This document shows, piece after piece, positions 1-64,000 of a stretch of DNA of 64,000 bases. The stretch covers positions 6,336,775-6,400,774 of the forward strand of contig OZ014418.1 of NCBI GenBank assembly GCA_963965975.1, given 5' to 3'. Made by a program: the position numbers and the translations under genes. The notes below the pieces were generated by a model, which was not told where the DNA came from, did not search any database, and was given only the letters and a program-made list of their open reading frames with translations. Position 1 is the first letter of the stretch, and each line of letters starts with the position of its first letter. Source of the DNA: Xestospongia bergquistia (Eukaryota > Porifera > Demospongiae > Haplosclerida > Petrosiidae).

Positions 1-827
1 TAATGTTGAGATAGATAATCATATTTCTTTTACTTTCAAAGATGTTAATGGTTCTATTGAACTAGTTCTTGGAAAAGAACAAGAGCATCCATATGATGGA
101 TGGAATATCGCCCACATAGTATCCCATCAAGAGTATGTTATTACTTTGTTATACTGTCATTTGATATAGTTTTATATTTACAGGTATCAAAACGTGATGT
201 AGACAGGTTTGGTACTCAATCTCCTCCATTTTTTCCCTCTACACTTATAACAATATCTGTACATGACAGTTCAAGTACTGTTAGTGGCATAGACTATAGT
301 GTACCATTGAAAGGAGTGGAAACAGATATTATGAAGATATGTATTGTCAGATCTCTCACTGGCTATACTGGTAAGAACTTTCATTTATTGTTTAAATTAA
401 GTTTAATCCTTATTTAGATAGAGGCTCAGTAACGTCAGCTGGGGTTGATTTTCAATCCATTGGTAGGTATAAAATGTATACCACAATACAATTATAAATT
501 TCATCTCTAGTTAATAATGATCCATCTGAAGTATTTCGAAAACAATTTGCAAAACTTTGTGATGCCATTGAAGCTAATCCTCTTCGTGTTGCTAATGGAC
601 TCAATTCTGATGGACTGGTAACTCCAAGTATCAGGAAAGACATTAAAAGTATGAGTGGTACATCATATGATAAAGCTGATGCAATAGTTGAAGAGCTTCA
701 AAGACAAATAGATGCTGACAGTAATCCAGTCCAATTTCTATTAAAGATTTCTAAGTTTCTTCAAAACCAAAAAGACAAGGTCCTCAAAGATATTGGTAAT
801 GAAATAATGAACCAACTAGGTCAATAA
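1..827 (+). CDS. 3' end of a ZU5/UPA-like/CARD-like death-fold gene (partial, one frameshift)
   Basis: Only the last four exons are in the window: 1-132 (5' cut), 184-370, 418-462 and 511-827 (stop TAA 825-827). They match the last exons of gene E at 39071-39920, so this is the preceding member of the array. Exons 1-132 and 184-370 encode the conserved block after the ZU5 domain; the last exon encodes a helical death-fold of about 105 residues beginning VNNDPSEVF and ending NEIMNQLGQ. Compared with C, E and H, the first exon lacks one base near positions 106-112 (between GATGGATGG and AGTATCCCATC), which shifts the frame. This copy may therefore be dead, or the base may be a sequencing error. 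Exon boundaries follow GT-AG signals and paralogue alignment. The family is clear; its expression is not known. Confidence 0.65.
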
Positions 828-2188
828 CTTATAGTAACATTAATATCTTGTACATATAATAATACAACACACAATACTGTCAATTCCCATATAATGACCA
901 GATGTACTATCACTTAGTGTTAGTATTTTTTTGTATTTTACTAACTCAAAATTCAATTAACAAATTTGATAATAATTGAATACAGTAACAATATTCAAAA
1001 GAGTATGTAAACTAAAATGACTACAAAGCTGTCTTATAGTGTAGTCTATATCTGGTCATCAGGTCTTTACTCATTACCAGCTGATCTAGTAGACAGTTTA
1101 GATCTCTTAGAGGAACTAGTAGATGAAGTACTCTCACGTTTGGTACCACTTCCTGTAGTAGGAGAGGTATGTGTTTGTAGTGATGATGATGTTGATGAGA
1201 GGGAAGGAGGGAGAGGTGTGGCTAAAACACATGATATCCCAGAACTAGGAGGAGTTGGTGCAGATGATCCGGTTCCTGAGGCTGCAGCATTGTTCTGTCT
1301 AGCAGTAACAGCAGCTGTTAGAGCTCGAAGTTGTTGTGATTGCATGAGTAGTGCCATATGAAGTGCAGCTGGAGAAGCCGTGGGAAAGGAGGAGTTAGCT
1401 GACGAGAAGAGATTAGTATAGGCTGTAGCAGTGGAACTTGGTAATACCATCTAAAAAGAAAAAGGAGACATTTTAAAGAGTCAATGATTTTATTTAAATA
1501 TTGCTAATACCTGTGGTTTAGGAGTTGTAGACAGTAAAGTTGTTGTTGATGAAGTAGTCATACCTCCAGCTCCATCAGGGATAAGTTGAAGTAATGCTGA
1601 TGGTCCACTACGGCTAGTGTCTATCTTAGTGACTCTAACAGAACTTGGACGAGAAGTATAAGGAGTGATAGTATCAGAGTCCTCTGATGAGACAGGTTTC
1701 TTAGTAACTTGTGAGGATGGTCCAATTGGTTCACCTTCTAGTAATAGTGGGTTGTGCCATTGTAGATACTGGAGTTAAAATGTAAGATGGTAGAGCAGAT
1801 GATTTGCGGATTTGTCACTGATGTCTTGATAAGTTTACTAGGAGACACATGTTTGGTTGACGAGGCTGGTGTGTAAAGTCTAGATCGAGGAAACAAAGCA
1901 ATATTTAGTCACTGGCTACATGACACTTATCACACTTATACTTACATGCTTATACACACTTATTACAAATGTTGATCTAATACATGAACTTGCATACTTG
2001 TGTTATCAATTCAATAAGTCTCTGGCAATAAAAGACTGGCAAATGATCTCAGCAAATCTTGGACTACTGTCTACTAACTTATTAATATTAATATGAATAA
2101 TACAGTCATCAAAAAGGAGGAGTTAGAATTACGTGAGGGAATATTCCTGGGAGATTTCCTCAATATTTTTGATTCCATATTTGCAAAG
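828..2188. other. Intergenic region between the partial gene and gene A
   Basis: No plus-strand gene of the array is seen here. The interval holds the antisense Ser/Thr-rich gene fragment at about 1067-1730 and a decayed continuation to about 1880. A stretch just upstream of gene A (2093-2188) is open in frame with A and starts with its own ATG. Confidence 0.6.
1067..1730 (-). pseudogene. Antisense Ser/Thr-rich gene fragment, 3' part (two exons)
   Basis: On the minus strand an exon from about 1730 down to 1511 (ending in residues TTPKPQ) is followed by a 60-base GT-AG intron (1510-1451) and a terminal exon 1450-1067. The terminal exon starts MVLPSSTATAYTNL and ends with a basic stretch SSSKRSKLSTRSAGNE and a stop. 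The product is rich in Ser, Thr, Pro and Ala, like a disordered C-terminal tail; KRSKLSTR could be a nuclear localisation signal. I do not recognise the family. The same fragment occurs at 40161-40930 and in shorter form at 31190-31460; part of it lies inverted at 19990-20165 and 59165-59315. The plus strand is also open over 1017-1361, but the splice structure and the longer frame favour minus. Upstream sequence (1730-1880) is frameshifted, so I treat it as a relic carried along with the array. Confidence 0.5.
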
Positions 2189-2390
2189 ATGATAGATATC
2201 AGTCAATGGAGAACTAGTATAGGCCTATGGTATCATAGTACACAAAGAACCAGCACAAATGGAGGATTATTATGGTCAGAAAGATCACTAGATGTGGATG
2301 ATGGCTACCTTGCCACATTATCATTGATATTGTTTATTTCATTACTCCTTATTTTAGCTGGTGATATTGAACTCAATCCTGGACCTACAG
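2189..2390 (+). other. 2A (ribosome-skipping) signal exon of gene A
   Basis: One exon encodes 67 residues beginning MIDISQWRTSIGLWYHS. It has a hydrophobic stretch of about 18 residues (around 42-57) and then GDIELNPGP, matching the 2A consensus D-V/I-E-x-N-P-G-P. In known 2A elements no peptide bond forms between the last Gly and Pro. Only Thr and part of a Glu codon separate the Pro from the phase-1 exon end, so the exon is a self-contained cassette. Confidence 0.85.
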
Positions 2391-5300
2391 GTATAATACT
2401 TGTATTAAAACATTACTATATTTTTATGTCCCTGCCATTTACTTCAATAGAATTGACATCTAGCAATGCCCTACAACTTCTCATTGATAATGACTTTAAT
2501 ATTAAAGATAAATGGATTGAATTAATTACTCTGCTATGTGTCTCATTAGAGGAGAGGGAAAGACTAGAGACAATGGCCAGCAGTGATCAAGATTTTCACC
2601 ATGCTTTAGAGGAGGGTTTACAATTGTGGATTACAAGCACCACTGACCCATCTTGGAAAGAACTCATTTCAGCTGTTGAGAACTGTGGGGATATGGATAT
2701 AGCTACTACAATGAGAAAACAACTAGAAACTAAAGAAGAAGGTATGTGTTCTATGTAATGTAAGGTAATTCTAGAACTTATATCATTTTAACAATAGCCC
2801 AACCTCTAAACCTCAAGTATCCTATAAGAATAACCACTTTGTTTACTTTGTATATGCATAGTCCAAACTTTCCTACAGGAGAGTACCTGGTAGGTATACA
2901 CCCATAATCACATACTTAGAGATCTTTGCTAGAATCTAGTGAACATTGTAGTTAATAATAACTTAATAACTTAGTCCTTAAAGGTAAGAGCAGTACCATC
3001 AAAATAATCTTAGGACAATTTTTACTATTATATTCTTGTTTTATTGTATAGATTATATTACAATCTCTGAACTGGACAATGTATTAGAACAGATAGGATC
3101 ACTAGAGTGGGAGGAGATAGATGAACTAGGTGAGACCATTCAGACCCAGGATACGAGAGACTCTATTTTTGCTGATGCCATAAATCCTGCAACAACTCTT
3201 AAGAAGTTACTAGAGAACACAATAACTAATTCTTGCCTCACCTCAACTGATCTCATTAGAAATCTTGCAATTATGAAGAAGTTCTCATCAGCTTATGCAA
3301 TATGGTGTCATCATTCGTCATCCTTGAAAGGTACAGTTATTATTTATCAATCAATTAATTGACTAAAATGCTCTAAAATAATATGATATTGAGTAAGCAG
3401 TCCTATGTACAGTATAAGATGAATCAGCCATGTTCCTAATAACACTACAAATGTTAATCTCCTCACATATATTCATATAATATAATATTTATTATATCTA
3501 TACAATGTAGATCAACCAGTTCTACTCCCACAGTTGTTAAGATATGTCAATGATGTGTCCATTGATGATCTACCCTTCCCTGGACTACAACTAGATATCT
3601 CTAAAGAGGAACTCTATAGAAGTGATTATCAGTCTCATCCTAAGATAGTTATCTGGGACTACTGGCTTAGAGAGAGTTATAAAACATCAGGAAAAACAGT
3701 ATATTGGAAGGAGGTGATCACTGCTGTTGATAATAGTGGTCACAAGGAACTTGCTATGAAGATGTGGAAATACAACATCTATTGTTATGTTTTATCACGT
3801 AAGAGACAGCAATTATATTTTCAAAGTTTACTAGTTAATTAATACATTGTAACTACCACACCTCTCATTAATAAAAGTTAAATTTAAACCTTCTACTAGC
3901 ATTTTGACAATTTATAATTTTTCAGCTGATTTTACAATTTTAAAACCCCAATGTTAGCTTTCACAACATTCATTGATTTTTTATACTATGAAACCATATA
4001 TCTTAGATAGTATAATATATGCTACATTATGTAGCATAATATTTTGAACAATATAACCATCTATAATGCAAGGAATTCCCACTGATTATTATAATATCAA
4101 AGTAAGACATTAGCAATGTTTTTGTTTTGACAGACTTACCACTATTGTAAAATAAAAGTGGTTTGTTTGAGGTCACAGCAAATCCAAAATCAAAACAGAG
4201 AAGAAGTTTTTGGAAACACCTGTGACTGAATTATAATTGTTAGCTCACACAAATCACTATCTGATTACATATATCATGTGATTGAACACATTTTATGTAA
4301 TAATGTGTTAACAAATCAACTTATTATTTACAGGATCATTATGCACCATACCTTATAACCTCATTGACTGTGAATACATTCGTTATTGTAAGTTATGTTT
4401 GTCTATGTATTATGTTACCAAACACATATAAATCACACAGAAAATATATAAAATCAACTTTTCATGGATAGTTAAGCTTTTTTACTTTTTGTATAAGTAA
4501 ATATCTTCAAAAGAAATGATAATAATTGTTGACTGTGTGTTTAATTATTGAAAGTCAAGAATTTTCATATTTTGGGTTGCTCATGGACTGATTATGTTCA
4601 TGACACCAATTCCTATAACAATTTTATATTTGCATCCTATACTTTTTTGTAAGACACTGACTTCACAAAAAGCACTGATTAGAGATTCAAAGGTCTATGA
4701 TTGGTAGCAATGTCAGTAGATGATTATAGCTATATAATGCAAGAAATGTAGTCTGAAGCAAGCAAGAAGCTTCTAGCATTATCAGTCACACCCATTGTTG
4801 TAACATTCATAGTTAAACTTAATAAATTTCATTGGTTGATATAAAGATGTGGTTTAATTTCATTTATTGATCTCTAAAGTTGTATACAACAATATATTGA
4901 AATTGTGAAAGTGAACATATACATATAGTTCAAAATGATTATAGGATCATCTGATATGTTCATGCCACAATGCTTTATGGTAGTTGCATGTGGTCTTATG
5001 TATATGATAGGTAATATTTATGATAGCCATAACACATTATACCAGTCCATGACCTTACTTCATTATTTCACACTATAGGTAAGTATACATATAAAAAACC
5101 TATACTTGATGACTTACTTGTTGAGTTAAGTAATATCAATATAGACTTTTACAACAATATATTGAAATTGTGAAAGTGAACATATACATATAGTTCAAAA
5201 TGATTATAGGATCATCTGATATGTTCATGCATATGCCAGGCAATAAAATCATTATATTACAAGTAGTTTATGTATGTATATATTCAATTTGTGCATGTAA

Positions 5301-8300
5301 TGATGCTTCAAACTTTGTACACAATGCTTTATGGAGTTTTGGTCTTATGTATATGATAGCTATAATATTTACGACAGCTATATATAATACATTATACCAG
5401 TAAAGTCCATGACCTTACTTCATTATTTCACACTATAGGTAAGTCTACATATAAAAAACCTATACTTGAAGACTTACTCGTTCAGTTAAATAATATCAAT
5501 ATAGATATTTTCCTGCTGGGTGTGGGATTGAAAGTACCAGTTGATGTGCTTAATCAGATTAAACAAGAATGTCAAGGGCACCATGGTACGAAGTATAAGC
5601 TAAAGGTGTGTGAGTACTGGCTAAAATGTTGTCCTGAGGACACCTGGGAAGAGGTGATTGTTACTCTAATGAGAACTGGATATATTAAAAATATCAGAGA
5701 ATCTATATGGAATCTAAGAATTTACCAACATGAAAGTAAGAATTAAGTTGATATTTCAATACATATATAGCCTTTATTCAAAGACATGAAAGAATATTTA
5801 ACCCTACACTAACTGTGTTTAGTCATCAGGTGAATTCCTCAAAAGGTATTGGATGTTTGGTATAACTCCTAGAGATCAAAACTCCATATTCACCTTAATT
5901 AATTGTAGTACTAGTAAATGGTTAATGATTACAAGCCTATACCACTTAGTACTACATAAATATAATTCATATATTCATTAGATGAATAAAAGGCATCATG
6001 GGATAAGCATGAACAAGGGAAGGATCACCCCCAATACATATATTAATAGAGCTGCTCATGAACTGTACCCATGTTTGTCTTCTTTGCTCTCTTTGTAGCC
6101 ATTTATACTGCTAAACTCTTTCATCTGTCTCTCTTGACTATACATATTTGTTATAAATGTACAAATAGAATAAATTACATATGGCTAGTTTGTCTTACAA
6201 ATGGGATATATGTACTATAAAAGAATATATCAAACAAATAAACAGAGTAGAAAACCCCAGGGTGGGCTTGCTCATGATATACTTGCCAATTATAGTCAAT
6301 CACCACTCCATTTGTATCTAAGCAAGCCAATGAAAATTTTTGATTAACATTTTATCACTCCTTTCTTTTTTATCACTTTCATCCAATATAATAATAGACA
6401 CTATTGTCATATCTATATTAATTCACTATCTATTATATAATTAAGTGTCATTATTTAATTTATAGTGGGTGAGCTAATGATTGAAGATATGATGTTCCTA
6501 CTTCCATCTAACCTGGATATATACTTACTGGGTACTCTTTTCAAAGTACCATTATCAGTATTAGACAAAATTGATGTCAAAGATATGGAGAAGAGTCGTT
6601 TAGAATTCTTTAAACATCTCTTATCTACTAATCCTTCACTTACTTGGGCAGTATTTACAGATATACTCATTAAGATGAAAAGAGCAGATATTATTTTAAT
6701 ACTGAAGAATAAATATGGCATTACAGTGGATAATATCTCTTCTCAAGGTATTTAGAATTTATTGTTACTTTTTAGTAAGCATATTCCATTAATGATATTA
6801 TAATGATAATTGTTATGTACTATTTATTCATTTCAGATTTATTCTATTGTTGTATATGACTTTTAAGAGTAACAATTGAAATTAATCCGGATAAAGTAAC
6901 CAACTAAGTACTCTGAACTGATTGGAGCATAAACGCTTGTAGCATCTACAAGTTAATCCATTGCATATAGCGATAACATCATGTACCATCAAAGTAATCT
7001 CAGGACAATTTGTACAATTATAATCTTGTTTATTAATGAACATGTCAATCATAAATTAATCATTCATACAATAGTCCTATAATTTTTTGGACCACAAGCT
7101 AACTATATACATGGTTAATTTTTTTCATCATTTTATTGTATTGTTGTATGCAACAAACAAAGTGACAAAATGGCATTAAACCACATCTTTTAATTGCTGG
7201 TAAAGAAGATTATTTTATTTACTATACTGCAACCACTATGATAATAGGTGTGACTGATAATGATAGAAGATTCGTACTATATAGCATACATCTCTCAATA
7301 TTTTTAGCATTATGTATAGCTGTATGCTAATTTTTCAATCTTTTAGCTCTAGTCAATGTTTCATCTTAAAGTCAATATCTTCCAAAACAAATGATTTTTT
7401 CAATTATAATCTTGTTATTTATATAACACACATTGATCAGTCAGTATTATATATTGTATACTATTTATATTTTATAGGTTTGCAAGATTTAAATAATGAA
7501 GAATGGAGGATAGCAAGGAAGAAGCACCAACGTCAGTTTAAGCTATATGCAAAAATCAGAGATCAAGAAACTGGTAAGAGAGCTATGAGTTATTAATAAT
7601 TGTGTAGAAATAATGATATCTTTTATTTGTACATAATTTAAATAATTATTATAATTATATTAATAAACATTTAGGCATTTATGTGACTTTGAAGGCTATA
7701 TGTTGACTTGATTATCAAATAGCACGTTTCAATGCATGCAAGAAAGTTTAGAATTATTACAATCTCCCAGCTACCTATTATCTTTGTCAAACATTTCTGT
7801 AGCTATATTCAAGAATAGCAGTAGTAAACGTACTGCTTCCATAATAGTATGATGAGTACTTTTTTACTATCATAGCAATAAAATAACAGTAATTTTTTGT
7901 AGTTCATAGCAAGCATTTAGTGTTTTTCTTATTATAGAAGAATCACTAGTGGAAGAATTAAAAGCAAAGAAATGGAAAACATTAGAGCTTGAAGACAGTA
8001 AGAAATCTTATAATATATTATTTTCAGAACTATATATGTTCAAAAGCAGCCAGAGAAAAATATTAAGAGAAAGCATCATATCCCAAGATACTCACTTCAT
8101 CTTATTTCAATACTTCCCTTGTTTATATTTCCTCATGTTAAGCCAATTCTTTAGTATATTAAGTTAGAGAGTTACTTAGGTTTAGAGTAGAAATGCTCAA
8201 GAAAACATTTGATCAATATAGTTAGATGCCTCCATAAAGTTGATGCATATAATTGCCCAGGCAAACTATTGTACATTATGATAATGTACTTTCTTTTCAG

Positions 8301-8656
8301 ATGATGCTGATATTCTCAAGCTTAGACAAGCCATCAAGAAAGTCCTTATTAAACGATATGATCCGTTACGTGATTTAAGTAGAAAGCGTTTAGATGTATT
8401 AGCTAATGGAATGTATTCAACTGATCTTATTAGCACAGAAGTCCAAAAATCACCTTCATTTGAGGATATCATTAGTGAATTTATAGCAGCAATGGAATTC
8501 ATGGAAACACGTTCCAAACTAGAGGAGCATTGTGTCAAGTTCTTATCAGCCTTTGCTAAATTAGGAGGTGGTTTTACTATAGCTAGTGATACCCTTAAAA
8601 CAGATTGGATTGAAGTGGGTAGAGCTGAATGTGGACTAGAACTAAAACTTGACTGA
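2189..8656 (+). CDS. Gene A: 2A-signal, five death-domain-like modules, coiled coil, CARD-like protein
   Basis: Ten exons inferred: 2189-2390, 2451-2741, 3052-3330, 3511-3798, 4334-4387, 5439-5735, 6466-6747, 7478-7573, 7938-7997 and 8301-8656. All introns are phase 1 and GT-AG; the joined frame is 734 residues. Residues 1-67 form the N-terminal 2A module (hydrophobic LATLSLILFISLLLILAG, then GDIELNPGP). Death-domain-like helical modules follow at about 68-164, 165-257, 258-353, 372-470 and 471-564; several have the family pattern of a W in the fifth helix (DPSWKELISA, TVYWKEVITA, DTWEEVIVTL). Residues 565-616 are charged and coiled-coil-like; 617-734 form a terminal death-fold starting ADILKLRQAIKKVL. 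There is no ZU5 domain, unlike B-E. Skipping at the 2A site would release everything after NPG as a cytosolic protein starting with Pro (established 2A chemistry; not shown here). Start: ATG 2189 is shared with C and F; an in-frame ATG lies at 2093. F is its copy. Confidence 0.72.
5078..5145 (+). pseudogene. Truncated duplicate of a death-domain exon start in gene A
   Basis: After an acceptor (CACACTATAG), the first 68 bases of the exon found intact at 5439 are repeated. They break off at AATATAGACTTT and run into a second copy of the upstream intron (from about 5147). This is the footprint of a local tandem duplication of about 260 bases (4886-5145 against 5147-5510). The duplicate has no donor site and is probably not used. 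Confidence 0.6.
5140..5500 (+). repeat. Intron/exon patch nearly identical to gene D (24200-24560)
   Basis: By eye the roughly 350 bases from ACAACAATATATTG through the first part of the death-domain exon are the same as 24207-24560. This includes an intronic 67-codon open frame (5200-5403 and 24257-24460, starting MIIGSSDMFMHMP). Sequence on either side differs more. This fits recent gene conversion or unequal exchange between A and D. Confidence 0.65.
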
Positions 8657-9547
8657 CATCCTTAATTACTAGCAAAGTCTTATGTATAATTTGAGAGAAT
8701 ACAATTTGTCAAATTTAATCATGTCTTATCTAGATAGTGTGACATGATGATTCTACGTTGATAATGATTAATGTTAAGTGTTTTCTTTTAGTTATGATTT
8801 TGTTAATTAGTCACACCTTAACTGACATCCTTAATTATAAGCACCAGCAAGTATAATTTGAGAGAAGACAACATGGAGAGTGTAACATGATGATTCTGAA
8901 TTGATACAATATGAATTTATGGTACACCCAATTTAAACAGCAGGTGAAGAATTTTATGTAGACATTTTAATCTTTGGGATAAGTGTAGAAAATGTAGTTG
9001 TAGATGAACATGGGTGTTCAAGCTAGTTCCTCATTCCTGAGTTCCAAGTACATGCATGACACAATAAAGATGTTTTATAGTGTCCAATTAATTTATTATT
9101 AATTATAAGAATATGACATGGAATATAATAGGATTTGTAATAAATTATTATTTTAGCAGGAAAACATCCACATAATTATAGCACATCATCATTGGGTGAC
9201 TTGCAAATAAAATCTCAGTTTATTGACTTGCTGAATCTACAAAATGAATGAATGCCTTGTAAAAGTGTGTGAACTTATTAAAGTTAAGAAAGTGTATCCT
9301 GTTACTCAAACTAATTATGTTGAATGCTGCTGAAATTGCTATTATATATGTGCATGTTATATAGCAGCTGTTCTCTGGCAGCCTCTATCTTCAATGCAAT
9401 TCATTCTTTTGATTGGAACAAAATCCAATCTCTATTAGCATAGTATCTGGCCCTAGAACTAACTTTTGAATATTTTGTTAAATTTGAATAATGTATAAGT
9501 CTATCTATAATAATCAATGAATATTGAATACTGTTTCCTCGTGCAAC
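8657..9547. other. Intergenic region A-B
   Basis: No gene seen. A short tandem repetition occurs near 8645-8700 and 8815-8880 (CTGACATCCTTAATTA... then ATAATTTGAGAGAA). A possible polyadenylation signal AATAAA lies at 9063-9068, about 400 bases after the stop of gene A; this is weak evidence. The region recurs almost unchanged at 47825-48715. Confidence 0.45.
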
Positions 9548-9755
9548 ATGATAGATGTTTGTCAATGGAGGGCTAGTATAGGCCTATGGTATCATTGCCA
9601 GAATCCACAAGCAACTAGAAGAGATATATTAATAGGATCGCTATGGTCAGGAGATGAGAATGATGGTTATCTGACCTCGTTATCTCTGACATTGTTTATT
9701 TCATTACTCCTTATTGTAGCTGGCGATATTGAACTCAATCCTGGACCTGAAACAG
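9548..9755 (+). other. 2A signal exon of gene B
   Basis: Encodes MIDVCQWRASIGLWYHC at the start, the hydrophobic LTSLSLTLFISLLLIVAG, then GDIELNPGP, and ends in a phase-1 donor after Glu-Thr. The protein differs from that of A at many positions in the N-terminal half, but the hydrophobic and 2A parts are conserved, so selection seems to act there. Confidence 0.83.
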
Positions 9756-12084
9756 GTAAAATATGAGTAATATGACTCTATTCTATGCCATTAACTGTTA
9801 CTAGTTCAAGTAGTGTTAAGTGTTTATTTCGATTTGGTTTGTTTACTTTTATATCAATCTAAATAAAAATGTCAAATGTTAGATGGAAGTATAATTCAAA
9901 CTACTATACAACTGGTTATATTATTAGGAGAGAAACATTTTGATAAAATAGTTGAGAATAGATGCTATGAATAAAATTTAATTGACAATTACAAATCTCA
10001 AGGTATCATTATTAATTACATATTCATGTTAGGTGGGGCATAACCATTATTCCTTATCAATTGAAGAAATGAAATTCCATAGAATCAACTGTGTATACTT
10101 CACAGTTATTATTAGTTAGTATTGTCTTGTCTTTGTAGTACTTGTATTAGAAGATGTTCTGAAAGAAATTCAAGGAATTATTACATGGCCTCAACTTGGT
10201 CTAGTCCTTAACATTGAGAAGGAAATGATTGAACGAACAGCTCAGCTGTTTGGAGGAGATGAGGAAAGAGCTCTTCAGCATGTTGTGACCAACTGGTTGG
10301 ATAATGATCCTGATGCATCTTGGGAAAAGTTAGCAAAGGCTGTGATGAGGATACCAATGTTAAGACAAAAAGGAGCTCAACTTTATAGCAAATATGTGTC
10401 AAAAGGTTATATACAGTTTACAATAACTTAAATATTGTGATATATTATAACAAGAATGTTTCACATAGTACTTGTTATTTCATTTTTTTGCAATATAATA
10501 TATTTTTAGATCTCACAGCAGATGCTGTTTGTATAGAACTAGAAGATTTGGTACAGGACTGGTTCCAACTATGATACATGTTTCTTTGTAATTCTCAATG
10601 TGTTCGAGAAGCAGGAACAGGTGACTCCAATGAAGAAAAATGAAGGAATGTTATAGGATATTGGTTAAAATCTGATCCTATTGCCAGTTGGGAATTAGTT
10701 GCTAGAAGGATTGAAGATTGCTTTCCACAACATGAGGCATTAGCTGATGAAATACGAAAGAAGTATCTTCCTAAAGTTGACACTACACCATTAATAAGGC
10801 CACCAACACCAGGTAATGCTAATCATTTTAATAGAGTTTATTATCAATCTATTCTCCTTAAATGTTATAGAACCTGACACTGAGTTAACTGTAAAAACAG
10901 CTTTTATAGCAACTCAAGGTGTTGATGATTGGTATGCCCTGGGTTGTTTCCTCAATTTAAAACCGGAGGAACTTATAGATATTGAAGAAGAACACACTTG
11001 ACCTGACCAATGTCGTAATGCAGTCCTTCAATTATGGCTAGAGGAACATCCTGCAGAATGGGTAGATCTAGCTAATGCACTTCGCTGTATGCCACAACAT
11101 GTTGGAAAGTCAGAAACAATACGAACCAAATATTGTAAGTATTTTATAATTACTGTAACTGTTTATTACATTAACAACTTGTGATATAGGTATAAAAACA
11201 GTTTCAGAGGAATCAGATCATACTACAACTGACCCAGGTAAATAAAATAATGTAATAGAGCCTTTTATACAAACCATGTTATTTTTTGATTATAATATGT
11301 CTGTATTAATATGTTGTATTAAACTAGGAGAGTGACTATTTAATAATGATATAGTCAAGAGTTATTTTCCTATAATGTTTAATATTAAAACAAACAGTTT
11401 CTTTCTTAAATTTAGAAATACTTGAGAAGGTGACCCAATCTATACAGACAGAGCCAATGGAGTTATCAATAGATAAAAATGATATGTCAGTTCAGTTTGA
11501 CTATCTTATTCCAGTCAATGGTACTAATATTATTGTAATAAACCATCATTAACTGATTTTTTCAGATACTCTTCATGGTGTCCAAGTAGGAGGCAAGGAG
11601 TTATTTCTAATTCAAGGAGACTCTCCTCAATCTTTTAACTGGGATGGATATGGTCTAAGGATAAATGTTCCTGAAGGAACTGTATCTTCAACAGAGACCT
11701 GTGAGATAGCAGTTACAGCATTGATTGGTGGACAGTTTACATTTCCTAAAGGAAGTGAGCTAGTCAGTGTTGTATATGCTGTCTCTATTGCTAGTGAGAT
11801 CCAGCAGCCATTGACACTAGAAATACAACATTGTGTCTCTCTGAATACAAGTGAACAGTCTTCCTACATGAAATTTGCCAAAGCTAGTTTTGAACGATGT
11901 TCTCTGCCTTATCAGTTTCATTTGTTAGAAGAAGGAGAATTTCATCCTGATGACCGATATGGAAAGATATCTCTTACAGAATTCTCTTTTATTTGTGAAG
12001 TTTTTATTAATACTGCAGATTTAGAAATAACTAATTCTCCTGCTCCCAGTGAAAGTCATTCTAATGAGATGCCTTCTTCACCTA

Positions 12085-12205
12085 TTGATAATCAAAGTAG
12101 TACTGAAGTTACAAATATTGATACTGAAACTGAAATGCCAAACATTGATGATACTGAAACCGAATTGCCAAAGATTGATACTGAAACTGAAATGGAATGC
12201 ATACA
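12085..12205 (+). repeat. Acidic tandem repeat in the gene B linker (NIDTETEMP-like units)
   Basis: Three imperfect units of about 9-10 codons (NIDTETEMP, NIDDTETELP, KIDTETEME) lie between ZU5 and the UPA-like block. They look like a disordered spacer. The unit is absent from C, D and E, which have Ser/Thr-rich sequence at this place. Repeated identically in G (51261-51381). Confidence 0.7.
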
Positions 12206-13467
12206 ACCAGCAGTTATTCCTAATCAGGACTCTTCCATAGCAAGTGTGGATACTAGTGGTGAGTGGTGCTTTGTTTATATCATTAAATTTTGTCTTCATT
12301 AGGGGCTGCTCAATCCTATTTTGCCCAAGGATTCTATAAAGAAGATGAAGGAAGTAATAAATCTGAGATGGAAATGTTAGTTGTCAAAGACCTTGATTTC
12401 CTCAAGCAGGTATAATGAATATATAGCATTGTATTATATACTGTACTGTTATTAGTGTGTAGACACTCAACAAGATCTTCGTCAAGCCAAAAGTGGGCCA
12501 CGAATTTATTTTCATTTCAAGAAAGAAGTTAACAGTGGTGGTTATATAGAACTAGTATTTAATGAGACTTTTAAAGCAGGATGGTATATACTACCTCAGT
12601 TATCACCATGTCGAGTAAGTACCTATAAAGGATTTATGTCTAGTTAGTAGTTACTATTTATAGATTTTGAAGAAAGATGTAGATGATTTTGGTAACAAAG
12701 AAAATGTCAAACCACCTTCATGTATAGTGGTAATTTATGCCAATGAGAACAGTACTGACTTGGCTCCACTACACTATCCTGTACAACTCAATGGTATTGA
12801 GCCAACTGATATAAAATTCTTTATTACAAGACTTCCCAAGCAAATAGGTAGTCATGTATTGTTACTTAATACTCTGTATTGATTGTTCTCTTTTCTTGGA
12901 AGTTCAAATTACAAGGAAACGATCCATCCAATCTTACCAATCCTTAGAGGAAATGCCCTTTGCAAAAAGACACCATTTATCATCTTCAAGTAATAAGTAG
13001 TGTCAGATAAACTAACAAATTTATTTTTGTATATAGGTAGTGATATTCTGTCACCTACACATACTAGTATAAGTAGTCCTGGAGGTATACTATGACTATA
13101 TTTATGTAGTAATTTATTTTTATGCATAGCTCTTCTTTCACCTATACAATATGATGACAGAGTCAAGAAAATCTTTCGTACTCACTTTGCTGAGCTATCT
13201 CGCCTTGTATCTGTCTCTGCTAACAGATCTTCTATAGCTACTGAATTATATAGTGCTTTTCTTATATCAGAGACATGTTATGATGAGGTTCAAGATAATA
13301 GCAATAAAACAGACAATGAGAGAGGCTCGTCTTTAATGAGAGCAATAAAGTCTTCTATTCATAGCAAGCCTAACTTGTTTGAGAAGCTTATTGTTGTCCT
13401 TGAGAATGTTGAAGCATTTAAAGAATTTGCTGAAAAATTAAAAGATGAATTTTACAGTACTTATTAA

Positions 13468-14801
13468 TACACATACCTTGATCATTTGTATTGTTTATGA
13501 TTTTGTTGCACCTTCTAATTATAATATAACTATAATATTTTACATTAGAATTAAACTAGCACTGCATTATAACCCAACAAGACATGATAACCAATTCAAG
13601 AAGGAGTTCTTATTAACTTGAGACGATAGTTTAAATGTTAATGTAATAAGAGATGTGCCCATTTCAGATATTGGAGTTAACATGTAAAGTGGTAAAGGAA
13701 TGGTTTAAGATTTGTCACTGATGTCTTGACTGATTTACTAGAAGACATATCTTCAGTAGTACCATCTTCTGTACCCTAATAACAAAATAAGATGTCATTA
13801 TATAAAATGGACATAATCATAACTGTATAATGATGTACTTCATGTTTTTTGTAGCTTTTTTTAGAATCATCATTTGATCTGGTCCTAACAGCAGCTTTTA
13901 TAGCTTCAGCATTCTTAGCATAAAATTGTTTTGATTGAGCAGTGTGATGAGTAGGATTATTAGCATATCTCTCTGGGCTCCTTTAATTTTTTATAGTTTG
14001 TCTTGAGAGCATAGATTGTTCTCTGTTTTGAAATATCTCTTCTCGTTTTTCTAATTATCTATGACGTTTGAGAACTCTTTTCTTCTGGATTTCAGTAGGT
14101 ATGTTGAAATAGGCGTGGCTAAGTAATGCAGCCATCGATACATTCTAATAGAGCCCCACCCCAGAAAATCTCGCCCCAAAAAAGAAGCACACTTCACTCT
14201 ACAGGCGGTAAGTGTAATCTTATCGGTAATTATGAAGTAAAATACAAATACAAATACAAATACACAAAATGACACCAAATTCCTCCCCTAGTCTCACCCA
14301 CAGTCATCCTTCTCTTCCACACCCACTAATAGAAGAGAACCTGTTTATGGATACTAAAATAACATATTAGTAATGATGTCATTATTACATCATCAATAGG
14401 ACCCTAGATTTAATATTCCCAACTTTATACACACACATATAATAGATAGTTATATATATAATGTATGTTTCATCAATATTAATGTACTTATATATTTTTA
14501 GCTATTGTGGAAATAGTAAATATGATTCATTTATTAACTGGTCAATAATTATGTTGATATGGGTGTGATCCAGATCATGTTTTTATATGAAAGAGATATA
14601 ATAGAGAGTCTGAGCTGTTTTGATTTGAAAGGAGGAAAAACTAGAACATCATGAGAACTAGACAACCTACAATCATCAATAATAACAAGAGGTCTGAGCA
14701 GGTTATTTATTGACTTGTTTATAATGATTAATAGTTATTAATATTAACTATTAAATAATCCTAATAATAATTAACAATGAATATTATACTTCTCGTGCAA
14801 C
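13468..14801. other. Intergenic region B-C
   Basis: Contains the 5' part of the antisense gene remnant (about 13650-14060), a GC-richer stretch at about 14100-14340, and a short AAATAC microsatellite at about 14240-14262. No array exon is seen. Copied almost unchanged at 52644-53977. Confidence 0.5.
13650..14060 (-). pseudogene. Antisense gene remnant, 5' part (basic, Lys/Arg-rich)
   Basis: Read on minus, 13980-13835 encodes a basic stretch (SPERYANNPTHHTAQSKQF, then YAKNAEAIKAAVRTRS), ended by a plausible donor. After it, minus 13785-13680 encodes TEDGTTEDMSSSKSVKTSVT, which matches DNA at about 1800-1880. This ties it to the same ancestral antisense gene whose 3' part is at 1067-1730 and 40161-40935. 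A stop codon lies upstream of SPERYANN. Basic repeats of this look occur in some invertebrate transposon proteins, but that link is only a guess. Confidence 0.35.
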
Positions 14802-15003
14802 ATGATAGATATTAGTCAATGCAGAGCTAGTATAGGCCTATGGTATCATAGTACACAAAGAACCAATACAGATGGAATATTACTATGGTCAGAAAGATCA
14901 AGAGATGTGGATGATGGCTACCTTGCCACATTATCTTTGATACTGTTTATTTCATTACTCCTTATATTAGCTGGTGATATTGAACTCAATCCTGGACCTA
15001 CAG
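14802..15003 (+). other. 2A signal exon of gene C
   Basis: Same 202-base length and phase as in A. It encodes the hydrophobic LATLSLILFISLLLILAG followed by GDIELNPGP. The ATG follows the sequence CTCGTGCAAC, also present before the ATG of B, G and H. Confidence 0.85.
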
Positions 15004-18000
15004 GTATAATACTTGTATTAAAACATGACTATATTTATGTCCCTGTCATTTATTTCAATAGAATTGACATCTAGTAATGCTGTACAACTTCTCATTGATA
15101 ATGGCTTTAATATTAAAGATAAATGGATTGAACTAATTACTCTGCTACGTGTCTCACTGGAGGAGAGGGAAAGACTAGAGACAATGGCCAGCAGTGATCA
15201 AGATTTTCACCATGCTTTAGAGGAGGGTTTACAATTGTGGATTACAAACAATACTGACCCATCTTGGGAAGAGCTCGTCTCAGCAATTGAGAACTGTGGG
15301 GATAAGGATATAGCTATTAAGATGAGAGAACAGCTAAAAACTAAAGAAGAAGGTATATGTTCTATGTAATATAAGATGGTTTTAGAACTTATATCATTTT
15401 TAACAATAGCCCAGCCTCTAAACCTCAAACCCTAGAACAGCATTTTTCACAATCAAAATATCTTATAAGAATAACCACTTTGTTTACTTTGTGTATACGT
15501 AGTCCAAACTTTCCTATAGGAGAGTACCCAGTAGCTGTACACCCATAACCACACGCTTGGAAATCTATGCTAGAATCTAGTGAACATTGTAGACTCTTTT
15601 AGCTTGAACCCTAGAGATTATTATGATGGACACTATAAAAGTTAATTGGTTGATTTAACCATATATGGTTATACAAGTTGCATGATATAAAGTGAAGTAA
15701 ATACAACAGAGTTTTGATTATTATTGTCCTATGTAATTGATTGTTTACCAAATGAAAATGTTTTTTTTTCTTTTAAAAAAATCATTATTAGTTCTAACAT
15801 TTTGGAATCAGTTTGCATCATGTAATTTGTATAACTATTATATTGGTTAAATCAACCAATCAGTTTTTACAGTAAATTAAGTTAGTACATATAATTGACA
15901 ATAGACATAACTGAAATAAGTTTGTATTAGGACATACTTAGCATTCATAGAGAATTAATAATTATACTATTTTATGAAATCTGGTATCATAGACATGACA
16001 TATTATTATTGAACTTTAAACTGCAATAAACCATTCTGTCTTTATAGCACTGATACCAGAAGATATTCTGAAAGAAATTCAAGGACTTATTACATGGCCT
16101 CAACTTGGTCTAGTCCTTAATATTGAGAAGGAAGTGATTGAACGAACAGCTCAGCTATTTGGAGGAGATGAGAAAAGAACTCTTCAGCATGTTGTGAAGA
16201 ACTGGTTGGATAATGATCCTGATGCATCTTGGGAAAAGTTAGCAAAGGCTATGATGCGAATACCAATGTTAAGACAAAAAGGAGCTCAACTTTATAGCAA
16301 ATATGTGTCCAAAGGTTATATACAATTTACAATGACTTAAATATAGTGATATATTATAACAAGAATTCTTCGAATAGCACTTGTTGTTTTATTTTTATAC
16401 AATATAATATTCTTTTAGATCTCACAGCAGATGCTGTATGTAAAGAATTAGAGGATTTGGTACAGGACTGGTTCCAACTAGGATACATGTTTCTATGTAA
16501 TTCTCAACGTGTTCGAGAAGCAGGAACAGGTGACTCCAATGAAGAAAAACGAAGGAATGTCATAGGATATTGGTTGAAATCTGATCCTATTGCCAGCTGG
16601 GAATTAGTTGCTAGAAGGATTGAAGATTGCTTTCCACAGCACGAGGCATTAGCTGAAGAAATACGACAGAAGTATCTTCCTAAAGTTGACACTACACCAT
16701 TAATAAGGCCACCAACACCAGGTAACACCAATCATTGTAATACAGTTTATTATCAATCTATTCTCCTCAAATGCTATAGAACCTGACACTGAGTTAACTG
16801 TAAAAACAACTTTTGAATCAACTCAAGGTGTTGACGATTGGTATGCCCTGGGTTGGTTCCTCAAGTTAAAACAAGAGGAACTTTTAGATATTGAAAAGAA
16901 ACACACTAGACCTGACCAACGTCGTAATGCAGTCCTTCAATTATGGTTAGAGAAACATCCAATTAGTGCAGAATGGGTAGACCTAGCTAATGCACTTCAG
17001 TGCATGCCACAACATGTTGGAAAGTCAGAAACAATACGAACCAAATATTGTAAGTATTTTATAATCATTATAACTGTTTATTATATTAACAAATTGTGAT
17101 ATAGGTAAAACAGAGAAATCAACTGACCCAGGTAAGTAAAATATAATGTTTGATACTAAAGCAAATAGTTTCTTTCTAAAATCTATTGAGGAGAACATAC
17201 CTATGCAGACAAAGCTAATGGAGTTATCAATAGATAAAAATAATGTGTCAGTTCAGAGTTCTTATTTCAGTCAATGATACTAATATTACTGTAATTAATT
17301 TATAATTTACTAGATGTGTCATTTTGTATATATAAAGCGCTCAGCTCTACTAAATCTTTCTCTATTTAGAACTACATTAAAATGATGTCTTGTGATGCCT
17401 TAAACATTATTAAATATCTAAATACCGAGATATGCCTTATTGTAGAAAAAGCTATGGCCTAGCATAATGGATTAAATTGTAGAGGACATTTTCCTATGTT
17501 TATATCACAAGCACTAAGCATTTAGTTCTGTACTTAAATACATTACAAAAAAAACAAGAAAGAGTAGAGGATTTGAAATTAAACTTGAAACTGAGAAAGA
17601 AATAAAAACAAAGGAAATAGAAAATTGAAATTCATTTTAAACAAAATGAAAATATAGGTAGTTTATAATTAATTACTGAATTTTGAAAAATTATGAATTA
17701 ATTAAAAATTAAAATCATAGTTACAATGTGCTGTCAATGATTATACTGTTGACTAATATAATTGTATAACTGTGTTATCTTGTATATAAAAATAACAATA
17801 ATATTATCTTTCAACAGAATTATCAGTAGTTAAAAAAGACAAATCAATCCAATTTGACTATCTTACTGGTAAATACAATACAACATTCTCTTCATTTGTA
17901 TTTGATAATGTTACAGATACACTACGTGGTGTGCATGTAGGAGACAAGAATTTGTTCCTAATTCAAGGAGACTGTCCTCAATCTTTTAACTGGGAGGAAT

Positions 18001-19783
18001 ATGGTCTAAGAATTAGTGTTCCTCAAGGGACTTTATCTGTGAAAGAAACCTGTGTAATATCTGTGAGATCACTGGTTGGTGGGCAGTTTACGTTTCCTAA
18101 AGGAACACAACTTGTCAGCGTTATATACACTGTCTCTATTTCTAAGCCACTACTTAAACCAGTCAAATTAGAGATCCAACACTGTGCACATCTAGTCACT
18201 CAAGGTCATACTAGTTATCTGAGCTTTGTTATTGCTTCTTCCAAACAACCTGTACTTCCTTACCAGTTTCAACTATTAAAAGGAGGACAGTTCTATCCTG
18301 GCAACCGATATGGCAGTATCTCCTTGTCCCATTTTTGTTTATTGGGTATCATTAGATTTAGATCATTTTTTTGTCCAATTGGGATGTTATTGAGCTCTGA
18401 TGACACATCATCTGATATCACATCAACAGTTATTACCAGTCAACCATCTATATCTGAGTCACAAGAAATTACTACATTATCCTCTGATGATCACGAAACA
18501 TCAGAAGGTAAGTTATATGCATATGTATTTTGTTGTTGATATTATTAATTCAGACATTCAATTGTCATCACTCTCCTTATCATCAAATGATCAATCTAGT
18601 TTAATGAAAGAGACACCTAGACCTAGTTTAGAACCTTTTCAACAACCTTCTCTTTCTACACCTAACATTCAATCTCCAAGAACCAGTTCAGTACAAGGTA
18701 TCAGTACTAACTTTATTGAACTACATTATTTCTGGTGTTATCACTTTAGACGAGTCTCCTATTGGTTCATCTCCTGATGATATGTATATAGGTCAGGTTG
18801 TATATGAAGTTATACGTCATGATAGTGAATGGTTAATGAGATTTATGGTTACTAAAGATCTCAATGGTCTACTTGAGGTATAACTCTTGTAACTATTATA
18901 TCTAAATTCATTGGTAATTTTTTTATTAGTACATTAAGACTTCTTCAAGTAATGTTATGAGAGATACTCATGTCTCTTTCACTTTTCAAGATGTTAATGG
19001 TTTTATTGAACTTTTTCTTGGAGAAGAACAAGAATATCCATATGATGGATGGAGTATTAGTCCACATAGTATCCCATCATTGGTTAGGAATATAGACTTC
19101 TATTGCTATTCTTTACTTGATGATACAGGTATCAAAGAGGGAAGTGGACATGTTTGGTGCTCAATCTCCTCCATCTATTCCCTCTACACTTATAACAATA
19201 TCTGTAGATCATAGTCCAAGTACTGTTAAAAGAATAAAATATAGTGTACCATTGAAAGGAGTGGAAGCAAATATTAAGAAGATATGCATTGTCAGATCTC
19301 TCAATGGCTCTGCTGGTATGAATTTCATTTTTTAAATTTTTAGTTTAGTCCTAACTTAGACACTGTTCCAGAAACAATGGCTACAACTAAGTTGACATCA
19401 CACCAACCTATAGGTATGTACGTAATATACACTATTATATATTAGATACTGTATATATTTCATTTCTAGTTAATAAGGATCCATCTAAAATATTTCAATT
19501 GCAATCTGCGAAACTTTGTGAAGCTATTGAAGCTGATCCTCTTCGTGTTGCTAACGGACTCAATGCTGATGAACTGATAGGTCCAAATGTCAGGAAAAAC
19601 ATTAAAGGTAGTGGTTCATTATATGATAAAGCTGACACAATAGTTGAAGAGCTCCAGAGACAAATAGAAGCTGATAGTAATCCAATCCAACTTCTAAAAA
19701 AAATTTCTAGTTTCCTTCAAAACCAATCAGATAAGACTCTCAATAAAATTGGTAATGAAATATTTAAACAGCTTAGTCAATAA
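14802..19783 (+). CDS. Gene C: 2A-signal, four death domains, ZU5, UPA-like, CARD-like protein
   Basis: Fourteen exons inferred: 14802-15003, 15062-15352, 16048-16314, 16419-16721, 16780-17049, 17105-17131, 17818-17868, 17917-18507, 18554-18697, 18750-18877, 18930-19082, 19129-19315, 19360-19413 and 19470-19783. They join into an unbroken 993-residue frame. Residues 1-67 are the 2A module. Death domains lie at about 68-164, 165-253, 254-354 (Trp in DPIASWELVARRIEDC) and 355-444. ZU5 is in 471-667, with GLRISVPQGTLSV, the central GGQFTFPKGTQL and LLKPVKLEIQHCAHL. A Ser/Thr/Pro linker covers 668-715, the UPA-like block 716-871, and a CARD-like helical domain 890-993 starts DPSKIFQLQSAKLCEAIE. 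ZU5-UPA-death-fold is the order of UNC5 and PIDD-type proteins (family knowledge). The third exon is homologous to the second exon of B; the 15062 death-domain exon is lacking in B. Start ATG 14802 is the first of the 2A exon. Donor after ATCCCATCATTG is a weaker GTTAGG. Confidence 0.74.
15645..15860. mobile_element. MITE-like inverted-repeat element in an intron of gene C
   Basis: The left end begins ATTGGTTGATTTAACCA and the right end is its reverse complement (TGGTTAAATCAACCAAT). Similarity continues inward (GTTATACAAGTTGCATGAT against ATCATGTAATTTGTATAAC), giving terminal inverted repeats of about 45 bases around an AT-rich centre. It has no coding capacity and I saw no clear target duplication. 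The copy in H is at 54821-55036. Confidence 0.6.
17165..17277 (+). pseudogene. Decayed linker exon in gene C
   Basis: The sequence matches the 105-base exon of gene B at 11416-11520 (TTATCAATAGATAAAAAT then GTCAGTTCAG). It has lost its acceptor and has indels before TCAGTCAATG. The functional linker seems to be supplied by the separate small exon 17818-17868. A second relic, resembling the D exon 28597-28719, lies at about 17545-17655 and has an in-frame stop. Confidence 0.5.
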
Positions 19784-19989
19784 CTTATAGTAGCATCAAT
19801 AACTTGTACATACAACAGGACTATACAATATTGTTACTTAGTAGTAGCATTTTTGTTATATTGTATTTAAAATTCAATTGATAATAATTGCACTCAATTG
19901 GTAAATGGACACATACTGTAACAATTATCAAAAAAGTATGCACACTAATAATGATTATAAAGCTGTCTTAACAAGATATTCAACCTTAA

Positions 19990-20165
19990 GTTACTAAGAA
20001 ACCTGTGTTATCAGGAGACTCTGATACCATCACTCCTTCTATTTCTTGTCCACAAGTTCTGTTAGAGTAACTAAGATAGACACTTGTAGTGGACCATTAG
20101 CATTACTTCAACTTATTCCTAATGGAGCTGGAGGTATGACTAATTCATTGTCAACTGTTTTAGCC
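19990..20165 (+). pseudogene. Inverted fragment of the otherwise antisense Ser/Thr-rich gene
   Basis: In two plus frames separated by a frameshift the sequence encodes SGDSDTITPS, then SVRVTKIDTCSGPLALLQ and LIPNGAGGMT. These match the minus-strand exon at 1511-1730 and 40599-40800. Its orientation is opposite to the other copies, while the sequence just before it (AAGCTGTCTTAACAAGATAT) keeps the usual orientation. An inversion breakpoint therefore lies near 19985. Confidence 0.55.
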
Positions 20166-21210
20166 ATACTTATCCCTATCCCTCCCTTTCTCTCATACAG
20201 GAGGTGATACCAAATGATAATACCTACCAAGTCCTTGCAGCAACTCCACCTGAAAATATAATTGTTGTAATTCTAGCTACTTATAGAACTGCATAAGGAC
20301 ATGTTATGCTAATGAGGTTGGAGATTACATCACTGCTTCCACTAACTCATTATGAACTGGATTGAGAGTGTACCCATTATTGGTTGATATGAAGTCTATT
20401 TGTCCAATCATTTTTATGGACAGAAATGGATGTCATTTCTCTGATTATCATGTCTTTCTTATGATAATGTAGACGTTGACCAAATGATGTTGAGATAGAT
20501 AACAACCATAACACATTAGGTCTTCTATACAACATGTAGATAGCATTGGTAATGTATAGTTACTTCAATGACAAGTCTAGCTATAATACTGATAGGTTCT
20601 TGCATTATCAAAAGCAGTATCATACTTTTATTGATAGACTGGATGTAAGTTGTATAAAAATAAGAAGAAAGAGGATGAGGTCTTGAAGGTTGAATAATCA
20701 AAGAAGCATTTAATGAAATATTTGTGGTTGGTGGAGTGTTCAATTAGCTGTGTTGTCAGGAAATGTAATATATATATATAAATTACAGTGAGGACTAGAT
20801 AATTAAATGTACCTTGATGGTTGGTATCCTATTCTTATCAAACATCTCAGAACACTAATCAACTCCATTACGATACCTATAACTTGAATTTAGGTGATTC
20901 CATTGACAAGGCTCTAACCTTAAGTGATACAATGAGGTAAAGGTTTCTAATGAATATACCAAGTTAACCTAAAGTTGCAAGGTGAAATGAGTGGAAACCA
21001 TGTGTAACTGACTTCTACCATTCAATTGCATGAAAGTTCAATAAGCATTTCCAGAAGGTTTATAAATATTTGAAAACTTTTTAAGACTTCATGGACTGCT
21101 TATGAAGATATTTAAACCAGAATAATTTAGTTTGATACATGCATGTATATATATTGTGAAATTAAATTAAACAATTAGGAAGATTATGGTACAGTTATTT
21201 TATATCTAGA

Positions 21211-21529
21211 TAAATGTAACCCATCTGGAATATTTCAAAAACAATCTGCTAAGCTTTATGGTGTTATTGAAGCTGATCCTCTTCATATTGCTAATGGACT
21301 AAATACTGATGAGCTGATCGGTCCAAATATATTAAATAATGTTACAATGGTACAACATATGAGAGAACTAACAAAGTAGTTAGAGAAATACAAAAGAAAA
21401 TTAGATGCTGATAATGATCCAGTGATTCTAGTCTAATATCTTAAAGACATTTGTAACTTTCTTCAAAATCAAAATGACAAAAATCTAATTAATATTGGTG
21501 CTATAATGAAAAGTAAGTTCAATCAATGA
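21211..21529 (+). pseudogene. Decayed CARD-like terminal exon upstream of gene D
   Basis: The sequence from ATCTAG onward resembles the last exon of C (19470-19783): residues like PSGIFQKQSAKL, IEADPLHIANGLNTDELIGP and the final IMKSKFNQ are recognisable. It has several indels and stops (for example at 21378). It suggests that a further ZU5-type gene once stood between C and D. The matching relic before gene I is at about 60397-60711. Confidence 0.6.
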
Positions 21530-21718
21530 CTATTGAGCAAAATTTAGTAGTACTACATTTTGTGTCTATTTAACTCATAGAGTAAATATTTGTTACAATT
21601 TGCAGCTGATAATAGATAATTATTATTGTTGATAAAATTTTTATAAGTTAATTAACTTAACTATATTAAAGCACGTGCAACTGTTCCTATTCTTGCCCCA
21701 TCTCTTCACAAATTGACT

Positions 21719-24700
21719 ATGTCTGTCTCTCAAGGATCTTGTAAGTGTTATACAATATAAACAATATTAAATATTATAAGATATCATAATTGTTTGTATC
21801 ATGATGAAGTTATACATGAAAGATGCTGACTACACTTATAATTATACATATCTGGACTATTGTTGGTGTAATAGTATATTTTACAGGAAGTAACAAACCC
21901 ATACACAAAGTAATTAACAAACATTATAAAAATAGGCAATATTCTAAAGTTTCTTCTCTGTTACTACAACTGACACGGATGGAACAGCAAACTTAGACTT
22001 GCTGGTCATTGGTCAGAACTGATTTACTGATTTCTTCTCTCTATAAAAAGTAAGCTTTTCTTAGGATTTTGGTGACATATTTAAGTCAATTCTTTGAATT
22101 TTGGTTTATTGCCAACAACTATTAAATTCATTTCTTCAGAAGGAATTGCTTGACTCTGGAAGACAAAGTGTAGATGGGTTTTATATCAAATGCCCTAAAT
22201 GGATCATGGAAACGACCGACAAAAAGAAAAAGCTTAAATTCAAAATACCAAAGTTAAAATCACAAAATACGAAAAAGGTGCAATGCAACTTGTCATTTGA
22301 CCAATCAAATTTCAGTCCATGGCACATTTATTGTATGGCTTCAATGATACACAACCACTTATCCATGGATTGGCGTGGTTTATTGAAAATGTACTTGTCA
22401 TTTATTATTTGTAATGTTAAATTTATTTTATAGATTATATTACAAACTCTGAATTGGACAATGTATTAAAACAGATAGGACCATTAGATTTGGAAGAAGT
22501 AGATGAACTGGGTGAAACCATGCAGTCCAAGGATATAAGAGACTCTATTTTTGCTGATACCACAGATCCTACAATAGCTCTTAGGAAGTTACTAGAGTAC
22601 ACGATAACTCATCATTGCCTCACCTCAACTGATCTCATAAGAAATCTTGCAATTATTAAAAAGTTCTCATCAGCTTATGCAATATGGTGTCATCATTCAT
22701 CCTCATTGAAAGGTACAGTGGTTATCATATATCAGACACTTAATTGACTAAAATATTTATAACAGTATGTAATTGAGGAATCAACCTAATTTAAAGAATA
22801 AGATAAGTTGGCCATGTTCTTAATGACACTATACATATTAATCTCCTCGCATATATTAATATAATATTTTATTATATCTATACACATGTAGATCAACCAG
22901 TTCTACTACCACAGTTGTTAAGATATCTTGATGATGTGTCCATTAATGATCTACCATTCCCTGGATTACAACTAGATATCTCTAAAGAGGAGCTCTATAG
23001 AAGTGATTGTCAGTCACATCCTAATAGAACCAAGATAGTTATCTGGGACTACTGGCTTAAACAGAGTTATAAAATATCAGGAAAAACAGTATATTGGAAG
23101 GAGGTGATCACTGCTGTTGATAACAGTGGTCACAAGGAAGTTGCTGTGAAGATGTGGAAATACAACATCTATTGTTATGTTTTATCACGTAAGAGATTGT
23201 ACAATACAACAATTATATTTTCAGTGTTTACTAGTTAATGATTAATAAGATTATAACTACCACACCTCTCAGTAATTAAAGCTTCTGCTAGTATGACAAT
23301 TTATAATTTGTCAACTAATTTTAATTTTACAATTTAAAAACTCCAATGTTAGAACTCACAGCATTTGTTGATTTTTTGTTTATACTATGAAAGTTGTAGC
23401 ATATATTTTGAACAATATAACCATCTACAATGTAAGGGATTCCTACTGATTATTATAATGTCTAAATAACACATTAACAATAATTCTTTTGTTTGACAGA
23501 CTTACACTATTGTAAAATAAAAGTTATTTAGTGAGGTCACAGCTTTACTAATTTCTTAAATCCAAAACAGAAAATAATTTTTTTTGAAATGCTTATGACT
23601 GAATTATAATAATTAGCTCACACAAATCATTATCAGATTACATTATGTCATGTGGTTGAAAACATTTTATGTAATAATGTGTTAATAAATCAACTTAATA
23701 TTTACAGGATCCTTATGTACCATACCTGATGACCTCATTAACAGTGAATACATTCATGATTGTAAGTTATGTTTGTATATGTAGTATGTTACCAAACACG
23801 CATAAATCATACAGAAAATATATAAAATCAACTTTTCATAGATAGATAGATAGCTCTTTCACTTTTTTGTTTAAGTAAATATTTTCAAAAGAAATCATGA
23901 TAATTGTTGACTTATATTGAAGCTCGAGAATTTTCATATTTTGGGTAGCTCATGGACTGATTATGTTCATGAAATCAATTCCTATAACAATTTTTATATT
24001 GACTAAGGATACAAAGGTTGTATGCTGGGCAGTAGTGTCTGTAGATGATTATAGCTATATAATAGAAATATACTCTAAAGCATGGAAGAAACTTCTAGCA
24101 TTATCAGTCACACCCATTGTTATAACAATCATAGTTAAACTTAATAAATTTCATTGGTTGTTATAAAGATGTGGTTTAATTTCATTGGTTGATCTCTAAA
24201 GTTGTATACAACAATATATTGAAATTGTGAAAGTGAACATATACATATAGTTCAAAATGATTATAGGATCATCTGATATGTTCATGCATATGCCAGGCAA
24301 TAAAATCATTATATTACAAGTAGTTTATGTATGTATATATTCAATTTGTGCATGTAATGATGCTTCAAACTTTGTACACAATGCTTTATGGAGTTTTGGT
24401 CTTATGTATATGATAGCTATAATATTTACGACAGCTATATATAATACATTATACCAGTAAAGTCCATGACCTTACTTCATTATTTCACACTATAGGTAAG
24501 TCTACATATAAAAAACCTATACTTGAAGACTTACTCGTTCAGTTAAATAATATCAATATAGATATTTTCCTGCTGGGTATGGGATTGAAAGTACCAGTTG
24601 ATGTACTTAATCAGATTGAACAAGAATGTGAGGGGTACCCTGGTACAAAGTATAAGCTAAAGGTGTGTGAGTACTGGTTAAAATGTTGTCCTGAGGACAC

Positions 24701-27700
24701 CTGGGAAGAAGTGATTGTTACTCTAATAAGAACTGGATATATTAAAAAGATCAGAGAATCTATATGGAATCTAAGAAATTACCAACATGAAGGTAAGAAT
24801 TAAGTTGATATTTCAATACATATATAGCCTTTATTCAAAGACATGAAAGAATATTTAACCCTACACTAACTGTGTTTATTCATCAGTTGAATCCCTTAAA
24901 AGATATTGGATGTTTGGTATAACCCTACAGAAAAAACTTCATATAAGTTACCTTAATTAATTGTAGTACTAGTTAAGTTGTTAATGATTATACACTAAGT
25001 ACCACATAAATCCAATTCATATATTTGTTAGGTCAATATATGACATCATGAGATATGCATAAGCAAGGAAGGATATCACAATACATATGCTAATGAGCTG
25101 CTCATGAACTGTACCTATGTTTGTCTTCTCTCTTTGTAGCTATTTATGCTAGTACTGTCTTTCATCTGTCTCTCTTGACTATACATATTTGTTGTAAATG
25201 TACAAATAGAATATAAAATATATTGCTAGCTTATCTTATTTATGTGGAAGCAATAAATAAATAAGAAAGTATATATTTGAAGGTAAAATTTAAGTTGATA
25301 TTTCAATCCATACATGTCTATTAATCAAAGATGACTACAGAATGTTTAATCCTATACTTATTTCTCAAGTGAATCCTTCAGAAGGCAAATAAATTCTGGA
25401 TGTTTAGTATAACCTCTTGAGAAAAAGCTCATATAAGTTATTACAAAGTGTTTAACAATTACAATAACAAGTACAAATGAAGGAAGCCCATACCACTAAG
25501 TACTACACAAGCCTTTCTTCATATATTTACTAGGTGATTATAGGACATTATCAGATAAGCATGAGCAAAAGAAGGATAACCACAGTACATGTCCTAATGG
25601 AGCTCCTTATGGAACTGTAGCTATGTTTGTCTTCTTTGTTCTCTTTATAGCCATTTATATTACTACAGTCTTTATTCTTATCTTTCATTTGTTTCTCTTG
25701 ACTATACATATTTGTTGTAAATATTATTTCTACAAATCTTACAAATTGAGCACATAATATATTGATAGCTTGTCTTAAAAATGGAATATATGAAAATATA
25801 GAGAAAATATCTCAAACAAACAACAGAATAGAACACACCAGAGTGGGCTTGCTTGTGCTTGCCTATTGTAGTCAATCACCTCCTGTATTTGTATCTAAGC
25901 CAATGAGAATAAAATTTATTTAGTTGGGGTAATTATCACTCCTTTTTCATTGTTTATGTCCAATATAATAGTAGACAATAGTGTCGTATCTATATTAATT
26001 CACTATTTGTTATATAGTTAAGTGTCATTATTTAATTTATAATAGGTGAGCTAACAATTGAAGATATGATGTTCCTACTTCCATCTAACCTGGATTTCTA
26101 CTTGCTGGGTACTCTTTTCAATGTACCATCCTCAGTGTTAGACGAATTTGACCACAGGGATATGGAGAAGAGTCGTCTAGAATTCTTTGAACATCTCTTA
26201 TCTACTAATCCTTCACTTACTTGGACAGCATTTGCAGATGTACTCATTAAGATGAAAAGAGCAGATGTTGTTTTAACACTGAAGGATAATTATGGGATTT
26301 CAGTAAATCAAATCTCATCTCAAGGTATTTAGAATTCATCTTCATTGTTAGTTGTTGCTAGACTTCATGTTAGTAAGTATGTTCCATTAATGATATTATG
26401 ATAATTGTTACAATTAACTATGTCACTTGTTAACAATCATTAACACCAACTATATACAATGAGAAGTATATCATGAAATTAAAACCTCATGCATTCAATG
26501 TTCAAATTAATGATAAATATCAGAAACAATCCTATTATACATTTACATGTAGTTTCTTGGAATGACCAGTTGAAGCTTGTAAGCTTTTGTTATTTAAGCA
26601 AATATCTTTGAGCAGCTTTCCAATCTTCAGAATTTGGTAAAAACTAGTCCTATTCTATTTTTTGCAGCATTTATTTACATAACTAATTCATAAATCATCA
26701 TTTTCTTGAGTTTTTTTACTTACATGTATATAAAACACATTTGACAGTCAATAATATATAGTGTATAGTGTATACTATTAATATTTTATAGGTAGACAAG
26801 ATTTAAGTAATGAAGAACAAAGGAAGAGAATGAGGAAGCATGAACATGAGTTTAAGTTCAAGGCATTAAAGGAAAAAAAAGATAAAGAAACTAGTAAGTA
26901 GATCAAAGAGAACTAAATTATTAATACAAACTTATTCATTATTTAGTTGATTTGTGTAGAAATAATATCCTTTGTTTATAAATTATTACAAATTAATAAA
27001 CATTTAGCCATTTATAGGCATTTTAGGGTAAGTTGACTTGATTAACAAAAAGCATAAAAGAAGTTGTTTAGAGTTTATACAATTTCCCTATTAGTCTACT
27101 ACTATATATTAATGTATTAATATATATTAGTGTATTAATATATGTTAGTCTACTATATTTCTGTAGCTACTCAGTTTTTACTATCTCAGTAATAAAATTC
27201 AACAAAATAACTAATCATTTGTGTGTGATTCATTATTTAAGAGACACGTGTTCAGTAGCTTAGTGTTTTTTTCTAATTATAGAACAACAATCACTAAAGG
27301 AAGAATTAAAAACAAAAGATATGAAAATAATGGAGCTTGAAGACAGTAAGAAACAGACTATTTCTTATAACATATCATTTTCAGAACCATATATGTATTA
27401 GTGTATTACTATATATTAGTGTATTACTATATATTAGTGTATTACTATGTATTAGTATATTACTATATATTAGTGTATTACTATATTACTATATATTAGT
27501 GTACTATGTTAAGCTTTTCAGTAGCTACTCAGTTTTACTATCTCAGTAATAAAATTCAACAAAACTATATAATTATTTGTGATTCATTATTATAAGAGAC
27601 ATATGTTCAGTACCTTAGTGTTTTTTTTTCTTATTATAGAACAACAATCACTAAAGGAAGAATTAAAAACAAAGGATATGAAAATATTGGAGCTTGAAAA

Positions 27701-30700
27701 TAGTAAGAAACAGATTATTTTTTAGAACATATCATTTTCAGAACTATATATACATTTAAAATCAGTCACAACAAAATCTGAAATGCAGGAAAAAATGTTG
27801 TCTGCTAAAAGTCGTGAGATAGAAACTCTACAAAAGGAATTGTCAAGTTGCAAAGAGGAATTACTACAGTATAAAACCAAATATAGTCATGCTATGAAGC
27901 CTGTAGTCCAGTTAGGTTAGTTAAATGCTGCATACTATACTGTAACACCATTTACAATATATAATAGATATTTCCCAGTATCTCTCCAAACTGGAGGTAG
28001 TTCTTCAACCAATACAAGATAATTGGGAAGAGTTAGGAGTATCACTGGGTGTAGATCAGTCTATACTATCATCAATAAAATCTATACCAGGAGACTCTAC
28101 AAAGTACATGAGACAACTTCTAGAGAAATGGAGTATGGAAGGAGGACAGTTACAAAATCTTGAGGAGGGACTAATGTCTATTGGAAGGAAGGACTTAATC
28201 CATGGTATGTTGTTTAGATCAAAGGAAAACTTAGTACCATAACATATAGAAGTCACTGTTTATAAAACTAATATCCTGATGTATACCTTGAGCCAACTGA
28301 CTATTAATTGTGTGTATTAATAATTAATTAAATGATTTTACCAACTATTGCTAAAATTTGTACCTGTCTCCAAATTTATTAGATATAATTATCACGTTTA
28401 TACCATTAGGTTTACATCAAGTGATTGATATGAGTGAAGTGTCTGCTGATGGCACAGATACACGACTATCAGATAACAGTAAGTAAATGAATAATCATGT
28501 TATTATTGTGCATGCATACATTGAGATTATGCAATTTTTATATAATTGTAGTATAATAATTATGATATTGCAAAATATGAAGAATATAAATGTTAGTACA
28601 ACAGATACTAAAGGAGAAACAAAAAGAAATAGAGGAGTTGAAAATTAAATTTGAAACTGAGAAAGAAATGAAAACAAAAGAAATAGAAAAATTGAAATTC
28701 ATTATCAAACAAAACAAAGGTATAGTAGTTTATAATTAATTAGAATGTTGAAAATTATGTCCTTATAGTTACAATGTACTGTCAATAATTATGCTGTTAA
28801 AATATATGTACTTGTGTTATCTTATATATAACAATCTCTTTCTACTTAGAACTATCTATGGTTGAGAAGGAGATACAGACAGAGTCAATGGAATTATCGG
28901 TTCTTAAAAAAGATGTATCAGTCCAATTTAACTATCTTACTGGTAAATACTATAACATATCCTCTTCATTTGTATTTGATAATGTTACAGATACACTACG
29001 TGGTGTGCATATAGGAGACAAGAATTTGTTCCTAATTCAAGGAGACTGTCCTCAATCTTTTAACTGGGAGGAATATGGTCTGAGAATTACTGTTCCTCAA
29101 GGAACTTTGTCCTTTTCAGAAATATGTGAAATCTCTGTGACAGTGCTGATTGGTGGACAGTTTGCATTTCCTGAAGAAACAGAACCCATCAGTGTTGTAT
29201 ATGGTATCTCTATTTCTAATCCACTACTTAAACCAGTCAAATTAGAGATCCAACACTGTGCACATCTAGTCACTGAAGATCACACTAGTTATCTGAGCTT
29301 TGTTATAGCTTCTTCCAAACAACCTGTACTTCCTTACCAGTTTCAACTATTAAAAGGAGGACAGTTCTATCCTCGCAACCAATATGGTAGTATCTCCCTG
29401 TCTCATTTTTGTTTATTGGGTATCATTAAATCACTCTTTTGTCCAATTGAAGTGTTATTGAATTCTGATGATATATCATCTTATACCACGTCAACAGTTA
29501 TTACCAATCAACCATCTGTATCTGAGTCACAAGAAATCATAATATCATCTGATGATCATGAAACAACATCAGATGTTCCTGTGACACAGACTTCTACTAA
29601 CAAAGCTCAATTAACAGAAGGTAAGGTATATATATGAATACTTTGTTATTAACATTATTAATTCAGACATTCAAATTTCATCACTCTCTTCATCATCAAA
29701 TGATCAATCTACTTTAATGGAAGAGACACCCACACCTGGTTTAGAACTCTCTCCACAGTCTTCTCTTGCTACACCCAAAATCCAATATCCAGTAACTAAT
29801 CCAGTACAAGGTATCAATGCTGCTTTATTGAACTTCATTATGTTTAGATCTGGTTTTATAACTGTAGATCAATCTCCTATTGGTAGTTCATCTCCTGATA
29901 ACATGTATGTGGGTCAGGTGGTATATGAAGTTAAAGAGCATAATTATAAATGGCTAATGAGTTTTATAGTTGGTAAACAACTTGATGCTCTACTTAAAGT
30001 AAGTATAGTATATCAAATAACATCACTGGTTGAATTATATCTGCTTAAGTATATTGAAGAATCTCTATCAAGCAATGCTGAAAGAGATACCTGCTATGTC
30101 TCATTTGAGTTTCAAAATGCTAATGATAGTTATATTGAATTGGTGTTTGGGGAGGAGCCAATCTATCTTGGTAATGGATGGAGTATTCAGCCTCATATTT
30201 ACCCAACTCGAGTAAATATTGTATGATTAATTTAATGTATTAACATTATTGTCTTTGTAGATTTATAAAAAGAATGTGGACAGATTTGGTATACAAAGTT
30301 CTCCCCGTTTTCCATCATGTGAATTTACAGTGTTTGTTGAACAAAGTCCTCATACTTCAAGAAAGATAAATTACAATATTCCATTACAAGGAGTGGAACC
30401 AAAGGATATGAAGATATGTATTTTCTGTTCTTTATCCAATACAGGTATATATTGTCTCATCATATGGATCTTGATACAGTTTGTATTTAATTCTGGTCTG
30501 ATATCAAAATAAACACACCGTCCACTGTCTTATAATCAATTGACAACATCTGTCTCACATTTCATTATAGGTAGCAATGTTGCAATGTCATTTAGCTGTA
30601 ATAATAAGGAGACTAAAACAAGAGGTATTATATATAGAATGATCAAATTGTTGTTACCCATTCACTCTATACAATAGGTCTTCTTTCCACTCCACTTCAA

Positions 30701-31012
30701 TATGAGGACAAAGTCAAGAAAGTATTCCGTGCTCACTTTGCTGAGTTTTCTCGTCTTGTCTCTATCTCCACTAACAGACAGTCAATAGCCCCAGAACTAT
30801 ATAGTGCCTGCCTTATACCAGAGTCATGTTATGATGAGGTTGTTGATAACAGCAGTAAAACGGATGCTGAGAAAGGTTTGTCTCTAATGAAAGCAATAAA
30901 GTCAACTATACATAGTCAGCCATTGTTATTTGAAACATTGATTACTGTACTTGAGAAGTTTGAAGCATTTGCATTATTAGCTAAAAAATTAAAACAAAGT
31001 TATTTACAGTAA
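21719..31012 (+). CDS. Gene D: multi-death-domain, coiled-coil, ZU5, UPA-like, CARD-like protein without 2A
   Basis: Twenty-one exons inferred: 21719-21740, 22434-22712, 22892-23188, 23708-23761, 24496-24792, 26046-26324, 26792-26893, 27283-27345, 27640-27702, 27742-27915, 27968-28204, 28410-28478, 28597-28719, 28850-28942, 28991-29620, 29667-29810, 29868-29998, 30050-30211, 30261-30444, 30571-30624 and 30678-31012. They give an open frame of 1263 residues. The start MSVSQGS comes from a tiny first exon shared with E and I. Death-domain-like modules lie at about 8-100, 101-199, 218-316, 317-409 and 544-622 (DISQYLSKLEVVLQ, QLLEKWSMEGG). Coiled coils cover about 410-543 and 646-686. ZU5 is in 718-927, the UPA-like block 976-1134, and a CARD-like C-terminus 1153-1263 starts TPLQYEDKVKKVFRAHFAE. 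The 5' half resembles A and F, the 3' half E. The very short first exon is the least certain part. Confidence 0.7.
24793..26045. repeat. Intron of gene D containing two diverged copies of the same intron segment
   Basis: Segments starting at about 24793 and 25280 both begin like the exon end plus donor (GAAGGTAAGA / GAAGGTAAAA) and continue in parallel: TTAAGTTGATATTTCAAT, then GGATGT, then the CTCTTGACTATACATATTTG block. The first resembles the intron of A and F (TTTAACCCTACACTAACTG). The second resembles E and I (ATACTTATTTCTCAAGTGAATCC, TTGAGAAAAAGCTCA). It looks like a junction left by unequal crossing-over. Confidence 0.6.
27393..27507. repeat. AT-rich minisatellite in gene D
   Basis: Imperfect units of about 18-20 bases (TATTAGTGTATTACTATA) lie between the two copies of a coiled-coil exon. 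Shorter related units occur at 27091-27160. They sit just after a relic of the next exon start (TTTTCAGAACCATATATG), so the array has overrun a duplicated exon. Confidence 0.75.
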
Positions 31013-32032
31013 CATTTACAGCTAACCTTTACATATTGTCATTGAGTATTGTTGTTGTTATTTTAGTTGATTGATGGATTAAACACAACTGTTGTATGTA
31101 CTATAATTGAATAATTAAAAGAGTATAATGATTACAAAGCTGCCTTAGCGAGATATCCAAACTTTATCTTGATATCGGATCTTCATTTGTTACCAACTGG
31201 TCTTCTAGTAGACAATTTAGATCTCTTAGAGGAACTAGTAGAGGAAGTACTCTCACGTTTGGTACCACTTCCTGTAATAGGAGAGGTACATGTCTGTAGT
31301 GATGATGATGTTCATGAAAGAGAAGGAGGGAGAGGTGTGGCTAAAACAGTTGATATCCCTGAACTAGGAGGAATTGGTGTAGATGATCCACCTCCTGATG
31401 CTGCAGGGTTGTTCTGACCAGCAGTAACAGCAGCTGTTAGAGCTCAAAGTTCCTTAGATCTTTCTATAAAACAGTGGAGAATTAGATAGGGACATTGTCA
31501 GTATCTAATGTTGACAATGAATTAACTGCCATACCATCAGAAACATCACAACTGAGAAGTACTGTATGCATATTTGACCAATGTTTCACATCATGGCATT
31601 GACAGTGTTCAACTATGTAATTTTCTTTTTCTACATTCTTGTAAAGCTCATGTACATTCTCAATATGTACTTAGTAAAATACTTACTTCCTTGTCTCTTG
31701 TGATGTCATTGCAGGTCAGGCCAGTTATTTAATTCCATTAGCAAGTTCTTAACACAAGATATATGCATATCTCTTGTATTGAATTTTTGTTTCTGTGATA
31801 AAATCAAAATCAAGTTATATTACATGATATTATACAAACTATTAAGTGGCTTCACTGTTGTTTTAAAGCATCAACAAGAAGTAATTAACTATACCCATTC
31901 GCTCGGTTATAATCAGATCAGCCACACCCACACATTTAAAACTCCACCTCTAGCTTCATACCCAGCCTTCCTCTACCCCAATTAACTATACCTTATCCAG
32001 TCTTTGTAAACCCCATCTCTTCACAATTGATT
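31013..32032. other. Intergenic region D-E
   Basis: Contains an antisense gene fragment (31190-31460). The remainder, including the AT-rich 31700-32000, shows no gene that I can support. Confidence 0.45.
31190..31460 (-). pseudogene. Antisense Ser/Thr-rich gene fragment (terminal exon only)
   Basis: Reverse complement matches the C-terminal part of 1067-1450 (residues near TPLPPSLS, then SKRSKL) but stops before the exon start; the match is lost around 31460. Only the last exon remains in this interval, as expected for a dead passenger sequence. Confidence 0.5.
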
Positions 32033-35000
32033 ATGTCTGTCTCTCGAGGGTCTTGTAAGTAAAATACCTTTAACTTTTGATGTTTATATACTGTACTGTT
32101 GATAATGAAACAACATCAATAATATTAATATAGTATAGTGTCTTGATTATAATAAAATATAAACTTACCACTAAAACTGAATCTTTACTATAATTGTTTC
32201 ATATTAGTCTTGCTATGGTCAAATGTAACTTAAAGACTAATGAAGTGGTAGACTAATCCATACCTTAGTAAATTTATAAGTATTATTATTCTATTGTGAT
32301 ACTAGTTTTTTACTCTATAGATTGCATTACTAACTCTGAACTAGACAATGTATTAGATGAAATAGGACCACTAGATTTGGAGGAAGTAGATGAACTGGGA
32401 GAAACCATGCAGACCCAGGATACAAGAGACTCTATTTTTACTGATATCACAGACCCTATGATAGCTTTCAGGAAGTTACTGGAATAGACAATAACTCATC
32501 CTTGCCTCACTTCAACTGATCTTATAAGAAGTCTTGCAATTATGAAGAAGTTCTTAGCAGCTTATACAATATGGTGTCATCATTCATCTACTTTGAAAGG
32601 TATAGTGGTTATCAGATACTGAACTCTTAATTGACTAAAAAATGTAAAAATAGTACAAAATTGAGTAATCAATTCTATTTACAATGTTCCTAAAGACACT
32701 ATACATGTTAATCTCTCCACATATATTGATATAATATTTATTATATCTATATACATGTAGATCAACCAGTTCTACTACCACAGTTGTTAAGATATCTTAA
32801 TGATGTGTCCATTAATGATCTACCATTCCCTGGATTACAACTAGATATCTCTAAAGAGGAGTTCTATAGAAGTGATTATCAGTCACATCCTAATAGAACC
32901 AAGATAGTTATCTGGGACTACTGGCTTAGACAAAGTTGTGAAACATCAAGAATAACAGTATATTGGAAGGAGGTGATCACTGCTGTTGATAATAGTGGTC
33001 ACAAGGAAGTTGCTGTGAAGATGTGGAAATACAACATCTATTGTTATGTTTTATCAAGTAAGTGATTGTAAATACAACAATTATATTTTCTGTGTTTACT
33101 AATTTATTAATAAGATTATAATCACCACACCTCTCATTAATGAAAGTTAAATTTAAAACTTCTGCTAGTATTCTGACAATCTACAGCTAATTTTATAATT
33201 TTAAAAGTCTAATGATAGTATTCACAGCATTCATTGATTTTTTGTTTATACTATGAAAGTTGTAGTATATATTTTGAACTATAGAAACATCTATAATCCA
33301 AGGAATTCTCATTGATTATTATAATATCAAAGACATTAACAGTGCATGACACTTTTCTTTGACAGAATTACAACTATTGTTAAATTTAAAGTTAGTTAGT
33401 GAGTAGTTTGCTTGAGGTCACAGCTGTACCATTTTTTGAATCCAAAACATCAAAGAAATTTTTGTAAACACTTATGAGTGAATTTTACCTGTTGTTGACT
33501 CATGCCAATTATTATCTGATTACATATATCATGTGATTGAAAATATTTTATGTAATAATGTGTTAACAAATCAATTTATTATTTACAGGATCCTTATGTA
33601 CCATACCTGATGACCTCATTGATGATGACTATGTTATTGGTTGTAAGTTATGCCTTTCTATGTATTATATAATTAGACACATAAATTGCTCAGAAAATAT
33701 ATAAAATCAAATATTGATAGATATTTGTGGTCTTTAATTTTTTCAAACAAAGAAATATATGTTTTTAAGAAATGATAATTATTGATAATTTATATGAGAA
33801 ATAATGATAATTGTAATAATTGTATTATTCAGGACTCTTTTTAACATCTTTTGGGTAGTTCATGGACTGATTATCCTTGTAATGTCAGTTCATATCTAAT
33901 CAATCCTTTAAACATTGTAGTATTCATTTTGTATATGTAATAATGCTACAAATTTTGTACACAATGTTTTTATGACAGTTGTGGTCATATTTATTAGAGC
34001 TATATTAACTTATCCAATGACTTTATTACATTATTTCACACTCTAGACAAGTTTCCATATGAAATACCTACACTTGCTGATTTACTTACTGAGTTAAGTA
34101 AGGTCAATCTAGACTTATTCCTGCTTGGTGTGGGATTGAAAGTACCAGTAGATGTACTTAATCAGATTGAACAAGAATGTGGGGGATACATTGATACAAA
34201 GTATAAGCGAAAGGTGTGTGAGTACTGGCTAAAGCATTGTCCTGATGACACCTGGGGGGAGGTGATTGTCACTCTAATGAGAACTGGATATGCTAAAACC
34301 TTCATAGAACCAGAACTGAAATGGAATCTAAGAAAGCTAAGAAGGCATACAATTCAAGGTAAAAATTAAGTTGATATTTCAACACATATATGACTATTAA
34401 CATTTATTAACATTAGATGACTATGGAATGTTTAACACTACACTTAAGACTCCAGTGAATCCTTCAGAAGGTAAATTAATTATTGGATGTTTAATATAAC
34501 CTTTTGAGAAAAAGCTCACGTAAATTATTACAAAGTGGTTAATAAATACAATAACAGGTACAAATGAAGGAACCCCATACCACTAAGTACTATGCAAGTC
34601 TTTGTTCATATATTCATTAGGTGAATGTAGGACATCATGAGATAAGCATGAGCAAGGGAAGGATAATCGTAGTACATGTCCTAATGGAGTTCCTTATCAA
34701 ACTGTAGCTATGTTTGTCTTTTCTGCTCTCTTTGTAGCCATTTATATTACTATAGTCTTTATTCCAATCTTTCCTTTGTCCCTCTTGACTATACATATTT
34801 GTTGTAATATTATTTCTACAAATCTTACAAATAGAATATGAAATATATAGCTAGCTTACCTTAATATATGAACTACAAAATATCTCAAACAAACAAAACA
34901 AAATAGAACACTCCAGAGTAGACTTGCTTGTACTCGCCAATTGTTGTCAATCAAACCTGTACTTGTATCTCAACCAATGAGAATTTTTGAATAACATTTA

Positions 35001-36188
35001 ATTAGTTGGGATAGTTACACTCTCATCTTTCTAATTGTTTATATCCAATATAATAGTAGACACTATTGTTATTCACTATCTGTTATGTAATTAAGTTATT
35101 TAATTAGTTAGATTATTTAATTTATAGTTGGTGAGATTCAAGATATGATGTTCTTAATTCCATCTTGCCTGGATATTGACTTACTGGGTGTTCATTTCAA
35201 AGTACCATCCTCAGTGTTAGACAAAATTGATCGCAAAGATATGGAGAAGAGTCATCTAGAATTCTTTGAACATCTCTTATCAACTAATCCTTCACTTACT
35301 TGGTCAGATATTGCAGAAGTACTCATTAAGATGAAAAGACCAGATTTTGTCTTAACACTGAAGGATAATTATGGCATTCCAGTAAATCAACTCTCTTTTC
35401 AAGGTATTTAAAATTCATCTTTATTGTTAGTTGTTACTACACTTTATGTTAGTAAGTACGTTCCATTAATGATATAATGATAATTGTTATAATTAACTAT
35501 GTCACTTGTTAAGGATCATTGATACAGACTGTTTACAAGTAGAAGTACATTATGAAACCGAAACCTTATGCATCCAATGTTTAAGTTAATGGTAATTTCA
35601 GAAACAATCATATTATACATTTACATGTAGTTTCTTTGTTTGAATTTGGCATGACTGATTGAAGCTTGTGAGTTTTTGTAATTTAAGCAAACATCTTTTA
35701 TTAACTTTCCAATTTTCAGAATTAGCCAAAAGCTAGTCCTATTTTATTTTCTTTATAGTATTTTTTAAAATGATTACTTCATAGATCATCATCATTTTTG
35801 TGATTGTTACTTATATGGATATAATACACATTGACAGTCAATAGTATATAGTGTATACTATTAATGTTTTATAGGTAGGCAAGATTTAAATAATGAAGAA
35901 CGCAGGAAGAGAGAGAAGGAAAATCATGAGTTTAAGCTCAAGGCATCAAAAGAAAAAAAAGATAAAAAAACTAGTAAGTAGATCAAAGAGAACTTAATTA
36001 TTAATACAAACTAATTCATTGTATTGTTGATTTGTGTAGAAATAATGATATCCTTTATTTGTACATAATCTTAATAATTATTATAAATTAATAAACATTT
36101 AGCCATTAATGGGCAATTTAGGGTGTGTTGACTTGACTAACAAACAGTGTAATTGAAGTTGTTTAGAGTTATATAATACAATTTTCCT

Positions 36189-36441
36189 ATTAGTCTACTA
36201 TTATATAGTAGTCTATTACTATAAATTAGTCTATTACTATATATTAGTGCATTATTATATATCAGTGTACTAATATATATTAGCGTATTACTATATAGTA
36301 GTCTATTACTATATATTAGTGTATTACTATATATTAGTGTATTACTATATAGTAGTCTATTACTATATATTAGTATATTACTATATATTAGTATATTACT
36401 ATATATTAGTGTATTACTATATTTACTATATATTAGTGTAC
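36189..36441. repeat. AT-rich minisatellite in an intron of gene E
   Basis: About a dozen imperfect 18-20-base units (TATATATTAGTGTATTAC and TATATAGTAGTCTATTAC variants). Related to the array at 27393-27507 in D and in the same intron position, before the coiled-coil exon. Confidence 0.8.
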
Positions 36442-36688
36442 TATGTTAAGCTTTTCAGTAGCTACTCAGTTTTACTATCTCAGTAATAAAATTCAACAAA
36501 ATAACTAATCATTTGTTTGTGATTCATTATTTAAGAGACATGTGTTCAGTACTATAGTGTTTTTTTCTTATTACAGAACAACAATCACTAAAGGAAGAAT
36601 TAAAAACAAAGGATATGAAAATTTTGGAGCTTGAAAACAGTAAAAAACAGATTATTTCTTATAACATATCATTTTTAAAACTATATAG

Positions 36689-36994
36689 GTTTAAAAGAAG
36701 CCACAACAAAATCTGAAATGAAAGAAAAAACATTGTCTTCAGTCACAGAAAAAACTGAAATGCAAAATAAAATGCTGCGTGCTAAAACTTTAGAGGTAGA
36801 AACTCTACAAAAGAAATTGTCAAGTTGTGAAGAGGAATTACTAAAATATGAAACTAAAGAAGAAGCCACAACAAAATCTGAAATGAAAGAAAAAATGTTG
36901 TCTGCTCAAACTCATCAGATAGAAACCTTACAAAAGGAATTACTACAGTATAAAACTAAACATAGTCCTGCTATGAAATCTGTAGTCCAATTAG
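36689..36994 (+). repeat. Internally duplicated coiled-coil exon of gene E
   Basis: This 306-base exon encodes two similar halves: EATTKSEMKEK, ETLQKKLSSCEEELLKYETK, then EATTKSEMKEK, ETLQKELLQYKTK. The equivalent exon of D (27742-27915) has one unit. The heptad-like Leu/Ile/Met spacing suggests a lengthened coiled coil. Confidence 0.7.
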
Positions 36995-39920
36995 GTTAGT
37001 TAAACATTTACTATCTATAACACTATATACAATATATAAGAGATATTTCCCAGTATCTCCCCAAACTAGAGGTAGTTCTTCAACCAATACAAGATAATTG
37101 GGAACAGTTAAGAGTATCATTGGGTATAGATCAGTCTGTACTGTCATCAATAAAATCTACACCAGGAGACTCTACAGTGTACATGAGACAACTTCTAGAG
37201 AAATGGAGTATGGAAGGAGGACATTTACAAGATCTTGAGGATGGACTAATGTCTATTGGAAGGAAGGACTTGATCTCTGGTATGTTATTAAAGAGAATAA
37301 GAGTGATGATAATGTAGAAAATTTACTGAGTACTGAAAGGTGTAGATAAAGACACATAACATTTATACATGGCCTAATTTTCATGTTAATTGAGTCAATC
37401 TAATGTCTCCCTATGTAGGTTTGGTTGAGATGATGGAAGTATCTACTGATACATGTGTAACAGATGTACAGACATCAGAGAGTGAGCTAAATGATGATAC
37501 TTAATAGCTTATATTTGTTACATGAATGTCATTGATTTTTTTCATTGTATCTATCATTTTACATGCTTCTATTTGACTACAGGTCCTTTAATGCGTAAAC
37601 GACCCAACCAATTTCCTGAGGATGTCCCATCATCAAAGAGACAAATTGTTACCTCCAATGAGTTCATGTTTAACACTGCATGAGTTATATTTCATGTATT
37701 GATATTATGTATATAGGTTTACCCCAAATAGTAGAGATGGAGGAAAGGTCCACTGATGTGATAGATATAGAAATGTCAGATGACAGTGATTGAATAGATA
37801 AAATAACCATAGTACTGTATGAAGATGATACTATACAGTGACTATTACATTGATTGACTATATATAGTAATTTCTGCCATTTTAGAATTATCTGTGGTTA
37901 AAATGGAGGGTGATATTAAGTCAATGGAGACATCACTAGTTAAAAAAGATGAATCTGTTCAGTTTGACTACCTTATCCCAGTCAATGGTATATTACAATA
38001 TTGTCTCGTTCATTAATGATAATCTTATAGATAGATTTTGTGGTGTCCATATAGCAAGCAAGAAGTTATTCCTAATTCAAGGAGAGTCTCCTCAATCTTT
38101 CAATTGGGAAGAATATGGTCTAAGAATTAGTGTTACTCAAGACAATTTATCTTCAACAGAGACCAGTGAGTTAGCAGTGACTGCACTGGTTGGTGGACAG
38201 TTTGAATTACCAGTAGACACTGAACTAATCAGTGTTGTATATGATATATCTGTCTCTAAGCCACTACTTAAGCCAGTCAAATTAGAGATCCAACACTGTG
38301 CACATCTAGTTACTGAAAATCATACTAGTTATCTAAGCTTTGCTACAGCTTCTATTGACCAACCAGTTCTTCCTTACCAGTTCCAGTTAGAGGAAGGAAG
38401 AGAGTTCAGACCAGGAGACCAATATGGCAGCATCTCTTTATCAGAGTTCTCTTTGAAGAGTATCATTAAATCACTTACTCGTCCATTCTGGAAACTACTG
38501 GGATATGATGATACATCTTCTGACAAATCAACTCTTAATTCTGAAATACTAGAAAAGAATGGATCAATCTCTGACTATGATGAAGAAATCACCGAGGATA
38601 CATCAGAACTTACTACTGCAAGTGAATTTCAAACAATTGAAGGTAAATTATACTTTATACTGTGATATGGTATTTGTAATGTATAGATAATTCACTGGAA
38701 GCCAACTCTGATATTGCAGCTAATGCTATAATTCCCTCATCAACTGTGTCTAATTTTACTTGTTGGGCACAACCTACTCTAACTTATTCTCTTGCCATAC
38801 CTAATGAACTGTCTTTAATAACAAGTCCAGTTCAAGGTATACTGTATTTCTAACTGCTCATTATATCTGTTATTTATTACTGTAGATCAGTTTCCTGTTA
38901 ATAGTTCATCTCCTGATAACATGTATGTAGGTCAGGTAGTATATGAAGTTAAACATCATGATAATGAATAGTTAATGAGATTTATGGTTGCTAAACATCT
39001 TAATGGTCTACTTGAAATGATTATTATTTTATTAATTAATTAATTAATTGACTATTCATTTATTTACTAGTACATTAAGACTTCTCTTGCAAGTAATGTT
39101 GAGATAGATAATCATATCTCTTTCACTTTCAATGATGTTAATGATTTTATTGAACTAGTTCTTGGAGAAGAACAAGAACATCCATATGATGGATGGAGTA
39201 TTAGTCCACACAGTATCCCATCATTGGTTAGGAATATAGTCTTCTGTTGGTGTTCTTTACTTGATGATATAGGTATCAAAAAGTGATGTAGACAAGTTTG
39301 GTGCTCAATCTCCTCCATCTTTTCCCTCTACACTTATAACAATATCTGTAGATCATAGTCCAAGTACTGTTAAAAGAATAAAATATAGTGTACCGTTGAA
39401 AGGAGTCGAAGCAAATATTAAGAGGATATGTATTGTCAGATCTCTCACTGGCTCTACTGGTAATCATTTTCATTTGTTGTTTAAATAGCTTTTTAATCCT
39501 TCCATAGACAGAGGCTCAGTAACATCAGCTGGAGGTGAATGTCAATCCATTGGTAGGTATATAAAATGTAAACCACAACACAATTCTAAATTTCATTACT
39601 AGGTAAATGAGGATCCATCTGAAATATTTCAAAAAAAATTTGCAAAACTTTGTGATGCCATTGAAGCTGATCCTCTTCGTGTTGCTAATGGACTCAATTC
39701 TGCCAAACTGATAGCTCCAAGTATCAGGAAAGACATTAAAAGTATGAGTGGTACATCATATGATAAAGCTGATACAATAGTTGAAGAGCTTCAGAGACAA
39801 ATAGATGCTGAAAGTAATCCAGTCCAATTTCTAATAAAGATTTCTAAGTTCCTTCAAAACCAAAAAGACAAGTCCCTCAAAGATATTGGTAATGAAATAA
39901 TGGAGCAACTAAGTCAATAA

Positions 39921-41078
39921 CTTATAATAACATTGTGTTGTACATACAACAATACAATACACAATACTGTCAATTCTCATATAATGAACACATGTTCTAT
40001 TACTTAATAGTAGTATTTTTCTTATTTTACTAACTCAAAATTCGATTGATAAATTGATAATAATTTAATACAGTAACGTTTATCAAAAGAGTAAGTAAAC
40101 TAAAATGATTACAAAGCTGTCTTAGTAAGATCCAGTCTACATCTGGTTATTGTCAGGTCTTCATTCATTACCAGCTGATCTTCTAGTAGACAGTTTAGAT
40201 CTCTTAGAGGAACTAGTAGATGAAGTACTCTCACATTTGGTACCACTTCCTGTAGTAGGAGAGGTACGTGTTTGTAGTGATGATGATGTTGATGAGAGGG
40301 AAGGAGGGAGAGGTGTGGCTAAAACAGTTGATATCCCTGAACTAGGAGGAGTTGATCCAGTTCCTGAGGCTGCAGCATTGTTCTGACCAGCAGTAACAGC
40401 AGCTGTTAGAGCTCGAAGCTGTTGTGATTGCATGAGTAGTGCCATATGAAGTGCAGCTGGAGAAGCTGTGGGAAAGGAGGAGTTAGCTGACGAGAGGAGA
40501 TTAGTATAGGCTGTAGCAGTGGAACTTGGTAATACCATCTAAAGAGAAAAAGGAGACATTTTAAAGAGTCAATGATTTTATTTAAATATTGCTAATACCT
40601 GTGGTTTAGGCGTTGTAGATGGTAAAGTTGGTGTAGATGATGTAGTCATACCTCCAGTTCCATCAGGGATAAGTTGAAGCAATGCTGATGGTCCACTTCG
40701 AGTGTCTATCTTAGTGACTCTAACAGAACTTGGACGAGAAGTAGAAGGAGTGATAGTATCAGAGTCCCCTGATGACACAGGTTTCTTAGTAACTTGTGAG
40801 GATGGTCCAACTGTTCTAATGTAATAGTGGGTGTGCCTATTGTAGATACTGGAGTTAACATGTAAGATAGTAGAGCAGATGATTTAGGATGTGTTATCAA
40901 TTCAATAAGTCTCTGACAATAAAAGACTGACAAACGATCTCAGCAAATCTTGGACTACTGTCTGCTAACTTATTAATATTAATATGAATAATATAGTTAT
41001 CAAAAAGGAGGAGTTAGAATTATGTGAGGGGATCTTCCTGGGAGATTTCCTCAATATTGTCGATTCCATATTTGCAAG
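39921..41078. other. Intergenic region E-F
   Basis: Copy of 828-2188. Holds the longest antisense gene fragment (40161-40935). Just upstream of F, an ATG at 40984 opens a frame that ends in a TGA overlapping the ATG of F. Confidence 0.55.
40161..40935 (-). pseudogene. Antisense Ser/Thr-rich gene fragment, longest copy
   Basis: Minus-strand exons run from about 40935 to 40599 and from 40538 to 40161, separated by a 60-base GT-AG intron. The upstream exon reads RLIELITHPKSSALLSYMLT, then after a frameshift near 40815 continues GPSSQVTKKPVSSGDSDTIT; SVRVTKIDTRSGPSALLQ follows. The last exon starts MVLPSSTATAYTNLLSS and ends TRRSAGNE. The function is not recognised. The frameshift and missing 5' exons favour a pseudogene. 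Confidence 0.52.
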
Positions 41079-41280
41079 ATGATAGATGTCAGTCAATGGA
41101 GAACTAGTATAGGTCTATGGTATCATAGTACACAAAGAACCAACACAGATGGAGGATTACTGTTGTTAGGAAGATCAGGGGATGTGGATGATGGCTACCT
41201 TGGCACATTATCTTTGATATTGTTTATTTCATTACTCCTTATTTTAGCTGGTGATATTGAACTTAATCCTGGACCTACAG
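41079..41280 (+). other. 2A signal exon of gene F
   Basis: Begins MIDVSQWRTSIGLWYHS, has the hydrophobic GTLSLILFISLLLILAG and then GDIELNPGP; 202 bases, phase 1. The upstream ATG frame of A (2093) is not in frame here because one base is missing. Confidence 0.85.
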
Positions 41281-44200
41281 GTTATAATATTTGTGTTAAC
41301 ACAATACTATATTTTATGTCTCTGCCATTTATTTTAATAGAATTGACATCTACCAATGCCGTACAATTTCTCATTGATAATGACTTTAATATTAAAGATA
41401 AATGGATTGAACTCATTACTCTGCTACGTGTCTCACTGGAGGAGAGGGAAAGACTACAGACAATGGCCAGCAGTGATCAAGATATTCACCATGTTTTAAA
41501 GGAAGGTTTACAATGGTGGATTACAAACACTACTGACCTCTCTTGGGAAGAACTAATCTCAGCTGTTGAGAATTGTGGGGATAAGAATATAGCTACTAAG
41601 ATGAGAGGACAGCTAGAAACTAAAGAAGGTACGAGTTCTATGTAATGCAAGGTAATTCTAGAGCTTATATCATTTTAACAATAGCCCAACCTCTAAACCT
41701 CAAACCCTAGAACTGAATTCTTGGAAGTATAGTAGAATAACCACTTTGTTTACTTTGTATATACATAATCCAAACTTTTCTACAGGAGAGTACCTGGTAG
41801 ATATACACCCATAACCACATGCTTAGAGATCTATGCTAGAATTAGTGAACATTGTAGTTAATAATAATTCGGTCCTTTACAGAAACAGCAATTTTACTAT
41901 TATATTCTTGTTTTATTGAATAGATTACATTACAAACTCTGAACTGGACAATGTATTAAAACAGATAGGACCACTAGAGTGGGAGGAGGTAGATGAACTG
42001 GGTGAGACCATTCAGACCCAGGATACAAGAGACTCTATTTTTGCTGATGCCACAGAACCTGCGACAACTCTTAGGAATTTACTAGAGAACACAATAGCTA
42101 ATTCTTGCCTCACCTCAACTGATCTAATTAGAAATCTTGCAATTATGAAGAAGTTCTTGTCAGCTTATGCAATATGGTGTCATCATTCATCTTCTTTGAA
42201 AGGTACAGTTATTATTAATCACTTAATTAACTAAAAGTAGTTAATAATATGTAATTGAGTAATCAGTCCTATATACAGTATAAGATGAATAAAAGTGTTA
42301 ATATCCTTGCATACATTGATATAACATTTTATTTATTATATCTATTCACATGATGTAGATCAACCAGTTCTACTACCACAGTTGTTAAGATATCTTGATG
42401 ATGTGTCCATTGATGATCTACCATTCCCTGGATTACAACTAGATATCTCTAAAGAGGAGCTCTATAGAAGTGATTATCAGTTATATCCTAATAGAACCAA
42501 GATAGTTATCTGGGACTACTGGCTTAGACAAAGTTGTGAAACGCCAGAAAAAACAGTATATTGGAAGGAGGTGATCACTGCTTTTGATAAAAGTGGTCAC
42601 AAGGAACTTGCTGTGAAGATGTGGAAATACAACATCTATTGTTATGTTTTATCAAGTAAGAGATTGTACAATACAACAATTATATTTTAAATGTTTACTA
42701 GTTGATTAATAAGATTGTAATCACCACACCTCTTATTAATGAAAATTTAATTTAAAGTTTCTACTAGTGTTCTGACAATTTATAATTTGTCAGCTAGTTT
42801 TACAATTTTAAAAATCAAATGTTTACATTCATAGCATTCATTGATTATAATGTCTTAGTACGACATTAACAATAATGCTTTTGTTTGATAGACTTACCAC
42901 TATTGTAAAATAAAAGTTATTTAGTGGTTTATTTGAGGACATAGCTTTACTAATTTCTTAAATCAAAACAGAGAAGAAATTTTTGGAAATGCTTAATAAA
43001 TACATACTATTACTGAATTATAATTATTACTATTATTAAATACTGAATTATAATTGTTAGCTCACACAAATCACTATCTGATTGCATTATGTCATGTGAT
43101 TGAAAACATTTTATGTAATAGTGTGTTAACAAATCAACTAACTATTTACAGGATCATTATGTACCATACCTGATGACCTCATTGACAGTGAATACATTCG
43201 TGATTGTAAGTTATGTCTTTCTATATATTATGTTACCAAACACACATAAATCACACAGAAAATATATAAAATCAACTTTTGATAGATAGTTAAGCTCTTT
43301 TACTTTTTTGTATAAATAAATATTTTCAAAAGAAATGATCATAATTGTTGACTTATTTTGTTCATATTTTGGGATAGCTAATGGACTGATTATGTTAATG
43401 ATACCAATTCCTATTTAATCAATTCCTATAACAATTTTATATTTGTATCCTGTAATTTTTTGCAAGATACTGACTTCACAAAAAACACTGACTAAAGATA
43501 CAAAAGTTATATGATTAGCAGCAGTGTCTGTAGATGATTATAGCTATATGCTAGAACTATAGCTATAAGCAAGAAGCTTGTAGCATTTTCAGTCACACCC
43601 ATTGTTTTAACATTAAACTTAAAAAAAATTTCATTGGTTGGTATTAGGATGTGGTTAATTTCATTTGTTGATCTCTAAAGTTGTATACAACAATATATTG
43701 AAATTGTGAAACTGAACATATACATATAGTTCAAAATAATATAAGATTATCTGACATGTTCATGCCAAACAGTAAAACATTATAGTAGTTTATATATGTA
43801 TATATTCATTTTGTGCATTAACGATGCTTTAAAATTTGTACACAATGCGTTATGGTAGCTTTGGTCTTATGTATATGATAGCTATAATATTTATAACAAC
43901 TATAATACATTATACCAGACCTTACTTCATTATTTCACACCATAGGTGATTCTACATACAAAAAACCTATACTTGATGACTTACTTGTTGAATTAAGTAA
44001 TATCGATATAGACTTTTTCCTGCTGGGTGTGGGATTGAAAGTACCAGTAGATGTACTTAATCAGATTGAACAAGAATGTGAAGGGCACCCTGGTACCAAG
44101 TATAAGCTAAAGGTGTGTGAGTACTGGCTAAAATGTTGTCCTGAGGATACCTGGGAAGAGGTGATTGTTACTCTAATGAGAACTGGATATATTAAAAAGA

Positions 44201-47200
44201 TCATAGAATCTACGCGGAATATAAGAAATTACCGACATGAAGGTAAGAATTAAGTTGATATTTCAATACATATATAGCCTTTATTCAAAGACATGAAAGA
44301 ATATTTAACCCTACACTAGCTGTGTTTAGTCATCAGGTGAATTCCTCAAAAGGTATTGGATGTTTGGTATAACCCCTAGAGATAAAAACTCCATATAAGT
44401 CACCTTAATTAATTGTAGTACTAGTAAATGGTTAATGATTACAAGCCCATACCACTAGTACCTTATAAATTTATTCATATATTCATTAGCTGAATGAAAG
44501 ACATCATGGGATCATAGGTGTATCTAGGTCTCTTAATAGTACTAGGGCTTATTAATTATTCATCATTATTATTTAGTAGTTATTAATAGTTATTAACAAT
44601 TTTAAACCTTTACTCAACCATGTACATGTACATTAACTTCTGGTATTGTGGCATATCACTACCTAAGCCTTGCGGACTCTCTAGATCAACACCATCACTA
44701 TCTGTATCTGTACAGTGCAAGAAAAGTAGAAAGAATAATTTCAAACTACTTTGTTATTAGATTCACACCTAACCATTTTGATCATTTAATCCTCTAATTT
44801 CTCTGTCAATTTCTTCATTGCTGTCATTTCCACTGTCATCTTCCTCACTCTCTGGAACATTGTATGCTTTTTTGATGGACCTACACCACTGCTGCTGCTA
44901 TTACTAGAAGTCCAAAAGTCTTTAAGAGTTTTTTTCATATTGGCACTCAGTCTGACTCAGATCACAGTTCAAAAAATGATCAAAAATCACTCAAAAGAAA
45001 CTAAGGCAAAACTCAGGTGCTATAATTACTAACTGTGAAGTCATACATATACATGTGTTAGTGGTTAATCTTCGTGTAAATAAACAAATTATGAATTTCA
45101 TTTGGTTAAAGCAATGAATTTATTTTTTGAAAAAATGTAATTAATTTTGGTCTGAGCAAGAGACAAAGCCCGTGCTGGCCTGGGTCTAAATACGCCTATG
45201 CATGGGATAAGCATAAGCAAGGGAAGGATCACCACAGTGCATATACTAATGAGCTACTCATGAACTAGCTATGTTTGTCTTCTTTGCTCTCTTTGTAGCC
45301 ATTTATGGTACTACACTCTTTCATCTGTCTCTCTTGACTATACATATTTGTTATAAATGTACAAATAGAATAAATTATATATGGCTAGCTTGTCTTATAA
45401 ATGGAATATATGTACTATAAAAATATCTCAAACAAATAAACAAAGTAGAAAACCCCAGGGTGAGCTTGCTCATGATATACTTGCCAATTATAGTCAATCA
45501 CCACTATACTTGTATCTAAGCAAGCCAATGAGAATTTTTGATTAACATTTATTTAGGAGGGGTAGTTATCACTCCCATTTTTTTAATCACTTTCATCCAA
45601 TATAATAGTAGACACTATTGTCATATCTGTATTAACACACTATCTATTATATAATTAAGTGTCATTATTTAATTTATAGTGGGTGAGCTAACAATTGAAG
45701 ATATGATGTTCCTACTTCCATCTAACCTGGATATCTACTTACTGGGTATTCTTTTCAAAGTACCATTCTCAGTGTTAGACAAAATTGATGTCAAAGATAT
45801 GGAGAAGAGTCGTCTAGAATTCTTTGTACATCTCTTATCTACTAATCCTTCACTTACTTGGACAGCATTTGGAGATATACTCATTAAGATGAAAAGAGCA
45901 GATATTGTTTTAATACTGAAGAATAAATATGGCATTACAGTGGATAATATCTCTTCTCAAAGTAATCGTTACTGATATAATGAAATTGTTATGTACTATT
46001 TGTCCATTTCACATTTCCAATTTATTCTATTGTTGTATATGTAACAGTTCAAATTAATTCACATAAAGTAACCAACTAAGTATTCTGAACTGATTGAAGT
46101 TTGTAACATCTAAAAGTTAATCCATTGCATATAGCGATAAAATCATGTACCATCAAAATAATCTCAGGACAATTTGTACAATTATAATCTTGTTTATTAA
46201 TTAACATGTCAATCATAAATTAATCGTTCATATAATAGTCCTATAATTTTTTGGACCACAAGTTAACTATATACATTGATATTTTTTTCATCATTTTATT
46301 GTATTGTTGTATGCAACAAGCAAAGTGACAAAATGGCATTAAACCACATCTTTTAATTGCTGACAAAGAAAATTATTTCATTTACCATACTGCAAACACT
46401 ATGATAATGGTGTGACTAATAATGATAGAAGCTTCTTACTATATAGCTTGCATCTCTCAATATTTCTAACATTATGTAGCTATATGCTAGTTTTGCAATC
46501 TTTTGGCTCTAGTCAAAATTTCACTCTAAAGTCAATATCTGCTGAAACAATTAAAGGATGATTTTTTTCAATTATAATCTTATTATTTATATAATACACA
46601 TTGGTCAGTCAGTAGTATATATTGTACACTATTTATATTTTATAGGTTTGCAAGATTTAAATGATGAAAAATGCAAGATAGCAAGGAAGAAGTACCAACG
46701 TCAGTTTAAGCTATATGCAAAAATCAGAGATCAAGAAACTGGTAAGAGAGCTATGAGTTATTAATAATTGTGTAGAAATAATGATATCCTTTATTTGTAC
46801 ATAATTTAAATAATTATTATAATTATATTAATAAACATTTAGGCATTTATGTGGCTTTGAAGGCTATATGTTGACTTGATTATCAAATAACACTTTTCAA
46901 TGCATGCAAGAAAGTTTAGAATTATTACAATCTCCCAGCTACCTATTATCTTTGTCAAACTTTTCTGTAGCTATATTCAAGAATAGCAGTAGTAAACGTA
47001 CTGCTTCCATAATATTATGATGAGTACTTTTTTACTATCATAGCAATAAAATAACAGTAATCTTTTGTAGTTCATAGCAAGCATTCAGTGTTTTTCTTAT
47101 TATAGAAGAATCACTAGTGGAAGAATTAAAAACAAAGAAATGGAAAACATTAGAGTTTGAAGACAGTAAGAAATCTTATAATATATTATTTTCAGAACTA

Positions 47201-47824
47201 TATATGTTTAAAAGCAGCCAGAGAAAAATATTAAGAGAAAGCATCATATCCCAAGATACTCACTTCATCTTATTTCAATACTTCCCTTGTTTATATTTCC
47301 TCATGTTAAGCCAATTCTTTAGTATATTAAGTTAGAGAGTTACTTAGGTTTAGAGTAGAAATGCTCAAGAAAACATTTGATCAATATAGTTAGATGCCTC
47401 CATAAAGTTGATGCATATAATTGCCCAGGCAAACTATTGTACATTATGATAATGTACTTTCTTTTCAGATGATGCTGATATTCTCAAGCTTAGACAAGCC
47501 ATCAAGAAAGTCCTTATTAAACGATATGATCCGTTACGTGATTTAAGTAGAAAGCGTTTAGATGTATTAGCTAATGGAATGTATTCAACTGATCTTATTA
47601 GCACAGAAGTCCAAAAATCACCTTCATTTGAGGATATCATTAGTGAATTTATAGCAGCAATGGAATTCATGGAAACACGCTCCAAACTAGAGGAGCATTG
47701 TGTCAAGTTCTTATCAGCCTTTGCTAAATTAGGAGGTGGTTTTACTATAGCTAGTGATACCCTTAAAACAGATTGGATTGAAGTGGGTAGAGCTGAATGT
47801 GGACTAGAACTAAAACTTGACTGA
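41079..47824 (+). CDS. Gene F: copy of gene A (2A-signal, five death domains, coiled coil, CARD-like)
   Basis: Ten exons: 41079-41280, 41341-41628, 41924-42202, 42359-42655, 43152-43205, 43946-44242, 45680-45961, 46646-46741, 47106-47165 and 47469-47824. The joined frame is 736 residues with no stops. Architecture is as in A: 2A module 1-67, then death-domain-like modules at about 68-163, 164-256, 257-355, 374-472 and 473-566, coiled coil 567-618, and terminal death-fold 619-736. The third exon (41924-42202) is fully open but lacks an ATG. The donor after exon 7 is CAAA|GTAATC, whereas A has CAAG|GTATTT. The intron before exon 7 carries an insertion with 8-base target duplication (44513-45200) that A lacks. 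The last two exons are practically identical to A; the first seven are more diverged. Confidence 0.73.
44513..45200. mobile_element. Nonautonomous DNA transposon (hAT-like) in an intron of gene F
   Basis: The insert is flanked by direct repeats CATGGGAT at 44505-44512 and 45201-45208. The single empty site is seen in gene A at 5997-6004. Ends are imperfect inverted repeats: CATAGGTGTATCTAGG at the left, and CATAGGCGTATTTAGA as the reverse complement of the right. Length is 688 bases with no sizeable open frame. An 8-base target duplication is typical of hAT elements (also of a few other superfamilies). It inserted after the duplication that separated A and F. Confidence 0.82.
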
Positions 47825-48715
47825 CATCCTTAATTACTAGCAAAGTCTTATGTATAATTTGAGAGAATACAATTTGTCAAATTTAATCATGTCTTATCTA
47901 GATAGTGTGACATGATGATTCTACGTTGATAATGATTAATGTTAAGTGTTTTCTTTTAGTTATGATTTTGTTAATTAGTCACACCTTAACTGACATCCTT
48001 AATTATAAGCACCAGCAAGTATAATTTGAGAGAAGACAACATGGAGAGTGTAACATGATGATTCTGAATTGATACAATATGAATTTATGGTACACCCAAT
48101 TTAAACAGCAGGTGAAGAATTTTATGTAGACATTTTAATCTTTGGGATAAGTGTAGAAAATGTAGTTGTAGATGAACATGGGTGTTCAAGCTAGTTCCTC
48201 ATTCCTGAGTTCCAAGTGCATGCATGACACAATAAAGATGTTTTATAGTGTCCAATTAATTTATTATTAATTATAAGAATATGACATGGAATATAATAGG
48301 ATTTGTAATAAATTATTATTTTAGCAGGAAAACATCCACATAATTATAGCACATCATCATTGGGTGACTTGCAAATAAAATCTCAGTTTATTGACTTGCT
48401 GAATCTACAAAATGAATGAATGCCTTGTAAAAGTGTGTGAACTTATTAAAGTTAAGAAAGTGTATCCTGTTACTCAAACTAATTATGTTGAATGCTGCTG
48501 AAATTGCTATTATATATGTGCATGTTATATAGCAGCTGTTCTCTGGCAGCCTCTATCTTCAATGCAATTCATTCTTTTGATTGGAACAAAATCCAATCTC
48601 TATTAGCATAGTATCTGGCCCTAGAACTAACTTTTGAATATTTTGTTAAATTTGAATAATGTATAAGTCTATCTATAATAATCAATGAATATTGAATACT
48701 GTTTCCTCGTGCAAC
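47825..48715. other. Intergenic region F-G
   Basis: Near-identical copy of 8657-9547; no gene seen. A possible AATAAA lies at 48231-48236. Confidence 0.45.
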
Positions 48716-48923
48716 ATGATAGATGTTTGTCAATGGAGGGCTAGTATAGGCCTATGGTATCATTGCCAGAATCCACAAGCAACTAGAAGAGATATATTAA
48801 TAGGATCGCTATGGTCAGGAGATGAGAATGATGGTTATCTGACCTCGTTATCTCTGACATTGTTTATTTCATTACTCCTTATTGTAGCTGGCGATATTGA
48901 ACTCAATCCTGGACCTGAAACAG
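48716..48923 (+). other. 2A signal exon of gene G
   Basis: Same sequence as in gene B as far as I can see: MIDVCQWRASIGLWYHC start, hydrophobic segment, GDIELNPGP, phase-1 donor. Confidence 0.83.
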
Positions 48924-51900
48924 GTAAAATATGAGTAATATGACTCTATTCTATGCCATTAACTGTTACTAGTTCAAGTAGTGTTAAGTGTTTATTTCGA
49001 TTTGGTTTGTTTACTTTTATATCAATCTAAATAAAAATGTCAAATGTTAGATGGAAGTATAATTCAAACTACTATACAACTGGTTATATTATTAGGAGAG
49101 AAACATTTTGATAAAATAGTTGAGAATAGATGCTATGAATAAAATTTAATTGACAATTACAAATCTCAAGGTATCATTATTAATTACATATTCATGTTAG
49201 GTGGGGCATAACCATTATTCCTTATCAATTGAAGAAATGAAATTCTATAGAATCAAGGAAATATACTATGTATATTTACAGTTATTATTAGTTAGTATTG
49301 TCTTGTCTTTGTAGTACTTGTATTAGAAGATGTTCTGAAAGAAATTCAAGGAATTATTACATGGCCTCAACTTGGTCTAGTCCTTAACATTGAGAAGGAA
49401 ATGATTGAACGAACAGCTCAGCTGTTTGGAGGAGATGAGGAAAGAGCTCTTCAGCATGTTGTGACCAACTGGTTGGATAATGATCCTGATGCATCTTGGG
49501 AAAAGTTAGCAAAGGCTGTGATGAGGATACCAATGTTAAGACAAAAAGGAGCTCAACTTTATAGCAAATATGTGTCAAAAGGTTATATACAGTTTACAAT
49601 AACTTAAATATTGTGATATATTATAACAAGAATGTTTCACATAGTACTTGTTATTTCATTTTTTTGCAATATAATATATTTTTAGATCTCACAGCAGATG
49701 CTGTTTGTATAGAACTAGAAGATTTGGTACAGGACTGGTTCCAACTATGATACATGTTTCTTTGTAATTCTCAATGTGTTCGAGAAGCAGGAACAGGTGA
49801 CTCCAATGAAGAAAAATGAAGGAATGTTATAGGATATTGGTTAAAATCTGATCCTATTGCCAGTTGGGAATTAGTTGCTAGAAGGATTGAAGATTGCTTT
49901 CCACAACATGAGGCATTAGCTGATGAAATACGAAAGAAGTATCTTCCTAAAGTTGACACTACACCATTAATAAGGCCACCAACACCAGGTAATGCTAATC
50001 ATTTTAATAGAGTTTATTATCAATCTATTCTCCTTAAATGTTATAGAACCTGACACTGAGTTAACTGTAAAAACAGCTTTTATAGCAACTCAAGGTGTTG
50101 ATGATTGGTATGCCCTGGGTTGTTTCCTCAATTTAAAACCGGAGGAACTTATAGATATTGAAGAAGAACACACTTGACCTGACCAATGTCGTAATGCAGT
50201 CCTTCAATTATGGCTAGAGGAACATCCTGCAGAATGGGTAGATCTAGCTAATGCACTTCGCTGTATGCCACAACATGTTGGAAAGTCAGAAACAATACGA
50301 ACCAAATATTGTAAGTATTTTATAATTACTGTAACTGTTTATTACATTAACAACTTGTGATATAGGTATAAAAACAGTTTCAGAGGAATCAGATCATACT
50401 ACAACTGACCCAGGTAAATAAAATAATGTAATAGAGCCTTTTATACAAACCATGTTATTTTTTGATTATAATATGTCTGTATTAATATGTTGTATTAAAC
50501 TAGGAGAGTGACTATTTAATAATGATATAGTCAAGAGTTATTTTCCTATAATGTTTAATATTAAAACAAACAGTTTCTTTCTTAAATTTAGAAATACTTG
50601 AGAAGGTGACCCAATCTATACAGACAGAGCCAATGGAGTTATCAATAGATAAAAATGATATGTCAGTTCAGTTTGACTATCTTATTCCAGTCAATGGTAC
50701 TAATATTATTGTAATAAACCATCATTAACTGATTTTTTCAGATACTCTTCATGGTGTCCAAGTAGGAGGCAAGGAGTTATTTCTAATTCAAGGAGACTCT
50801 CCTCAATCTTTTAACTGGGATGGATATGGTCTAAGGATAAATGTTCCTGAAGGAACTGTATCTTCAACAGAGACCTGTGAGATAGCAGTTACAGCATTGA
50901 TTGGTGGACAGTTTACATTTCCTAAAGGAAGTGAGCTAGTCAGTGTTGTATATGCTGTCTCTATTGCTAGTGAGATCCAGCAGCCATTGACACTAGAAAT
51001 ACAACATTGTGTCTCTCTGAATACAAGTGAACAGTCTTCCTACATGAAATTTGCCAAAGCTAGTTTTGAACGATGTTCTCTGCCTTATCAGTTTCATTTG
51101 TTAGAAGAAGGAGAATTTCATCCTGATGACCGATATGGAAAGATATCTCTTACAGAATTCTCTTTTATTTGTGAAGTTTTTATTAATACTGCAGATTTAG
51201 AAATAACTAATTCTCCTGCTCCCAGTGAAAGTCATTCTAATGAGATGCCTTCTTCACCTATTGATAATCAAAGTAGTACTGAAGTTACAAATATTGATAC
51301 TGAAACTGAAATGCCAAACATTGATGATACTGAAACCGAATTGCCAAAGATTGATACTGAAACTGAAATGGAATGCATACAACCAGCAGTTATTCCTAAT
51401 CAGGACTCTTCCATAGCAAGTGTGGATACTAGTGGTGAGTGGTGCTTTGTTTATATCATTAAATTTTGTCTTCATTAGGGGCTGCTCAATCCTATTTTGC
51501 CCAAGGATTCTATAAAGAAGATGAAGGAAGTAATAAATCTGAGATGGAAATGTTAGTTGTCAAAGACCTTGATTTCCTCAAGCAGGTATAATGAATATAT
51601 AGCATTGTATTATATACTGTACTGTTATTAGTGTGTAGACACTCAACAAGATCTTCGTCAAGCCAAAAGTGGGCCACGAATTTATTTTCATTTCAAGAAA
51701 GAAGTTAACAGTGGTGGTTATATAGAACTAGTATTTAATGAGACTTTTAAAGCAGGATGGTATATACTACCTCAGTTATCACCATGTCGAGTAAGTACCT
51801 ATAAAGGATTTATGTCTAGTTAGTAGTTACTATTTATAGATTTTGAAGAAAGATGTAGATGATTTTGGTAACAAAGAAAATGTCAAACCACCTTCATGTA

Positions 51901-52643
51901 TAGTGGTAATTTATGCCAATGAGAACAGTGCTGACTTGGCTCCACTACACTATCCTGTACAACTCAATGGTATTGAGCCAACTGATATAAAATTCTTTAT
52001 TACAAGACTTCCCAAGCAAATAGGTAGTCATGTATTGTTACTTAATACTCTGTATTGATTGTTCTCTTTTCTTGGAAGTTCAAATTACAAGGAAACGATC
52101 CATCCAATCTTACCAATCCTTAGAGGAAATGCCCTTTGCAAAAAGACACCATTTATCATCTTCAAGTAATAAGTAGTGTCAGATAAACTAACAAATTTAT
52201 TTTTGTATATAGGTAGTGATATTCTGTCACCTACACATACTAGTATAAGTAGTCCTGGAGGTATACTATGACTATATTTATGTAGTAATTTATCTTTATG
52301 CATAGCTCTTCTTTCACCTATACAATATGATGACAGAGTCAAGAAAATCTTTCGTACTCACTTTGCTGAGCTATCTCGCCTTGTATCTGTCTCTGCTAAC
52401 AGATCTTCTATAGCTACTGAATTATATAGTGCTTTTCTTATATCAGAGACATGTTATGATGAGGTTCAAGATAATAGCAATAAAACAGACAATGAGAGAG
52501 GCTCGTCTTTAATGAGAGCAATAAAGTCTTCTATTCATAGCAAGCCTAACTTGTTTGAGAAGCTTATTGTTGTCCTTGAGAATGTTGAAGCATTTAAAGA
52601 ATTTGCTGAAAAATTAAAAGATGAATTTTACAGTACTTATTAA
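48716..52643 (+). pseudogene. Gene G: near-identical copy of gene B with the same three TGA codons
   Basis: Exons by offset from B: 48716-48923, 49315-49581, 49686-49988, 50047-50310, 50366-50413, 50592-50696, 50742-51434, 51479-51585, 51632-51790, 51840-52023, 52079-52165, 52213-52260 and 52306-52643. The domain order is that of B. In-frame TGA codons are at 49748-49750, 49817-49819 and 50175-50177, exactly those of B, so they predate the duplication. Only a few base differences from B are visible, for example the Thr-to-Ala change in NENSADLAPL (about 51930). In the first intron GAAATTCTATAGAATCAAGG differs from B and adds 8 bases. As in B, skipping exons 3 and 4 would leave an open 747-residue frame. 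Confidence 0.68.
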
Positions 52644-53977
52644 TACACATACCTTGATCATTTGTATTGTTTATGATTTTGTTGCACCTTCTAATTATAA
52701 TATAACTATAATATTTTACATTAGAATTAAACTAGCACTGCATTATAACCCAACAAGACATGATAACCAATTCAAGAAGGAGTTCTTATTAACTTGAGAC
52801 GATAGTTTAAATGTTAATGTAATAAGAGATGTGCCCATTTCAGATATTGGAGTTAACATGTAAAGTGGTAAAGGAATGGTTTAAGATTTGTCACTGATGT
52901 CTTGACTGATTTACTAGAAGACATATCTTCAGTAGTACCATCTTCTGTACCCTAATAACAAAATAAGATGTCATTATATAAAATGGACATAATCATAACT
53001 GTATAATGATGTACTTCATGTTTTTTGTAGCTTTTTTTAGAATCATCATTTGATCTGGTCCTAACAGCAGCTTTTATAGCTTCAGCATTCTTAGCATAAA
53101 ATTGTTTTGATTGAGCAGTGTGATGAGTAGGATTATTAGCATATCTCTCTGGGCTCCTTTAATTTTTTATAGTTTGTCTTGAGAGCATAGATTGTTCTCT
53201 GTTTTGAAATATCTCTTCTCGTTTTTCTAATTATCTATGACGTTTGAGAACTCTTTTCTTCTGGATTTCAGTAGGTATGTTGAAATAGGCGTGGCTAAGT
53301 AATGCAGCCATCGATACATTCTAATAGAGCCCCACCCCAGAAAATCTCGCCCCAAAAAAGAAGCACACTTCACTCTACAGGCGGTAAGTGTAATCTTATC
53401 GGTAATTATGAAGTAAAATACAAATACAAATACAAATACACAAAATGACACCAAATTCCTCCCCTAGTCTCACCCACAGTCATCCTTCTCTTCCACACCC
53501 ACTAATAGAAGAGAACCTGTTTATGGATACTAAAATAACATATTAGTAATGATGTCATTATTACATCATCAATAGGACCCTAGATTTAATATTCCCAACT
53601 TTATACACACACATATAATAGATAGTTATATATATAATGTATGTTTCATCAATATTAATGTACTTATATATTTTTAGCTATTGTGGAAATAGTAAATATG
53701 ATTCATTTATTAACTGGTCAATAATTATGTTGATATGGGTGTGATCCAGATCATGATTTTATATGAAAGAGATATAATAGAGAGTCTGAGCTGTTTTGAT
53801 TTGAAAGGAGGAAAAACTAGAACATCATGAGAACTAGACAACCTACAATCATCAATAATAACAAGAGGTCTGAGCAGGTTATTTATTGACTTGTTTATAA
53901 TGATTAATAGTTATTAATATTAACTATTAAATAATCCTAATAATAATTAACAATGAATATTATACTTCTCGTGCAAC
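52644..53977. other. Intergenic region G-H
   Basis: Near-identical copy of 13468-14801, including the 5' part of the antisense remnant at about 52826-53236 and the AAATAC microsatellite near 53416-53438. No array exon is seen. Confidence 0.5.
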
Positions 53978-54179
53978 ATGATAGATATTAGTCAATGCAG
54001 AGCTAGTATAGGCCTATGGTATCATAGTACACAAAGAACCAATACAGATGGAATATTACTATGGTCAGAAAGATCAAGAGATGTGGATGATGGCTACCTT
54101 GCCACATTATCTTTGATACTGTTTATTTCATTACTCCTTATATTAGCTGGTGATATTGAACTCAATCCTGGACCTACAG
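53978..54179 (+). other. 2A signal exon of gene H
   Basis: Same as the C exon at 14802-15003: MIDISQCRASIGLWYHS start, hydrophobic run and GDIELNPGP, ending phase 1. Confidence 0.85.
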
Positions 54180-57100
54180 GTATAATACTTGTATTAAAAC
54201 ATGACTATATTTATGTCCCTGTCATTTATTTCAATAGAATTGACATCTAGTAATGCTGTACAACTTCTCATTGATAATGGCTTTAATATTAAAGATAAAT
54301 GGATTGAACTAATTACTCTGCTACGTGTCTCACTGGAGGAGAGGGAAAGACTAGAGACAATGGCCAGCAGTGATCAAGATTTTCACCATGCTTTAGAGGA
54401 GGGTTTACAATTGTGGATTACAAACAATACTGACCCATCTTGGGAAGAGCTCGTCTCAGCAATTGAGAACTGTGGGGATAAGGATATAGCTATTAAGATG
54501 AGAGAACAGCTAAAAACTAAAGAAGAAGGTATATGTTCTATGTAATATAAGATGGTTTTAGAACTTATATCATTTTTAACAATAGCCCAGCCTCTAAACC
54601 TCAAACCCTAGAACAGCATTTTTCACAATCAAAATATCTTATAAGAATAACCACTTTGTTTACTTTGTGTATACGTAGTCCAAACTTTCCTATAGGAGAG
54701 TACCCAGTAGCTGTACACCCATAACCACACGCTTGGAAATCTATGCTAGAATCTAGTGAACATTGTAGACTCTTTTAGCTTGAACCCTAGAGATTATTAT
54801 GATGGACACTATAAAAGTTAATTGGTTGATTTAACCATATATGGTTATACAAGTTGCATGATATAAAGTGAAGTAAATACAACAGAGTTTTGATTATTAT
54901 TGTCCTATGTAATTGATTGTTTACCAAATGAAAATGTTTTTTTTTCTTTTAAAAAAATCATTATTAGTTCTAACATTTTGGAATCAGTTTGCATCATGTA
55001 ATTTGTATAACTATTATATTGGTTAAATCAACCAATCAGTTTTTACAGTAAATTAAGTTAGTACATATAATTGACAATAGACATAACTGAAATAAGTTTG
55101 TATTAGGACATACTTAGCATTCATAGAGAATTAATAATTATACTATTTTATGAAATCTAGTATCATAGACATGACATATTATTATTGAACTTTAAACTGC
55201 AATAAACCATTCTGTCTTTATAGCACTGATACCAGAAGATATTCTGAAAGAAATTCAAGGACTTATTACATGGCCTCAACTTGGTCTAGTCCTTAATATT
55301 GAGAAGGAAGTGATTGAACGAACAGCTCAGCTATTTGGAGGAGATGAGAAAAGAACTCTTCAGCATGTTGTGAAGAACTGGTTGGATAATGATCCTGATG
55401 CATCTTGGGAAAAGTTAGCAAAGGCTATGATGCGAATACCAATGTTAAGACAAAAAGGAGCTCAACTTTATAGCAAATATGTGTCCAAAGGTTATATACA
55501 ATTTACAATGACTTAAATATAGTGATATATTATAACAAGAATTCTTCGAATAGCACTTGTTGTTTTATTTTTATACAATATAATATTCTTTTAGATCTCA
55601 CAGCAGATGCTGTATGTAAAGAATTAGAGGATTTGGTACAGGACTGGTTCCAACTAGGATACATGTTTCTATGTAATTCTCAACGTGTTCGAGAAGCAGG
55701 AACAGGTGACTCCAATGAAGAAAAACGAAGGAATGTCATAGGATATTGGTTGAAATCTGATCCTATTGCCAGCTGGGAATTAGTTGCTAGAAGGATTGAA
55801 GATTGCTTTCCACAGCACGAGGCATTAGCTGAAGAAATACGACAGAAGTATCTTCCTAAAGTTGACACTACACCATTAATAAGGCCACCAACACCAGGTA
55901 ACACCAATCATTGTAATACAGTTTATTATCAATCTATTCTCCTCAAATGCTATAGAACCTGACACTGAGTTAACTGTAAAAACAACTTTTGAATCAACTC
56001 AAGGTGTTGACGATTGGTATGCCCTGGGTTGGTTCCTCAAGTTAAAACAAGAGGAACTTTTAGATATTGAAAAGAAACACACTAGACCTGACCAACGTCG
56101 TAATGCAGTCCTTCAATTATGGTTAGAGAAACATCCAATTAGTGCAGAATGGGTAGACCTAGCTAATGCACTTCAGTGCATGCCACAACATGTTGGAAAG
56201 TCAGAAACAATACGAACCAAATATTGTAAGTATTTTATAATCATTATAGCTGTTTATTATATTAACAAATTGTGATATAGGTAAAACAGAGAAATCAACT
56301 GACCCAGGTAAGTAAAATATAATGTTTGATACTAAAGCAAATAGTTTCTTTCTAAAATCTATTGAGGAGAACATACCTATGCAGACAAAGCTAATGGAGT
56401 TATCAATAGATAAAAATAATGTGTCAGTTCATAGTTTGGTTATCTTATTTCAGTCAATGATACTAATATTACTTAATTAATATTATTAATTAATTTATAA
56501 TTTACAAGATGTGTCATTTTGTATATATAAAGTGCTAAGCTCTACTAAATCTTTCTCTATTTAGAACTACATTAAAATGATGTCTTGTGAGGCCTTAAAC
56601 ATTATTAAATATCTAAATACTGAGATATGCCTTATTGTAGAAAAAGCTATGGCCTAGCATAATGGATTAAATTGTAGAAGACATTTTCCTATGTTTTCCA
56701 AGCACTAAGCATTTAGTTCTGTACTTAAATACATTACAAAAAAGAAACAAGAAAAAGTAGAGGATTTGAAATTAAACTTGAAACTGAGAAAGAAATAAAA
56801 ACAAAGGAAATAGAAAATTGAAATTCATTTTAAACAAAATGAAAATATAGGTAGTTTATAATTAATTACTGAATGTTGAAAAATTATGCCCTCATAGTTA
56901 CAATGTACTGTCAATGATTATGCTGTTGACTAATATATTATTGTGTTATCTTGCATATAAAAATAACAATAATATTATCTTTCAACAGAATTATCAGTAG
57001 TTAAAAAAGACAAATCAATCCAATTTGACTATCTTACTGGTAAATACAATACCACATTCTCTTCATTTGTATTTGATAATGTTACAGATACACTACGTGG

Positions 57101-58951
57101 TGTGCATGTAGGAGACAAGAATTTGTTCCTAATTCAAGGAGATTGTCCTCAATCTTTTAACTGGGAGGAATATGGTCTAAGAATTAGTGTTCCTCAAGAG
57201 ACTTTATCTGTGAAAGAAACCTGTGTAATATCTGTGAGATCACTGGTTGGTGGGCAGTTTACATTTCCTAAAGGAACACAACTTGTCAGCATTATATACA
57301 CTGTCTCTATTGCTAAGCCACTACTTAAACCAGTCAAATTAGAGATCCAACACTGTGCACATCTAGTCACTGAAGATCATACTAGTTATCTGAGCTTTGT
57401 TATAGCTTCTTCCAAACAACCTGTACTTCCTTACCAGTTTCAAATATTAAAAGGAGGACAGTTCTATCCTGGCAACCAATATGGCAGTATCTCCCTGTCC
57501 CATTTTTGTTTATTGGGTATCATTAAATCACTTTTTTGTCCAATTGGGATGTTATTAAGCTCTGATAATACATCATCTGATACCACATCAACAGTTATTA
57601 CCAGTCAGCCATCTGTATCTGAGTCACAAGAAATTACTACATCATCCTCTGATGATCACGAAACATCAGAAGGTAAGGTATATGTGTGTGTATTTTGTTA
57701 TTGATATTATTAATTCAGAGATTCAAATGTCATCACTCTCCTCGTCATCAAATGATCAATCTAGTTTAATTGAAGAGACACCTAGACCTAGTTTAGAACC
57801 TTTTCAACAATCTTCTCTTTCTACACCTAACATTCAATCTCCAAGAACCAGTTCAGTACAAGGTATCAGTACTAACTTTATTGAACTACATTATTTCTGG
57901 TGTTATCACTTTAGACAAGTCTCCTATTGGTTCATCTCCTGATGATATGTATATAGGTCAGGTTGTATATGAAGTTACACATCATGATAGTGAATGGCTA
58001 ATGAGATTTATGGTTACTAAAGATCTCAATGGTCTACTTGAGGTATAACTCTTGTAACTATTATATCTAAATTCATTGGTAATTTTTTTATTAGTACATT
58101 AAGACTTCTTCAAGTAACGTTATGAGAGATACTCATGTCTCTTTCACTTTTCAAGATATTAATGGTTTTATTGAACTAGTTCTTGGAGAAGAACAAGAAT
58201 ATCCATATGATGGATGGAGTATTAGTCCACATAGTATCCCATCATTGGTTAGGAATATAGACTTCTATTGATATTCTTTACTTGATGATGCAGGTATCAA
58301 AGAGGGAAGTGGACATGTTTGGTGCTCAATCTCCTCCATCTATTCCCTCTACACTTATAACAATATCTGTAGATCATAGTCCAAGTACTGTTAAGAGAAT
58401 AAAATATAGTGTACCATTGAAAGGAGTGGAAGCAAATATTAAGAAGATATGCATTGTCAGATCTCTCAGTGGCTCTGCTGGTATGAATTTCATTTTTTAA
58501 ATTTTTAGTTTAGTCCTAACTTAGACACTGTCCCAGAAACAATGGCTACAGCTAAGTTGACATCACACCAACCCATAGGTATGTACGTAATATACACTAT
58601 TATATATTAGATACTGTATATATTTCATTTCTAGTTAATAAGGATCCATCTAAAATATTTCGATTGCAATCTGCGAAACTTTGTGAAGCTATTGAAGCTG
58701 ATCCTCTTCGTGTTGCTAACGAACTCAATGCTGATGAACTGATAGGTTCAAATGTCAGGAAAAACATTAAAGGTATGACTGGTACATCATATGATAAAGC
58801 TGACACAATAGTTGAAGAGCTCCGGAGACAAATAGAAGCTGATAGTAATCCAATCCAACTTCTAAAAAAAATTTCTAGTTTCCTTCAAAACCAATCAGAT
58901 AAGACTCTCAATAAAATTGGTAATGAAATATTTAAACAGCTTAGTCAATAA
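53978..58951 (+). CDS. Gene H: copy of gene C (2A-signal, four death domains, ZU5, UPA-like, CARD-like)
   Basis: Fourteen exons: 53978-54179, 54238-54528, 55224-55490, 55595-55897, 55956-56225, 56281-56307, 56989-57039, 57088-57672, 57719-57862, 57915-58042, 58095-58247, 58294-58480, 58525-58578 and 58635-58951. Joined open frame: 992 residues. The first six exons are essentially those of C. From the ZU5 exon onwards differences accumulate: two codons fewer in the ZU5 exon, ILKGGQ for LLKGGQ, and the last exon has NIKGMTGTSYDKAD where C has NIKGSGSLYDKAD. The CARD-like end (58635-58951) begins VNKDPSKIFRLQSAKL. Both C and H are free of stops, so this is probably the active type in the array. 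Confidence 0.74.
54821..55036. mobile_element. MITE-like inverted-repeat element in gene H
   Basis: Copy of 15645-15860 at the same intron position, with the same inverted ends (ATTGGTTGATTTAACCA...). It was therefore present before the C/H duplication. Confidence 0.58.
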
Positions 58952-59164
58952 CTTATAGTAGCATCAATAACTTGTACATACAACAGGACTATACAATATT
59001 GTTACTTAGTAGTAGCATTTTTGTTATATTGTATTTCAAATTCAATTGATAATAATTGCACTCAATTGGTAAATGGATACATACTGTAACAATTATCAAA
59101 AAAGTATGCACACTAAGAATGATTACAAAGCTGTCTTAACAAGATATTCAACCTTAAGTTACTA

Positions 59165-59315
59165 AGAAACCTGTGTCATCAGGAGACTCTGATACCATCA
59201 CTCCTTCTATTTCTTGTCCACAAGTTCTGTTAGAGTAACTAAGATAGACACTTGTAGTGGAGCATCAGCATTACTTCAATTTATTCCTAATGGAGCTGGA
59301 GGTATGACTAATTCA
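59165..59315 (+). pseudogene. Inverted fragment of the antisense Ser/Thr-rich gene
   Basis: Plus-strand match to the same piece as 19990-20165 (SSGDSDTITPS, then after a frameshift SVRVTKIDTCSGASALLQ, FIPNGAGGMT). The inversion is shared, so it predates the duplication. Confidence 0.52.
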
Positions 59316-60396
59316 TTGTCAACTGTTTTAGCCACACTTATCCCTATCCCTCCCGTTCTCTCATACAGGAGGTGATACCAAATGATAATACATAGATCAT
59401 GTACCAAGTCCTTGCAGCAACTCCACCTGAAAATATAATTGTTGTAATTCTAGCTACTTATAGAACTGCATAAGGACATGTTATGCTAATGAGGTTGGAG
59501 ATTACATCACTGCTTCCACTAACTCATTATGAACTGGATTGAGAGTGTACCCATTATTGGTTGATATGAAGTCTATTTGTCCAATCATTTTTATGGACAG
59601 AAATGGATGTCATTCCTCTGATTATCATGGCTTTCTTATGATAATGTAGACGTTGACCAAATGATGTTGAGATAGATAACAACCATAACACATTAGGTCT
59701 TCTATACAACATGTAGATAGCATTGGTAATGTATAGTTACTTCAATGACAACTCTAGCTATAATACTGATAGGTTCTTGCATTATCAAAAGCAGTATCAT
59801 ACTTTTATTGATAGACTGGATGTAAGTTGTATAAAAATAAGAAGAAAGAGGATGAGGTCTTGAAGGTTGAATAATCAAAGAGCATTTAATGAAATATTTG
59901 TGGTTGGTGGAGTGTTCAATTAGCTGTGTTGTCAGGAAATGTAATATATATATATAAATTACAGTGAGGACTAGATAATTAAATGTACCTTGATGGTTGG
60001 TATCCTATTCTTATCAAACATCTCAGAACACTAATCAACTCCATTACGATACCTATAACTTGAATTTAGGTGATTTCATTGACAAGGCTCTAACCTTAAG
60101 TGATACAATGAGGTAAAGGTTTCTAATGAATATACCAAGTTAACCTAAAGTTGCAAGGTGAAATGAGTGGAAACCATGTGTAACTGACTTCTACCATTCA
60201 ATTGCATGAAAGTTCAATAAGCATTTCCAGAAGGTTTATAAATATTTGAAAACTTTTTAAGACTTCATGGACTGCTTATGAAGATATTTAAACCAGAATA
60301 ATTTAGTTTCATACATGCATATATATATATTGTGAAATTAAATTAAACAATTAGGAAGATTATGGTACAGTTACTATATATATTTTATATCTAGAT

Positions 60397-60711
60397 AAAT
60401 GTAACCCATCTGGAATATTTCAAAAAAATCTGCTAAGCTTTGTGATGCTATTGAAGCTGATCCTCTTCATATTGCTAATGGACTAAATACTGATGAGCTG
60501 ATTGGTCCAAATATAATAAATAATGTTACAATGGTACAACATATGAGAGAACTAACAAAATAGTTGAAAAAATACAAAAGAAAATTAGATGCTGATGATG
60601 ATCCAGTGATTCTAGTCTAATATCTTAAAGACATTTGTAACTTTCTTCAAATCAAAATGACAAAACTCTAATTAATATTGGTGCTATAATGAAAAGTCAG
60701 TTCAATCAATG
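60397..60711 (+). pseudogene. Decayed CARD-like terminal exon upstream of gene I
   Basis: Equivalent of 21211-21529: residues like NPSGIFQKN, IEADPLHIANGLNTDELIGP and MKSQFNQ remain, with stops and indels (for example TAG after ACTAACAAAA). Confidence 0.58.
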
Positions 60712-60900
60712 ACTATTGAGCAGAATTTAGTAGTACTACATTTTGTGTCTATTTAACTCATAGAGTAAATATTTGTTACAATTTGCAGCTGATAATAGAT
60801 AATTATTATTGTTAATAAATTTTTATAAGTTAATTAACTTAATTATATTAAAGCACGTGCAACTGTTCCTATTCTTCCCCCATCTCTTCACAAATTGACT

Positions 60901-63900
60901 ATGTCTGTCTCTCAAGGATCTTGTAAGTGTTATACAATATAAACAATATTAAATATTATAAGATAATATTATAATTATTTGTATTATGATGAAGTCATAT
61001 ATGAAAGGTACTGACTGTGATATAACTATATATATCTTCATTGTGGTTGGTGTAGTAATATATTTTACAGGAAGAAACAAACCCATACACAAAGTAAATA
61101 ACAAACAGTATAAAAATAGACAATATTCTAAAGTTTCTTCTCTGTTACTACAACTGACACGGATGGAACAGCAAACTTAGACTTGCTGGTACCGGTCATT
61201 GGTCAGAACTGATTTACTGATTTCTTTATATAAAAATAAGCTTTTCTTAGGACTTTGGTGACTAATTTAAGTCACTTCTTTGAACAACTATTAAATTCAT
61301 TCCTTCAGAAGGAGTTGGTTGACTCTGGAAGATAAATTATAGGTGAGTTTTATATCAAATACCCTAAATGGATTATGGAAGCAACCGGCAGAGAGAAAAA
61401 GCTTAAAGTCAAAGTACCAAAGTTAAAATCACAAAAGACAAAAACATGTTACAATGCAACTTGTCATTTGACCAATCAAACTCAGTCCTGGCACATTTAA
61501 TGTACAGCTTCAACAATACACGAGCACTTATTCATGGATAGGCGTGGTTTATTGAAAATGTACTTGTCATTTATTATTTGTAATGTTAAATTTATTTTAT
61601 AGATTACATTACAAACTCTGAACTAGACAATGTATTAGAAGAAATAGGACCACTAGATTTGGAGGAAGTAGATGAACTAGGTGAGACCATGCAGACCCAG
61701 GATATGAGAGACTCTATTTTCGCTGATACCACAGATCCTATAATAGCTCTTAGGAAGTTACTAGAGTACACAATAACTCATCCTTCTTGCCTCACCTCAA
61801 CTGATCTCATAAGAAATCTCGCAATTATTAAAAAGTTTACATCAGCTTATGCAATATGGTGTCATCATTCATCTTCCTTGAAAGGTACAGTGGTTATCAG
61901 ATATCAAACACTTTATTGATGAAAAGATTTAATAATAGCATGTAATTGAGTAATCAACTTAATTTAAAGTATAAGATGAATCAGCCATGTTCTTAATAAC
62001 ACTGCAAATATTAATCTCCTCACATATATTAATATAATATTTATTATATCTATACACATGTAGATCAACCAGTTCTACTACCACAGTTGTTAAGATATCT
62101 TGATGATGTGCTCATTGATGATCTACCATTCCCTGGATTACAACTAGATATCTCTAAAGAGGAGCTCTATAGAAGTGATTATCAGTCACATCCTAATAGA
62201 ACCAAGATAGTTATCTGGGACTACTGGCTTAGACAGAGTTATAAAACATCAGGAAAAACAGTATATTGGAAGGAGGTGATCACTGCTGTCAATAGCAGTG
62301 GTCGCAAGGAACTTGCTGTGAAGATGTGGAAATATAACATCTATTGTTATGTTTTATCAAGTAAGAGACTACAATACAGCAATTATATTTTCAATTTTTT
62401 TCTAGTTAATGATTAATAAGATTGTAACCACAACATTCCTTACTAATAAGAGTTAAATATTTAAACTTCTGCTAGCATTCTGACAATCTATAATTTATAG
62501 CATAAAGTTGTAGTATATATTTTGAACAATAGAAACATCTACAGTGCAGGGACTTCTTACTGATTAATATATAATAGTGTCAAAGTAAGACATTAACAGT
62601 AGTTAATAGAATTACAGTTATTATTAAATTCAAAGTTTGTTAGTGGGTGGTTTGCTTGAGATCATAGCTGTACCAATTCTTGAATCCAAAACATCAAAAA
62701 AATTCTTGTAAACACTTATGAGTGAATTTTACCTTTTGTTAGCTCACACAGATCATTATCTGATTACATATGTCATGTGATTGTGCACATTTATATTTAG
62801 TAATTTGTTAACAAACCAACTTATTATTTACAGGATTCTTATTTACCATACCTGATGACCTCATTGATGACGACCACATTAATGATTGTAAGTTAAGTCT
62901 GTCTATGTATTGTGTAACTAGACACGCATAAATCACACAGATAATATATAAAATCAAATTTTGATAGATAGTTAAGCTCTTTTGCTTTTTTTATCTAAAT
63001 ATTTTCAAAAGAAATGATGAATATTCTTTATTTGTATTGAAGATTAAGAGTTTTCATCATTTTTGGATAGTTGATGGACTGATTATGACATCAGCTCCTA
63101 TCTAATTAATCCTTTAAAACATCGTAGTACTCATTTTGTATATATAATAATGCTACAAACTTCATACACAATGTTTTTATGACAGTTGCAGTCATATTTA
63201 TCATAGTTATAATAAGTTATTGACCTTATTACATTTTTATTTCACTATAGACAAGTCTAGATATATAAAACCTGCACTTCCTGACTTACTTTCTGAGTTA
63301 AGTAATATCAATCTAGACTCTTTCCTGCTTGGTGTGGGATTGAAAGTACCAGTAGATGTACTTAATCAGATTGAAGAAAAATGTGGGATGTACTTTGATC
63401 CAAAGTATAAGCGAAAGGTGTGTGAGTACTGGCTAGGGCATTGTCCTGATGACACCTGGGAGGAGGTGATTGTTACTCTAAAGAGAACTGGACATGCTAA
63501 GAATAACAGAGATCTGAGATGGAAGCTAAGAAAGTATATATTTGGAAGTAAATATTATGTTGATATTTCAATGCATATATGATTATTAACATTTATTCAA
63601 AGATCACTACAGAATGTTTAATCCTATACTTATTTCTCAAGTGAATCCTGCAGAAGGTAAATTAATTATTGGATGTTTAGTATAACCCTTTGAGAAAAAG
63701 CTCACATAAGTTATTATGAAGTGATAAACAGTACAATAACAGGTCCAAATGAAAGAAGCTTATACCACTAAGTACTACGTAAACCTTTATTCATATATTC
63801 ATTAGACAAATATAGGACATCATGAGATAAGCATGAGCAAGGAAGGATCAACACAGTACTGTACTTAAGAATAGTATATTTGTCATGTTTATCTTTTCTG

Positions 63901-64000
63901 CTATCTTTGTAGCCAATTTTACTACTACAGTCTTCATTTGGCAAATCTTACAAATAGAATGTATAATATATGTCTTATAAATGAGATTTATGGACTATAA
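60901..64000 (+). CDS. Gene I: D/E-type death-domain gene, 5' part (runs off the window)
   Basis: Five exons seen: 60901-60922 (MSVSQGS), 61603-61884, 62064-62360, 62834-62887 and 63251-63547; the rest lies beyond position 64000. All are phase 1 and open. The first death-domain-like module (SELDNVLEEIGPLDLEEVDE) has one extra codon (HPSCLT against HHCLT in D). The second contains FPGLQLDISKEELYRSD and KTVYWKEVITAV. The 63251 exon contains GLKVPVDVLNQIEEKCG and DDTWEEVIVTL and is closer to E than to D. The final intron also follows the E type (TTGAGAAAAAGCTCA). No 2A exon precedes it. The interval before 61603 includes a 64-codon open frame (60986-61180) with a membrane-like segment. Confidence 0.68.
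60986..61180 (+). other. Small open frame with a transmembrane-like segment in the first intron of gene I
   Basis: Sixty-four codons starting MMKSYMKGTDCDITIY, with a hydrophobic stretch (IYIFIVVGVVIYFTG) and a basic C-terminal half. In gene D the equivalent stretch (from 21803) has indels that break the frame. An acceptor-like TTTTACAG before GAAGAAAC... makes an alternative exon conceivable. No homologue recognised; possibly a chance frame. Confidence 0.3.

Follow-up and report, generated by a model that had tools for sequence, protein, structure and literature searches.

The window, by which we mean the whole 64,000-nucleotide stretch of the Xestospongia bergquistia contig analyzed here, contains six short exons, one in each of genes A to F. 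Each encodes a leader of 66 to 67 amino acids comprising a conserved N-terminal tail, a hydrophobic run of approximately 18 residues, and the sequence GDIELNPGP, followed by a phase-1 splice donor (Table 1). A preliminary description of this DNA had listed six exons with a hydrophobic run, GDIELNPGP, and a phase-1 donor, and all were found at the places it had given, each starting at an ATG (the first coordinate of each leader exon in Table 1). However, only four of the six leader sequences are independent, as those of B and E and those of C and F are identical following the duplication of a 16.5-kb block that is present twice in the window with 97.2% identity.

Table 1. Features of the 2A leader gene cluster (window coordinates)
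Feature	Position	Strand	Description
Gene A model	2189-8656	+	10 exons, 734 aa, 0 internal stops, without ZU5
Gene A 2A leader exon	2189-2390	+	GDIELNPGP at 2360-2386
Gene A first death-domain exon	2451-2741	+	Phase 1-1; fold modelled on aligned gene C homologue
Gene B 2A leader exon	9548-9755	+	GDIELNPGP at 9722-9748
Gene B first death-domain exon, joined to leader	10139-10405	+	tblastn to first death domain, E = 6.6e-4
Gene B second and third death-domain exons	10519-11134 (10519-10812, 10871-11134)	+	2 and 1 in-frame stops
Gene B ZU5 exon	11566-12258	+	Pfam ZU5, sub-threshold
Gene C model	14802-19783	+	14 exons, 990 aa, 0 internal stops
Gene C 2A leader exon	14802-15003	+	GDIELNPGP at 14973-14999
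Gene C first death domain	15062-15352	+	Modelled, mean pLDDT 87
Gene C three further death-domain exons	16048-17049 (16048-16314, 16428-16721, 16780-17049)	+	
Gene C ZU5 exon	17917-18507	+	F-C after ISLSH, possible autoproteolysis-type site
Paralogue G	22435-31012	+	Death domain, coiled-coil-like exons, ZU5; no 2A exon found, first exon unplaced
Paralogue H	32321-39920	+	No 2A exon found, first exon unplaced; stop in exon 32320-32598
Gene D model	41079-47824	+	10 exons, 736 aa, 0 internal stops; A-like
Gene D 2A leader exon	41079-41280	+	GDIELNPGP at 41250-41276
Gene E 2A leader exon	48716-48923	+	Protein identical to B; duplicated-block copy
Gene F model	53978-58951	+	14 exons, 989 aa, 0 internal stops
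Gene F 2A leader exon	53978-54179	+	Identical to C; duplicated-block copy
Large duplication, copy 1	6799-23264	+	Sequence comparison
Large duplication, copy 2	45976-62435		Sequence comparison

In a six-frame translation of the window NPGP occurs six times, on every occasion within GDIELNPGP behind a hydrophobic run; in 100 simulations with a first-order Markov model of the window, NPGP arose 0.11 times per simulation on average and D(V/I)ExNPGP did not arise. All six leaders carry the 2A core (D/G/C/N)(V/I)ExNPGP in frame, lie at the extreme N terminus, and have a hydrophobic stretch that ends at the 2A sequence, the hexapeptide upstream of the core being LLILAG or LLIVAG. The donor follows NPGP by one codon plus 1 nt in A, C, D, and F (ACAG/GT) and by two codons plus 1 nt in B and E (GAAACAG/GT), giving phase 1 throughout. 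With a simple matrix, the donor of D (GTTATA) was the weakest of the six (-0.3 versus 0.5 to 2.1).

Exons were kept in the gene models where phases were consistent, paralogues agreed, and frames were open, with the choice made partly by judgment and with a codon table trained on open reading frames (ORFs) from the same window. Proposed micro-exons were also left out by judgment; earlier models of B and E had dodged their stops with such pieces. An unconstrained run of a simple gene predictor was rejected, as it fused the whole window into one 155-exon chain, rendering its gene boundaries worthless. In the models, the leader exon runs from phase 0 to phase 1, and internal exons are phase 1-1 in 8 of 8 cases in both A and D and in 9 of 12 in both C and F. 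A single ORF extends from the ATG through the 2A sequence to the first death domain in A and D without splicing being assumed, the frame in gene A staying open across the 60-bp intron between the leader and the first death-domain exon. In B and E, in-frame stops are present in the second (two) and third (one) death-domain exons; thus, either these two genes are dead or those two phase 1-1 exons are skipped. For three further paralogues in the window (at approximately 22.4, 32.3, and 61.6 kb) a 2A exon was not found, and their first exons are unplaced. Searches of the window gave no Rfam match at or above the gathering score and no tRNA.

The first domain joined to the leader models as a death domain. 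For gene C, the predicted structure consists of six helices (mean pLDDT 87), and the best-ranked PDB structure matches identified using Foldseek were the death domains of FADD and PIDD, at weak E values (best 0.067, with 0 matches at E ≤ 0.001). In a PDB sequence search with the death domain, those of PIDD gave an E value of about 0.5; the top match by E value, an engineered repeat protein, was discarded, as its pieces each fail alone. None of the best 50 of 99 matches to the model in a viral structure library exceeded a probability of 0.30. Among the other exons of gene C, 16780-17049 has a Pfam death-domain match (E 9e-6) and 16428-16721 is assigned as a death domain by profile (E 8e-10). 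Against the Pfam-positive exon, the first death domain gave a weak profile match (E 0.0017, probability 15), as did the groups of exons 5439-5735 and 6466-6747 (E 0.023 and 0.015); the group of exon 3511-3798 in gene A matched the first domain (E 1.6e-5) but not the Pfam-positive exon (0.67), for which the ZU5 control gave 0.61. These comparisons of death-domain groups left out exon 3052-3330. A death fold for the C-terminal domain was not supported by profile (0.32) or by a credible match in the PDB sequence search.

A Pfam ZU5 match was obtained in five of the five exons scanned, although always below threshold (best E 0.0009; 19.6 bits against a cutoff of 21 for the first member). The PDB sequence search returned no ZU5 match, and the ZU5 structure model was unusable (pLDDT 34). 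Near the ZU5 end, Phe followed by Ser or Cys could be read from the alignment in five of the five exons aligned, the exon of E being left out. After ZU5, neither Pfam nor the PDB sequence search gave a relevant match to UPA, the combined ZU5 and UPA query returning one irrelevant row. The spliced protein of gene A matched no Pfam family at E ≤ 1, and at this threshold no NACHT, leucine-rich repeat, or TRADD-N match was found in the A or C model; membership of the NLR proteins was therefore rejected. The preliminary description had placed the leader on multi-death-domain and ZU5 proteins devoid of NACHT. As far as the models of A and C go, the lack of NACHT holds; the death fold holds for some exons, but others are weak or unconfirmed.

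To compare coding constraint along the leader, B was aligned with A. Over alignment codons 42 to 68, dN was 0.07 and dS 0.35, whereas the linker gave a dN of 0.54 and a dS of 0.42 (Fisher P = 1e-4 for nonsynonymous change in the linker versus the hydrophobic and 2A part, using rounded site counts). Constraint is thus strong over the hydrophobic-2A half and weak over the linker. The run outside the hexapeptide is largely kept, with 3 differences among the 13 alignment positions 42 to 54, and the first 16 residues of the leader have a dN of 0.03 to 0.08 in the six pairwise comparisons among A, B, C, and D. Within the 9 codons of the 2A core no pair shows more than two silent differences, giving little power for a selection test of its own, and gene conversion may have contributed to its conservation.

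Using hydropathy and insertion-energy scales, the best 19-residue window of the four distinct leaders scored 2.06 to 2.44 on the Kyte-Doolittle scale, and a simple summed insertion energy was favorable for the best window of A, C, and D. That of B, which overlaps the acidic 2A core, was unfavorable (+2.9). The hydrophobic run begins approximately 39 to 40 residues into the protein and has acidic flanks on both sides, features that are atypical of cleavable signal peptides. A classical secreted signal peptide was therefore rejected as the sole reading; anchoring of a cytosolic form at the membrane is no less plausible than secretion.

The closest known arrangement is that of the sea urchin (Strongylocentrotus purpuratus) NLRs, for which experiments are reported to show a 2A signal at the N terminus that skips partially and gives dual targeting (Roulston et al. 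2016, PMC4981915). In both systems a hydrophobic N-terminal leader ending in a 2A core is found on a death-domain, immune-type protein, and in both it is carried by only some members of a large gene family. A signal peptide was predicted in 12 of 14 of the sea urchin leaders, and a leader mutant unable to skip was reported to go to the Golgi apparatus (PMC4981915). The sea urchin leader is 26 aa in length, so the leader described here, with its conserved N-tail, is not of the short type; the sea urchin proteins contain NACHT and LRR, in contrast to the ZU5 or multi-death-domain proteins here, and 2A activity has been measured for their leader, whereas for ours it is predicted from the sequence. 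N-terminal 2A sequences had initially been described as established on both sea urchin and sponge NLR genes; the part concerning sea urchins is borne out by this report, but the part concerning sponges is not supported as established. Among the literature matches listed, including those for Amphimedon with NPGP, 2A-like, or 2A peptide, there was no pointer to a 2A leader in sponges. Searches for relatives gave 0 confirmed loci, both in viral contigs (queried with the leader of A and with the ZU5 alignment) and in GTDB bacterial and archaeal contigs (queried with the leader of C and with the ZU5 alignment); these collections do not consist of animal genomes, and so the result says nothing about the distribution of the leader.

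At the level of the motif, the leader resembles StopGo/2A sequences whose upstream motif is LLLLSG-like (Li et al. 2026, PMC12846837), sharing the D-I-E-x-N-P-G-P core, the Gly before D12, and an L-rich hexapeptide; compared by eye, LLILAG/LLIVAG resembles upstream motifs 2 and 6, which are L-rich. These two motifs are reported to favor Ser at position 15, with motif 6 being active in vitro (PMC12846837). Unlike the members of that catalogue, which are virus sequences, the motif here lies in the first exon of a host gene and has Leu at position 15. The protein type recalls the ZU5-UPA-death fold order of PIDD1/FIIND, since in B, C, E, and F a ZU5-like domain is followed by a further C-terminal region and the Phe-Ser or Phe-Cys pair near the ZU5 end of the aligned exons resembles the (H/S)F|S autoproteolysis site of that group, but no LRR was found (A and C), the death domains precede ZU5, and neither UPA nor a terminal death fold was confirmed. 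A large expansion of proteins with one to three N-terminal death-like domains, of death-domain/TRADD-N lineages, has been reported in the sponge Amphimedon (PMC8195603); the A and C models differ in having no TRADD-N match, and the available text of that report makes no mention of 2A.

We consider it somewhat probable (roughly 0.55) that the leader combines a conserved N-tail, a membrane-grade helix, and a StopGo signal and that partial skipping yields a soluble and a membrane pool. The genes would form a tandem family encoding intracellular death-fold proteins, and the six exons would truly be their first coding exons. In transcripts expressed and spliced as modelled, the ribosome would usually skip the Gly-Pro bond, freeing a leader peptide of approximately 65 aa and leaving a soluble cytosolic protein with Pro as its first residue. 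When skipping failed, the leader would still be attached and the protein would be sent to, or anchored at, the ER/secretory membrane. The efficiency of skipping would thereby set the sizes of two protein pools made from one mRNA. Counting against this reading are the leaderless paralogues, the stops in B and E, the unfavorable insertion energy of B, Leu at position 15, and the weak Foldseek E values.

The 2A sequence could instead skip nearly always, its purpose being to free a tail-anchored-like micro-protein of approximately 65 aa, and the death-fold protein would then exist in a single form. Conservation of the first 16 residues, which 2A should not need, argues for this, as do the four upstream motifs assayed by Li et al., for which skipping ranged from about 93% to almost 100% (PMC12846837). 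The nearest measured analogue, however, the N-terminal 2A leader of the sea urchin, skips at only about 80% in vitro by its authors' qualitative estimate (PMC4981915), and a freed leader has no known function; this reading is possible but doubtful. We regard as unlikely a role of the hydrophobic run solely as the exit-tunnel part of 2A, in which it would have no membrane role and the motif would merely trim the N-tail. The acidic flanks and the N-tail, which are unlike those of a cleavable signal peptide, fit such a role. L-rich stretches upstream of the 2A core are also reported to matter for skipping (PMC4981915, PMC12846837). The run is, however, longer than a six-residue motif, is by the simple sum hydrophobic enough in A, C, and D to form a membrane helix, and is largely conserved beyond the hexapeptide.

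Non-LTR retrotransposons contain 2A-like sequences (PMC4981915, PMC11512398), and one coiled-coil exon of paralogue H matches a Pfam L1 RNA-binding domain below threshold (E 0.045; 14.5 bits versus 22.4), raising the question of whether the 2A exon is a leftover of a retrotransposon ORF that the death-fold genes do not use. This is improbable, and a transposon remnant was rejected as the origin of the leader: in the models the leader exon adjoins the death-domain exons in frame and in phase, with the ORFs of A and D open into the domain, constraint is maintained between diverged copies, and no reverse transcriptase or endonuclease Pfam match was present among the ORFs and exons scanned (a subset of all ORFs). 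Stops in exons of B and E and in one exon of H, together with the recent duplication, would fit a decaying cluster in which the leader sits within pseudogenes and has no present function, but as four of the six leader genes (A, C, D, and F) have uninterrupted models of 734 to 990 aa, this explanation is very improbable.

The mechanism of the preferred reading, in which a 2A signal at the N terminus skips only part of the time, is already known from the sea urchin NLRs (PMC4981915). The novelty here lies in the kind of protein, in an N-tail that is long and conserved, and in the apparently exchangeable phase-1 cap exon. With a phase-1 end to the leader and phase 1-1 death-domain exons, the leader can be placed before any of these exons, and exchange among members of the family appears to have taken place. 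A more speculative extension, which we put forward only tentatively, is that an exchangeable phase-1 "StopGo cap" exon acts as a translational membrane switch: the unskipped product would be a type III protein with cytosolic death domains, the skipped product would be soluble, and the freed leader would be a tail-anchored peptide. In ZU5 members a second cut, at the putative F-S/C autoproteolysis site, would then give three polypeptides per ORF with no external protease. If the leader is active, the use of 2A by host genes would reach beyond the NLRs of sea urchins to another death-fold family, in a sponge, and 2A-controlled dual localization would seem to be old or recurrent in marine invertebrates, tuning immune and cell death adaptors. 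Leader-bearing and leaderless members are present in one tandem array, providing natural comparisons.

The 64-kb window, with a G+C content of 31%, reads as a tandem array of plus-strand genes with introns, and it resembles the Amphimedon death-domain expansions reported in PMC8195603. A six-frame translation of the window contains NPGP six times, in each case within GDIELNPGP after a hydrophobic run, at the six exons to which the preliminary description had assigned this motif; the proposed starts of these leaders (the first coding exons of genes A to F) are ATGs. Across 100 first-order Markov simulations of the window, D(V/I)ExNPGP never arose, and NPGP averaged 0.11 occurrences per simulation. 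The leaders of A, C, D, and F share the pattern MID(I/V)SQ(W/C)R(T/A)SIGLWYH, followed by a variable linker, then DDGYL(A/G)TLSLILFISLLLILA, and lastly GDIELNPGP-T; B and E depart from it through small indels and numerous changes in the linker and four in the hydrophobic run, with GDIELNPGP-ET as the ending. Just upstream of A and D are ATG-started antisense open reading frames (ORFs) rich in Ser, Thr, and Ala, for which a Pfam scan gave no convincing match.

Positions of features in the window
Feature	Gene	Position (strand)
Leader ATG	A	2189
Leader ATG	B	9548
Leader ATG	C	14802
Leader ATG	D	41079
Leader ATG	E	48716
Leader ATG	F	53978
First death-domain exon	A	2451-2741
First death-domain exon	C	15062-15352
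Pfam-positive Death exon	C	16780-17049
Further death-domain exon	C	16428-16721
Later domain group	A	3511-3798
Other domain group		5439-5735
Other domain group		6466-6747
Stop-bearing exons	B	10519-11134
Stop-bearing exons	E	49695-50310
ZU5 exon	B	11566-12258
ZU5 exon	C	17917-18507
ZU5 exon	F	57088-57672
ZU5 exon	G	28991-29620
ZU5 exon	H	38031-38642
Second hydrophobic stretch	C	about 18330-18395
Second hydrophobic stretch	F	about 57490-57565
C-terminal domain, first type	B, G	13132-13464, 30680-31009
C-terminal domain, second type	C, H	19472-19780, 39603-39917
Decayed terminal exon	between C and G	21179-21500
18-bp tandem repeats	G	27392-27503
18-bp tandem repeats	H	36188-36422
Antisense ORF	upstream of A	1067-1450 (-)
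Antisense ORF	upstream of D	40161-40538 (-)
Repeated block		6799-23264, 45976-62435

In A and D, no stop interrupts the reading frame from the ATG to the end of the first death-domain exon, the 2A core and a 60-bp intron included, so that fusion of leader and death domain is independent of splice prediction. Joining the two in C, and in F as its copy, requires removal of a 58-bp intron. The spliced models are uninterrupted by stops in A (734 amino acids), C (990), D (736), and F (989). Their leader exon runs from phase 0 to phase 1, bearing out the phase-1 donor proposed for it, and internal exons are phase 1-1 in 8 of 8 cases in both A and D and in 9 of 12 in both C and F, the exceptions lying 3' of ZU5. 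B and E carry in-frame stops in death-domain exons 2 (two stops) and 3 (one stop), with the remaining exons checked being open. These phase 1-1 exons could be skipped, or B and E could be dead. The stops are confined to two adjacent exons, as if tolerated through exon skipping.

From a five-sequence alignment, the 96-amino-acid first domain of C gave a six-helix model (mean pLDDT, 87.3) whose top PDB matches were the death domains of FADD, PIDD, TNFR1, and ankyrin (TM up to 0.77; probability, ~1), with a best structure-match E value of 0.067 and none at E<0.001. Pfam Death was matched by one exon each in C (E = 9e-6) and the paralogues G (1e-9) and H (2.5e-8). Profile comparison linked a further C exon to the Pfam-positive one (8e-10) and the first domain more weakly (0.0017); the later A group was linked to the first domain (1.6e-5), with no direct link to the Pfam-positive exon (0.67), and two other groups were weak. 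Pfam, PDB sequence, and profile comparisons assigned the terminal domains of C and A to no family. Pfam ZU5 was matched by all five ZU5 exons (best E, 0.0009, the member listed falling just under the gathering score), and the candidate UPA region after ZU5 had no relevant Pfam or PDB sequence match. The earlier picture of multi-death-domain and ZU5 proteins behind the leader holds for the modeled first domain and the Pfam-positive C exon, and is less secure for the weak domain groups and for ZU5. NACHT, already described as absent, had no Pfam match in the A or C models at E<=1, nor did LRR or TRADD-N, and the whole A model matched no Pfam family at this threshold.

The repeated block, which contains two 2A-led genes, is 97.2% identical over 16.5 kb and represents either a recent duplication or an assembly or haplotype artefact. 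E duplicates B and F duplicates C, and the two leaders of each pair are identical, leaving four distinct leaders (A to D). Leader protein identity to A is 91% for C and 88% for D, and the B leader is 63 to 68% identical to the others in pairwise alignments. Gene C looks like a mosaic, with an A-type leader and first-domain unit apparently set inside a B-type gene, because its leader (93%) and first death-domain exon (92%) resemble A, while its second and third death-domain exons (93% and 95%) and upstream sequence resemble B; the 60 bases 5' of its ATG are 59% identical to B, 44% to A, and 37% to D (A versus D, 88%). The C-terminal domains are of two types, G ending like B and H like C, which suggests that 3' ends may have been shuffled too. 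Between C and G lies what appears to be a degenerate copy of the C-type terminal exon, and predicted introns of H and G hold 13 and 5 copies, respectively, of 18-bp tandem repeats.

With gapped codons excluded, B and A differ across alignment codons 42 to 68 (hydrophobic run and 2A) by six synonymous and four nonsynonymous changes (dS, 0.35; dN, 0.07; binomial p=0.026 for the synonymous share). Residues 1 to 16 gave a dN of 0.08 and a dS of 0.30, and the linker gave 0.54 and 0.42, respectively; a Fisher test of the linker against the hydrophobic run and 2A gave p=1.1e-4 using rounded site counts. B-A DNA identity rises from 31% over the 120 bases upstream to 90% in codons 1 to 16, falls to 60% across the linker, climbs again to 83% for codons 38 to 57 and 96% for the core, and drops to 53% in the 70 bases beyond it. 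Such a high-low-high pattern within one exon is more in keeping with selection on two leader parts than with a recent conversion that spanned all of it. Because no pair differs by more than two silent changes in the 2A core, a core-only selection test is weak.

The upstream hexapeptide (LLILAG or LLIVAG) and Asp at position 12 resemble L-rich StopGo motifs 2 and 6 in PMC12846837, which reports motif 6 to be active in reticulocyte lysate; these motifs favour Ser at position 15, whereas the leader has Leu. According to PMC4981915, a sea urchin NLR carries an N-terminal 2A leader that skips at about 80% when translated in vitro, and a version of this leader that is skipping-dead places a reporter mainly at the Golgi; 2A-like sequences were first counted in 85 of 241 sea urchin NLRs, and a 26-amino-acid N-terminal one in 14 of 87 from a later NCBI set. 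Because of this hexapeptide likeness and the sea urchin data, the 2A core is judged very likely to skip, and partial dual localisation via the leader is judged somewhat more probable than its absence. The hydrophobic run starts at about residue 40, the N-tail has a net charge of -2, and both flanks are at -3, so that charge leaves the topology undecided. The unskipped form may be membrane anchored with cytosolic death domains, an arrangement that would make more sense than secretion for such proteins.

The same kind of device is already known from sea urchin NLRs, but here other proteins are capped, the leader is longer, with a conserved N-tail, and it forms a phase-1 cap exon that family members appear to have exchanged. 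The leader exon was not found in paralogues G, H, and I, and among the literature matches listed, no title or abstract start describes a 2A-led device of this type in a sponge.

In all five aligned copies, the end of the ZU5 region carries F followed by C (C, F, and G) or S (H and B). According to PMC3210808, HF|S and SF|S are sites of self-cleavage in PIDD and CARD8, and Ser, Thr, or Cys can serve as the nucleophile in reactions of this kind in general; the likeness is a motif-level hint of a similar autoproteolysis site. Genes C and F also encode, at and just past the F-C site, another hydrophobic stretch (FCLLGII..SFFCPIGMLL in C), a possible second membrane segment.
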